A stretch of 64,000 nt of DNA, taken from contig JAYJMM010000038.1 of the NCBI GenBank assembly GCA_037349105.1, positions 1,984,001 through 2,048,000 of the forward strand, read 5' to 3'. Shown one piece after another: positions 1 through 64,000 of the stretch. Made by a program: the position numbers and the translations under genes. The stretch's first letter is position 1. The number at the start of each line of letters is the position of its first letter. The notes beneath the pieces are model-generated. The model saw only the letters and a program-made list of their open reading frames with translations, was not told the origin of the DNA and searched no databases. This DNA comes from Limnomonas spitsbergensis (lineage: Eukaryota; Chlorophyta; Chlorophyceae; Chlamydomonadales).

Positions 1-405
1 GACGCAGCAGATTTGACCGTTGCGCTTGGATAGAAAGAGCGCTGAGGGGTGCGTAGGTGACACACGACGTGCGGGCGGCAAGGCCCCAGGAGGTTTGGTG
101 GGGATTCCACGATGCCCTGATGCAAGTTTTATCGTTCCTGCGCCCAAGACTGCCTATGGAGACCACCGGACCACCCCCACAGGGCCAACCTCCCCCTACC
201 CTTGGCTCCAAGCAGCTTAGCGGCCCCCCACAAAAAACAGTTGTAGTGCTCAATGCAGCTGCAACTGAACGGACCCTGCAGAACTTAAAAGCAAGTCCTC
301 TCTGCAGTATGATAAAATACCTGATAAAAGAGAGGTACCTACCCAACTTTTGTAGAGCGGGCCACATGGAAAGGGGCAAGTTTCAGGCACCTTCGGTGTA
401 CCCAC
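1..405 (-). other. Start of kinase intron 14; remaining kinase exons not in the window
   Basis: After the GTGGGT donor of exon 14 no stretch encoding kinase subdomains X-XI could be found on the minus strand. The 3' end of the gene is therefore presumed to lie beyond base 1. No other gene was recognised here. Confidence 0.5.
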
Positions 406-3400
406 CTGTGACTGCGACATGCCCCCGTATGGACGCTTCCCGGTGTACAGCTCCCACAGGAGGACGCCAAACGAGTACACCTACGATCCACGGTCACAGG
501 AGGCAGCGGATCGCGCGCAAGACACCTCAGCAGTGGACATAGGCAGGCCTTTTCTCATTATAGGGGGCCAGGATTTCAGCTCAGACCATGGCGATGCAAC
601 AAACGATTTGATGAGCTTCTTCTTTGGTTCATGTACTACAATTTAGGCTCACTTTCTACAATCTAGGTAGGAAGATGCAATGAAAAGGTCTCCCTGAATG
701 CATTTAGATGAGATCACTGGCGTCCAGATTTAATGCTTGTGGATCAACAGCATTTTTTGTTTTCAGGGTCCATCAGGTACAAGTCAGTTAAGTCTCAGCT
801 TGCCGCCAAGGAAGTCTGGTGCAGCCAGCCCTGTTTTATCGACAGCCGGCCGTGATAGATCAAGGTTTGGTCACCAGCGGCCCCGAGGTGGATTCCCGGC
901 AGCCTGTAAAATATGGTCTTAAGCGCAGCGTCAAGATCAGCAGGACTCCCCACCTCCCCTGGATCAGCAGGACCTCATGCCCCGGATCAGGGGGAGTCTG
1001 TTCCCCGGATAAGCAGGACTTTGTTTCCTAGATCAACAGCATTCTGTTCCCCAGATCAGCAGAACCATGTTATTTAGATCAGCAAAACTCACGTCAGCTG
1101 CCTTGGACAGGATGCCGTTCATCAGCAGCTCCGGAGCCTGAACGCGAAAGGGCACCACGACATTTGAATTTGAATTAAAAACAATTTACCACTTACAGCC
1201 CTCTACGAGGAAGCTAGCAAAAACAAATTGTACTATTTCTTGCTTTGGTGCCCTGCTTCGGTGTGAGCAGCCCAGAAACAGAGGAACTGAACCTTGTCAA
1301 TCTGTAATCCACGAAAGTGAATCCTGACCCCCCTATCAGGACTCACTGTGTGGGAGATGGCTGAACCCCCTATCAGGACTCACTGTGTGGGAGGTGGCTG
1401 ACCCCCCTATCAGGACTCACTGTGTGGGAGATGGCTGAACCCCCTATCAGGACTCACTGTGTGGGAGGTGGCTGACCCCCCTATCGATCTCACTGTGTGG
1501 GAGGTGGCTGACCCCCCTATCAGGACTCACTGTGTGGGAGATGGCTGAACCCCCTATCAGGACTCACTGTGTGGGAGATGGCTGACCCCCCTATCAGGAC
1601 TCACTGTGTGGGAGATGGCCGAACCCCCTATCAGGACTCACTGTGTGGGAGGTGGCTGACCCCCCTATCAGGACTCACTGTGTGGGAGATGGCTGAACCC
1701 CCTATCAGGACTCACTGTGTGGGAGGTGGCTGACCCCCCTATCAGGACTCACTGTGTGGGAGATGGCCGAACCCCCTATCAGGACTCACTGTGTGGGAGA
1801 TGGCTGAACCCCCTATCAGGACTCACTGTGTGGGAGATGGCTGAACCCCCTATCAGGACTCACTGTGTGGGAGATGGCCGAACCCCCTATCAGGACTCAC
1901 TGTGTGGTAGATGGCTGAACCCCCTATCAGGACTCACTGTGTGGGAGGTGGCTGACCCCCCTATCAGGACTTACTGTGTGGGAGATGGCTGACCCCCTAT
2001 CAGGACTCACTGTGTGGGAGGTGGCTGACCCCCCTATCGATCTCACTGTGTGGGAGGTGGCTGACCCCCCTATCAGGACTCACTGTGTGGGAGATGGCAC
2101 CGTGGGTCTTTGTCTTGATGTCTTGGGTTTGAATCACCCTCGTAAACCCGAAATCAGCCACCTGGAACGATTGTGCAGACGAGGTGGCAGGGATTTGAAG
2201 GGAGGGCACATTTGCAGATGCCAAGGTAGATGACCACAAATCGCAGAGCTGCATGCGCCCTGGCTTCAAGAATTAAAAGGAACGTAAAACCGTATGACAT
2301 GTGAAACAACATGCAGTACGTCTTATAATAAACCACGGCATGCTTCTGTGCCACCATGCGGCCTCAGCAAACCCCATTCTGATCAGGTTGAACGCAGGTA
2401 CGATGCTCCCCCTCACAATGACACAATGGATTTTCAACCAGCGACTGCAAGAGCCTGGCATGGCACACCACCACTCAGTATGGACACAGCTTTGCAAACA
2501 AAGGGCACGGCGTCCCCCTGAGACGGATGCCAGCCAGACATGACACACCAGTGCATCACCGCTTTGCACACGCAGCCATCCAATCAGTCCCCAGAGCCAG
2601 TGATTATCAAGTCATGGCTCCGCAACAGTCTAGCTTCACTTTATCTGCCTCAAGGCCTTCGGTCAGAGGCCTCATGCAAGGCCTGCTGTGGTATAGGCTT
2701 TGCATTGCCACCGAGGCATCTGGCGCCAGATGCCTCGGTGGCATTGCAAAGCCTATACCACAACAAGGCCAGCCATGTTGCGTGGGGCAGTCACAGCCTT
2801 AGATCACCTGCCGAAAGTCGGTCAAGGTTTGGCCCCAATCTGGCTTTTGGCGGCAGTAGGGCGGCCTGCTACTGGTGGCCAGAGAAGAAACACTGCCTTA
2901 GGCCAAATCTAAACAAAAAACATCCCAAAAGCAAATGCCCATCTTCCCATTCCCCACCCAATGCACACCTTGCAGCGCCCTAGGACTCCTCCCCTTCCCA
3001 CACCAGACCCATACAGTTCACACTTCATTCCCTGCCAGGCCCCGGCTCTGCAACAATGGTAGAGATGGCAGCAGCAGATTGCCACACGCGCATCCGCACC
3101 TCGCTGTGAGAGCCATCCCTCGTACCAGGCGTCAAGAAAGGTCCCCGACCATCCCCTGCCAGCTGATACAACCAGGCCCTTCCCATACAAAGTCCCACCC
3201 CGTACAGTCTGAGGATTCACAACACCATCAGCGTTACATCTTGTTCAGGGCTGGGTGATCCACCCCAGACTGTACCCCCCAACCCCTTAACCCTTAACCC
3301 CAGACTGTACCACACCAGACAGATAAATCAAGCCCGGAGTGGCGGGTGATCCACCCCAGACTGGAAAGGTTTAAGCCCGGACTGCCGAAATGGCGGCCGC

Positions 3401-6400
3401 TCGCACCTTAGCCACAAAGCCGCGCTTGTCTATATCCGAGGAGGTGAGTATGATGTTGGATCCCGTGAGGTCTCCATGCAATATGTCCTCAGAGTGTAGG
3501 TAGCTCATGGCGCTCGCTACGTCCCTAGCCGTGTTGAGCAGGACCGAGTAGTCCAGCTCGTACGTGGAGTTGCGCTTGCGGAACCAGCCGCAGTCCACAG
3601 CGTCGGACATGGTGCCCTTGTTGCAAAACTCCTGAGGTGTCCATGGGGAGCAGCGAGGCGCAACGCGAGGTGTTAGCTTAGGGTGCGGCATGGTGCGGGA
3701 CAGCAAAAAAACGCCTTGGCTGCATCTCTACACATTTGTTTCTGTCGTCCTGCAACTTTGGGCCCATGGCGATGGCCAAGCTGCCAACGGCACGTCGCTG
3801 TGTTTGCAGCGTACCTTGTACACAAGTGCTGCTTACCTCTTCACAAATGACAGCATGTATCGGAAAGAGCTACGTCTCGAGCCCTGAAGGTTTGAAACCT
3901 TAGCAATACTGCTTATCACCTAGATGCTAATTCAAAGACGGATGTATGCCACAATGAACACACCCGCTGCTAGTTCCAACGTCTTCAGTTACCGACGAAC
4001 CGAAAGACCTGCTGCTGCTACCAGTCTAGGCGGAACGGCAGCGCTAGGGAGGCGCAGCAAGCTCCCCAGCATGCTTGTGAGCGGAGCGAGTGGTCCATCA
4101 GGACGTACTCCAGGGTCTAGGGTTTAGGGTCTACACATCAGGAAGTACTCCAGGGTCTAGGGTTCAGGGTTCAGGGTCTACACATCAGGAGACAGCTGCA
4201 AGGCTCTCGATCCCGGACAACGATCATGCAGAATAACATGTTGTAAATGGAAAGTAAGCTTCGGTATTGGGGGGCGGTCAGCTATTTTGGTGTCCAACAA
4301 GTGTCCCCCAGTCCCACACGGCCCCAGCATCAACGGGAGTTCAGGGTTTAGGGTCTAGGGTCTAGGCATGAGGGTCTAGGGCTCAGGTTTTAGGGTCTAG
4401 GCTGCAGGGTCTAGGGTTTCTCTCACCATGATGATCCAGGTCTCCAGCAGCCCCCTCCCGTCAGCCGACTCGTGTGCCATGGGGACAGGGCGGGTGCAGT
4501 GCTTATACGTCTTGACCTACAGACAAAAACAGCAATAACAGCAAGCGGCATCAGTACCGTAGAACTGGTTTGACTCAGCTACAAATTAATTATTTTGGAG
4601 CTGCGCGGGGTGTATGCGCGATATAGCAAAAAGTGTGCGCGGCCGGTCAGTCACGGACCAAAACAACTATTTGGGGGGGGGGGCGCGTAGTTTTTCCGGC
4701 ACAAAAAAAAACGCGCTAGCGCGCGTCTGTTTGACTCGACAACCATTCAGTGATCCTTGGCAAGTCTGATCAAGTAGGACTGCAGAACACTACTGGTAGC
4801 TTGCATGGCTATTTCATGGCAGGGGGCCTAAAAAAACGGGCTAGCCAACGCTCATACGCGGCGTCCCTCTCCTCCCTCTCTTCCCTCTTTTCCATCTCCT
4901 CCTCTGTCTCCTCCTCCTCCTCCTCCTCCTGGTTAGCATCTTGGCACCTCGAGCATATGTGCGACATGTCGTAGATGATGGGACATGGCGGGGGCACCGC
5001 TCAGCGTCAAGTAGCACACCGGGCAGATTTTGGGCTTTGCGATCATGGAGTGAGGTAGCTTACGGGTAGGCTTGACAGCGACATTGCATGGTGAAGGTGA
5101 CGCCATTTTTAGTCGGCGGCTGAGAGAATTTTGCCGTGATAAATCCCATTAAGTCCAACAGCAACAGTCCTGCTTACCGTATTCACAGTTGCAGTGGTCA
5201 CTGTGACTAATCTGAACAGTTGCTTCATCTCATTGTCACTAGCAGCAATGCAAAACAGGCCTCTAAAACAGCCTGCCATAGCAACACTTTTCCGCAAAAC
5301 TAGTGAGCAGAGCCCGGAGGAGCGAATCAGACGTGAGGCCAGGGATGTTGCGGATGCTGCTCGGTATGCGGGGGGCCAGCGTGCGAGGGAAGCAGAGGGG
5401 CTAGCAGCGAAGAGGCCGGTTGGACGTAGAGGATCAGGAGCAGGATCAGGATGAGCAGTTACAGGATGAGTCAGAGCAGGATCAGGAGGAAGAGCAGTAT
5501 CAGGAGGTAGAGGAGGTAGACTATGTAGAGGAGGTAGAGGAGGAGGAGGAGGAGGGGGAGGAGGAGGGGGATGAATACCAGGATTTCTGCTGATAGCATA
5601 CTGTGCTTCCCTGTAAGAAACGCGTTTCTCTATATAGTTGACTGAACGTAGTGGCTATAAGCGCTGCGCGGAGTTGAGTAAACGACAGTCACTAAAAGTG
5701 CTGCGCGGTGTTTAATTAATTGTTTCGGACCGGCTGCGCGATATAGCAAACAACTATTAAAAAAAACAGCTGCGCGTGCGCGGAGTATGGTACTTTTTTG
5801 CTGCGCGACGAATTTGATGTAATTATTTCGAATCGGGGTGCGCGGACCCTAAAAAGTTTTCGGTACATGAAAAAATACGACCACAACTGCAAGCGGGAAG
5901 CGATACCACACCTACACTTACCGCAGCGTGTCACCCCGTGCCCCTAGTCCCTCTTCATGGCTCCACTGCCTACAGCACTCACGAACCCAGCCCCAGTAAA
6001 CCAGGGGCAACAGTGAGCAAACAAGCGTCCAGGCAGCCCGCCCAGCAGCAGCCCCCAAGCGGCCCTGCCCTGGGAAATGGGCAACTCCCACTCAACCACT
6101 CTTTACTCAGGAACCTCCTGGACCGGGGGAGACCCGGGAGAGAAACCCCTTCATCTCAAAACGTCTGGGTGCAGGACCAGGCCCACATTGGTCGAATCCC
6201 TGGAAAACACCCGCTGTCTCTCACAACTTTCGCGGGCTAGACCAGGCCCACAGCGGGCAGAGCCATGAAAAAAAACACGCTGCCTCCCACAATTGATGTG
6301 TACTGCCTCTCACAATGTTTGGGTGTGAGACCTGGGAAGACAGCAGCGCCTCCAAGATCTCGCCGCCGTCGTCCTTCTGTTCGTGCTCCAGGATCTTGAC

Positions 6401-9400
6401 AGCCGTCGTCAAGCCGCTCCACTGCCCTACGAGTGCGATGGCATGCACCCCGCTGAAGATGGGTTTGCAATACCTATGGGAGGCTCTTTTCGTACGCCTG
6501 ATCCCCTTGATTCTCCTAGAACTCGTTATGCATGAATGAAAATATGTAAATGAAACTGATCAGCAGAACTTCACGGCCTAGCACTGACTGTCCGCGACCC
6601 TGCCGCACACAGCCCTCAGTGCTGAAGTGCGTGCCACACACCCTTGGGGGGCCGCCAGGCGGCCATGACTGAGCCAATGGGAACCGATAACCTTGCCTGG
6701 CCTACGGCCAATGGCCTTGGCAGCAGGGCATGCTGCACCAGGCCCCCACAGCCGTGGGCCATATGCAGTTTAATTGTATGTGAAGCGCATAAGATGAACA
6801 ATATTGAGCAAAGAAGCTCAGGAGCTGGACCCCCTCCTCCTCTCACCTCTGAGAGCAACGCAGGTGTCACGCAAGTTGTGGTTGAGGTGAGGTGTGTGAT
6901 GAGGCGTACCCATCGAATGCGGTCAGTACCGAAAAGAGAAAAACATGTGAGGCGGGGGGGGTAAAGAGGCAGACACGGGTTAGTGCCACACATGTAGGAA
7001 ATGCATTAGCCTGGGGTGTAGAAGTAATTTGAGCGAAGGATTAACTCCACCTGTTTGAACTAAATAATGGTACCATCAAATCATGCCACGGTACAATCAA
7101 TGATGGAGGTAAAAAGGGGTTCATAATCAGTGCTGTGCCCATTACGGTCCTTACGGTGGCTGAATTACGAAGCTGAGTTTCAGTCACCGTAATTTCAAGC
7201 CAAATTCAGCTACTTTTACCAGTAAGGGACCGTAATTACCAGCACAGTGCAATGACACAGCACAGTTCATGATACTCAGGGGTCAGAGCCCTCAGAGGAG
7301 GGTTGGCAGGCATAAACTTTCCAGTGTGGCTCTACCTGTCGGGTGCCTGTTGCTTGTTATGAGTGTGCCAAGGATCTGTTTCGTTTGCACATCAGGATTG
7401 GGTGGAGCTGGACCCAACTCTGTTAAAGCTAATATAAGTGGTGTTTGCATCTGGGCCTGCCGGGAGCCGAGATTTCGAAAATTGGGACAGGCCCGGATGC
7501 AAATATAACAGATATTAGCTAACAGGCGCGCTCCCTGCCCATCCCACCCATTTCACCTGTACACCCGGCCGAACGAGCCGTAGCCCAGCATCGGGCCGAG
7601 GGTGACGTCCGAGAACGCTACGCGATTGTCCTTCACGACGGTGAACGTGCTGGCCTCCCCCGATTCGGTCACCGAGGGCGAGCCCAGCGCCTCGCGCAGC
7701 GTCGCGTAGTAGTAGCACGGCCCGCCGTCCTTGTGCCCGGCTTGGTTGATCGTGGCTGGAACCGCAATCTTGGGCATCAGGTTGTCAATGGTGCTGGTGT
7801 CAGCTGAGCGGAATTGGAGCTTGAGCAGGCTGGCACCGTCAGCCTGCTTGCTCCGCACCGTGAGATTGAAGTTCTGCTTCGAGGCTATCGCAGCTGAGCA
7901 CGCTTCGAGGGTCTTGTTCTGGTCTAGAGACGGCACCTGTGTGCATGTGTGTGTGTGGGGGGGGTCTAATTACACCGAAATTTTATAACCAGAAATTGTA
8001 ACTTGATCAGGCTGGAGTTATAACCATAAACCCTCACCTGGTCAGACCATAGCATTAACCCTTGCCCCTAGCCTCAGCAGACCAGAGTCCAGAGTCTACA
8101 CCCCTCAACCCTTTGCATGCATGCATGCATGCAAGTTGCAGTAGCTTGCTGAAGAGAAAGAACAACACTGCAATTCTCCAGACAGGATGAGGTGATTCGG
8201 AAACAAGTCAGATTGTTCACAATCCATCCGCACCGTTTCCTTTTCCAGGTCTGGCGGTCAGACCCGTGCCTCACAGAGGGTGCCCTTCCCCACCGCATAG
8301 CGATCTTAAATCCAAGGCAGACCAGCTCCGTCTTTTATCCCGGCGGATATCATGGCCTACCCCTTACTCGCCACACACTTGCCCCAGACCTACCCAGTCC
8401 TTACCAGAAACATGTCCCAGAAGTTCATGGGCGTGTCGCTGGTCTTGCTCATGCCAGTCTGCGCACCCCATGCGTCGTTCGTGAACACCACCGTCCAGAC
8501 TGCCTGGGAGATATCCACCATCATGACAGCCTCACTACAGGGGAAGAGGAGGGTTTGGTGTTCAGGGTTCAGGGTTTAGGGAGTAGACTGCCTGGGAGAT
8601 ATCCACCATCATGACAGCCTCACTGCAGGGGAAGAGGAGGGTTTGGTGTTCGGGGTTCAGGGTTTAGGGAGTAGACTGCCTGGGAGATATCCACCATCAT
8701 GACAGCCTCACTGCAGGGGAGGAGGAGGGTTTGGTGTTCGGGGTTCAGGGTTTAGGGAGTAGACTGCCTGGGAGATATCCACCATCATGACAGCCTCACT
8801 GCAGGGGAAGAGGAGGGTTTGGTGTTCAGGGTTCAGGGTTTAGGGAGTAGACTGCCTGGGAGATATCCACCATCATGACAGCCTCACTGCAGGGGAAGAG
8901 GAGGGTTTGGTGTTGTGTTCAGGGTTCAGGGAGCAGGCTACCTGGGAGATGTCCACCATCATGACGCTCCAGTGATGCTGACCCTGTCGCACTGGTCCTA
9001 CCCCCCCCCCTCCCCCTCCTGGGTGCTCCCCTGTTGCACCCCTTGTTCCTCTATCCATCTTTATTTACCCCTGTTGTGCTGACCCTGATATGCTGACCCC
9101 TGTTATGCTGCCTCTTGTACGCTACCCCCACCCCCTTGTTGTACCCCTGCTGCGCTGAGCGAAACGCTGCCCATGTTTTACACTCCTGATACCCCCTCCA
9201 CCTCCCCATGTGAAAAACTCGCCTCGTCATACCCACATCCCTCAAAAGGTATGCCTTATGAGTTATGACCTTAGCCCCACTCAGCTTCTCCTCCTCCTAA
9301 TACCCCTCCACCCCACCCCTGTGCCGAGCTCACCTTGTCATACCCACATCCCTCAAAAAGTAAGCCTTATGACCTCATCCCCACTCAGCTTCTCCTCCGG

Positions 9401-12400
9401 ATACCCCCCCCCTCCCCCTGTGCCAGGCTCACCTTGTCAAGCCCAAATCTCTTAACATGTCTGCCTTATGACCTCATCCCCAGGCAGCTTCTCCTCCGGA
9501 TACCCCCCCCCTCCCTCCCTGTGCCAAATCACCTCGTCATGCCATCCCTCAATATACCTCCCTTAATATGAATGCAGCCTTATTACCAAATCCCCACGCA
9601 TCTGCCCCTGCACCAGATACCCCCTGCTGTGCCCAGCCCACCTTGTCATGCCCATCGCCCTCAAAATGTTTGCCTTATGACCTCAGCCCCACTCAGCTAC
9701 CCCCCCCTCCAGCCACACCCCTGTTGTGCCCAGCCCACCTCATCATGCCCATCGCCCTTGAAATGTTTGCCTCCTGACCTCAGCCCCACTCAGCCCCTCC
9801 CCCCTCCAGCCACCCCCCTGTTGAGCTCAGCCCACCTCATCACGCCCACCGCCCTTGAAATGTTTGCCTTATGACCTTAGCCCCACTCAGCCCCTCCCCC
9901 CTCCAGCCACCCCCCTGTTGTGCTCAGCCCACCTCATCACGCCCACCGCCCTTGAAATGTTTGCCTTATGACCTTAGCCCCCGTCAGCTCCTCCCCCCTA
10001 TTTCACCCTTCCAGCCACCCCCCTGTTGTGCTCAGCCCACCTCGTCATGCCCACCGCCCTCACAATGTTTGCCTTATGACCTTAGCCCCCGTCAGCTCCT
10101 CCCCCCTCCAGCCACCCCCCTGTTGTGCCCAGCCCACCTCATCATGCCCACCGCCCTCAACACATGCGCCTTGTCCTTGCTCAGCTGCTCGCCCTCCTCA
10201 TGCATCGCCTCCATCTTGATGTCCCGCTCGATCTGTCGCACGACCATCTCTCCAAAGTTGGACAACATCATGCAGGACTGAGCGCTAAACGTGACTGGCT
10301 TGCGGTCAATCACACACCTAGGCAAGCGCAGGGGGGGGGGGCGATAGGTCAGCGTAACTTGTAGGGTGATTCAGCTACAATTCAGCTACGGAGGGGGCTG
10401 ATCAGCAAGATATACTGCTTGGGTCGCCGCTTGTAGGCTGGTCAAGGTTTGGTCCCCACCGGCCCAGTGGTGGCAGCCTGACCATTGCTCCCCTTACCCT
10501 GGTCTGGTGCGCAGTTCCCTTACCCTGGTCTGGTGCCACTTCCCTTACCCTGGTCTGGTGCCACTTCCCTTACCCTGGTCTAGTGCCACTTCCCTTACCC
10601 TGGTCTGGTGCCACTTCCCTTACCCTGGTCTGGTGCCACTTCCCTTACCCTGGTCTGGTGCCACTTCCCTTACCCTGGTCTGGTGCGCATTTCCCTTACC
10701 CTGGTCTGGTGCCACTTCCCTTACCCTGGTCTGGTGCGCAGTTCCCTTACCCTGGTCTAGTGCGCATTTCCCTTACCCTGGTCTGGTGCGCAGTTCCCTT
10801 ACCCTGGTCTGGTGCGCAGTTCCCTTACCCTGGTCTGGTGCCACTTCCCTTACCCTGGTCTGGAGCGCATTTCCCTTACCCTGGTCTAGTGCGCAGTTCC
10901 CTTACCCTGGTCTGGTGCGCAGTTCCCTTACCCTGGTCTGGTGCGCATTTCCCTTACCCTGGTCTGGTGCGCAGTTCCCTTACCCTGGTCTGGTGCGCAT
11001 TTCCCTTACCCTGGTCTGGTGCGCAGTTCCCTTACCCTGGTCTAGTGCGCAGTTCCCTTACCCTGGTCTGGTGCGCATTTCCCTTACCCTGGTCTGGTGC
11101 CACTTCCCTTACCCTGGTCTGGTGCGCAGTTCCCTTACCCTGGTCTGGTGCGCAGTTCCCTTACCCCGGTCTGGTGCGCAGTTCCCTTACCCTGGTCTGG
11201 TGCGCAGTTCCCTTACCCTGGTCTGGTGCCACTTCCCTTACCCTGGTCTGGAGCGCATTTCCCTTACCCTGGTCTGGTGCGCAGTTCCCTTACCCTGGTC
11301 TGGTGCCACTTCCCTTACCCTGGTCTGGTGCGCAGTTCCCTTACCCTGGTCTAGTGCGCATTTCCCTTACCCTGGTCTGGTGCGCAGTTCCCTTACCCTG
11401 GTCTGGTGCGCATTTCCCTTACCCTGGTCTGGTGCGCAGTTCCCTTACCCTGGTCTGGTGCGCATTTCCCTTACCCTGGTCTGGTGCGCAGTTCCCTTAC
11501 CCTGGTCTGGTGCGCAGTTCCCTTACCCTGGTCTGGTGCGCATTTCCCTTACCCTGGTCTGGTGCCACTTCCCTTACCCTGGTCTGGTGCCACTTCCCTT
11601 ACCCTGGTCTGGTGCGCAGTTCCCTTACCCTGGTCTGGTGCGCATTTCCCTTACCCTGGTCTGGTGCGCAGTTCCCTTACCCTGGTCTGGTGCGCATTTC
11701 CCTTACCCTGGTCTGGTGCGCAGTTCCCTTACCCTGGTCTAGTGCGCAGTTCCCTTACCCTGGTCTGGTGCGCATTTCCCTTACCCTGGTCTGGTGCCAC
11801 TTCCCTTACCCTGGTCTGGTGCGCAGTTCCCTTACCCTGGTCTGGTGCGCAGTTCCCTTACCCTGGTCTGGTGCGCAGTTCCCTTACCCTGGTCTGGTGC
11901 GCAGTTCCCTTACCCTGGTCTGGTGCCACTTCCCTTACCCTGGTCTGGAGCGCATTTCCCTTACCCTGGTCTGGTGCGCAGTTCCCTTACCCTGGTCTGG
12001 TGCCACTTCCCTTACCCTGGTCTGGTGCGCAGTTCCCTTACCCTGGTCTAGTGCGCATTTCCCTTACCCTGGTCTGGTGCGCAGTTCCCTTACCCTGCTC
12101 TGGTGCGCATTTCCCTTACCCTGGTCTGGTGCCACTTCCCTTACCCTGGTCTGGTGCGCATTTCCCTTACCCTGGTCTGGTGCTCAGTTCCCTTACCCTG
12201 GTCTGGTGCGCAGATCCCTTATCCTGGTCTGGTGCAACTTCCCTTACCCTGGTCTGGTGCGCATTTCCCTTACCCTGGTCTGGTGCGCAGTTCCCTTACC
12301 CTGGTCTGGTGCCACTTCCCTTACCCTGGTCTGGTGCGCAGTTCCCTTACCATGGTCTAGTGCGCAGTTCCCTTACCCTGGTCTGGTGCGCAGTTCCCTT

Positions 12401-15400
12401 ACCCTGGTCTGGTGCGCATTTCCCTTACCCTGCTCTGGTGCGCATTTCCCTTACCCTGGTCTGGTGCCACATCCCTTACCCTGGTCTGGTGCGCATTTCC
12501 CTTACCCTGGTCTGGTGCGCAGTTCCCTTACCCTGGTCTGGTGCGCAGATCCCTTATCCTGGTCTGGTGCAACTTCCCTTACCCTGGTCTGGTGCGCATT
12601 TCCCTTACCCTGGTCTGGTGCGCAGTTCCCTTACCCTGGTCTGGTGCCACTTCCCTTACCCTGGTCTGGTGCGCAGTTCCCTTACCCTGGTCTAGTGCGC
12701 AGTTCCCTTACCCTGGTCTGGTGCGCAGTTCCCTTACCCTGGTCTGGTGCGCAGTTCCCTTACCCTGGTCTGGTGCGCAGTTCCCTTACCCTGGTCTGGT
12801 GCCACTTCCCTTACCCTGGTCTGGTGCGCAGTTCCCTTACCCTGGTCTAGTGCGCAGTTCCCTTACCCTGGTCTGGTGCGCAGTTCCCTTACCCTGGTCT
12901 GGTGCGCAGTTCCCTTACCCTGGTCTGGTGCCACATCCCTTACCCTGGTCTGGTGCGCATTTCCCTTACCCTGGTCTGGTGCGCAGTTCCCTTACCCTGG
13001 TCTGGTGCGCAGTTCCCTTACCCTGGTCTGGTGCGCAGTTCCCTTACCCTGGTCTGGTGCCACTTCCCTTACCCTGGTCTGGAGCGCATTTCCCTTACCC
13101 TGGTCTGGTGCGCAGTTCCCTTACCCTGGTCTGGTGCCACTTCCCTTACCCTGGTCTGGTGCGCAGTTCCCTTACCCTGGTCTAGTGCGCATTTCCCTTA
13201 CCCTGGTCTGGTGCGCAGTTCCCTTACCCTGGTCTGGTGCGCATTTCCCTTACCCTGGTCTGGTGCGCAGTTCCCTTACCCTGGTCTGGTGCGCATTTCC
13301 CTTACCCTGGTCTGGTGCGCAGTTCCCTTACCCTGGTCTGGTGCGCAGTTCCCTTACCCTGGTCTGGTGCGCATTTCCCTTACCCTGGTCTGGTGCCACT
13401 TCCCTTACCCTGGTCTGGTGCCACTTCCCTTACCCTGGTCTGGTGCGCAGTTCCCTTACCCTGGTCTGGTGCGCATTTCCCTTACCCTGGTCTGGTGCGC
13501 AGTTCCCTTACCCTGGTCTGGTGCGCATTTCCCTTACCCTGGTCTGGTGCGCAGTTCCCTTACCCTGGTCTAGTGCGCAGTTCCCTTACCCTGGTCTGGT
13601 GCGCATTTCCCTTACCCTGGTCTGGTGCCACTTCCCTTACCCTGGTCTGGTGCGCAGTTCCCTTACCCTGGTCTGGTGCGCAGTTCCCTTACCCTGGTCT
13701 GGTGCGCAGTTCCCTTACCCTGGTCTGGTGCGCAGTTCCCTTACCCTGGTCTGGTGCCACTTCCCTTACCCTGGTCTGGAGCGCATTTCCCTTACCCTGG
13801 TCTGGTGCGCAGTTCCCTTACCCTGGTCTGGTGCCACTTCCCTTACCCTGGTCTGGTGCGCAGTTCCCTTACCCTGGTCTAGTGCGCATTTCCCTTACCC
13901 TGGTCTGGTGCGCAGTTCCCTTACCCTGCTCTGGTGCGCATTTCCCTTACCCTGGTCTGGTGCCACATCCCTTACCCTGGTCTGGTGCGCATTTCCCTTA
14001 CCCTGGTCTGGTGCGCAGTTCCCTTACCCTGGTCTGGTGCGCAGATCCCTTATCCTGGTCTGGTGCAACTTCCCTTACCCTGGTCTGGTGCGCATTTCCC
14101 TTACCCTGGTCTGGTGCGCAGTTCCCTTACCCTGGTCTGGTGCCACTTCCCTTACCCTGGTCTGGTGCGCAGTTCCCTTACCCTGGTCTAGTGCGCAGTT
14201 CCCTTACCCTGGTCTGGTGCGCAGTTCCCTTACCCTGGTCTGGTGCGCATTTCCCTTACCCTGCTCTGGTGCGCATTTCCCTTACCCTGGTCTGGTGCCA
14301 CATCCCTTACCCTGGTCTGGTGCGCATTTCCCTTACCCTGGTCTGGTGCGCAGTTCCCTTACCCTGGTCTGGTGCGCAGATCCCTTATCCTGGTCTGGTG
14401 CAACTTCCCTTACCCTGGTCTGGTGCCACTTCCCTTACCCTGGTCTGGTGCGCAGTTCCCTTACCCTGGTCTAGTGCGCAGTTCCCTTACCCTGGTCTGG
14501 TGCGCAGTTCCCTTACCCTGGTCTGGTGCGCAGTTCCCTTACCCTGGTCTGGTGCGCAGTTCCCTTACCCTGGTCTGGTGCCACTTCCCTTACCCTGGTC
14601 TGGTGCGCAGTTCCCTTACCCTGGTCTGGTGCGCAGTTCCCTTACCCTGGTCTGGTGCGCAGTTCCCTTACCCTGGTCTGGTGCGCAGTTCCCTTACCCT
14701 GGTCTGGTGCCACATCCCTTACCCTGGTCTGGTGCGCATTTCCCTTACCCTGGTCTGGTGCGCATTTCCCTTACCCTGGTCTGGTGCGCAGTTCCCTTAC
14801 CCTGGTCTGGTGCAACTTCCCTTACCCTGGTCTGGTGCGCATTTCCCTTACCCTGGTCTGGTGCGCAGTTCCCTTACCCTGGTCTGGTGCCACTTCCCTC
14901 ACCCTGGTCTGGTGCGCAGTTCCCTTACCCTGGTCTAGTGCGCAGTTCCCTTACCCTGGTCTGGTACGCAGTTCCCTTACCCTGGTCTGGTGCGCAGTTC
15001 CCTTACCCTGGTCTGGTGCGCAGTTCCCTTACCCTGGTCTGGTGCGCAGTTCCCTTACCCTGGTCTGGTGCGCAGTTCCCTTACCCTGGTCTGGTGCCAC
15101 TTCCCTTACCCTGGTCTGGAGCGCATTTCCCTTACCCTGGTCTGGTGCGCATTTCCCTTACCCTGGTCTGGTGCCACTTCCCTTACCCTGGTCTGGTGCG
15201 CAGTTCCCTTACCCTGGTCTAGTGCGCATTTCCCTTACCCTGGTCTGGTGCGCAGTTCCCTTACCCTGGTCTGGTGCGCAGTTCCCTTACCCTGGTCTGG
15301 TGCCACATCCCTTACCCTGGTCTGGTGCGCATTTCCCTTACCCTGGTCTGGTGCGCAGTTCCCTTACCCTGGTCTGGTGCGCAGTTCCCTTACCCTGGTC

Positions 15401-18400
15401 TGGTGCAACTTCCCTTACCCTGGTCTGGTGCGCATTTCCCTTACCCTGGTCTGGTGTGCAGTTCCCTTACCCTGGTCTGGTGCCACTTCCCTTACCCTGG
15501 TCTGGTGCGCAGTTCCCTTACCCTGGTCTAGTGCGCAGTTCCCTTACCCTGGTCTGGTGCGCAGTTCCCTTACCCTGGTCTGGTGCGCAGTTCCCTTACC
15601 CTGGTCTGGTGCGCAGTTCCCTTACCCTGGTCTGGTGCGCAGTTCCCTTACCCTGGTCTGGTGCGCAGTTCCCTTACCCTGGTCTGGTGCGCAGTTCCCT
15701 TACCCTGGTCTGGTGCGCATTTCCCTTACCCTGGTCTGGTGCGCAGTTCCCTTACCCTGGTCTGGTGCGTAGTTCCCTTACCCTGGTCTGGTGCCACTTC
15801 CCTTACCCTGGTCTGGTGCGCACTTCCCTTACCCTGGTCTGGTGCGTAGTTCCCTTACCCTGGTCTGGTGCGCAGTTCCCTTACCCTGGTCTGGTGTGCA
15901 GTTCCCTTACCCTGGTCTGGTGCCACTTCCCTTACCCTGGTCTGGTGCGCAGTTCCCTTACCCTGGTCTGGTGCCACTTCCCTTACCCTGGTCTGGTGCG
16001 CAGTTCCCTTGACCTGGTATAATGCACAGTTCAAATAACATACACATACTGGATTACAGAACCCAGCTGGGATATGCGAACGCACTCGAGCAGCGAGCAC
16101 ATTGTAAAAAAGAAGGATGCCGTTCAAGGTTTGGGACTAACATGACTCACAGCGATCCGTAGCGATGCCCATTGGATCCTACGAGGGGGGTGCCTACGGG
16201 GCAGGGGGGGAGGGAGGACAGATGGGAACAAGCAGCCAGGCACATCTCCCCCTAAGATTGCAGAGTCTTCAGGGTCGAGCAACCCAAAGCGCAACAGCAC
16301 CATGCCCAGGCAATCCAAAATGATACATGCAGATGAGAGACCGGAAAACCCAGCTTCAGCAGCGTTTATTCTACACCAGGAAGACCAGTAGTGTGCCTCA
16401 TCACACCCATGGAAGCGCACGCGGCCTTGATTTAAAAATGTAGGATTAAGGTTCAGCAGTACGCCCTGAGAACCCTGCAGGGCCCCCTCTCACCCTCATG
16501 GAGGCATCCCAGTGAGAATACTCAAGAATTTGCCCTTGAATGCCCTAAACCCTAGATTGCCTCCTCACCCGCATAGAAGCGTATATGAGGGAATCCGATC
16601 ACCAGCGGGTTGGAGCAGAAGCGGGCGTCCTCCAGCGCATTCTCCACCACCAGCACCGTTGGGCAGTGCGGCAGCAGAGTCCTGAGAGGAGGGAAGGGCC
16701 AGAGGAACCAGGCTAGCTTAGGGTTTAGGGTTTTGTTTTTAGGGTTTTGGTTGGTCCAGGATTAAGGCTTTCAAACCATGGTCCAGGATTAAGGCTAGCT
16801 TAGGGTTTAAGGTATTCTTTAGGCTTTAGGGTAGGTGCAGGACAAAGGCTTTCAAACCATTTAAAAGAGTCCTAGCAGGCAGGCAAGGCAGTACCAGGCT
16901 TTGAGAGCGGGCGCTGGGGGGTCTAGGTTCTAGGTTTGAAGAGCGGGTGCATAGGGTTTTAGGCTAAGGCTCAAAAAGGGAATCGAGCGCAGGGAATGTA
17001 AGCAAAATATGCAGGCACTGCTCCCTCCCCTTCACACATACACCCTCCTCCCTCCCCTTCACACATACACCCTCCTCCCTCCCCTTCACACATACACCCT
17101 CCTCCCTCCCCTTCACACATACACCCTCCTCCCTCCCCTTTACACATACACCCTCCTCCCTCCCCTTCACACATACACCCTCCTCCCTCCCCTTCACACA
17201 TACACCCTCCTCCCTCCCCTTTACACATACACCCTCCTCCCTCCCCTTCACACATACACCCTCCTCCCTCCCCTTCACACATACACCCTCCTCCCTCCCC
17301 TTCACACATACACCCTCCTCCCTCCCCTTCACACATACACCGTCCTCCCTCCCCTTCACACATACACCCTCCTCCCTCCCCTTCACACATACACCCTCCT
17401 CCCTCCCCTTCATACATACACCCTCCTCCCTCCCCTTCACACATACACCCTGCTCCCTCCCCTTTACACATACACCCTCCTCCCTCCCCTTCACACACAC
17501 ACCCTCCTCCCTCCCCTTCACACATACACCCTCCTCTCTCCCCTTTACACATACACCCTCCTCCCTCCCCTTTACACATACACCCTCCTCCCTCCCCTTC
17601 ACATTTCATCTGACTCACCATGCGCAGAATGAAGACTTTCGGCTGGTTTCTGTGATCTCCTTAGGCAGGCCCTGCTGGGACTTAAACCACTGCCGGTCAA
17701 TGTCCACGAGGGAGACCAGACAGATTGGCACCTGTGAGGAAAGGGCGGCAGAGGAGAGGCAAATAGGGCAGGGGGGTGGGGAGGCAACAGGAAGGCAGGG
17801 AGGGCAATGTCCACGAGGGAGACCAGACAGATTGGCACCTGTGAGGAAAGGGCGGCAGAGGAGAGGCAAATAGGGCAGGGGGGTGGGGAGGCAACAGGAA
17901 GGCAGGGAGGGCAATGTCCACGAGGGAGACCAGACAGATTGGCACCTGTGAGGAAAGGGCGGCAGAGGAGAGGCAAATAGGGCAGGGGGGTGGGGAGGCA
18001 ACAGGAAGGCAGGGAGGGCAATGTCCACGAGGGAGACCAGACAGATTGGCACCTGTGAGGAAAGGGCGGCAGAGGAGAGGCAAATAGGGCAGGGGGGTGG
18101 GGAGGCAACAGGAAGGCAGGGAGGGCAATGTCCACGAGGGAGACCAGACAGATTGGCACCTGTGAGGAAAGGGCGGCAGAGGAGAGGCAAATAGGGCAGG
18201 GGGGTGGGGAGGCAACAGGAAGGCAGGGAGGGCAATGTCCACGAGGGAGACCAGACAGATTGGCACCTGTGAGGAAAGGGCGGCAGAGGAGAGGCAAATA
18301 GGGCAGGGGGGTGGGGAGGCAACAGGAAGGCAGGGAGGGCAATGTCCACGAGGGAGACCAGACAGATTGGCACCTGTGAGGAAAGGGCGGCAGAGGAGAG

Positions 18401-20747
18401 GCAAATAGGGCAGGGGGGTGGGGAGGCAACAGGAAGGCAGGGAGGGCAATGTCCACGAGGGAGACCAGACAGATTGGCACCTGTGAGGAAAGGGCGGCAG
18501 AGGAGAGGCAAATAGGGCAGGGGGGTGGGGAGGCAACAGGAAGGCAGGGAGGGCAATGTCCACGAGGGAGACCAGACAGATTGGCACCTGTGAGGAAAGG
18601 GCGGCAGAGGAGAGGCAAATAGGGCAGGGGGGTGGGGAGGCAACAGGAAGGCAGGGAGGGCAATGTCCACGAGGGAGACCAGACAGATTGGCACCTGTGA
18701 GGAAAGGGCGGCAGAGGAGAGGCAAATAGGGCAGGGGGGTGGGGAGGCAACAGGAAGGCAGGGAGGGCAATGTCCACGAGGGAGACCAGACAGATTGGCA
18801 CCTGTGAGGAAAGGGCGGCAGAGGAGAGGCAAATAGGGCAGGGGGGTGGGGAGGCAACAGGAAGGCAGGGAGGGCAATGTCCACGAGGGAGACCAGACAG
18901 ATTGGCACCTGTGAGGAAAGGGCGGCAGAGGAGAGGCAAATAGGGCAGGGGGGTGGGGAGGCAACAGGAAGGCAGGGAGGGCAATGTCCACGAGGGAGAC
19001 CAGACAGATTGGCACCTGTGAGGAAAGGGCGGCAGAGGAGAGGCAAATAGGGCAGGGGGGTGGGGAGGCAACAGGAAGGCAGGGAGGGCAATGTCCACGA
19101 GGGAGACCAGACAGATTGGCACCTGTGAGGAAAGGGTGGCAGAGGAGAGGCAAATAGGGCAGGGGGGTGGGGAGGCAACAGGAAGGCAGGGAGGGCAATG
19201 TCCACGAGGGAGACCAGACAGATTGGCACCTGTGAGGAAAGGGTGGCAGAGGAGAGGCAAATAGGGCAGGGGGGTGGGGAGGCAACAGGAAGGCAGGGAG
19301 GGCAATGTCCACGAGGGAGACCAGACAGATGGGGACCTGTGAGGAAGGGCGGCAGAGGGGAGGCAAATAGGGCAGGGTGGATGGGAGGCAAGAGGAAGAC
19401 AGGGAGGGCATGGGATACCAGGGGAGGAAGGGCAGAAACTGGTGGCAAGGAGGGAGGAAGGCACTTATGGAAAAGGCATGGCAGAGGTGTGGATGGATGG
19501 TTGCAGCCTGGTTGAAACAGAAAGGTGGGGAGGAGACAGGCAGCACATTTTCCTTGTCAGCCATCCTCTCCTCCCATGTTAGCGGTTTATGCTTGGTTTC
19601 ACCTCCGGGTAAGGGGCCTGTCACGAAGGGGGTCGGACGAGGGCCCCCAAACAAGTTTTTTTAGCCGGGAGGGAGCCTTTCCACCCCAAAAGTTCGACAG
19701 GAAAACATGCGAACTTTCCTTCCGTTTAAAAAAGCGTTAGTCCTGGACGCCAGTAAAACTTTTCGCGGGGAAAGACCCCATGCCAACGGTCGACTGCGGT
19801 TGTCGGGGGACTCGTCTGACCCCCTAAATGACAGGCCCCTTCCCCTGGTTTCAGTTCCTGTATTTCCCCTTAGTCTCCCTGGCCCTCGGTTCCCACCTGG
19901 AAGATCTGTGTGCACAGCTTGGTGATGTCGTCAAATCTCTTTTCAGGCTCCTGAGTTAAGACCATGAGATGCAAAAAAGAACAGCGTTAGATGATGAACA
20001 GTGTGAACAGGGGTCATTGTGCAGGCATTGAAGATGGTTCTCTTCGATACGAATGGCTAGTTTCCTTTGTTTTGAAGGCGTTTCGCTGAACTTATTTCTT
20101 CATATTGATGTCGTGGATATGACGGGTTGAATTCCATGTTTAGGTGTTCTTTTGTCTCATCACAGAAGTACAGGGAGGGGTGTGCGTGGGGTGAGTGCTA
20201 ACAGCCTGCCTGGTTGTCCCATGCATGGCATGCAGCCGGCTGCCCCGAAATGCAGATGGGCACACTCATCCTGCGCACTACCCTGGGCAGCCAAAGTATC
20301 CGATTGGCCATGGAATAGCTGCCCAGGAGATCACATGACCATCACTTGCATGGCTGCATCGGCGGCTGTCCCGCAAGGCTGTGTCTGCGAGGCTAAGCAG
20401 TTGGGGGAAGCTGTCTGGGTGTGGGCCCATGTGGGGAGAGGGCTCACCGTATCAAGTACTTTCAAGTTATTCATCGTTTTCATCCGCTCCGCCTCATTCG
20501 GAGGCTTTATTGACCCAAGGTACTCCTTCTTCGCCTCGATGTGCGCCGGTTGCATTGCGAAGTCGTCGGTTTGCATGGTCGTGCTTGTAGCGGTCGATAC
20601 GGTCTGGACAGCCGAATCCTTTGGGCAGCTATCATCCTTGCCGACATCAGGCTGCTCCTGCCCTTTTACAGCCGTGTCCTTGACAGCAGGCGCTGCAGGC
20701 TCCTTCACAGCACTAGGATCGGCCGAAGAGCTGAACAAGCAGCCCAT
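406..20747 (-). CDS. GAF-PAS serine/threonine (TKL-like) protein kinase, 14 exons, C-terminus off the left edge
   Basis: Exons in order (minus strand): 20747-20448, 19950-19897, 17731-17619, 16681-16569, 16193-16151, 10317-10138, 8534-8405, 7936-7557, 6452-6314, 4516-4427, 3631-3407, 2161-2084, 1137-1093, 480-406. They total 1965 nt = 655 codons, all GT-AG, with every phase matching and no stop. The start was chosen at the MGCLFSSS peptide, which looks like an acylation signal (an upstream in-frame Met lies at 20765). Residues about 95-245 form a GAF domain ([31 protein letters not shown]), about 258-375 a PAS domain ([19 protein letters not shown]), and from about 424 a kinase domain. Kinase landmarks: GYGSFG loop, Lys457 in [14 protein letters not shown] at 566-573 (Gly instead of the usual Arg of HRD), DFG at 592-594, APE at 616-618, [11 protein letters not shown] in the last exon. 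Subdomains X-XI are missing and should lie left of base 1. It probably phosphorylates proteins in response to a ligand or redox/light cue; ligand and substrate are unknown. It is divergent from EMC3. Confidence 0.9.
925..1085 (-). repeat. Degenerate ~30-bp repeats next to the exon 13 donor
   Basis: About six diverged copies of a unit with GATCAGCAG(GACT) lie in kinase intron 13, immediately downstream of the exon 13 donor on the gene's strand. The unit nearest the exon runs into the GTGAGT donor, so this may be an old, decayed version of the splice-site arrays seen elsewhere in the gene. Confidence 0.5.
1324..2098 (-). repeat. 37-bp tandem array carrying the exon 12 donor
   Basis: About 21 copies of a 37-bp unit fill most of kinase intron 12. 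Read on the minus strand, each unit holds the last 15 nt of exon 12 (GCCATCTCCCACACA) followed by the GTGAGT donor and about 16 nt of intron. The real junction is at 2084/2083. A few units have GTGAGA in place of GTGAGT, and at least one lacks a few bases. Confidence 0.92.
2687..2762. repeat. Near-perfect 76-bp palindrome (GGCGCC centre)
   Basis: Two 38-nt arms meet at 2724/2725 with no loop and one mismatch pair; weaker pairing extends to roughly 2675-2775. It lies in kinase intron 11. It could be a foldback transposon remnant or a hairpin RNA precursor; the sequence alone cannot tell. Confidence 0.85.
2810..2890. repeat. Dispersed short repeat, copy A
   Basis: Contains GTCAAGGTTTGG followed by CCCAATCTGG and a GC-rich GGCGGCAGTAGGGCGGCC part. 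The same block order recurs at several other intronic sites in this window, in both orientations. Confidence 0.55.
4100..4425. repeat. Interstitial telomere-like TTTAGGG/TCTAGGG repeats
   Basis: Many runs of GGGTCTAGGG, GGGTTTAGGG and GGGTTCAGGG lie in kinase intron 10, ending next to the exon 10 donor. They resemble plant-type TTTAGGG telomere repeats but are degenerate and broken up by unrelated sequence. Confidence 0.6.
4933..5106 (-). pseudogene. Small zinc-finger-like ORF inside the nested element
   Basis: A 57-residue ORF starts at the ATG at 5106 and contains C28-x2-C31-x11-H43-x3-H47, a C2H2-like pattern ([12 protein letters not shown], then MSHHLRH). An overlapping frame continues to 4809 with CSRC and a long acidic Glu-rich stretch ending ERWLARFF. 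A frameshift may therefore have split one longer protein. No family could be named. It is divergent from the ORF starting at 5248. Confidence 0.4.
5248..5593 (+). pseudogene. Broken ORF with PIP-box-like N-terminus and acidic tail inside the nested element
   Basis: Starts [17 protein letters not shown]. The QPAIATLF segment resembles a PCNA-binding (PIP) box, although the usual second aromatic pair is Leu-Phe here. This frame stops at 5454, but the next frame runs on at once (about 5448-5593) with a Gln/Glu/Asp-rich tail ending EYQDFC. A one-frame shift within an ancestral acidic-tailed protein is the simplest reading. Function unknown; possibly transposon-encoded. Confidence 0.4.
6650..6745. 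repeat. Dispersed short repeat, copy B
   Basis: Contains GGCGGCCATGACTGAGCCAA, then TGGGAACCGATAACCTTGCC and TGGCCTACGGCCAATGG. It matches the blocks at 29400 and 29690 and lies in kinase intron 8. Confidence 0.55.
7141..7236. mobile_element. 96-bp MITE-like element, copy 1
   Basis: Terminal inverted repeats ATTACGGTCCTTAC (7141-7154) and GTAAGGGACCGTAAT (7222-7236) flank a core with TGAGTTTCAGTCACCGTAAT. A near-identical core occurs at about 60640-60740. This copy is in kinase intron 8. Confidence 0.7.
7422..7523. repeat. Foldback (inverted repeat) element in kinase intron 8
   Basis: Left arm GTTAAAGCTAATAT...GTTTGCATCTGGGCCTG pairs with right arm CAGGCCCGGATGCAAATATA...ATTAGCTAAC around a short centre. 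It lies about 35 bp inside the intron from the exon 8 donor. Confidence 0.65.
8500..8965 (-). repeat. 88-bp tandem array carrying the exon 7 acceptor
   Basis: About five copies of an 88-bp unit. On the minus strand each holds a CTGCAG (authentic copy CTGTAG) acceptor followed by about the first 33 nt of exon 7 (the part coding for [10 protein letters not shown]). The true exon starts at 8534. The outermost copy, near 8940-8975, is diverged and has turned the exon-derived part into a CAG|GTAGCC donor-like site. Units also carry TTCAGGGTTTAGGG telomere-like motifs. Confidence 0.9.
9212..10160 (-). repeat. ~97-bp degenerate tandem array carrying the exon 6 donor
   Basis: Roughly ten diverged copies occupy the 5' half of kinase intron 6. 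On the minus strand each unit holds a version of the exon 6 end (TTGAGGGCGGTGGGCATGAT and ag) followed by the GTGGGC donor; the real junction is at 10138/10137. The same intron has a second array at its 3' end, so both of its borders are multiplied. Confidence 0.82.
10496..16017. repeat. 5.5-kb array of 25/26-bp units in kinase intron 5
   Basis: Over 200 copies of two unit types: a 26-bp one beginning GCGCAGTTCCCTTACCCTGG or GCGCATTTCCC..., and a 25-bp one beginning GCCACTTCCC.... On the kinase sense strand each unit reads CCAGGGTAAGGG, a good 5' splice-site match. Blocks recur with a 309-bp spacing and longer blocks with about 1.83 kb spacing, so there is higher-order structure. Long plus-strand open frames here arise only because the unit lacks stops. 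Confidence 0.97.
16151..16193 (-). other. 43-nt microexon of the GAF-PAS kinase
   Basis: This exon supplies the GAF segment [13 protein letters not shown] between RFYAG (exon 4) and LCVIDRKP (exon 6). It is preceded by a pyrimidine tract ending in GTAG and followed by a GTGAGT donor. It enters with two bases and leaves with two bases, matching both neighbours exactly. The downstream intron is 5.8 kb, so this tiny exon is easy to miss in gene prediction. Confidence 0.9.
17018..17603. repeat. 27-bp tandem array in kinase intron 3
   Basis: About 21 copies of a unit with CACATACACCCTCCTCCC and TCCCCTT. It begins about 15 bp past the exon 3 donor but does not contain it. The minus strand is purine-rich (GGGGAGGGAGGAGGG) and could form G-rich structures. 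Confidence 0.95.
17699..19340 (-). repeat. 107-bp tandem array carrying the exon 3 acceptor
   Basis: About 15 highly similar copies. On the minus strand each unit holds TTCCTCACAG followed by the first 33 nt of exon 3, coding for [11 protein letters not shown] of the GAF domain. The authentic exon is the innermost copy (start 17731). Copies are almost identical except the outermost few, which suggests recent homogenisation. The unit length is not a multiple of three, and all three minus-strand frames stay open for more than 1.7 kb. Confidence 0.96.
19602..19845. mobile_element. 244-bp foldback MITE with 8-bp flanking repeat
   Basis: Ends share GG(G)-AAGGGGCCTGTCA in inverted orientation, and the pairing continues inwards (AGGGGGTC-GACGAG, then TTTCC-CCC-AAAAGTT). 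TGGTTTCA occurs directly on both sides (19594-19601 and 19846-19853), as expected for an 8-bp target duplication of hAT-like type. It lies in kinase intron 2. Confidence 0.7.
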
Positions 20748-21115
20748 TATGCTGGTGCTTACCAAGTCTCACAGTATCCGAACTTTGATTAATGAAAACG
20801 ATTGCCTGCGTCGTAGCTGTGGTGCTTTGATACGGGACGAACCTGCCGGGTGGGCATAGTAAACTCTGAGCGACGGCCGCGCGGGCGACCTCGCGTATTC
20901 AGTTGTTAGGCAATCTCTGGCTCTGGACCAGAACGTCTAAAAGGAGCGTGGCTAGAACAGTACTACACGGTACTGTTCATACCGTAATAGCAAGTCAATT
21001 ATTGGGGGTTTGAGGGTTCACTGTGTTTACCCATTTCCCCCCGCTTCAGGACAAGGTCGTGAGATAGGCATGGAGCCTTTGGTTCAGAAATTACAAGTGG
21101 TGTTGGCTATCTAGA
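20748..21115. promoter_or_regulatory. 368-bp divergent spacer between the kinase and EMC3
   Basis: Both flanking genes start here and point away from each other, so the segment must hold both 5' UTRs and promoters. A 9-bp inverted repeat GAACAGTAC/GTACTGTTC with a 6-bp loop lies at about 20955-20978. No clear TATA box was seen. Confidence 0.6.
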
Positions 21116-23427
21116 ATGGAGCACCTGGCACTAGATCCGGCGCTGAGGAATTGGGTTTTCCTTCCCTTGACGGCATGTAGGTCTATCTGTTCCTCGTGCA
21201 GCGTACGTATGCTCTGTGCTTGGATGCTGTTTAATACGTTACAGTTTGTTATCCCTGTAGGCATTGTGCTCATGAAGTTGATCCAGCAATACGCGCACAT
21301 GGTGGGTGATCGAGGCTATCGACTATTCACTCCATGCAATTTCCCATGCCGTCCTGACTTAGCTCTCCTGGATTTTATAGCTGATGAACGGAGCTCCGCC
21401 TCAAAGCAACAAGGAACCCATGGAGATTCGGGAAGTGCAGCTAGTAGCAAGATCGCAAAGGCTGCGACAATTCTGGCGCTTCATACCAGACGCAGCGTTC
21501 AGGATGCGGAAGGAGTACTTCATCGGCAAGGTGATGCCCGCATGTTTTTCAGAATCTTGAGGATCCCAGCCCATGACATCGAACGTCAATATTGCATGGC
21601 AGGACACTGGTGCATTTCACCAGAAAGTAGTCTCCAAGTCCATGCAAGAGGCCATGGCGACTGACCCCAGCGTAATGGTGGACATGATGAAGAAGAACTT
21701 GAGTGGCATGGTCCCACAGGTGGGTCTCTCGAATTAATCAAACCATATGCGGAGCAAACAGTCAGTTTTCTAAGCTATGCTCACCTGTCAACTGTCATCA
21801 TGACCGTTTTGCTTGCCTGGCAGCCCGCCATGCGCATGCGCAGCATGGGGACTGATTTTCTCGCCGTGCTCATCTGTCGTCATGCCCGTTTTCACTTGCC
21901 CAACAGCTCGCCATGGGTATGGTTGTCAACTTCTTCTTCAACGGCTTTGTCATGGGCAAGGTCCCGTTTGCGCTGAGCCCCAGGTTCAAACCAATGCTAC
22001 AGGTCAGACAAATTACAGCGTCTACTTGCGTGTGCCATTCCACTTTTGAGGGCCGGCAGGCTGTCACCATTGAGCCTATAGGGAGACTGGGGACCACATC
22101 TTGACTGGCCTACAGCCGGTATCTGGAGTAACTGTTGTGTGACGTAACTGAAGCTCGCTAATATAAATACCGGTATATATACCGTAGTGAACACATGCAG
22201 CGTAGCGCAGATTACCGTCCTTGATCCCTGGAATGCACCTGGGGCGAGCATACCTTCGATTATTGGAACCTGTTGGTGTCCACAAGATTCTGACATTGGC
22301 CGAATGTTTCCCCCTTACCACGCAATGACTGAATAATTGAATGTCTGTGTCTGAATCTTCTGGACACCAAACAGTGCCTTCCGATCAGACGCTGGCGATG
22401 ATTCCTGACCAGATGCTTCCTGTTTGACCGTCTGGCCAAATTTCAGTATCTGAAGCTCCAGGACACTAAACGACAACCCCTGATCATGTACTGAATGTGT
22501 GTCCACCCCCTGACCGCCATGTCTCAATGACAGCGTGGCATTGACCTTGCCAGCTTGGACGTCAGCTACTTCACCAGCCTCAGCTACTACATCCTGCTCA
22601 TGTTTGGGCTGAGGGGGGTCTTCTCACTGGTCTTCAGGTAGGAAGACCTCACCCGTAGCGCTGGTGCATTGGCACATCGCCATACTTATGTACTTATGTG
22701 GATGTGGGCGCGGACTGCACAGATTACCTGTTTTTCGTAGTGCATCGAGAGCCGGAGTCTCGTGACATTATGCTCGACGTCAGGATGAGCTGAATGGCAG
22801 AGGACTCCTGCCCTGGGTTTGTCACGTTGATATGTTCTTGCCATTGTAGCTTCAATACTTCCACGTCCATGGGTTGCCAAGTGATCAAGCAGAAGAAATG
22901 GGAAGGCTCGTACCTCTTCCTTCTTTTCCTTGAAATTCCAGTGCCCTTATCGAACCTGCTGACTTCCATTTGGACTGCTCAGCACTGATAGTGCCACTCA
23001 CGACTGTCATGAAACATGACATCCACACGGTATGTTGGATGCAATAATATAGTACTGAAGGTACCGTCAAACTGTGGCTCGTCTGCATTACGTCTCAAAG
23101 GCCGGTTCCCCCTACTGGTACTCACTGTCAAATAAAGCACTGATGACTTATGTGCCGGTCGTCATTTAAATGGATCTGATGAATCTCATGGATCTCATGG
23201 CTGCTGGATCTGATGGATCTGATGGCTGCAGGGAGGACACCATTGACGACTCTGAACTGATGCGGCGCCAGATGAACATGGGCATGGGGAACATGGCCTT
23301 TGATGCGGACACTGCCTTCAAGACGGAGCTGAAAGCTTTGGGGACCCTGGACCATGAGTGGGAGCTGGACAGTGCAGAGGAGAAGGCTGTGTCAGTCCTC
23401 AAGTCTGTGCTGAGTAAGTCGCGCTAG
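21116..23427 (+). CDS. EMC3: ER membrane protein complex subunit 3 (EMC3/TMEM111 family)
   Basis: Exons: 21116-21176, 21261-21301, 21381-21530, 21603-21719, 21907-22002, 22534-22637, 23232-23427. They total 765 nt, giving 254 aa plus stop, close to the usual 245-260 aa. All joins are GT-AG and in phase. Family landmarks: LDPALRNWVFLPL near the N-terminus (first membrane segment), ARSQRLR followed by FRMRKEYF, DPSVMVDMMKKNL, the membrane segment VVNFFFNGFVMGKVPFALS leading to RFKPMLQ, then RGIDLASLDVSYFTSLSYY, FGLRGVFSL, and a soluble tail with LKALGTLDHEWEL. EMC3 is the Oxa1/YidC-like core of the EMC insertase, which places tail-anchored and multipass proteins into the ER membrane. The first Met of the open frame was taken as start; a longer 5' exon cannot be excluded. 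Confidence 0.93.
22045..22130. repeat. Dispersed short repeat, copy C
   Basis: GAGGGCCGGCAGGCTGTCAC, then CATTGAGCCTATAGGGAG and TTGACTGGCCTACAGCCGG resemble the other copies of this family. Located in EMC3 intron 5. Confidence 0.45.
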
Positions 23428-24093
23428 GCTGTTGTGGCAGGGGCTGACAGAGGTTGTGGGTGCCTGCAGGCGTGTTCACTATATTGGAGTGTGAGATCGC
23501 CGAGATGTGTAGGAATTGAGATAAGCGTGGGTTCACCTTCAACCCTCAGATTTCTTCCAAGCTGAATAGGAGCTGAGACCTGTTTGAATCCGATTAAGTC
23601 CTGACAGCACATCCCAGGGCTAAAGCAGATTTGAAATCCTTTGTGCGCCAACAGGAATGCTGTACTGCCGTGCTGACTTGCACCTGCAAGCCAATCCGAG
23701 CACTACGGTAGTAACAATATGGACTGAGAATCCTGAAGTGCCGGTAATTTGGCATGTTTCCTGTAAAATATGTATTTCAGTTTGCTTGTGGATTTTATGG
23801 CGCAGAAGGGATTTCGTCTTTTGGGAGGAGCTGTGCCCAAGGTGCATGAGACCTGTGCCAGTCCCCACAAATGCATGAACTTGAATACCAGTATCGAGGC
23901 TACAATGGAAGAGCACGCTACCTCGGTTCATCATCATGGGCATACAGAAAACAACAGGACTAAATAAAGCAGGCGAAAGTGACATGTGGCGTAGGTAGGG
24001 ATCAGTAGCAACCGATTTCCGTACTCAGGAGGCAAATACCACCCTGCCTGCTAAACGACAAGGCAATACCGGTAACCTAAATTGGGGGGTGCC
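23428..24093. other. Convergent spacer between EMC3 and the 650-aa gene
   Basis: Holds the 3' UTRs of both genes. A TGTAA motif, the usual poly(A) signal in chlamydomonadalean algae, lies on the plus strand at 23762-23766 and could end EMC3 transcripts. No further gene or repeat array was recognised. Confidence 0.5.
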
Positions 24094-27000
24094 TTAGTAG
24101 TTGTAGACCCCAAGCGTTACTCGACGGCTTCTGTTTCTCCCAGCGGAGGTTACTCTCGGGTGATGCCCCTTAAACTCCTCAGCAGCCTCCTGAGCATCTT
24201 TGCTGGCCCGTCTCGAGGCCACTTGCTCCCTCGAGATTCGCCCATACCGCTCGTACACATGATCTGGATCTGGCGTGCCTGCCCGTGGCGGATACAGCCT
24301 GTTGCTGCGGCCACCTATGCGCTCAGCCGCCTCCAGCGCTGCGGCAAGCACTGCAACACGGTCACCCCCACCGCCCTCGAGCAACTGCAGGACGTCCTGC
24401 GCGGCGTGCTGACTCGGCCCGTCGAATTTGACCTCTTTCTCCTTAGCCGCCCGCTGCTCATGTTCCACCAGCTCCAGGGCCTGGGCCAGGCGCATGACCC
24501 GCTGCGGGGAGGAGGCCCGGGCAGGGGGCGAGGGGCTGCGCTGCCTGGGATGAGGGGAGGGAAGGTCCGGCATTGCATTTCACGACAATCAGCATGACAG
24601 TAGCACAGTCAAACCTACCAGTCTAAGCGCATCATATTATGACATTAGACATTCCTGAATATGAAGCTGAAGCACTGCCACAGTGACATGCAGCGGCTTT
24701 ATGCCGATAGTAAGGAGCCAATGATACACACTATTACACTATTGAAGCTATTTACCAGTGCCGGTATGCAGAAACTCTTGACGGGTGCCCTAGTTCTCAA
24801 CCTGTGCCTGATTTACTGAGAAGCGGCAAGGTACAGGTACTGGTACTCAGACATAAATAAATTGCCCTGTAGTTAGGCGCCCACGCGGCCGAGCATATTT
24901 GAGCAGGGCCCAGAGGTGTAACGTCATTGACATCAACAAAATTGCAATTACTCCCACCTGTCCTGCGGGCCTTGGGGTGTGCCCGGGCCAACGGGTGAGC
25001 CGCCAGCTTTCCTTGCTGCCTCGGCTGCCGCACGTCCCTCTTGCGAGGTCCCAACTTGCGATACCTCAGTTGCCATCTGTGCATGCGCGGGTGAAAGACC
25101 AGCCTCTGCTGCCAAGCGCTCGGCATCCCGGCTGACCGCGCGGCCCATCCCGATGCCTGCCGCCCCAGCGCCCGGCTGCTGCTGCTGCTGCCGCCCCGCA
25201 GGCACGCCTGCCGCGCGCCCCGAAGCCTGCTGGCCGCCGTCGAAGCCTCCGCCCGCGCTGCGCGTCTGGCGCCGGAACGGCGACGCATTGTCGTAGAATT
25301 GCGCCACGCGGTAGTGCTGCGGCGTCCTCATGACGTAGCCCAGCACGTCCCGGTCGGCCAGGCTCGCGGCTGGCTGGCGCAGCCGCTGCTGCCGAGGTGG
25401 TGGCCTACGGCGTACATTACCCGGCGTGCTCGTCACGCTCCTCTCCCGATACCGAAGATGCCCGAGGTCGGGCGACGCAGCTCTGCCAGCCTGCTGCTGT
25501 GGGCCCAGGGGAGGCGTTCCTGGGCGAGCCACTCCCTGTGAGACCGACTGACGAGCGGGGCTGGATCGAACGCCAGCTACAAGCTTGCTCGACCGGAGCT
25601 CCGCCGAGTTGGGCACGCTTTGACGCCCGGGAGCACCGTAGGGAACCCAAGTAGGCCCCGCTGCGTTTGATTCCGCCGCACGCACGGGCTCGCTCTGGCG
25701 ATGTGGGCTGCTGCGATCGCCGCGGGTATCCGCCGCAGCCTGCACCGCCCTCGACCCGCCGCCGCCGCCGCCGCCGCTCGCTTTGTACTGCGGTGCAGTG
25801 GAGGGCCTGCTGCCGCCAGATACTGAGCTGCCTGCCGCCCCGTTATCCTTCTTCACAGTGCTGCCTACGATCCGTTTTTTCTTGCCGCCGCTCCTTTGCG
25901 CGCCCGTTGCGGTCCTGTGGGGGCTGCCGCTCATGCTGTCCCGCAGGCCCGGCGATATGGGGCGGTCTCGGAGCTGGTCCAGCTCCCCGGGGCAGTACGG
26001 AGCGACCTGGAAGCAGAAAGCATCATGACCTCGCAATCAAACAGGAAACAACATCACCTCGTAGGCCACCAAAGCCTGCAAGTCTGCATCTCGATGCTTT
26101 TCCTTGACGCAGTATAGATGCACGGCTACCTTACCAAACCTCACCCCTAGGATGGGGTATACACTATACACCACCCTGAACCCTCTGGTTATCCTGGTGA
26201 GGTAGCAGTGCGTGCACCCAGGTAACCCGAAAGGAAGCTGTGACCTTCTTTGGATCGTGTGAATTGAGGGAACAGTGCAACAGCACGGATTGACCAGAGA
26301 TTCCACTATTCCAGCAATTCCTGTTTTTACCCTGGGCCTCTTAGCTGTATACGGTAGGTGGCATATACAACTTGTGCCTGAAACCACTATTTCGAGTATC
26401 AGAAAAATGGCATGCCGCCCATAGAGCTTTAGGTAAATGTTTTGGCCCATAATGGTATTTCCGTTTTGTCGTCGTTTAACTGCCATACGCTGCGGCAGCA
26501 GCTGAGGCTTGAATGATATGCTCCAGGAGGATGGGGTGTGCTCAGGTAGCTGCTCCCACCTCACAGCCCCTAGCCTTCTTCACACACTCTACAGTGATGT
26601 ATACCTTGAGGTACCGAGGAAGGTACAAGTATTTTACGGTAAATACCGATAAGGTAGCATACCCTGGGATTCCCAGCCTCGCCTGGCATGCCTGCCAGGC
26701 CTACCCGCGGCTGTTCAGACGGGCAACCCCAGCCAGGTTTGACATGCCCCAGCAACCCTGGTCAGGTATGCCCCAGCCTGGCTTGACATGCCCCAGCAAC
26801 CCTGGTCAGGTATGCCCCAGCCAGGTTTGACATGCCCCAGCAACCCTGGTCAGGTATGCCCCAGCCTGGCTTGACATGCCCCAGCAACCCTGGTCAGGTA
26901 TGCCCCAGCCTGGTTTGGCATGCCCCAGCAACCCTGATTTGGCATGCCTCAGCAACCCTGGTCAGGTATGCCCCAGCTATCCTTACCCCGGCCCGTCTAG

Positions 27001-30000
27001 CTCCAAGACAAGGTTCCTCCTACTTTGCGTTTCATCCTCTATTCTCCCCCAGGGGCTTTCAATGCCAAGTTGCATTCCCTGTTTGTCCCACCCCACCTCG
27101 CGCACGACATGGTCCAGCCGCTTCATGATTCTGTGCGCTGCGTGGTATATCGCGTGGTGCTTTGCCTTCGAGGTGACGTACGGTGATGCCTGCAGGTTGT
27201 GGTCCAGGAATGCGGCAGTGCCGCGGGGCCTGGGGTTGAAGCTGCGGTCCAAGGCGTACAGTGCCAGGCTGTATCCGTCCCTTGGAAGGCCATCCACCTG
27301 CATGCAGCGAGAATGGATAGGCTGTCTGGCACTGCTCCTTATCTTCTATCTACTTTGGAATACCTGCACCGTAGTAAAATAGGGTTGGAGACTTGGAGCC
27401 TGCATAGCCTGTTAGGAAGGAGCCATGAGTACCCCCCCCCAGGCCCCCCCACCACCCCGAGGTTATGGAATATTTCCTTGCTCGCCGGCCCTATCTGATG
27501 ACTTGTGTAGCGAGGGCCAGCTGATGGGACTGACACATCCTGTCCGTTCATTGGCTTGAGTCACTTCCATCCCGGAAGCGTTTTTGTCTTGTGTGGTTAG
27601 GACCAGTTAGGATTCCCTGGTGCTGCGATCTGTCCTTCGGCCGGCAAATATGCTCAGCCGGGTAGAGCAGCCAGGCGCTTGCCCACCCACCTGTGCATGA
27701 ACCACCCAGGCACCCACCTGTGTACGAACCACCCAGGCACCCACCTGTGCATGAACCACCCAGGCACCCACCTGTGTACGAACCACCCACCTGTGCAACA
27801 ACGGCCGCGTAGGCATCTGCAATGGAGCGCTGGTGGGCCTTGCTCACAACGTTGCGCATGCCGTGTTGGTTTGTAGTGTACAGCCCTGGCGGCAGGCAGG
27901 CAGGCAGGCAGGCGGGTGAGGGCTGGTTCAGTCAGACAGGAAGGGCAGTACATGATCAATACTAGGAATCCAGATTTGAGCAGTACAATCAGGGGGCAAG
28001 GTGCCAAAGGTATCCCTGGTGCCAAAGGTATCCCTGGTGCCAAAGGTATCCCTGGTGCCAAAGGTATCCCTGGTGCCAAAGGTATCCCTGGTGCCAAAGG
28101 TATCCCAGGTGCCAAAGGTATCCCAGGTGCCAAAGGTATCCCTGGTGCCAAAGGTATCCCAGGTGCCAAAGGTATCCCTGGTGCCAAAGGTATCCCAGGT
28201 GCCAAAGGTATCCCAGGTGCCAAAGGTATCCCAGGTGCCAAAGGTATCCCAGGTGCCAAAGGTATCCCTGGTGCCAAAGGTATCCCTGGTGCCAAAGGTA
28301 TCCCTGGTGCCAAAGGTATCCCTGGTGCCAAAGGTATCCCTGGTGCCAAAGGTATCCCAGGTGCCAAAGGTATCCCTGGTGCCAAAGGTATCCCAGGTGC
28401 CAAAGGTATCCCTGGTGCCAAAGGTATCCCTGGTGCCAAAGGTATCCCTGGTGCCAAAGGTATCCCAGGTGCCAAAGGTATCCCTGGTGCCAAAGGTATC
28501 CCTGGTGCCAAAGGTATCCCTGGTGCCAAAGGTATCCCTGGTGCCAAAGGTATCCCAGGTGCCAAAGGTATCCCAGGTGCCAAAGGTATCCCTGGTGCCA
28601 AAGGTATCCCTGGTGCCAAAGGTATCCCTGGTGCCAAAGGTATCCCTGGTGCCAAAGGTATCCCAGGTGCCAAAGGTATCCCAGGTGCCAAAGGTATCCC
28701 AGGTGCCAAAGGTATCCCTGGTGCCAAAGGTATCCCTGGTGCCAAAGGTATCCCAGGTGCCAAAGGTATCCCAGGTGCCAAAGGTATCCCTGGTGCCAAA
28801 GGTATCCCTGGTGCCAAAGGTATCCCAGGTGCCAAAGGTATCCCTGGTGCCAAAGGTATCCCAGGTGCCAAAGGTATCCCAGGTGCCAAAGGTATCCCAG
28901 GTGCCAAAGGTATCCCAGGTGCCAAAGGTATCCCAGGTGCCAAAGGTATCCCTGGTGCCAAAGGTATCCCAGGTGCCAAAGGTATCCCTGGTGCCAAAGG
29001 TATCCCAGGTGTTACACAGGGTGGGGCTGGCTGGCTAGGTTAAGAGGATTCACAAGTAAGAAGAGCAGGGCATGTTGTAACTTGATCGCAGTGGAGGAGA
29101 ATCCACTGCACCTATCCTGCACGGAGGGACAGCACTCTTGACTTGGAAGCTTACGCGGTGCTGCTGATAATAACCTTATACTCCTCTTACTTCTTATTCT
29201 GTTCTCATTATTCTCAAGCCGATGACCTGATATGATATGGCTGGCCAGCTGGGAACCACATGGGAAATACTCCAGAGGACACCAGTGCAGACTCGTGTTT
29301 TTGTGTGTGTACCCGTACAAACGAAACCCTAAACCTGTACGTTGGAAACCCTAAAAGTGTACTACATTGGAAACCCTAAACCTGTACTATGTTTGGCTTC
29401 CATATGAGCAGCCATGGTTGAGCCAATGGGGACTAAACGTTGCCTGACCTATGGTTTTTGGCCCATGCAGTCGGGCATGATGCACAAGGCCCCCCTAGAC
29501 ACCTGCCGTCACGTAGCTGAATTGTAGCTGATGTGACCTACAGTAATGCTGGGACAGCTGGGGCATTGGACAGCCAGATAGGAACCACACGTCTGCCATG
29601 TAGTGTATATTTGTCCGCGACTCAGCTACATATCAGCTACACTCCGGCCTATGGCCTGGGGCCCCATTTCTAGCCAGCCATGCTGCTTTGGCCACCAGTC
29701 GTCGGCCAGTCCAGGTTTGGTCCCAATCGGGCCTTTGACGGCCACGGGGCGGCCGGCTGAAGGTGGACCAAGTCGAAAAAATAAACACTGATGCCATGCC
29801 AGAACATAGAATTCTCTAGTTGACCTCTCACATGCATGATACGGGTAGCCTGCCCAGCGTGCCCAGCGTGCCAGGTTTATAGATTCTGCATTCCACCGGA
29901 GTATCCAGTGCTCGATGATCCATTGACATTGCAGAACCCTCACAGGCCTCAACAGTCCCTCAATTGCAGTGCTGTTCTTATTGAAGCAAAACTTTCCCCT

Positions 30001-31524
30001 CCACTCCAAGCAGTGCACACAAGGGCACGAGGCCTCCTTAGCCGAGTGACAGGCGGATGGGACTGAGGGAGACCCAAGAGGCCTGGCCCGGCCGCCTGGT
30101 CTGGCCTCTTGACCTGCCTCTGTGTTGGACATATGATAGGTCCAAGCCATCCTCTTCTGGCTCAGGCAGGCCATGCACTACAACATCGCAAATTATGCCA
30201 AATGCAACTAGAACAATCAGCGTAGTAGATCAGCGAATTCAGGACCGTGAGGCCCACTCATGCATCAGAAGATTGATCGCGCCCATTAATGGTGCTGTAG
30301 CACTCGGCTAAAAGGTTGAATAAAATACCGGTATGTGTTAATTAGTATAAAAAGCCCCGCCTCGCTCTATACTGTCAGTGTCTCCTCAACATATGCTCTG
30401 GGATCTCTTACACTGTCCATTATATCTATGTACATCAGTGTGCGTCTGTACAGCCTTAGACGTTAACGTCCTGGGACGTTACAGGTGCGATGCAGACCGT
30501 TTCCGCCTGAACTGAGTGGGGCCCAGATATCCAGTATGCCCTGCTTTGTGTATGCATCAATGCTGCTTACCTGCTGAAAAGTGATCCGAGGAATCTGTCC
30601 TATGGCTTTAGTCGAGAGCCTGGTATGAACTTGCATGCATCAGTAGGGCTGTGTCGTGTTACAGAAGGGGGCTCCGCCCACCCCCACTCCGCGGGGCCCC
30701 CCCCCCACGTAAGATACTAGCAAGGCTGTGTCGTGTTACAGAAGGGGGGCTCCTCCCCCCCCTGCTCCGCAGGCCCCCCCCCCCACGTAAGATACTAGCC
30801 ATAGGACAGTGGTATTCGGACGGCTTCTTGTAGCGGTGTACGGGTGATGGGTCACCTCCCTTTTCCCACCTCAAGTGCGGCATGACTGCATGAGGAAAGC
30901 CCAGCAGACCACCACAGTCCACACTTCCTTGATGGTAGGTCATGTAGCTGTGGGTGCCCTCTTTATAATATAGCATGCAGCATTGGTAGGTGATAGCATA
31001 CCTTACTCTTTCTGCTGGTTACAGTTGGTGTGGACGTCATGGTTACCACTGAAGATACAAACATGCTAGAGTGGGTGGTGCCACTGGTGCGTGCGGACAG
31101 TGCCCGTCTTACGGATGCCCTTAGCAAAGTCACATTTGATACTTGCATACGGTACTAGTTGCTAAAATGTAAGCCCTAGCTTCCCTAGCTGGTGGACCAT
31201 CGGTGGGCAGCAAATGAGGCGCAAATGTTCGGTATCCTGACTGGCTCCCACTGTAGGTCGGGAGGGCCCAGACGTGCATAGCATCCAATCCGTGCGCATG
31301 GAACTCAATTACTCTTTGGAGCTAATTTACGCCATCCCTTGAGATAGACTGCTTGCTTCATGCTTACTTTTGTGGTGCTCGCGCGCTCCACTGGCGCTGT
31401 CCAGCTGCTGTCGAGCCTGCTGGCCCAGAGCATGTCCCTCCGCCTCGCGACCCGTGAGCCTGTCGGCCTTCCCGCTGATAACAGCGGCCACCTCCCTCCT
31501 GTCCGTGACGTTCATGGCCAACAT
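24094..31524 (-). CDS. Unrecognised 650-aa protein with long disordered C-terminal half, 5 exons
   Basis: Exons (minus): 31524-31368, 27885-27791, 27297-27097, 26006-24958, 24544-24094. They sum to 1953 nt = 650 aa plus stop; all are GT-AG with matching phases. Residues 1-150 look folded and conserved (MNVTDRREVAAVISGKADRL, LYTTNQHGMRNVVSKAHQR, LDRSFNPRPRGTAAFLDHNL, KAKHHAIYHAAHRIMKRLD). Residues about 160-440 are Ser/Pro/Gly/Arg/Gln-rich and probably disordered, with poly-Gly and poly-Gln runs. The C-terminal 150 residues have a helical part (RVMRLAQALELVEHEQRAAK) and end GVYNY. No known family was recognised. The first intron is long (3.5 kb) and rests on phase match alone, so an extra small exon there is possible. 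It is divergent from the GT61-like gene. Confidence 0.8.
24899..24932 (+). repeat. Dispersed terminal motif AGCAGGGCCCAGAGGTGTAA, copy 1
   Basis: The motif continues CGTCATTGACATC and lies about 25 bp inside the last intron of the 650-aa gene. The same motif occurs four more times at 56535-57055, in both orientations. Confidence 0.6.
26738..26975. repeat. 44-bp tandem repeat in intron 3 of the 650-aa gene
   Basis: About five copies of a unit with TATGCCCCAGCCTGG, TTGACATGCCCCAG and CAACCCTGGTCAGG, the last copies truncated. Confidence 0.85.
27682..27800 (-). repeat. 27-bp tandem repeat carrying the exon 2 donor of the 650-aa gene
   Basis: Four to five copies alternate between TGCACAGGTGGGT and TACACAGGTGGGT on the minus strand. 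Each therefore contains CACAG|GTGGGT, identical to the authentic exon 2 donor at 27791/27790. The alternation suggests a 54-bp dimer as the unit of amplification. Confidence 0.85.
27998..29011. repeat. 18-bp tandem array (collagen-like in one frame) in intron 1 of the 650-aa gene
   Basis: About 56 copies of GGTGCCAAAGGTATCCCW. The only frequent variation is the final T or A. The plus frame reads Gly-Ala-Lys-Gly-Ile-Pro, a perfect Gly-X-Y repeat, in a 375-codon open frame (27916-29043). The opposite strand is open too. Because it lies inside an intron and lacks a recognisable exon context, it is annotated as a minisatellite. Confidence 0.93.
29400..29500. repeat. Dispersed short repeat, copy D
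   Basis: GCAGCCATGGTTGAGCCAAT then GGGGACTAAACGTTGCCTGA and CCTATGG. It is in the opposite orientation to the copy at 29640-29770, so the pair could bound a single small element. Telomere-like AAACCCTAAA motifs lie just upstream at 29325-29395. Confidence 0.55.
29640..29770. repeat. Dispersed short repeat, copy E
   Basis: GGCCAGTCCAGGTTTGGTCC, CAATCGGGCCTTTGACGGCC and GGGGCGGCCGGCTGAAGG follow the family pattern. Confidence 0.55.
30346..30354 (+). promoter_or_regulatory. TATA-like box inside an intron, plus strand
   Basis: TATAAAAAG in an otherwise GC-richer stretch, followed at 30459-30470 by the palindrome GACGTTAACGTC. It could be the promoter of an antisense transcript or of a decayed retroelement end; neither was proven. 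Confidence 0.3.
30647..30799. repeat. Two tandem ~76-bp copies of a GC-rich hairpin-forming sequence
   Basis: Each copy runs GTGTCGTGTTACAGAAGGGG, GGCTCC..., poly-C, ACGTAAGATACTAG. The GGGGGCTCC / GGGGCCCCCC parts can form hairpins and resemble the GC-rich palindromic repeats of some volvocalean organelle genomes. Confidence 0.6.
31024..31158 (+). CDS. Possible last exon of an antisense gene within intron 1 of the 650-aa gene
   Basis: After an acceptor-like GGTTACAG the plus strand reads GVDVMVTTEDTNMLEWVV, then PLVRADSARLTDALSKV, and ends CIRY with a stop at about 31158. The amino-acid make-up looks like real coding sequence. A possible partner exon near 30850-30942 does not match in phase, so no gene model is offered. 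Confidence 0.25.
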   Translation, partial: VGVDVMVTTEDTNMLEWVVPLVRADSARLTDALSKVTFDTCIRY

Positions 31525-31928
31525 GATTGTGGCTGAAGTAGTGGGGTCGAAGCGGGTTGGATCACTCCCTGTATTGGGATGGAGGCAGCGGCTTAGAGGT
31601 GGCGGGCGCGAGGTGCTGCGTCATTCACGGGAGGGGCGAATTTCGGATATTTTTATTACAATGCATGCAAAAATGCGCTAAAATAATATGCACATTCCTG
31701 CTGTGATGTTCATCTCCACATTTGTGTTTGCTTTCCGCCGAGTACTAAAACCCCACACCCGCGCACTCGCACCAGCCGAGTGTGTGAACAACCCAGGTTT
31801 GCTTGGTTAGATACCAGATTCACTCGTAGCTCTCGAGCGCGAGCTGGGTTTCCCCACATTTCAACTCTCCGAAACAGTAATCGTGCTCCGCGATTCTGAT
31901 CGCCGTTAAAGCTAGCGCCTGGTGATGA
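31525..31928. promoter_or_regulatory. 404-bp divergent spacer between the 650-aa gene and the GT61-like gene
   Basis: Start codons of both genes face away from this segment, which must include both promoters. An AT-rich patch lies at about 31648-31695. No confident TATA box was seen. Confidence 0.55.
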
Positions 31929-34900
31929 ATGACATCGTGGATCCTGAGCGTGCTACTGCTGCTGTTGTTGTGCCTCTGCATCGCCACTTCTGACAGCTGC
32001 GTCATCGACAGCCCGACTCCCAAGCGGCTCGAGATATGCATCACCCTGGAGGACGTTTGCATAGACCATGAGCACTTCGTTACATGCAAGTATTTGCGGC
32101 AATATGCCTTTTGCATTGTCCCAAATGTCTGCATGTTGACTGTCATGGCATACAGCCCTCATGTTTGAAAAAAACGAGGCCTGCAACATGCCCTCATGTT
32201 TCTGGCTAATTGATGACATGCATTCCTCTTACCTCAGCGCGATTGATCCCATGCAGCCCTCATGCCCCTGACTGACTGATCCCATGCAGCCCTCATGCCC
32301 CTGACTGACTGATCGCATGCAGCCCACATGCGCCACACCCCAAGCTCCACCTGCGCCCTGCAGACGATAAGAGGTATCAGCCCTCTCTCACCACGGAGCG
32401 GCCTCCGACCTTCTCTATCAGTGATCTAACCTACAACTGGCCCAACCCAACAGGTGCGTTGCTGGGCGGCCTAATTAGTGCTACCCAGTGTAAGCTTGAT
32501 TCAGGCCTCAGGGCAATCGATTCTTTCACGCTTATTTCTTACGGGGGGATGAAGCTGGGGGGTCCCTGTCACTAGGCGCCACCCTATAAGCGCTTTTTGG
32601 CAGCATACCCCCCATCCTCGTTATGGCCCTGGCTTTGAAGCGCTTTTTGGCAGCATACCCCCCATCCTCGTTATGGCCCTGGCTTTGAAGCGCTTTTTGG
32701 CAGCATACCCCCTATCCTCATTATGGCCCTGGCTTTGAAGCGCTTTTTGGCAGCATACCCCCCATCCTCGTTATGGCCCTGGCTTTGAAGCACTTTTTGG
32801 CAGCGTACCCCCATCCTCGTTATGGCCCTGGCTTTGAAGCGCTTTTTGGCAGCATACCCCCCATCCTCGTTATGGCCCTGGCTTTGAAGCGCTTTTGGCA
32901 GCATACCCCCCATCCTCGTTATGGCCCTGGCTTTGAAGCGCTTTTTAGCAGCATACCCCCCATCCTCGTTACGGCCCTGGCTTTGAAGCGCTTTTTGGCA
33001 GCATACCCCCCATCCTCGTTATGGCCCTGGCTTTGAAGCGCTTTTTGGCAGCATACCCCCCATCCTCGTTATGGCCCTGGCTTTGAAGCGCTTTTTGGCA
33101 GCATACCCCCCATCCTCGTTATGGCCCTGGCTTTGAAGCGCTTTTTGGCAGCATACCCCCCATCCTCGTTATGGCCCTGGCTTTGAAGCGCTTTTTGGCA
33201 GCATACCCCCCATCCTCGTTATGGCCCTGGCTTTGAAGCGCTTTTTGGCAGCATACCCCCCATCCTCATTATGGCCCTGGCTTTGAAGCGCTTTTTGGCA
33301 GCATACCCCCCATCCTCGTTATGGCCCTGGCTTTGAAGCGCTTTTTGGCAGCATACCCCCCATCCTCGTTATGGCCCTGGCTTTGAAGCGCTTTTTGGCA
33401 GCATACCCCCCATCCTCGTTACGGCCCTGGCTTTGAAGCGCTTTTTGGCAGCATACCCCCCATCCTCGTTATGGCCCTGGCTTTGAAGCGCTTTTTGGCA
33501 GCATACCCCCCATCCTCGTTATGGCCCTGGCTTTGAAGCGCTTTTTGGCAGCATACCCCCCATCCTCGTTATGGCCCTGGCTTTGAAGCGCTTTTTGGCA
33601 GCATACCCCCCATCCTCGTTATGGCCCTGGCTTTGAAGCGCTTTTTGGCAGCATACCCCCATCCTCGTTATGGCCCTGGCTTTGAAGCGCTTTTTGGCAG
33701 CATACCCCCTATCCTCATTATGGCCCTGGCTTTGAAGCGCTTTTTGGCAGCATACCCCCCATCCTCGTTATGGCCCTGGCTTTGAAGCACTTTTTGGCAG
33801 CGTACCCCCATCCTCGTTATGGCCCTGGCTTTGAAGCGCTTTTTGGCAGCATACCCCCCATCCTCGTTATGGCCCTGGCTTTGAAGCGCTTTTGGCCGCA
33901 TACCCCCCATCCTCGTTATGGCCCTGGCTTTGAAGCGCTTTTTAGCAGCATACCCCCCATCCTCGTTACGGCCCTGGCTTTGAAGCGCTTTTTGGCAGCA
34001 TACCCCCCATCCTCGTTATGGCCCTGGCTTTGAAGCGCTTTTTGGCAGCATACCCCCCATCCTCGTTATGGCCCTGGCTTTGAAGCGCTTTTTGGCAGCA
34101 TACCCCCATCCTCGTTATGGCCCTGGCTTTGAAGCGCTTTTTGGCAGCATACCCCCTATCCTCATTATGGCCCTGGCTTTGAAGCGCTTTTTGGCAGCAT
34201 ACCCCCCATCCTCGTTATGGCCCTGGCTTTGAAGCACTTTTTGGCAGCGTACCCCCATCCTCGTTATGGCCCTGGCTTTGAAGCGCTTTTTGGCAGCATA
34301 CCCCCCATCCTCGTTATGGCCCTGGCTTTGAAGCGCTTTTGGCCGCATACCCCCCATCCTCGTTATGGCCCTGGCTTTGAAGCGCTTTTTAGCAGCATAC
34401 CCCCCATCCTCGTTACGGCCCTGGCTTTGAAGCGCTTTTTGGCAGCATACCCCCCATCCTCGTTATGGCCCTGGCTTTGAAGCGCTTTTTGGCAGCATAC
34501 CCCCCATCCTCGTTATGGCCCTGGCTTTGAAGCGCTTTTTGGCAGCATACCCCCCATCCTCGTTATGGCCCTGGCTTTGAAGCGCTTTTTGGCAGCATAC
34601 CCCCCATCCTCGTTATGGCCCTGGCTTTGAAGCGCTTTTTGGCAGCATACCCCCCATCCTCGTTATGGCCCTGGCTTTGAAGCGCTTTTTGGCAGCATAC
34701 CCCCCATCCTCATTATGGCCCTGGCTTTGAAGCGCTTTTTGGCAGCATACCCCCCATCCTCGTTATGGCCCTGGCTTTGAAGCGCTTTTTGGCAGCGTAC
34801 CCCCCATCCTCGTTATGGCCCTGGCTTTGAAGCGCTTTTTGGCAGCATACCCCCCATCCTCGTTATGGCCCTGGCTTTGAAGCGCTTTTGGCAGCATACC

Positions 34901-37900
34901 CCCCATCCTCGTTATGGCCCTGGCTTTGAAGCGCTTTTTGGCAGCATACCCCCCATCCTCGTTATGGCCCTGGCTTTGAAGCGCTTTTTGGCAGCATACC
35001 CCCCATCCTCGTTATGGCCCTGGCTTTGAAGCGCTTTTTGGCAGCATACCCCCCATCCTCGTTATGGCCCTGGCTTTGAAGCGCTTTTTGGCAGCATACC
35101 CCCATCCTCGTTATGGCCCTGGCTTTGAAGCGCTTTTTGGCAGCATACCCCCATCCTCGTTATGGCCCTGGCTTTGAAGCGCTTTTTGGCAGCATACCCC
35201 CCATCCTCGTTATGGCCCTGGCTTTGAAGCGCTTTTGGCAGCATACCCTCCATCCTCGTTATGGCCCTGGCTTTGAAGCGCTTTTTGGCAGCATACCCCC
35301 ATCCTCGTTATGGCCCTGGCTTTGAAGCGCTTTTTGGCAGCATACCCCCCATCCTCGTTATGGCCCTGGCTTTGAAGCGCTTTTTGGCAGCATACCCCCA
35401 TCCTCGTTATGGCCCTGGCTTTGAAGCGCTTTTTGGCAGCATACCCCCATCCTCGTTATGGCCCTGGCTTTGAAGCGCTTTTTGGCAGCATACCCCCCAT
35501 CCTTGTTATGGCCCTGGCTTTGAAGCGCTTTTGGCAGCATACCCTCCATCCTCGTTATGGCCCTGGCTTTGAAGCGCTTTTTGGCAGCATACCCCCATCC
35601 TCGTTATGGCCCTGGCTTTGAAGCGCTTTTTGGCAGCATACCCCCCATCCTCGTTATTATGGCCCTGGCTTTGAAGCGCTTTTGGCAGCATACCCCCCAT
35701 CCTCGTTATGGCCCTGGCTTTGAAGCGCTTTTTGGCAGCATACCCCCCATCCTCGTTATGGCCCTGGCTTTGAGGCCCTTTTTGGCAGCATACCCCCCAT
35801 CCTCGTTATGGCCCTGGCTTTGAAGCGCCTCTTGGCAGCATACCCCCCATCCTCGTTATGGCCCTGGCTTTGAAGCGCTTTTTGGCAGCATACCCCCATC
35901 CTCGTTATGGCCCTGGCTTTGAAGCGCTTTTTGGCAGCATACCCCCATCCTCGTTATGGCCCTGGCTTTGAAGCGCTTTTTGGCAGCATACCCCCCATCC
36001 TCGTTATGGCCCTGGCTTTGAAGCGCTTTTTGGCAGCATACCCCCCATCCTCGTTATGGCCCTGGCTTTGAAGCGCTTTTTGGCAGCATACCCCCATCCT
36101 CGTTATGGCCCTGGCTTTGAAGCGCTTTTTGGCAGCATACCCCCCATCCTCGTAATGGCCCTGGCTTTGAAGCGCTTTTTGGCAGCATACCCCCCATCCT
36201 CGTTATGGCCCTGGCTTTGAAGCGCTTTTTGGCAGCATACCCCCCATCCTCGTTATGGCCCTGGCTTTGAAGCGCTTTTTGGCAGCATACCCCCATCCTC
36301 GTTATGGCCCTGGCTTTGAAGCGCTTTTTGGCAGCATACCCCCATCCTCGTTATGGCCCTGGCTTTGAAGCGCTTTTTGGCAGCATACCCCCCATCCTCG
36401 TTATGGCCCTGGCTTTGAAGCGCTTTTTGGCAGCATACCCCCCATCCTCGTTATGGCCCTGGCTTTGAAGCGCTTTTTGGCAGCATACCCCCCATCCTTG
36501 TTATGGCCCTGGCTTTGAAGCGCTTTTTGGCAGCATACCCCCCATCCTCGTTATTATGGCCCTGGCTTTGAAGCGCTTTTTGGCAGCATACCCCCCATCC
36601 TCGTTATGGCCCTGGCTTTGAAGCGCTTTTCGGCAGCATACCCCCCATCCTCGTTATGGCCCTGGCTTTGAAGCGCTTTTTGGCAGCATACCCCCCATCC
36701 TCGTTATGGCCCTGGCTTTGAAGCGCTTTTTGGCAGCATACCCCCATCCTCGTTATGGCCCTGGCTTTGAAGCGCTTTTTGGCAGCATACCCCCATCCTC
36801 GTTATGGCCCTGGCTTTGAAGCGCTTTTTGGCAGCATACCCCCCATCCTCGTTATGGCCCTGGCTTTGAAGCGCTTTTTGGCAGCATACCCCCCATCCTC
36901 GTTATGGCCCTGGCTTTGAAGCGCTTTTTGGCAGCATACCCCCCATCCTTGTTATGGCCCTGGCTTTGAAGCGCTTTTTGGCAGCATACCCCCCATCCTC
37001 GTTATTATGGCCCTGGCTTTGAAGCGCTTTTTGGCAGCATACCCCCCATCCTCGTTATGGCCCTGGCTTTGAAGCGCTTTTCGGCAGCATACCCCCCATC
37101 CTCGTTATGGCCCTGGCTTTGAAGCGCTTTTTGGCAGCATACCCCCCATCCTCGTTATGGCCCTGGCTTTGAAGCGCTTTTTGGCAGCATACCCCCCATC
37201 CTCGTTACGGCCCTGGCTTTGAAGCGCTTTTTGGCAGCATACCCCCATCCTCGTTATGGCCCTGGCTTTGAAGCGCTTTTTGGTAGCTTACTCCCATTCT
37301 CGTTATGGCCCTGGCTTTGAAGCGCTTTTTGGCAGCATACCCCCATCCTCGTTATGGCCCTGGCTTTGAGGCCCTTTTTGGCAGCATACCCCCCATCCTC
37401 GTTATGGCCCTGGCTTTGAAGCGCTTTTTGGCAGCATACCCCCCATCCTTGTTATGGACCTGGCTTTGAAGCGCTTTTTGGCAGCATACCCCCCATCCTC
37501 GTTATTTTGGCCCTGGCTTTGAAGCGCTTTTTGGCAGCATACCCCCATCCTCGTTATGGCCCTGGCTTTGAAGCGCTTTTGGCAGCATACCCCCCATCCT
37601 CGTTATGGCCCTGGCTTTGAAGCGCTTTTTGGCAGCATACCCCCCATCCTCGTTATGGCCCTGGCTTTGAGGCCCTTTTTGGCAGCATACCCCCCATCCT
37701 CGTTATGGCCCTGGCTTTGAAGCGCTTTTTGGCAGCATACCCCCATCCTCGTTATGGCCCTGGCTTTGAAGCGCTTTTTGGCAGCATACCCCCATCCTCG
37801 TTATGGCCCTGGCTTTGAAGCGCTTTTTGGCAGCATACCCCCCATCCTCGTTATGGCCCTGGCTTTGAAGCGCTTTTTGGCAGCATACCCCCCATCCTCG

Positions 37901-40900
37901 TTATGGCCCTGGCTTTGAAGCGCTTTTTGGCAGCATACCCCCCATCCTTGTTATGGCCCTGGCTTTGAAGCGCTTTTTGGCAGCATACCCCCCATCCTCG
38001 TTATTATGGCCCTGGCTTTGAAGCGCTTTTTGGCAGCATACCCCCCATCCTCGTTATGGCCCTGGCTTTGAAGCGCTTTTTGGCAGCATACCCCCCATCC
38101 TCGTTATGGCCCTGGCTTTGAAGCGCTTTTTGGCAGCATACCCCCCATCCTCGTTATGGCCCTGGCTTTGAAGGGCTTTTTGGCAGCATACCCCCCATCC
38201 TCGTTATGGCCCTGGCTTTGAAGTACTTTTTGGCAGCATACCCCCATCCTCGTTATGGCCCTGGCTTTGAAGTACTTTTTGGCAGCATACCCCCCATCCT
38301 CGTTATGGCCCTGGCTTTGAAGCGCTTTTTGGCAGCATACCCCCCATCCTCGTTATGGCCCTGGCTTTGAAGCGCTTTTTGGCAGCATACCCCCCATCCT
38401 CGTTATGGCCCTGGCTTTGAAGCGCTTTTTGGTAGCTTACTCCCATTCTCGTTATGGCCCTGGCTTTGAAGCGCTTTTTGGCAGCATACCCCCATCCTCG
38501 TTATGGCCCTGGCTTTGAGGCCCTTTTTGGCAGCATACCCCCCATCCTCGTTATGGCCCTGGCTTTGAAGCGCTTTTTGGTAGCATACCCCCCATCCTTG
38601 TTATGGCCCTGGCTTTGAAGCGCTTTTTGGCAGCATACCCCCCATCCTCGTTATTATGGCCCTGGCTTTGAAGCGCTTTTTGGCAGCATACCCCCATCCT
38701 CGTTATGGCCCTGGCTTTGAAGCGCTTTTGGCAGCATACCCCCCATCCTCGTTATGGCCCTGGCTTTGAAGCGCTTTTTGGCAGCATACCCCCCATCCTC
38801 GTTATGGCCCTGGCTTTGAGGCCCTTTTTGGCAGCATACCCCCCATCCTCGTTATGGCCCTGGCTTTGAAGGGCCTCTTGGCAGCATACCCCCCATCCTC
38901 GTTATGGCCCTGGCTTTGAAGCGCTTTTTGGCAGCATACCCCCATCCTCGTTATGGCCCTGGCTTTGAAGCGCTTTTTGGCAGCATACCCCCATCCTCGT
39001 TATGGCCCTGGCTTTGAAGCGCTTTTTGGCAGCATACCCCCATCCTCGTTATGGCCCTGGCTTTGAAGCGCTTTTTGGCAGCATACCCCCCATCCTCGTT
39101 ATGGCCCTGGCTTTGAAGCGCTTTTTGGCAGCATACCCCCATCCTCGTTATGGCCCTGGCTTTGAAGCGCTTTTTGGCAGCATACCCCCCATCCTCGTTA
39201 TGGCCCTGGCTTTGAAGCGCTTTTTGGCAGCATACCCCCATCCTCGTTATGGCCCTGGCTTTGAAGCGCTTTTTGGCAGCATACCCCCCATCCTCGTTAT
39301 GGCCCTGGCTTTGAAGCGCTTTTTGGCAGCATACCCCCCATCCTCGTTATGGCCCTGGCTTTGAAGCGCTTTTTGGCAGCATACCCCCCATCCTCGTTAT
39401 GGCCCTGGCTTTGAAGCGCTTTTTGGCAGCATACCCCCATCCTCGTTATGGCCCTGGCTTTGAAGCGCTTTTTGGCAGCATACCCCCATCCTCGTTATGG
39501 CCCTGGCTTTGAAGCGCTTTTTGGCAGCATACCCCCCATCCTCGTTATGGCCCTGGCTTTGAAGCGCCTCTTGGCAGCATACCCCCCATCCTCGTTATGG
39601 CCCTGGCTTTGAAGCGCTTTTTGGCAGCATACCCCCCATCCTCGTTATGGCCCTGGCTTTGAAGCGCTTTTTGGCAGCATACCCCCATCCTCGTTATTAT
39701 GGCCCTGGCTTTGAAGCGCTTTTTGGCAGCATACCCCCCATCCTCGTTATGGCCCTGGCTTTGAAGCGCTTTTTGGCAGCATACCCCCCATCCTCGTTAT
39801 GGCCCTGGCTTTGAAGCGCTTTTTGGCAGCATACCCCCCATCCTCGTTATGGCCCTGGCTTTGAAGCGCTTTTTGGCAGCATACCCCCCATCCTCGTTAT
39901 GGCCCTGGCTTTGAAGTACTTTTTGGCAGCATACCCCCATCCTCGTTATGGCCCTGGCTTTGAAGTACTTTTTGGCAGCATACTCCCATCCTCGTTATGG
40001 CCCTGGCTTTGAAGCGCTTTTTGGCAGCATACCCCCATCCTCGTTATGGCCCTGGCTTTGAAGCGCTTTTTGGCAGCTTACTCCCATTCTCGTTATGGCC
40101 CTGGCTTTGAAGCGCTTTTTGGCAGCATACCCCCATCCTCGTTATGGCCCTGGCTTTGAGGCCCTTTTTGGCAGCATACCCCCCATCCTCGTTATGGCCC
40201 TGGCTTTGAAGCGCCTCTTGGCAGCATACCCCCCATCCTCGTTATGGCCCTGGCTTTGAAGCGCTTTTTGGCAGCATACCCCCCATTCTCGTTATGGCCC
40301 TGGCTTTGAAGCGCTTTTTGGCAGCATACCCCCATCCTCGTTATGGCCCTGGCTTTGAAGCGCTTTTTGGCAGCATACCCCCCATCCTCGTTATTATGGC
40401 CCTGGCTTTGAAGCGCTTTTTGGCAGCATACCCCCCATCCTCGTTATGGCCCTGGCTTTGAGGCCCTTTTTGGCAGCATACCCCCCATCCTCGTTATGGC
40501 CCTGGCTTTGAAGCGCTTTTTGGCAGCTTACTCCCATCCTCGTTATGGCCCTGGCTTTGAAGCGCTTTTTGGCAGCATACCCCCCATCCTCGTTATGGCC
40601 CTGGCTTTGAAGCGCTTTTTGGTAGCATACCCCCCATCCTCGTTATGGCCCTGGCTTTGAAGTACTTTTTGGCAGCATACCCCCATCCTCGTTATGGCCC
40701 TGGCTTTGAAGTACTTTTTGGCAGCATACTCCCATCCTCGTTATGGCCCTGGCTTTGAAGCGCTTTTTGGCAGCATACCCCCCCATCCTCGTTATGGCCC
40801 TGGCTTTGAAGCGCTTTTTGGCAGCATACCCCCATCCTCGTTATGGCCCTGGCTTTGAAGCGCTTTTTGGCAGCATACCCCCATTCTCGTTATGGCCCTG

Positions 40901-43900
40901 GCTTTGAAGCGCTTTTTGGCAGCATACCCCCATCATCGTTATGGCCCTGGCTTTGAAATGCTTTTGGCAGCATACCCCCCATCCTCGTTATGGCCCTGGC
41001 TTTGAAGCGCTTTTTGGCAGCTTACTCCCATTCTCGTTATGGCCCTGGCTTTGAAGCGCTTTTTGGCAGCATACCCCCATCCTCGTTATGGCCCTGGCTT
41101 TGAAATGCTTTTGGCAGCATACCCCCCATCCTCGTTATGGCCCTGGCTTTGAAGCCCTTTTTGGCAGCATACCCCCCATCCTCGTTATGGCCCTGGCTTT
41201 GAGGCCCTTTTTGGCAGCATACCCCCCATCCTCGTTATGGCCCTGGCTTTGAAGCGCCTCTTGGCAGCATACCCCCCATCCTCGTTATGGCCCTGGCTTT
41301 GAAGCGCTTTTTGGCAGCATACCCCCATTCTCGTTATGGCCCTGGCTTTGAAGCGCTTTTTGGCAGCATACCCCCATCCTCGTTATGGCCCTGGCTTTGA
41401 AGCGCTTTTTGGCAGCATACCCCCATCCTCGTTATGGCCCTGGCTTTGAAGCGCTTTTTGGCAGCATACCCCCCATCCTCGTTATGGCCCTGGCTTTGAA
41501 GCGCTTTTTGGCAGCATACCCCCCATCCTCGTTATGGCCCTGGCTTTGAAGCGCTTTTTGGTAGCATACCCCCCATCCTCGTTATGGCCTTGGCTTTGAA
41601 GTACTTTTTGGCAGCATACCCCCATCCTCGTTATGGCCCTGGCTTTGATGTACTTTTTGGCAGCATACTCCCATCCTCGTTATGGCCCTGGCTTTGAAGC
41701 GCTTTTTGGCAGCATACCCCCCCATCCTCGTTATGGCCCTGGCTTTGAAGCGCTTTTTGGCAGCATACCCCCATCCTCGTTATGGCCCTGGCTTTGAAGC
41801 GCTTTTTGGCAGCTTACTCCCATTCTCGTTATGGCCCTGGCTTTGAAGTCTTGGCAGCATACCCCCATCCTCGTTATGGCCCTGGCTTTGAGGCCCTTTT
41901 TGGCAGCATACCCCCCATCCTCGTTATGGCCCTGGCTTTGAAGCGCTTTTTGGCAGCATACCCCCATCCTCGTTATGGCCCTGGCTTTGAAGCGCTTTTT
42001 GGCAGCATACTCCCATTCTCGTTATGGCCCTGGCTTTGAAGCGCTTTTTGGCAGCATACCCCCATCCTCGTTATGGCCCTGGCTTTGAAATGCTTTTGGC
42101 AGCATACCCCCCATCCTCGTTATGGCCCTGGCTTTGAAGCGCTTTTTGGCAGCATACCCCCCATCCTCGTTATGGCCCTGGCTTTGAGGCCCTTTTTGGC
42201 AGCATACCCCCCATCCTGGTTATGGCCCTGGCTTTGAAGCGCCTCTTGGCAGCATACCCCCCATCCTCGTTATGGCCCTGGCTTTGAAGCGCTTTTTGGC
42301 AGCATACCCCCATTCTCGTTATGGCCCTGGCTTTGAAGCGCTTTTTGGCAGCATACCCCCATCCTCGTTATGGCCCTGGCTTTGAAGCGCTTTTTGGCAG
42401 CATACCCCCCATCCTCGTTATGGCCCTGGCTTTGAAGCGCTTTTTGGCAGCATACCCCCCATCCTCGTTATGGCCCTGGCTTTGAGGCCCTTTTTGGCAG
42501 CATACCCCCCATCCTCGTTATGGCCCTGGCTTTGAGGCCCTTTTTGGCAGCATACCCCCCATCCTCGTTATGGCCCTGGCTTTGAAGCGCCTCTTGGCAG
42601 CATACCCCCCATCCTCGTTATGGCTCTGGCTTTGAAGCGCTTTTTGGCAGCTTACTCCCATTCTCGTTATGGCCCTGGCTTTGAAGCGCTTTTTGGCAGC
42701 ATACCCCCATCCTCGTTATGGCCCTGGCTTTGAAGCGCTTTTGGCAGCATACCCCCCATCCTCGTTATGGCCCTGGCTTTGAAGCGCTTTTTGGCAGCAT
42801 ACCCCCATCCTCGTTATGGCCCTGGCTTTGAAGCGCTTTTGGCAGCATACCCCCCATCCTCGTTATGGCCCTGGCTTTGAAGCGCTTTTTGGCAGCTTAC
42901 TCCCATTCTCGTTATGGCCCTGGCTTTGAAGCGCTTTTTGGCAGCATACCCCCATCCTCGTTATGGCCCTGGCTTTGAAATGCTTTTGGCAGCATACCCC
43001 CCATCCTCGTTATGGCCCTGGCTTTGAAGCGCTTTTTGGCAGCATACCCCCCATCCTCGTTATGGCCCTGGCTTTGAGGCCCTTTTTGGCAGCATACCCC
43101 CATCCTCGTTATGGCCCTGGCTTTGAAGCGCCTCTTGGCAGCATACCCCCCATCCTCGTTATGGCCCTGGCTTTGAAGCGCTTTTTGGCAGCATACCCCC
43201 ATTCTCGTTATGTCCCTGGCTTTGAAGCGCTTTTTGGCAGCATACCCCCATCCTCGTTATGGCCCTGGCTTTGAAGCGCTTTTTGGCAGCATACCCCCAT
43301 CCTCGTTATGGCCCTGGCTTTGAAGCGCTTTTTGGCAGCATACCCCCCATCCTCGTTATGGCCCTGGCTTTGAAGCGCTTTTTGGCAGCATACCCCCCAT
43401 CCTCGTTATGGCCCTGGCTTTGAGGCCCTTTTTGGCAGCATACCCCCCATCCTCGTTATGGCCCTGGCTTTGAGGCCCTTTTTGGCAGCATACCCCCCAT
43501 CCTCGTTATGGCCCTGGCTTTGAAGCGCTTTTTGGCAGCTTACTCCCATTCTCGTTATGGCCCTGGCTTTGAAGCGCTTTTTGGCAGCATACCCCCATCC
43601 TCGTTATGGCCCTGGCTTTGAGGCCCTTTTTGGCAGCATACCCCCCATCCTCGTTATGGCCCTGGCTTTGAGGCCCTTTTTGGCAGCATACCCCCCATCC
43701 TCGTTATGGCCCTGGCTTTGAAGCGCTTTTTGGCAGCATACCCCCCATCCTCGTTATGGCCCTGGCTTTGAAGCGCTTTTTGGCAGCATACCCCCATCCT
43801 CGTTATGGCCCTGGCTTTGAAGCGCTTTTGGCAGCATACCCCCCATCCTCGTTATTATGGCCCTGGCTTTGAAGCGCTTTTTGGCAGCATACCCCCCATC

Positions 43901-46900
43901 CTCGTTATGGCCCTGGCTTTGAGGCCCTTTTTGGCAGCATACCCCCCATCCTCGTTATGGCCCTGGCTTTGAAGCGCTTTTTGGCAGCATACCCCCCATC
44001 CTCGTTATGGCCCTGGCTTTGAAGCGCTTTTTGGCAGCATACCCCCCATCCTCGTTATGGCCCTGGCTTTGAAGCGCTTTTTGGCAGCATACCCCCCATC
44101 CTCGTTATGGCCCAGGCTTTGAAGTACTTTTTGGCAGCATACCCCCATCCTCGTTATGGCCCTGGCTTTGAAGTACTTTTTGGCAGCATACTCCCATCCT
44201 CGTTATGGCCCTGGCTTTGAAGCGCTTTTTGGCAGCATACCCCCCATCCTCGTTATGGCCCTGGCTTTGAAGCGCTTTTTGGCAGCATACCCCCATCCTC
44301 GTTATGGCCCTGGCTTTGAAGCGCTTTTTGGCAGCTTACTCCCATTCTCGTTATGGCCCTGGCTTTGAAGTGCTTTTTGGCAGCATACCCCCATCCTCGT
44401 TATGGCCCTGGCTTTGAGGCCCTTTTTGGCAGCATACCCCCCATCCTCGTTATGGCCCTGGCTTTGAAGCGCTTTTTGGCAGCATACCCCCATCCTCGTT
44501 ATGGCCCTGGCTTTGAAGCGCTTTTTGGCAGCATACCCCCCATCCTCGTTATGGCCCTGGCTTTGAGGCCCTTTTTGGCAGCATACCCCCATCCTCGTTA
44601 TGGCCCTGGCTTTGAAGCGCCTCTTGGCAGCATACCCCCCATCCTCGTTATGGCCCTGGCTTTGAAGCGCTTTTTGGCAGCATACCCCCATTCTCGTTAT
44701 GTCCCTGGCTTTGAAGCGCTTTTTGGCAGCATACCCCCATCCTCGTTATGGCCCTGGCTTTGAAGCGCTTTTTGGCAGCATACCCCCATCCTCGTTATGG
44801 CCCTGGCTTTGAAGCGCTTTTTGGCAGCATACCCCCCATCCTCGTTATGGCCCTGGCTTTGAAGCGCTTTTTGGCAGCATACCCCCCATCCTCGTTATGG
44901 CCCTGGCTTTGAGGCCCTTTTTGGCAGCATACCCCCCATCCTCGTTATGGCCCTGGCTTTGAGGCCCTTTTTGGCAGCATACCCCCCATCCTCGTTATGG
45001 CCCTGGCTTTGAAGCGCTTTTTGGCAGCTTACTCCCATTCTCGTTATGGCCCTGGCTTTGAAGCGCTTTTTGGCAGCATACCCCCATCCTCGTTATGGCC
45101 CTGGCTTTGAGGCCCTTTTTGGCAGCATACCCCCCATCCTCGTTATGGCCCTGGCTTTGAGGCCCTTTTTGGCAGCATACCCCCCATCCTCGTTATGGCC
45201 CTGGCTTTGAAGCGCTTTTTGGCAGCATACCCCCCATCCTCGTTATGGCCCTGGCTTTGAAGCGCTTTTTGGCAGCATACCCCCATCCTCGTTATGGCCC
45301 TGGCTTTGAAGCGCTTTTGGCAGCATACCCCCCATCCTCGTTATTATGGCCCTGGCTTTGAAGCGCTTTTTGGCAGCATACCCCCCATCCTCGTTATGGC
45401 CCTGGCTTTGAGGCCCTTTTTGGCAGCATACCCCCCATCCTCGTTATGGCCCTGGCTTTGAAGCGCTTTTTGGCAGCATACCCCCCATCCTCGTTATGGC
45501 CCTGGCTTTGAAGCGCTTTTTGGCAGCATACCCCCCATCCTCGTTATGGCCCAGGCTTTGAAGTACTTTTTGGCAGCATACCCCCATCCTCGTTATGGCC
45601 CTGGCTTTGAAGTACTTTTTGGCAGCATACTCCCATCCTCGTTATGGCCCTGGCTTTGAAGCGCTTTTTGGCAGCATACCCCCCATCCTCGTTATGGCCC
45701 TGGCTTTGAAGCGCTTTTTGGCAGCATACCCCCATCCTCGTTATGGCCCTGGCTTTGAAGCGCTTTTTGGCAGCTTACTCCCATTCTCGTTATGGCCCTG
45801 GCTTTGAAGTGCTTTTTGGCAGCATACCCCCATCCTCGTTATGGCCCTGGCTTTGAGGCCCTTTTTGGCAGCATACCCCCCATCCTCGTTATGGCCCTGG
45901 CTTTGAAGCGCTTTTTGGCAGCATACCCCCATCCTCGTTATGGCCCTGGCTTTGAAGCGCTTTTGGCAGCATACCCCCCATCCTCGTTATTATGGCCCTG
46001 GCTTTGAAGCGCTTTTTGGCAGCATACCCCCCATCCTCGTTATGGCCCTGGCTTTGAGGCCCTTTTTGGCAGCATACCCCCCATCCTCGTTATGGCCCTG
46101 GCTTTGAAGCGCTTTTTGGCAGCATACCCCCCATCCTCGTTATGGCCCTGGCTTTGAAGCGCTTTTTGGCAGCATACCCCCCATCCTCGTTATGGCCCTG
46201 GCTTTGAAGCGCTTTTTGGCAGCATACCCCCCATCCTCGTTATGGCCCTGGCTTTGAAGTACTTTTTGGCAGCATACCCCCATCCTCGTTATGGCCCTGG
46301 CTTTGAAGCGCCTCTTGGCAGCATACCCCCCATCCTCGTTATGGCCCTGGCTTTGAAGCGCTTTTTGGCAGCATACCCCCATTCTCGTTATGGCCCTGGC
46401 TTTGAAGCGCTTTTTGGCAGCATACCCCCATCCTCGTTATGGCCCTGGCTTTGAAGCGCTTTTTGGCAGCATACCCCCATCCTCGTTATGGCCCTGGCTT
46501 TGAAGCCCTTTTTGGCAGCATACCCCCCATCCTCGTTATGGCCCTGGCTTTGAGGCCCTTTTTGGCAGCATACCCCCCATCCTCGTTATGGCCCTGGCTT
46601 TGAGGCCCTTTTTGGCAGCATACCCCCCATCCTCGTTATGGCCCTGGCTTTGAGGCCCTTTTTGGCAGCATACCCCCCATCCTCGTTATGGCCCTGGCTT
46701 TGAAGCGCTTTTTGGCAGCTTACTCCCATTCTCGTTATGGCCCTGGCTTTGAAGCGCTTTTTGGCAGCATACCCCCATCCTCGTTATGGCCCTGGCTTTG
46801 AGGCCCTTTTTGGCAGCATACCCCCCATCCTCGTTATGGCCCTGGCTTTGAAGCGCCTCTTGGCAGCATACCCCCCATCCTCGTTATGGCCCTGGCTTTG

Positions 46901-49900
46901 AAGCGCTTTTTGGCAGCTTACTCCCATTCTCGTTATGGCCCTGGCTTTGAAGCGCTTTTTGGCAGCATACCCCCATCCTCGTTATGGCCCTGGCTTTGAA
47001 GCGCTTTTGGCAGCATACCCCCCATCCTCGTTATTATGGCCCTGGCTTTGAAGCGCTTTTTGGCAGCATACCCCCCATCCTCGTTATGGCCCTGGCTTTG
47101 AGGCCCTTTTTGGCAGCATACCCCCCATCCTCGTTATGGCCCTGGCTTTGAAGCGCTTTTTGGCAGCATACCCCCCATCCTCGTTATGGCCCTGGCTTTG
47201 AAGCGCTTTTTGGCAGCATACCCCCCATCCTCGTTATGGCCCTGGCTTTGAAGCGCTTTTTGGCAGCATACCCCCCATCCTCGTTATGGCCCTGGCTTTG
47301 AAGTACTTTTTGGCAGCATACCCCCATCCTCGTTATGGCCCTGGCTTTGAAGTACTTTTTGGCAGCATACTCCCATCCTCGTTATGGCCCTGGCTTTGAA
47401 GCGCTTTTTGGCAGCATACCCCCCATCCTCGTTATGGCCCTGGCTTTGAAGCGCTTTTTGGCAGCATACCCCCATCCTCGTTATGGCCCTGGCTTTGAAG
47501 CGCTTTTTGGCAGCATACTCCCATTCTCGTTATGGCCCTGGCTTTGAAGCGCTTTTTGGCAGCATACCCCCATCCTCGTTATGGCCCTGGCTTTGAGGCC
47601 CTTTTTGGCAGCATACCCCCCATCCTCGTTATGGCCCTGGCTTTGAAGCGCCTCTTGGCAGCATACCCCCATCCTCGTTATGGCCCTGGCTTTGAAGCGC
47701 TTTTTGGCAGCTTACTCCCATTCTCGTTATGGCCCTGGCTTTGAAGCGCTTTTTGGCAGCATACCCCCCATCCTCGTTATGGCCCTGGCTTTGAAATGCT
47801 TTTGGCAGCATACCCCCCATCCTCGTTATGGCCCTGGCTTTGAAGCGCTTTTTGGCAGCATACCCCCCATCCTCGTTATGGCCCTGGCTTTGAGGCCCTT
47901 TTTGGCAGCATACCCCCCATCCTCGTTATGGCCCTGGCTTTGAAGCGCCTCTTGGCAGCATACCCCCCATCCTCGTTATGGCCCTGGCTTTGAAGCGCTT
48001 TTTGGCAGCATACCCCCATTCTCGTTATGGCCCTGGCTTTGAAGCGCTTTTTGGCAGCATACCCCCATCCTCGTTATGGCCCTGGCTTTGAAGCGCTTTT
48101 TGGCAGCATACCCCCATCCTCGTTATGGCCCTGGCTTTGAAGCCCTTTTTGGCAGCATACCCCCCATCCTCGTTATGGCCCTGGCTTTGAAGCGCTTTTT
48201 GGCAGCATACCCCCCATCCTCGTTATGGCCCTGGCTTTGAGGCCCTTTTTGGCAGCATACCCCCCATCCTCGTTATGGCCCTGGCTTTGAGGCCCTTTTT
48301 GGCAGCATACCCCCCATCCTCGTTATGGCCCTGGCTTTGAAGCGCTTTTTGGCAGCTTACTCCCATTCTCGTTATGGCCCTGGCTTTGAAGCGCTTTTTG
48401 GCAGCATACCCCCATCCTCGTTATGGCCCTGGCTTTGAGGCCCTTTTTGGCAGCATACCCCCCATCCTCGTTATGGCCCTGGCTTTGAAGCGCTTTTTGG
48501 CAGCATACCCCCCATCCTCGTTATGGCCCTGGCTTTGAAGCGCTTTTTGGCAGCTTACTCCCATTCTCGTTATGGCCCTGGCTTTGAAGCGCTTTTTGGC
48601 AGCATACCCCCATCCTCGTTATGGCCCTGGCTTTGAAGCGCTTTTGGCAGCATACCCCCCATCCTCGTTATTATGGCCCTGGCTTTGAAGCGCTTTTTGG
48701 CAGCATACCCCCCATCCTCGTTATGGCCCTGGCTTTGAGGCCCTTTTTGGCAGCATACCCCCCATCCTCGTTATGGCCCTGGCTTTGAAGCGCTTTTTGG
48801 CAGCATACCCCCCATCCTCGTTATGGCCCTGGCTTTGAAGCGCTTTTTGGCAGCATACCCCCCATCCTCGTTATGGCCCTGGCTTTGAAGCGCTTTTTGG
48901 CAGCATACCCCCCATCCTCGTTATGGCCCTGGCTTTGAAGTACTTTTTGGCAGCATACCCCCATCCTCGTTATGGCCCTGGCTTTGAAGTACTTTTTGGC
49001 AGCATACTCCCATCCTCGTTATGGCCCTGGCTTTGAAGCGCTTTTTGGCAGCATACCCCCCATCCTTGTTATGGCCCTGGCTTTGAAGCGCTTTTTTGCA
49101 GCATACCCCCATCCTCGTTATGGCCCTGGCTTTGAAGCGCTTTTTGGCAGCATACCCCCCATCCTCGTTATGGCCCTGGCTTTGAAGCGCTTTTTGGCAG
49201 CATACCCCCCATCCTCGTTATGGCCCTGGCTTTGAAGCGCTTTTTGGCAGCATACCCCCCATCCTCGTTATGGCCCTGGCTTTGAAGCGCTTTTTGGCAG
49301 CATACCCCCCATCCTCGTTATGGCCCTGGCTTTGAAGTACTTTTTGGCAGCATACCCCCATCCTCGTTATGGCCCTGGCTTTGAAGTACTTTTTGGCAGC
49401 ATACTCCCATCCTCGTTATGGCCCTGGCTTTGAAGCGCTTTTTGGCAGCATACCCCCCATCCTTGTTATGGCCCTGGCTTTGAAGCGCTTTTTTGCAGCA
49501 TACCCCCATCCTCGTTATGGCCCTGGCTTTGAAGCGCTTTTTGGCAGCATACCCCCCATCCTCGTTATGGCCCTGGCTTTGAAGCGCTTTTTGGCAGCAT
49601 ACCCCCCATCCTCGTTATGGCCCTGGCTTTGAAGCGCTTTTTGGCAGCGTACCCCCATCCTTGTTATGGCCCTGGCTTTGAAGCGCTTTTTGGCAGCATG
49701 CCCCCATCCTCATTATGGACCTGGCTTTGAAGCTTTTTTTGGCAGCATACCCCCATCCTCGTTATGGCCCTGGCTTTGAAGCGCTTTTTGGCAGCATACC
49801 CCCCATCCTCGTTATGGCCCTGGCTTTGAAGCGTTTTTTGGCAGCATACCCCCCATCCTCGTTATAGCCCTGGCTTTGAAGCGCTTTTTGGCAGCATACC

Positions 49901-52900
49901 CCCCATCCTCGTTATGGCCCTGGCTTTGAAGCGCTTTTTGGCAGCATACCCCCCATCCTCGTTATGGCCCTGGCTTTGAAGCGCTTTTTGGCAGCATACC
50001 CCCATCCTCGTTATGGCCCTGGCTTTGAAGCGCTTTTTGGCAGCTTACTCCCATCCTCGTTTTGGCCCTGGCTTTAAAGCGCTTTTTGGCAGCATACCCC
50101 CCATCCTCATTATGGCCCTGGCTTTGAAGTACTTTTTGGCAGCATACTCCCATCCTCGTTATGGCCCTGGCTTTGAAGCGCTTTTTGGCAGCATACCCCC
50201 CATCCTTGTTATGGCCCTGGCTTTGAAGCGCTTTTTTGCAGCATACCCCCATCCTCGTTATGGCCCTGGCTTTGAAGCGCTTTTTGGCAGCATACCCCCC
50301 ATCCTCGTTATGGCCCTGGCTTTGAAGCGCTTTTTGGCAGCATACTCCCATCCTCGTTATGGCCCTGGCTTTGAAGCGCTTTTTGGCAGCGTACCCCCAT
50401 CCTTGTTATGGCCCTGGCTTTGAAGCGCTTTTTGGCAGCATGCCCCCATCCTCATTATGGACCTGGCTTTGAAGCTTTTTTTGGCAGCATACCCCCATCC
50501 TCGTTATGGCCCTGGCTTTGAAGCGCTTTTTGGCAGCATACCCTCCATCCTCGTTATGGCCCTGGCTTTGAAGCGCTTTTTTGCAGCATACCCCCATCCT
50601 CGTTATGGCCCTGGCTTTGAAGCGCTTTTTGGCAGCATACCCCCCATCCTCGTTATGGCCCTGGCTTTGAAGCGCTTTTTGGCAGCATACTCCCATCCTC
50701 GTTATGGCCCTGGCTTTGAAGCGCTTTTTGGCAGCGTACCCCCATCCTCGTTATGGCCCTGGCTTTGAAGCGCTTTTTGGCAGCATGCCCCCATCCTCAT
50801 TATGGACCTGGCTTTGAAGCGCTTTTTGGCAGCATACCCCCATCCTCGTTATGGCCCTGGCTTTGAAGCGCTTTTTGGCAGCATACCCCCCATCCTCGTT
50901 ATGGCCCTGGCTTTGAAGCGTTTTTTGGCAGCATACCCCCCATCCTCGTTATAGCCCTGGCTTTGAAGCGCTTTTTGGCAGCATACCCCCCATCCTCGTT
51001 ATGGCCCTGGCTTTGAAGCGCTTTTTGGCAGCATACCCCCCATCCTCGTTATGGCCCTGGCTTTGAAGCGCTTTTTGGCAGCATACCCCCATCCTCGTTA
51101 TGGCCCTGGCTTTGAAGCGCTTTTTGGCAGCTTACTCCCATCCTCGTTTTGGCCCTGGCTTTAAAGCGCTTTTTGGCAGCATACCCCCATCCTCATTATG
51201 GCCCTGGCTTTGAAGCGCTTTTTGGCAGCATACCCCCCATCCTCGTTATGGCCCTGGCTTTGAAGCGCTTTTTGGCAGCATACTCCCATCCTCGTTATGG
51301 CCCTGGCTTTGAAGCGCTTTTTGGCAGCATACCCCCCATCCTCGTTATGGCCCTGGCTTTGAAGCGCTTTTTGGCAGCATACCCCCATCCTCATTATGGA
51401 CCTGGCTTTGAAGCGCTTTTTGGCAGCATACCCCCATCCTCGTTATGGCCCTGGCTTTGAAGCGCTTTTTGGCAGCATACCTCCCATCCTCGTTATGGCC
51501 CTGGCTTTGAAGCGCTTTTTGGCAGCATACCCCCATCCTCGTTAATACCCTTGGTGCAAGGGAAGAGACCAGAAGGAAAGCCTGTCCTATGGCTTTCCTT
51601 CTGTTCTCTCCCCTTGCACCATGGGTCCCTCCGCGGGACTTGGATTCCCCCATGTTTGAACTCGGGTTTTAAGTCGGGTAGGTGGCTAACACTGTCTATC
51701 GAAGGTTGCTCCAGGTTCAATTCAACCATGTTATGGCCTACAGCCGAGGTGTCTGTTACATCAGGCCCAGCTGCGTGGGCCACTGGCCATAGGCCAGTCA
51801 AGCAAGTTTACCCATAGGCAACTGACAGCTGACCACCGGCCGACAAAACGGAGCTTTTGTGTGGTATTAAATAAACAATATCTGATGTACAGGTAACCTG
51901 AAGTGCACTAAACGAAACACTGGCACACATACTCAATAGGGTCCACTTCATCTGTGCATCCCACGCATGCGGCGCAGGCAATGGTGACCGCTTCTTAACG
52001 GGCCAACAGCTGCACTATCCGCCCGTGCTCATCCGTCCCAACACCAGCGAGGAGGCTTGCCCCGACCTGCGCGCCGCCCCGCCGGCATTCGACGCCTGCA
52101 CCGTGCCGCTGGTGCTGTGGGCAAGGTGGCCGTACAACCTCGCAGAGGCTTTCGGGACAGTGTATGCGCGACTCCTCCGCGCATTCGAGTCGGGAGACGT
52201 GAGCAAGGAGCTTCTGCCCGTGCTGGCCACGCCACATGGCCTGCGTGCTCCAAAGTGCGCCGCGGGAGGGGAGCAGCCTTGCCGGCTCAGTCACGGGGCA
52301 TTCTAAGCGGCATACAGGCCCTGTTATGGGGGGCAGTACTAGCGGTACACCGACCCTGTCACAGGGAGCAGTACTAGAGGTACACTGACCCCATCAGAGG
52401 CGGTATAAATAGCAGAACAACGGGCTGGGCTGGCCTGCCTTGTCATCAGAGTTGTTTATCAGTAGGCCAGCTGGATCTGACTTCTGCCCCCACCACCAGC
52501 ACCACACTCAAATATCCTCACATCCACACGCACCATGACACTACCATGAAAACGCCATGAGCGCTCTAACCGCCTTGCCTAGAGATTTGCCTGCAGGTGG
52601 TCTGCAGCTCATGCATGTTTTTTATAACGTGGGTTTCTGCTCAGCATCATGGAGCTCGATTTTCAGCAAGAATTAGATAAAGCAGCCAGGCAAGAAATAA
52701 TGTAAGCTTTGAAACTATTTTCTAGGCTTGTCAGTCGAATATGCTTCCAGAGTCTCTGTCTTCTCCGTATGCACTGGGCAACTGAGTGCCTGCATCGTGC
52801 AGAGTTCCCCCCAACACCTTATATACCCTTATCCCTAATTTCTCCTCCCTGAGAGCACATGGCTATGAGGCTCAGCATTGCCTGCAACCTACTCAGCTCC

Positions 52901-55709
52901 TCCTCATGCACCACCACATGGCCCTATGAGCACCTCTGGCACCTACCTCGGACTAAACCCTAAACCCTCAACCCTCAACGCTCAACCCTCACAGGTACCT
53001 CTCCGTCTTCCTCAAGTCGATTTTTGAGAAAGACATGACGACACTGGCTGAGCTGTCACGGCGCAGCGGGCCTTGCAGCCAAGAAACCGAGTCCGCGGAT
53101 CCTCCTACCGGCGCGGATGCAGGTGCGGCCGGCCCGGGCCGCTGCTACCGCCGCATGCACCTCTGCCGGCTCCGTTCCCGCGACGAGACCGCGCTGGTGG
53201 CTGCTGCGCGGAGCCTGGCCAAACACTACGGGCCCAGCGCAATACAGGCATCCACGGCGGTGGGAGCAGCGGCGGCGGACCCGTGGGCCGGTGCCGGGCC
53301 GAGTGTGATGCGCGTGGTGTTTGCCTCGCGACCCTCTACAGAGTCGCGGACGTTGCTTAACGAGGCGGAGCTGCTAGACGCTTGCAACGGGTGGGTCGTC
53401 AGCACGGGCGCAGGGGATGCTGCCTCGGCGACGGGGTCGGCGGCAGAGCGTGCTTTACTTCGGCTGCCGCGGCTTGCACGGCAGCCCCACTGGTTCCCGG
53501 CGCACAGAGCGGCCGTTGGAGCTGCCTCTTCCGTCGAGCTGCCTAATCGGGAGGTGTCGCGGCGCTCGATGTTCAGTGGAGACTCTGAGGCCGGGTTTAA
53601 TTTTGATGAGGAGGGGACCCCAAGGTGGAAGCTAGAAGGCAGGAATGACCCTCCAGCCGCCTCGGAGGAGCCGATGGGTGGGGTCGCTCGTGCGGCGCGG
53701 ACCTCCGGGCAGCACGTTGAGAGGCAGACCTGGAGGAGGCTCGCAGGTATGGGCGACCCGCCGGGCGCCGCTGAGGGGGAGTCAGGAGGCGGGGTCGCTC
53801 CTTCGGCGTGGACCTCCGCGCGGTGCGTTGTCCGCGAGTTTGGATCTGCGCCCCAGGGCGGCATACTTGCTGACATGGCAGCCATGGCGCAGGCCGACGT
53901 GCTGGTCTGTATCCATGGAGCTGCCTGCCTCAATGCATTCTTCATGCCCAATGGGTCCTCTCTGGTGAGCAGGGTGAAGGCTTGAGGGAGCAGATGCATG
54001 TGCTTTTATACCGGGAAATGGGTACTGGATACAATATGCTGTGCTTGGACTTGCAAGAGATTGCAAGATTGGCCGCGCAATCCCTAAAACATATGACCAT
54101 GCTAGGCAGAGCCAAGTGGTGCAATTTCGGAACGCGTTTCAGATACCGGTTATGAGCTCCTGTAAGCAACTATAATGCCGAAGTGTCCAGGTATCATGGA
54201 GGCAAGGTTGTGGCCGTGGTGGGGGCAGCAGGCCCAAAGAAGGAGAGAGAGAACGAGAGAGAGACTGCTCCCCTTTTCGTTTTAGCAGCTGCAGGCTGCA
54301 CGTGCCATGTCCATCTCCAGACAAGTGTGCTCCCTCTCTGCCTCCAGCTAGATGCTCTGAAGGCAGGCTCGGCCAGAGGCATGGAAAGAAGCAGGGCCGA
54401 GCCAGAGTTGGGTTACGGTTCAGGGATAGGAGTGGGTGCACACTGCATAGTCACAGGTTGAAATCAAAAGGAAACCGGTATTTTGATGTCCAATTTCGAT
54501 TTTTTTAATAGGGCACCGGTATTTTGAAAATCAAAATACCGGTTTCCCACCGGTCTACCTGTGACTCTGCAGCGAGGTGGGTGCTCACTGCATAGTCACA
54601 GGTAGACGAGCACTAGCAAGGCCCCCATGCTACCGTCATAAGCCTACCCGTTCCCATGATGCTCTCTGATACTGTGAGCGCCTCTACTGCCTCGCTTCAC
54701 CCCGCGCTTGCAGATCGAGGTACGCCCCCAGGGCATGAGCCCAGGCTGGGCCAATCAGTACTTTTTTCGCCAGTTGCGGCACGAGGACCTCGTGCACTGG
54801 TGAGCGGGGTGGGCGAGGCAGGTGGGCTGAGCTAATCAGTACTTCTTCCGCCAGCTGCGGCACCAGGAGGTATTGCACTGGTGGGTGGGGTGGGCAGGGC
54901 AGGAAGGGGAGGGAGGGGGAGCGGGTTGAGGTGGTATGGAACAGGGAGGTGAGGCGGGAGGACGAGTGTGTGGGGGGGGGGGCGGGGCGGAGTGGGGGGG
55001 GCAGGGCAGGCCTACATGTGGGTGCAGCTGTCTCCAAATACCATTTTCGCCCTTGTCACTCTCGAACCGCCCTTTCTTTCCTACTGTATCCCCCTCCTTG
55101 CCCTCCATCCGTCTCTTCTCACGCTGTTTCACTCATTACACCCTCAACCCGCCCCTCATGAGCCTCTGTCTGCTTGGGTCAGGTACGGGATTGACATCCA
55201 TGACGTCGCCAACTCCAAACCTTCATTGATGGAAGCGCAGAAGAGCAAAGTCCTCAACGCACAGGTATCAGGGAATTCTGAGCCGCGTTAATTGTTCAGA
55301 TGTTAGGGTATCAGGTAACATGGCAGCTCCAGTTTTCTAGCTTTGCAGTTTCCAAAATTCGGAATAACAGAAAGCATGGCAATGCCAGTTTCTGGCACGG
55401 CTGCATGCTCACGGCACTGCTGCTGCCTTTGGGCAATGGGGCCCTCTGTTTCCCCCGCGTTTACCTTCCCTCATGCAACAACAACCATAACAGCAACACC
55501 AACGACCGTTTGTGTGCAACTTATGCAAGGTTCGCGGCCGCGAGCGTCACGTCCAGCTTCCCTGGCCGGCGCTGAGGCACCACCTCAGCCTCATCGCTCA
55601 AGTGGCACGGGACGGAGTGCGGTACGGCCGCGCGTACGCCAAGGGCGCCTTCTACATCTCTGATAGTCTAAAGCCGGTGCCAGGCAGGCCCAGAATGCCG
55701 GGGGATTAG
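31929..55709 (+). CDS. GT61/DUF563-type glycosyltransferase, type II membrane protein, with a 19.5-kb intron
   Basis: Exons: 31929-32089, 32323-32453, 51978-52254, 52995-53964, 54714-54799, 55183-55264, 55530-55709. They total 1887 nt = 628 aa plus stop; phases all match. The N-terminus MTSWILSVLLLLLLCLCIAT is a signal anchor, followed by CITLEDVCIDHEHFV, then FSISDLTYNWPNP, TVPLVLWARWPYNLAEAFG, and the catalytic half with MRVVFASRPSTESRTLLNE, VCIHGAACLNAFFMPNGSSL (HGA at about 497-499) and IEVRPQGMSPGWANQYFF. This HGA...IEV block is the hallmark of GT61-like Golgi/ER glycosyltransferases, which add sugars to secreted glycans or glycoproteins; donor and acceptor are not predictable here. The exon 1-2 join is the least certain. 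Exon 4 contains an internal ~100-bp duplication. Confidence 0.87.
32232..32325 (+). repeat. 34-bp tandem repeat carrying the exon 2 acceptor of the GT61-like gene
   Basis: Three tandem copies end in CATGCAG|CCC(T/A)CATG and include CTGACTGACTGATC. The last copy ends at the acceptor used in the model (32322/32323). Confidence 0.75.
32588..51546 (+). repeat. ~19-kb satellite of 49/50-bp units filling intron 2 of the GT61-like gene
   Basis: About 380 copies of a unit with GCGCTTTTTGGCAGCATACC, five or six C, ATCCTCGTTATGGCCC and TGGCTTTGAA. The C5/C6 difference sets 49 or 50 bp. Recurrent variants are GGCCCTTTTTGG, GCGCCTCTTGG, GTACTTTTTGG, GGCAGCTTACTCCCATTC and a GTTATTATGG insertion. Larger blocks repeat: offsets of about 397, 447, 997, 1439 and 1740 bp between near-identical stretches were noted. 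On the gene's sense strand each unit has CTTTTTGGCAG, a 3' splice-site-like string. The intron is 19,524 bp. Confidence 0.97.
51549..51623. repeat. Hairpin at the right edge of the 19-kb satellite
   Basis: Left arm CTTGGTGCAAGGGAAGAG... AGAAGGAAAGCC pairs with GGCTTTCCTTCTGTTCTC... CCTTGCACCATGG, leaving a loop of about 8 nt. It starts directly where the last satellite unit breaks off. Confidence 0.75.
51725..51830. repeat. Dispersed short repeat, copy F
   Basis: TTATGGCCTACAGCCGAGG, then GGGCCACTGGCCATAGGCC and AGTCAAGCAAG resemble the family blocks. It lies between the satellite and exon 3 of the GT61-like gene. Confidence 0.4.
52325..52412 (+). promoter_or_regulatory. Tandem GCAGTACTAG motif and TATA-like box inside intron 3
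   Basis: Two ~36-bp copies (GGCAGTACTAGCGGTACACC and AGCAGTACTAGAGGTACACT) precede GGTATAAATAGC at about 52402-52413. It looks like a core promoter, possibly of a solo retroelement end or an internal transcript start. Confidence 0.3.
52955..52994 (+). other. Telomere-like CCCTAAA run forming the exon 4 acceptor tract
   Basis: CTAAACCCTAAACCCTCAAC followed by CCTCAACGCTC and AACCCTCACAG leads straight into exon 4 of the GT61-like gene. The repeat appears to act as the pyrimidine-rich stretch of the splice site. Confidence 0.55.
53618..53822 (+). repeat. ~100-bp tandem duplication inside coding exon 4 of the GT61-like gene
   Basis: RWKLEGRNDPPAASEEPMGG and RRLAGMGDPPGAAEGESGGG are diverged copies, each followed by VA-(R/P)-(A/S)-A-(R/W)-TS. 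They form an extra segment between the N-terminal and HGA parts of the catalytic domain. Confidence 0.7.
54442..54603. mobile_element. Small inverted-repeat element in intron 4 of the GT61-like gene
   Basis: Perfect 18-bp arms GGAAACCGGTATTTTGAT (54470-54487) and its complement (54530-54547) are enclosed by direct copies of ACTGCATAGTCACAGGT (54442-54458 and 54587-54603). The direct copies could be a long target duplication or part of the element. Confidence 0.6.
54807..54900 (+). repeat. Second, diverged copy of the exon 5 end plus donor
   Basis: About 80 bp starting GGCTGAGCTAATCAGTACTT repeats the last part of exon 5 (54742-54799) and its donor, with about 13 changes. It would encode ANQYFFRQLRHQEVLHW followed by a GTGGGT donor. 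The real exon is read as ANQYFFRQLRHEDLVHW with GTGAGC. A weak acceptor-like GGCTGAG precedes the copy. Confidence 0.85.
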
Positions 55710-56499
55710 AGAGTAGAAGACTGCGCTCTAGGTATCAAGTTTTTAACCAGTCCAAGAGGTGGGCAGCATGACGTGATGGCAAACCGATTGGTGGCCTGCT
55801 ATGTGAACATGAAGGATTCTAAATGTAGACTACGCGTTAGCACCTGCTGGTTCATAGTGGCATTCATCGAGCCTCAGATTTGCGGAACGCTCAACTTGTA
55901 TGTCCATGACGTCATAAAGGATCATGCTGGAAACTCAACACCTCTCCTCTACCTTCTTGTGACAGCACGTTTCTGATTGACCCTGGGAACTTTCCGAGAT
56001 CCTTCCGGAGTGACATACTGGACCCCCGGCTACATGAGTGGGGTGGCTTAGCAGCAGATGGGGTTGTGGCTGGACAATGTATATTTTGGTGTGTAGGTGC
56101 TGCCTCATGCCTCCCTACTCCCTGTTTTAACTAGGCAGGATCAGCAGACCAACAGTGGCGGCGAGCTTGTGATCCGCAATCCTTAGCAAGTGATCTCTAC
56201 CTCGTTTCTTGAGATCACCTTCTGGTCCTGCCTCAGGACTCAAACGCTCAGGACTCCTGAGCTTTTGATGTTCCGGTAGGTATATATTGTGTATTTTCGG
56301 CCCTTACCATTGAATGCTGAACATGCTGTAATTATTCAAGTTGCACAACTGTAACGTCAGTTCGTAAATCGTGTTTCTGCATCGGGGCAGGCGTAGGCCA
56401 ATATTTCCATCTCACATAGTCACATGATCATTTTAATCACACTGCTTGTGACTACCAAATCCAAGACAGGGCGCATGGGATGCCCACATCATAGCACTC

Positions 56500-56620
56500 A
56501 TGTGGGGCCTACAATACTGGGATATCACACATGTCAATGACGTTACACCGCAGGGCCATTTTGAGCAGGGCCCAGAGGTGTAACGTCATAGACATGTGGG
56601 GCCTACGATACTGGTAGTTG
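56500..56620. repeat. Head-to-head pair of the GCAGGGCCCAGAGGTGTAAC motif
   Basis: An inverted copy (GACGTTACACCGCAGGGCC, about 56538-56556) and a direct copy (56563-56590) are 7 bp apart. Both are bounded by GTGGGGCCTACRATACTGG direct repeats. Confidence 0.6.
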
Positions 56621-56871
56621 CAGCATTCGAACACTGAAGGAGCCAGCTTAACCGGGGTAGGCAGGGGTGGGAGGCTCTGGTTTTTGTGGAAGATGCAGTT
56701 GCGTTTGTTGAAGGCTAGTCTCTTCAGGGGCAGGAGATACGGTTTGCCTGACCTTTTGGGTGTTGATGTTGTTTGGAAGGTGGACACGGTTTCCTTTCTT
56801 TCCTCTTGTGCCTTATCCCTTGAGTTGCTAGCAGACTTTTTGTTTGCCGACGTGGCCGAGCTTTATTGAAG

Positions 56872-57096
56872 CAGGGCCCAGAGGTGTAACGTCATTATCC
56901 GAAGGATATGGGCAAAAGTAGGGAGTTATATACCCGCTTTGGATGTGGTCAACAAGAATCGTCTATGCAAGAAAATGATCGAAGAGACCAAAGACTTAAT
57001 AAGAGCCCGTCACATGGCCTCAGACAGTGCTAATGACGCCTCTGGGCCCTGCTTAAATAAAGCCCTCAAACAGTGTAAGAACCCGAAAAACACCTG
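56872..57096 (+). mobile_element. Short element with inverted ends and an AT-rich open frame
   Basis: Starts AGCAGGGCCCAGAGGTGTAA...CATTA, and an inverted TAATGACGCCTCTGGGCCCTGCT lies at about 57033-57055. The plus frame is open from the left end to a stop at about 57096. It reads RCNVIIRRIWAKVGSYIPAL, DVVNKNRLCKKMIEETKDLI, RARHMASDSANDAS. Its AT-rich codons differ from host genes. It is probably a fragment of a transposable-element protein; no family was recognised. Confidence 0.45.
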
Positions 57097-57496
57097 AGGC
57101 AGCCACCTCCCCCACTTGAATGCAATAATTGACAGTCCGCCCTCTCATGAGGCTCCCAGCCGCACCACTTCTTTGCCCAGTTCTTTGACTGAGCCCGTAA
57201 TTGAAAGCAGTGCCAGCAAGCGCTGCGCTTGCTGAGACCTCTTGCCATGCTATGATTGATATGCCTGTGTATCCCGTATATGTTCAAATCTCACATGTTT
57301 TCAGGTCTTGAGGTATCAGCAGGTGCATGTGACGCGTTGGAGCAGTTCAATAAATAAATAAAAAGCAGAAACTGAGTCCGACACACTGTCATGCTACCGC
57401 CATACCATGCCAGATACACGGTCGCATGTTGTCCCCCGGCTTAGCAGTTAGCACTAGACAAGAAAATGGCATCTTTTCCAGGAAGCAGGGACAGCA

Positions 57497-60400
57497 TCAA
57501 GACAATGACAGGCAGTCGGAGAAGTATTGGGTTTTCCGCTGCACCACCCTGCCAGCAGGTGGTTGCGCCCCAGCATCGTGCTGCGACGGTGCTGCCTCCG
57601 CGGTGGTCGCAGGACCCTCGTCTGTTCCACCCTCGTCACAGCCCCACCAGCCATCAGAGTCACTGCCAAAATTCTCTGCTTCTTCTCTCCCAGTTTTCCC
57701 TCTTCCCCCCTCTACTGGTACCTCCTCTTCATCATCTCTCTCCGTTTCTTCCGCTCCTCCTCTTTGACCCTCCCCGTCCCCATCCGTCGCGTCAAGCTCC
57801 CCTTGCGGCCATTCTTCCTGCGCATCCACCTCGACCTCAGACACCGACGTGGAGAACAACTCGGCCTCCTCCAAGCCGACATGCTCCTCCCGATTCGGCA
57901 AGACGACACCAGCATCATTAGCATCCTCGAAGCCTCCCTTTGCCTCCTGACTCGGCCCCACAATAACAACATCAGTCGCGTCCTCCCAAGCCTCCACACT
58001 CCCCTCCTCCTCATTCTCCTCCTCCACCTCCTCTTTGTTGTCTCCCTCAGAGCTGGCCTGCTCATTCTCACCAGCCAGCCAGGCCGGGCCGCTGCTTTGA
58101 TCCTGCAGCCGCAGCTGTAAAGGGGGAGGTGCAACAGCTTGCGGCCCACCATGCGGCCATCTGTCAACAGCGCCCGCCACGCTCACAAGCACTGCTGTAC
58201 CCTGACCCCTGTTGCCAACACCGCCGTCTCCTCCCCGAACAAGGCCAGGATACCCCCGCTCCTCATCCTCAACCTCTTCTACCCTTGCTGCCCCTGGCAG
58301 TGCCTCAGCAGCTCTAAAACGGTCTCGAGCCGTCCCCGCCAGCTGCTGCTGCTGCTGCTGCCCTGCTGCCTCGTAGCACCCCCAACGGAACAGAAGTAGA
58401 GCGGCCAGGGCGCACACCACGGCTGACACGCAGGCTCCAAAGACTACCGCTGCGCCCAAGGCATACAGGGCTAGTGCCAGAGGTAGGCTGGGTCGCAACG
58501 AGTACAGGAGATTCCAAAAAAAACCTGAGCGAGGCCGAAAAATAGGGTGAATGAGGGGGTAAATGCTAGACTTTGCGACAAGTGGACGCAAGAGAGAGGA
58601 GGCGGGAGGGTGCTAAACACCTGGCTGAGCGATGATCAGAGCAAGGGTGCTTCTTCTCAGCTGGCTGCTTTGTGCCTGGTCTTCTCCAATGGGTGGCGGA
58701 CACTACGGAATAAGGATTGTGGGCTTACAGATAAGAACACACAAGCTCCCACTGTGCAGCGTTTGACAGGTCCTCTGGCTAAGGTAAGCCTTTTTGGCAC
58801 TGCACATCAGTACATAAACCTATCCTGAACAGTCTGCCGGCTATCCTGCCCCCATTCCAACAAAAACTCATTTTCAAGTTTAAATATAAATGCGAATGCA
58901 TAAGGGGAAACAAAACTCAAAAACAAAGCCTCACCCATGGTCCGCGACATCTCCACATCTGCGTTGTACACTGCTGGCGGAGGCAGCATCCCGCCGGCCG
59001 TGCCTAAGCTCCTGGCCGACAGGTAGGCCCGGAACTCCGTCACCGGCATCTTCTCCCGCTCCACGTACGAATCAAACAGACCCAGCCGCACCGACGTCGT
59101 GTCAATGCACAAGCCCAACGCGTAGCAGGGTGCCAGGAGCACATGCCTGGAAAAGGAGCATGTGGAAAAATATTATACTTTAGGGTGAGTACGAATAACA
59201 GGATGGCAAGCCTGTTGCACCCCTCCCCAAGCCTGTTGCACCCCTCCCCAAGCCTGTTGCACCCCTCCCCAAGCCTGTTGCACCCCTCCCCAAGCCTGTT
59301 GCACCCCTCCCCAAGCCTGTTGCACCCCTCCCCAAGCCTGTTGCACCCCTCCCCAAGCCTGTTGCACCCCTCCCCAAGCCTGTTGCACCCCTCCCCAAGC
59401 CTGTTGCACCCCTCCCCAAGCCTGTTGCACCCCTCCCCAAGCCTGTTGCACCCCTCCCCAAGCCTGTTGCACCCCTCCCCAAGCCTGTTGCACCCCTCCC
59501 CAAGCCTGTTGCACCCCTCCCCAAGCCTGTTGCACCCCTCCCCAAGCCTGTTGCACCCCTCCCCAAGCTTCTGTATTCGACACTTTTCATCACAGTCCGC
59601 AGTCTGCACGCATGGCTGGCGCTGGTACAAAAAGGACCCCAGCGGTCTGCAGGAAAGTAGCTTCATCCGCTACACAGTGATGTCAGGAAATCATGTGATG
59701 GGCTCGACCTCGGCCGTGCCATCGAGACCTACGACCTCATGAGCCTTGACCGACCGGTACATATTCTTGGCTTGGTCCTTGACAAGTGTGGATACAAGAA
59801 AGGTCGACAGGAGGAGCTAGCTGAGGATCTTAGGAAGGCCTACCGAACTGAAAACCTGCCGGTCAAGCAGCCACATCCGAACGCTTCTCCCTCTTCTGTT
59901 CTGGCTAAAAAGGCCAAGCACCCCTGGCACCCCTCCCCCCCCCCAAATGCCAAATTCATCTCGTAGGCAACCTGCTGTCATCGTCAGCCACACAACAACA
60001 GCGCGCGGCCCTCAGGATCCTCCTCGCCCCCAGCACATTCCTCGCCTCCAGCACATTCCTCGCCCCCAGCATCCTCCTCGCCCCCGGCATCCTCCTCGCC
60101 CCCAGCATCCTCCTCGCCCCCAGCATATTCCTCGCCCCCAGCATCCTCCTCGCCCCCAGCATCCTCCTCGCCCCCAGCATCCTCCTCGCCCCCAGCATCC
60201 TCCTCGCCCCCAGCATCCTCCTCGCCCCCAGCATCCTCCTCGCCCCCAGCATCCTCCTAACCCCCAGCATCCTCCACGCCCCCAGCATCCTCCTCGCCCC
60301 CAGCATCCTCCTCGCCCCCAGCATCCTCCTCGCCCCCAGCATCCTCCTCGCCCCCAGCATCCTCCTCGCCCCCAGCATCCTCCTCGCCCCCAGCATCCTC

Positions 60401-62540
60401 CTCGCCCCCAGCATCCTCCTCGCCCCCAGCATCCTCCTCGCCCCCAGCATCCTCCCCCCCAACCCCCAGCATCCTCCTCGCCCCCAGCATCCTCCTGGCC
60501 CCCAGCATCCTCCTCGCCCTCAGCATCCTCCTCGCCCCCAGCCCTGCAAGCTCTACTCTGCCTCATCCCTGACTACCCAGCTGGTCTCCACTTTTTTTTT
60601 TTGCCTCAACCATAAAGCAGTGCTATACCGATTAAGATACTTACAATGGCTGAAATACGTAGCTGAGTTTCAGTCACCGTAATTTCAAGGCAAATTCAGC
60701 TACTTTTACCAGGAGGGGACAGTTATTACCGACACAATTTCTGGATTACGGCGCAATTGCACAGCACTGGCTAGAACCCCGCATGACACTCCTCACCGCT
60801 GGGAACCCACCGGCCAACACGCCATTCATGGCGCGGCCAACGGAGGTCAAAAGACTGTCAACAATTCTGGACATTTGACCCCCAGGACAACTGACCCCCA
60901 GGAGCTACCTGGCCAACCGCAGCAGCCCGTGCTCCGGGATCGGCATGTATGTCCTGCTCGTTCGTGCCAAGACAGTTCCATCTGCCGCCCTCAGCTCCCC
61001 GGTCAGCTGGAACAGGTCGTCGTGGCGGGACGGCAACTGCAGCGTAACAGACACTCTGACCTGCACACACGACAGCCAGTGTTGATTTTGTACTACACAC
61101 AGCAGCCCCTGTTGATTTTGTACTACACACGACAGCCAGTGTTGATTTTGTACTACACACAGCAGCCCCTGTTGATTTTGTACTACACACGACAGCCAGT
61201 GTTGATTTTGTACTACACACAGCAGCCACTGTTGATTTTGACACCACACAGCTGCCAATTGTGATTTTGCACTAAGCACAGCAGCCACTGTTGATTTTGT
61301 ACTACGCAAGTCCGTGTTCATGAAGTGCACAGGTACGCACCAGGCCATCCAAGGCAGGCTGCTGGGCAGCCACCACTGGGCCGATGGGGATCAAAGCTGG
61401 ACCAAACAACGGCCGGCTGCACAAAGAGCAAGGCTTGTTCCACAAGGCTTTATTGCTCAAGTTCTTCCGGCTCAAAGATGGAGTCATAACTCAAGTTCTG
61501 TCGCAGTTCCACCATCCCCGCTGTCTCACCTGCCCCGCTATTCCGCCAGCCCTTCCCCGCATTTCTGCCATCCCTGCCACTCCACCATCCCTGCGTTTAC
61601 CTTCTGCCACGCTGAGAACATCCGGTGGGACATGGACTCGCTACGCTGCAGGATAGCAGCAACAACCTGCGCCTTGCTAGTCCGCTTGGCACTGCGGAGG
61701 GGCTGTGGTGGGTCATCACCTGCCTGCTGCTGTTGCTTCTTGTGTGACTGTGGCGCCTGTCTCTGACCTGGATCCGTCTCACCCTCCCCACACTGCTCTG
61801 TGGCCCGCCCAGCATCCTGCTGCATGGGCCTGCCTGGGCTTTTGCTTGGCTTCTCGGTATCGGTGCCCCAGGGGTCGGGTGCGAGAAAATCTGCAGGGAT
61901 TGGGTCAAGCTCCACCGGCGGATACATGTAGCCTGTCAATCGGGACAGCCAAGGCCTTGATTCTATGGAGCCTTGCATGGACAAGTCCAACGCAGCAGTT
62001 GCAACGGGGGTTGAGTAGTCAAAGTAAAGCGGCATGACGTACTTTGTGGGGACGGAGGTCAAGTGCCTGCAGGACAGGCAAGAGGCACGTTGTACACGCA
62101 GCTGGCTGTCAGGTTGATCTGCATAGCGCCTTGCATGGTCCTATCAATAAGTGGGAGGTTAAATGAGGCAGCTGGCAGGGAAATGGGCATGGTGATCACT
62201 GATGCGGACCCTCTTAAGCTGACCCACATGGGCACCGGCATGACAAATTACTAGACTCATGGGCATTGCAGGATGGGTTGCATTAAGGTCGACATCTAGA
62301 TGTACAAACTCAGCAAGACGTAGATTGTGCTCGGTTTATGAACGACCATGTGGGTAATTTGATCAAATCCAATAGTTGTGTCTTACATTATGCGGTAAAT
62401 TCGCACCTAGTGACAAAGAGCAGCGCCATGGCTGAACACGCTAGGAAAGCTGTCCCGCCCGACGCCAAGGCCATGCACGCTGCAGCACCCGCTTGCAGCT
62501 GCGCAACGGAGCGAAGAAGCGGCAAGATTAAGCGGGACAT
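57497..62540 (-). CDS. Seipin (lipid-droplet biogenesis ER protein), 5 exons, 663 aa
   Basis: Exons (minus): 62540-62407, 62066-61601, 61060-60909, 59146-58935, 58524-57497; 1992 nt, all phases match, all GT-AG. Residues 1-44 hold the first membrane helix (GGTAFLACSAMALLFVT). The lumenal seipin core follows: YVMPLYFDYSTPVATAALDL, a Gln-rich insert at about 110-185, VRVSVTLQLPSRHDDLFQLT, ADGTVLARTSRTYMPIPE, HGLLRLARHVLLAPCYALGL. The second membrane region is SLPLALALYALGAAVVFGAC and onward, followed by a poly-Gln run and a long acidic tail (EEEVPVEGG, NEEEGS). Seipins form ring oligomers at ER-lipid droplet contacts and guide triacylglycerol into nascent droplets. The protein is longer than Arabidopsis or human seipin because of the insert and the tail. 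The first exon begins at the only clear Met before the helix. Confidence 0.88.
59208..59573. repeat. 21-bp tandem array in seipin intron 3
   Basis: About 17 nearly identical copies of CCTGTTGCACCCCTCCCCAA plus G. It is open in several frames on both strands because 21 is a multiple of three. Confidence 0.95.
59660..59966 (+). pseudogene. Open frame of protein-like sequence antisense in seipin intron 3
   Basis: The plus strand is open from a stop near 59660 to 59966. It includes CDGLDLGRAIETYDLMSLDR, PVHILGLVLDKCGYKKGRQE and ELAEDLRKAYRTENLPVK. The mix of residues is typical of real protein, weakly recalling helical-repeat (PPR/TPR) pieces. No family was confirmed. It may be a fragment of a displaced gene or mobile element. 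Confidence 0.35.
60013..60545. repeat. 18-bp tandem array in seipin intron 3
   Basis: About 29 copies of CGCCCCCAGCATCCTCCT with scattered changes; the plus frame reads Pro-Arg-Pro-Gln-His-Pro. Confidence 0.93.
60640..60740. mobile_element. MITE-like element, copy 2
   Basis: Contains CAATGGCTGAAATACGTAGC, TGAGTTTCAGTCACCGTAAT and CAAATTCAGCTACTTTTACC, nearly matching the element at 7141-7236. It lies in seipin intron 3. Its outer ends are less well preserved than in copy 1. Confidence 0.7.
61066..61310 (-). repeat. ~30-bp tandem array abutting the seipin exon 3 acceptor
   Basis: About eight copies of a unit with CAGTGTTGATTTTGTACTAC and ACACGACAGC. On the minus strand each unit ends CGTGTGTAG or TGTGTGTAG; the last, next to exon 3, reads GTGTGTGCAG|GTC, the real acceptor. 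The copies thus carry acceptor-like sites but no exon sequence. Confidence 0.8.
61350..61430. repeat. Dispersed short repeat, copy G
   Basis: GGGCAGCCACCACTGGGCCG followed by ATGGGGATCAAAGCTGGACC matches the blocks near 10440 and 29690. Located in seipin intron 2. Confidence 0.5.
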
Positions 62541-62895
62541 GGTCTCACCGATCTGCCAAATGGGTATTATGCGAGTTCGAAGCAAAGGACAGGGGCACGT
62601 TCTAGTGTTAGTAAACTCCTAGATCTTTCAACAGATGCGGTACAGTGTCCAGCCTGTCGCACTAAATATTTCCGGGTGCTGACTCGTAAACAAAACCCTT
62701 GACAAGCTATCCCGCAGAGTTTTTTTATTTAAATGTATGTCAAATAAAACTCAGCTCTATTTACGCGCCAGTTTAGGGAGAAGGTTGAGACAAGAGCCAA
62801 GTGGGCAAGGTCTTTCTTCCAGGCTTCGCCAAGCTGAAATTAAATACCAAATTGCCTGGCCTTAAAGCCTTAAAGGGGCTAAACTTCCCCAAGAC
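62541..62895. promoter_or_regulatory. 355-bp divergent spacer between seipin and the right-edge gene
   Basis: Both flanking genes start here in opposite directions. An AT-rich stretch (about 62715-62750, TTTTTTTATTTAAATG) is the only clear compositional feature. Confidence 0.5.
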
Positions 62896-63900
62896 ATGTC
62901 CTTCGACGCAGTCAAAGTCTTGGACTGGCGTCAAAACGCAGTAGTCCCTGCGGGCAAATGCTTGTACATTCAAAGCGGTGACCCTGGTGATTTTGATGGT
63001 GGGTTGCAGCGAGGCCTCTGACTGCTGACCTCCGGATTTTGAACGGCGGACGTACCCGCTGAGGCAAACAGGGCATCTGCAGGTTACTTCATTGGCGTAG
63101 CGGGTCATCTCTTGGAGAGACAGACTCAAGACCTGCTGTTTGCGTTAGTGGTAAGTGAGGCTAGTGGTGGCCCCTTTCCTACTGATCCCGCCGGCATGGA
63201 ACCGTACTCAACGTTCGGCGCCCACCTGCAGGTGCCCGAGAGGCGTGCCTGCCCTGATAGGAACGAGCAGGATGTGAACGCCCATGACGAGCTCTTCTCC
63301 GAGCGGGTGCTTCGCATCTCTGGCCAGCTTTTCAGATCCCTGTGTCCGCAGGCATGCATCATCAGGTCAGTCAAAATGAAACAATGCTTGCTCTCAAAAC
63401 GTTGGGCCATGGGGAGTGGGGAGGCAGCAATATGACAGCGATGGGCTCTGGGAGTCATATAACAGAGACAAATATTGGAGCTGCTGCATCCTCTGACTGC
63501 AAGGGCCGAGGAGGGTGCACGACTTCATGATACCGGTAGTATGGGCCGGCTAAGAGGGGTTGCGTTGCTGCATGGCTGCATGGGTGGAGGCCTGGAGGGT
63601 CGTTGCATGGCTGCATGCTCATGTCAAAACCTGCAGTGGCTGATTTTGACCTTGCAATGACGTTCAGAATCCAGCCTGGTACAGAGAGCTTCCGTTGCCT
63701 GCCTGCCTGCCTGCCTGCCTGCATGCGCCGATGGGTGGGTGAGTAGAAAGGCCCCACATAGATCTTGATCCAATGATCCTTGTTGCACCGGAGCTGCAGG
63801 GGGCCGTTGAACCAGCGCAACATCATCCCGATCAAGTTCCTGTTCTCGGAGCCTGACAAGTATGGTCCAATGATTGAAGCAAACAACCTAGACTTCTCAG
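62896..63900 (+). CDS. Unrecognised gene, first four exons, continues past the right edge
   Basis: Proposed exons: 62896-62998, 63083-63150, 63232-63365, 63800-63900. They join in phase with GT-AG borders. They read MSFDAVKVLDWRQNAVVPAG ..., YFIGVAGHLLERQTQDLLFA ..., VNAHDELFSERVLRISGQLF, RSLCPQACIIRGPLNQRNII, PIKFLFSEPDKYGPMIEANN and LDFS. The 81-bp intron between exons 2 and 3 is in frame and stop-free, so it could also be coding. No known family was recognised. The opposite strand is also open across parts of the region, but only the plus strand gives a consistent exon chain. Confidence 0.6.
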
Positions 63901-64000
63901 GTACGGTTTGCCATAATGCACATTAGGCATGTAGCCTCCCATGCTCTGCTTGCTACCGCTCGTGACAGACCTGCGAATGGGCGTGTAAAACGTCGCATCG

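What the first reader, a model, noticed from the sequence alone, without database searches (positions are those of the whole stretch)
1324..62066. Tandem repeats that repeatedly arise on splice junctions, in several genes
At least five arrays and one duplication have units that include a splice site, usually with 15-34 nt of the adjoining exon. They are at kinase intron 12 donor, kinase intron 6 donor and acceptor, kinase intron 2 acceptor, the 650-aa gene intron 2 donor, GT61-like intron 1 acceptor, and the exon 5 donor duplication. Random minisatellites would seldom straddle exon edges this often. It suggests a local process that duplicates DNA at exon-intron borders (for example breaks linked to R-loops or transcription), or selection keeping reserve splice sites. 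I know of no described system of this kind.
Basis: partly seen in the sequence, partly recalled or inferred. Interest (0 to 1): 0.92.

Follow-up and report, generated by a model that had tools for sequence, protein, structure and literature searches.

The report
Splice sites copied by tandem repeats
In this green alga, runs of repeated DNA fill the introns and sometimes run across the edge of an exon, leaving rows of spare-looking splice sites; they fall there nearly as often as chance placement predicts, at most a few times more often, so they look like tolerated by-products rather than a special system.

Summary
The observation largely holds. Chlamydomonas eustigma proteins confirm the exon joins behind six of the seven cited sites; the GT61 intron 1 acceptor is unresolved. 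Each confirmed repeat contains the splice site plus about 7-56 nt of exon.

That random arrays would seldom do this is not supported. Arrays cover a quarter of 264 kb of this genome (probably Limnomonas spitsbergensis). In 280 kb outside the window, 8-9 of 73-95 genic arrays span a junction against 4.6-6.8 expected from uniform placement (P 0.08-0.23; other versions of the count gave 0.02-0.14). About 9% of junctions lie inside a local repeat, as do 9-14% of intron-interior points.

A surplus remains. Arrays of three or more copies span junctions 2-4 times too often (post hoc split); two-copy duplications do not. Counting each array once, junctions exceed intron points 2.5-fold (1.9-3.4), part of which I ascribe, unmeasured, to detection bias.

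Best reading: random tandem duplication, removed from exons and harmless at junctions because the exon-proximal copy still works. Inner sites show no clear frame preservation, no consistent strand skew and borderline extra conservation. The decoys are a natural test of splice-site choice that long-read RNA could settle.

The parts
406..20747 (-). Protein kinase gene with a GAF region, 14 exons modelled; runs off the left window edge
   Evidence: Spliced model, GT-AG at each intron, frame kept; relatives incl. C. eustigma g3326, 62% identity
1324..2098 (-). Array at kinase intron 12 donor, 37 nt x 21; unit holds the exon tail ...CCCACACA and GTGAGT
   Evidence: TRF; exon 2084-2161; 20 of 20 inner copies examined keep GT; an exact 33-mer of the unit was found 4 times in the genome, all inside this array (that search skips very common words)
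8497..8965 (-). Array at kinase intron 6 acceptor, 88 nt x 5.4, 38 nt of exon 8405-8534
9183..10160 (-). Array at kinase intron 6 donor, ~97 nt units; 9620-10160 closer copies, 9183-9539 more diverged copies; 23 nt of exon 10138-10317
   Evidence: copy identity falls with distance from the exon, rho -0.83
10491..16032 (.). Intron-only array in kinase intron 5, 26 nt x 215
   Evidence: exon limits
17021..17603 (.). Intron-only array in kinase intron 3, 27 nt x 21.6, ends 15 nt from the donor
17698..19410 (-). Array at kinase intron 2 acceptor, 107 nt x 16, 34 nt of exon 17619-17731 plus about 73 nt of intron
   Evidence: 15 of 15 inner copies examined keep AG, divergence 0.7%
27684..27797 (-). 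Array at intron 2 donor of the ~650-aa gene, 27 nt x ~4, about 7 nt of exon 27791-27885
   Evidence: TRF 27684-27789; extension to 27797 read by eye; join confirmed by P0128
32244..32331 (+). Array near GT61-like intron 1 acceptor, 33 nt x 2.7; junction at 32323 unresolved
   Evidence: C. eustigma P0121 lacks the 15 residues this acceptor adds
32588..51544 (.). Intron-only array, 50 nt x 382, fills GT61-like intron 2 (32454-51977)
   Evidence: join confirmed by P0121
54744..54903 (+). Two-copy duplication, 81 nt, 56 nt of GT61-like exon 5 (54714-54799) plus its donor
   Evidence: join HW-YGID confirmed by P0121

Best explanation
Tandem duplication strikes this genome very often and roughly at random. 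Duplications inside exons are removed by selection. Duplications inside introns, or across an exon edge, are tolerated, because after a junction is duplicated the copy next to the exon still sits in its old place and the other copies are simply intron. Some then grow into long arrays. The spliceosome must pick the exon-proximal copy among nearly identical ones; with short exons and long introns this is what the exon-centred proximity rule predicts (smallest exon wins). Shown: array density, low array density in exons, position profile, joins implied by relatives. Inferred: that RNA uses the exon-proximal copy, that exon arrays are rare through selection, and that a constrained exon-side copy makes junction arrays easier to detect and perhaps longer lived, which would give the remaining surplus.
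For: Arrays cover 25.5% of 264 kb. Arrays per collapsed kb: intron 0.78, intergenic/unannotated 0.55, exon 0.11. Outside the window 8-9 of 73-95 genic arrays span a junction vs 4.6-6.8 expected (P 0.08-0.23), two-copy class 3 of 46-53 vs 2.7-3.8. Repeat coverage: 23/256 junctions vs 22-37/256 at points 10-600 nt into the intron; 9/256 at 30 nt and 4/248 at 40 nt into the exon. Joins without the arrays match relatives in the window and in CDPK, DYRK and MAP3K-like genes elsewhere. Exon-centred proximity rule: PMC9225289, passages. Unit length a multiple of three in 5 of 11.
Against: Counting each array once, 28 of 188 junctions (15%) have a nearby copy vs 5.9% of intron points, ratio 2.5, 95% interval 1.9-3.4; independent sequence alone 22 of 148 vs 5.5%, 2.7 (1.9-3.7) (before dropping one false exon 29 of 188, 2.7). 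Arrays of three or more copies: 9 of 39 vs 2.4 (P 0.0003). An 18-gene set including the window: 11 of 60 vs 5.4 (P 0.013). Other independent counts: 8/74 vs 3.8 (P 0.033) and 8/50 vs 3.6 (P 0.022) at exon threshold 8, 8/61 vs 3.6 (P 0.025; GC-matched 4.3, P 0.051). A laxer TRF setting: independent 16/127 vs 6.2 and 19/148 vs 8.2 GC-matched, P printed 0.000, though in the listing of all 21 several are short-unit repeats running into exons by more than a unit. The decay gradient expected of anchored arrays did not stand out from controls (mean rho -0.33 vs -0.24).
Confidence: 0.64

Rival explanations
1. A process tied to exon-intron borders (transcription, R-loops, splicing) duplicates or amplifies DNA there.
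For: Surplus of junction arrays with three or more copies; ratio 2.5 with each array counted once; two introns carry copies of both their ends: kinase intron 6 and a DYRK-like intron elsewhere; multi-copy genic arrays lean to G on the non-template strand, 20 of 39 vs 13 of 39 C-rich.
Against: No bias in two-copy events; junction arrays themselves have mixed skew, four positive and five negative; arrays also common in intergenic/unannotated DNA; no peak at the junction in raw repeat coverage.
Confidence: 0.16
2. Selection keeps the extra copies as reserve or alternative splice sites.
For: 72 of 72 inner copies in nine arrays keep GT or AG (permutation P 0.039); 88 of 98 copies vs 80.0 for neighbouring dinucleotides (P 0.048; one vote per junction P 0.033). 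The two tests share data.
Against: Extended splice site not more conserved (22 vs 23.5 differences, P 0.46; exon part 40 vs 52.7, P 0.08); the functional copy's own constraint gives one-sided divergence; no clear bias to frame-keeping unit lengths.
Confidence: 0.07
3. These are introns newly made from tandem duplication of exon pieces (Rogers model).
For: Units contain splice sites and exon sequence; such introns are documented elsewhere (PMC4974935, passages).
Against: Units are partly intronic; in intron 6 the donor and acceptor arrays are different sequences; the intron 2 donor lies 486 nt outside its array.
Confidence: 0.04
4. The surplus is an artefact of the gene models made here (missed short exons, array copies or array edges called exons).
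For: The gene finder misses short exons and expected counts vary with the exon threshold. It called one array copy in the CDPK gene an exon; relatives lack it. Three of eight independent junction arrays at threshold 5 (24671, 96778, 171128) lie in genes whose joins were not checked.
Against: The other five (three CDPK, one DYRK, one MAP3K-like) have joins that align without a gap to solved relatives once the false CDPK exon is left out; dropping that exon changes the counts little.
Confidence: 0.09

Closest known systems
Internal tandem repeats at exon-intron boundaries in human segmental duplications (2009, PMC2812944; 12 of 15 passages read)
   Same: Tandem repeats straddle exon-intron borders
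   Different: There, repeat number varies between paralogs, with RNA evidence for novel introns; here one genome, no RNA, and the intron looks older than the array
Human introns from tandem arrays (Zhuo et al. 2007; seen only as a reference in PMC2812944; content recalled)
   Same: Splice sites within tandem copies
   Different: As recalled, the intron arises from the array; here usually only one intron end lies in it
Intron gain by tandem duplication, incl. fission yeast 24-bp AGGT arrays (PMC4974935; passages read)
   Same: Multiple tandem copies with splice signals
   Different: Exonic source and new intron in the classic model; here mixed exon-intron units at an intron that seems to have been there already
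Dual-specific splice sites in tandem repeats, polyubiquitin (2024, PMC10809524; passages read)
   Same: Rows of near-identical splice sites in one transcript
   Different: There a site serves as donor and acceptor and the intron length is a multiple of the unit
Limnomonas spitsbergensis genome (PMC11228838; 12 of 17 passages read)
   Same: Very probably the same assembly
   Different: The passages shown do not discuss repeats at splice sites

Membership tests
Minisatellite (VNTR-type) tandem array | Head-to-tail copies of a 10-100+ nt unit | tested here: met
Minisatellite (VNTR-type) tandem array | Copy number varies between individuals | not testable with these tools
   one assembly only
Tandem repeats at exon-intron boundaries (PMC2812944 type) | Array straddles an exon-intron boundary | tested here: met
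   Six of seven cited sites
Tandem repeats at exon-intron boundaries (PMC2812944 type) | Alters splicing in transcripts | not testable with these tools
   no RNA data held
Intron gain by tandem duplication (Rogers model) | Both intron ends derive from copies of one exonic repeat | tested here: not met
   Kinase introns 2, 6, 12; other introns not examined for this
Dual-specific splice site array (UBC type) | Intron length is a multiple of the unit and both ends lie in the same array | tested here: not met
   Kinase introns 2, 6, 12, from coordinates
Introner-like element | Related copies dispersed through the genome as introns | tested here: inconclusive
   An exact 33-mer of the intron 12 unit was found only inside its own array; other units and inexact matches not searched

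The most novel reading that the evidence does not exclude
Initial duplications are random, but once a unit contains a splice junction it is amplified or retained several times more readily than an intron-only unit, because the exon-side copy is kept constant by selection and goes on seeding fresh copies (an anchored array). Introns would then lengthen from their ends, and genes would fill with perfect decoy splice sites that exon definition ignores.
Probability: 0.22. Interest if true: 0.68.

Novelty: new member of a known kind. Interest (0 to 1): 0.42.

Why it matters
Arrays with 20 near-identical donors (kinase intron 12) or 15 near-identical acceptors (kinase intron 2) beside the functional one are natural experiments in splice-site choice: sequence strength is held nearly equal and only position differs. 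The exon-centred proximity rule makes a sharp prediction (exon-proximal copy wins, less so where flanking introns are short) that long-read RNA from this alga could test. A true surplus at junctions would also point to a way introns lengthen.

Tried and rejected
Considered and rejected: intron gain by exonic duplication; UBC-type dual-specific splicing; a strict R-loop strand rule. A BLAST self-comparison for the position profile gave coverage that looked too low (9 of 256 junctions), which I put down, untested, to how BLAST reports overlapping tandem hits; replaced by a direct-offset scan. The decay-gradient test did not separate 9 junction arrays (of 12 tried, 3 with too few copies) from 19 control array ends. 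Reserve sites: borderline statistics with an ordinary explanation. In one search ten arrays were run; the row for 227684 used a wrong junction coordinate (core read TG, 0 of 3 copies); it is left out of the 72 of 72 but its columns stayed in the permutation test. My kinase exon 9 (6332-6473) is probably 18 nt short: the gene finder's 6314 end gives the HPNI motif seen in relatives; no array is affected. One gene-finder exon (313392-313436 of the concatenated sequence, L029) is an array copy that relatives lack; some searches were run with it in the models, and searches were repeated without it.

Rows dropped before counts: arrays with unit under 10, 12 or 15 nt or under 1.8 copies depending on the call; arrays wholly in exons; arrays not at least 80% inside one modelled intron unless they spanned its edge; introns flanked by exons under the stated score or length; the ~650-aa and GT61 sites are missing or incomplete in the gene-finder models and enter only.

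Full report
ORGANISM AND GENES. The window is C38:1984001-2048000 of an assembly of 260,226,709 bases in 124 contigs. The published Limnomonas spitsbergensis assembly has 260,248,090 bp, 124 contigs and a longest contig of 10.736 Mb (PMC11228838, passages); contig C41 here is 10,736,355 bases. The identification rests on those near-matches. The window holds, left to right, a protein kinase gene (minus), an EMC3 gene (plus; Pfam EMC3_TMCO1, E 1.3e-29), a ~650-aa gene (minus), a GT61-like glycosyltransferase gene (plus; relatives carry PF04577) and at least one further predicted gene (minus). The best relatives of three of them are C. eustigma g3326, g3324 and g3323, each listed with a longest contig of 868,677 bases, so gene order appears conserved.

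THE OBSERVATION. Spliced models keep GT-AG and frame. Aligned to five relatives, the kinase protein has no gap at the intron 2, 6 and 12 joins; the ~650-aa gene has none at its intron 2 join; GT61 has none at exon 5-6. Each confirmed unit contains the splice site and about 7 to 56 nt of exon.

HOW COMMON ARE ARRAYS. In 264 kb (200 kb to the left plus the window) arrays cover 25.5%. With 80 kb more, from eight other contigs at places with a kinase-domain match, arrays per kb, each array counted once, are 0.78 in introns, 0.55 in intergenic or unannotated DNA and 0.11 in exons. Further junction arrays exist outside the window: three in a CDPK gene, one in a MAP3K-like gene, and a DYRK-like intron with copies of both its ends. 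Alignment to solved relatives shows no gap at the CDPK joins carrying the first two arrays, at the DYRK join and at the MAP3K-like join; at the third CDPK array the gap-free join needs one gene-finder exon, itself an array copy, to be left out.

IS THE NUMBER SURPRISING. A gene finder trained on this genome gave introns. Under uniform placement of a unit-length duplication, exons excluded, the independent 280 kb has 9/95, 8/86 and 8/73 junction-spanning arrays vs 6.8, 5.4 and 4.6 expected at exon thresholds 2, 5 and 8 (P 0.23, 0.16, 0.08; unchanged without the false exon). A simpler form of the count gave 10/95 vs 6.7, 8/86 vs 5.2 and 8/74 vs 3.8 (P 0.12, 0.14, 0.033), and with units of 20 nt or more P 0.084, 0.100 and 0.022. 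An 18-gene set including the window gave 11/60 vs 5.4 (P 0.013), but the window was chosen for the pattern. GC-matched placement raises the expectation by about a fifth. A position profile over 256 junctions shows no peak: 23/256 junctions lie inside a local direct repeat, 22-37/256 of points 10-600 nt into the intron do, and 4/248 at 40 nt into the exon. That profile counts whole arrays, which favours intron points.

RESULTS AGAINST THE ORDINARY READING. If each array is counted once, 28 of 188 junctions (15%) have a nearby copy against 5.9% of intron points, ratio 2.5, interval 1.9-3.4; independent sequence alone 22 of 148 against 5.5%, ratio 2.7, 1.9-3.7 (before dropping the false exon: 29 of 188, 2.7, 1.9-3.5). 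Part should be detection bias, because at a junction one copy is held constant and divergence grows on one side only; I did not measure how much. TRF arrays of three or more copies: 9/39 vs 2.4 (P 0.0003), outside the window 5/26 vs 1.4 (P 0.008), and 5-6 vs 1.9-3.0 (P 0.03-0.07) in the gene-wise version. Two-copy arrays: 3/52 vs 3.1. A laxer TRF setting gave 21/153 vs 8.6 GC-matched, 16/127 vs 6.2 outside the window, P printed 0.000; several of the 21 are short-unit hits reaching more than a unit into exons. In six long units (88-207 nt) exon overlap is only 14-45 nt, which uniform placement would not favour; not formally tested.

TESTS OF FUNCTION. In nine arrays 72 of 72 inner copies keep GT or AG; permutation P 0.039; the extended site is not better kept (22 vs 23.5 differences). 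At 28 of 256 junctions a copy spanning the junction was found; 88 of those 98 copies keep the dinucleotide vs 80.0 for neighbours (P 0.048; one vote per junction P 0.033). Constraint on the functional copy would act in this direction. Unit length is a multiple of three in 5 of 11. Non-template GC skew of nine junction arrays: four positive, five negative; of 39 multi-copy genic arrays 20 are G-rich and 13 C-rich. Identity to the exon-side copy falls with distance in 7 of 9 junction arrays but also in 14 of 19 control array ends.

MECHANISM. After a duplication across a junction, the exon-side copy is unchanged and the rest is intron, so the event is as tolerable as one inside the intron (inference). 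The exon-side copy must then be chosen. Intron-centred proximity would favour the wrong copies; exon-centred proximity, reported for human exons between long introns (PMC9225289, passages), favours the right ones. That RNA uses them here is inferred from protein relatives, not seen.

LITERATURE. Repeats at exon-intron boundaries are known in human paralogs (PMC2812944), in intron gain by tandem duplication (PMC4974935) and in polyubiquitin (PMC10809524). The rows listed by my searches on repeats with splice sites, minisatellites, duplicated sites and algae show no title on such arrays in green algae; the lists of 35, 60 and 68 were capped, and the library holds open-licence papers only.

Noticed in passing
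window 32588-51544: One 50-nt minisatellite of about 382 copies makes up 97% of a 19.5-kb intron of the GT61-like gene; the flanking exons join in frame and match C. eustigma.
   Followed up: partly
window 28000-29011: 18-nt x 56 array whose plus-strand reading is (Gly-Ala-Lys-Gly-Ile-Pro)n by eye, collagen-like, inside an intron of the minus-strand ~650-aa gene; could be chance.
   Followed up: no
G000:C38:1816829-1829817 (L008-L009): Gene models with the same scores repeat at a spacing of 8152 bp; a second pair repeats at 3923 bp near 88-95 kb of the fetched 200 kb. Recent duplication or assembly effect.
   Followed up: no
L031 (G000:C41:7074001-7084000): DYRK-like intron carries an array of its donor end (45 nt x 10.6) and three diverged copies of its acceptor end that TRF did not report.
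   Followed up: partly
L029 (G000:C102:1876001-1886000), about 8.67 kb into the locus: In the CDPK gene a tandem copy of an exon end (127-nt unit) happens to have an AG before it and a GT after it and reads as a frame-keeping 15-residue exon that relatives lack; either a gene-finder error or a way for such arrays to make new exons.
   Followed up: partly
window 2680-2770: Near-perfect inverted repeat by eye in kinase intron 11 (around GCCACCGAGGCATCTGGCGCCAGATGCC).
   Followed up: no
window 32244-32331 and 32323: If the modelled GT61 acceptor beside the 33-nt repeats is real, the protein has 15 residues that C. eustigma lacks, a possible case of a repeat supplying a new splice site.
   Followed up: partly
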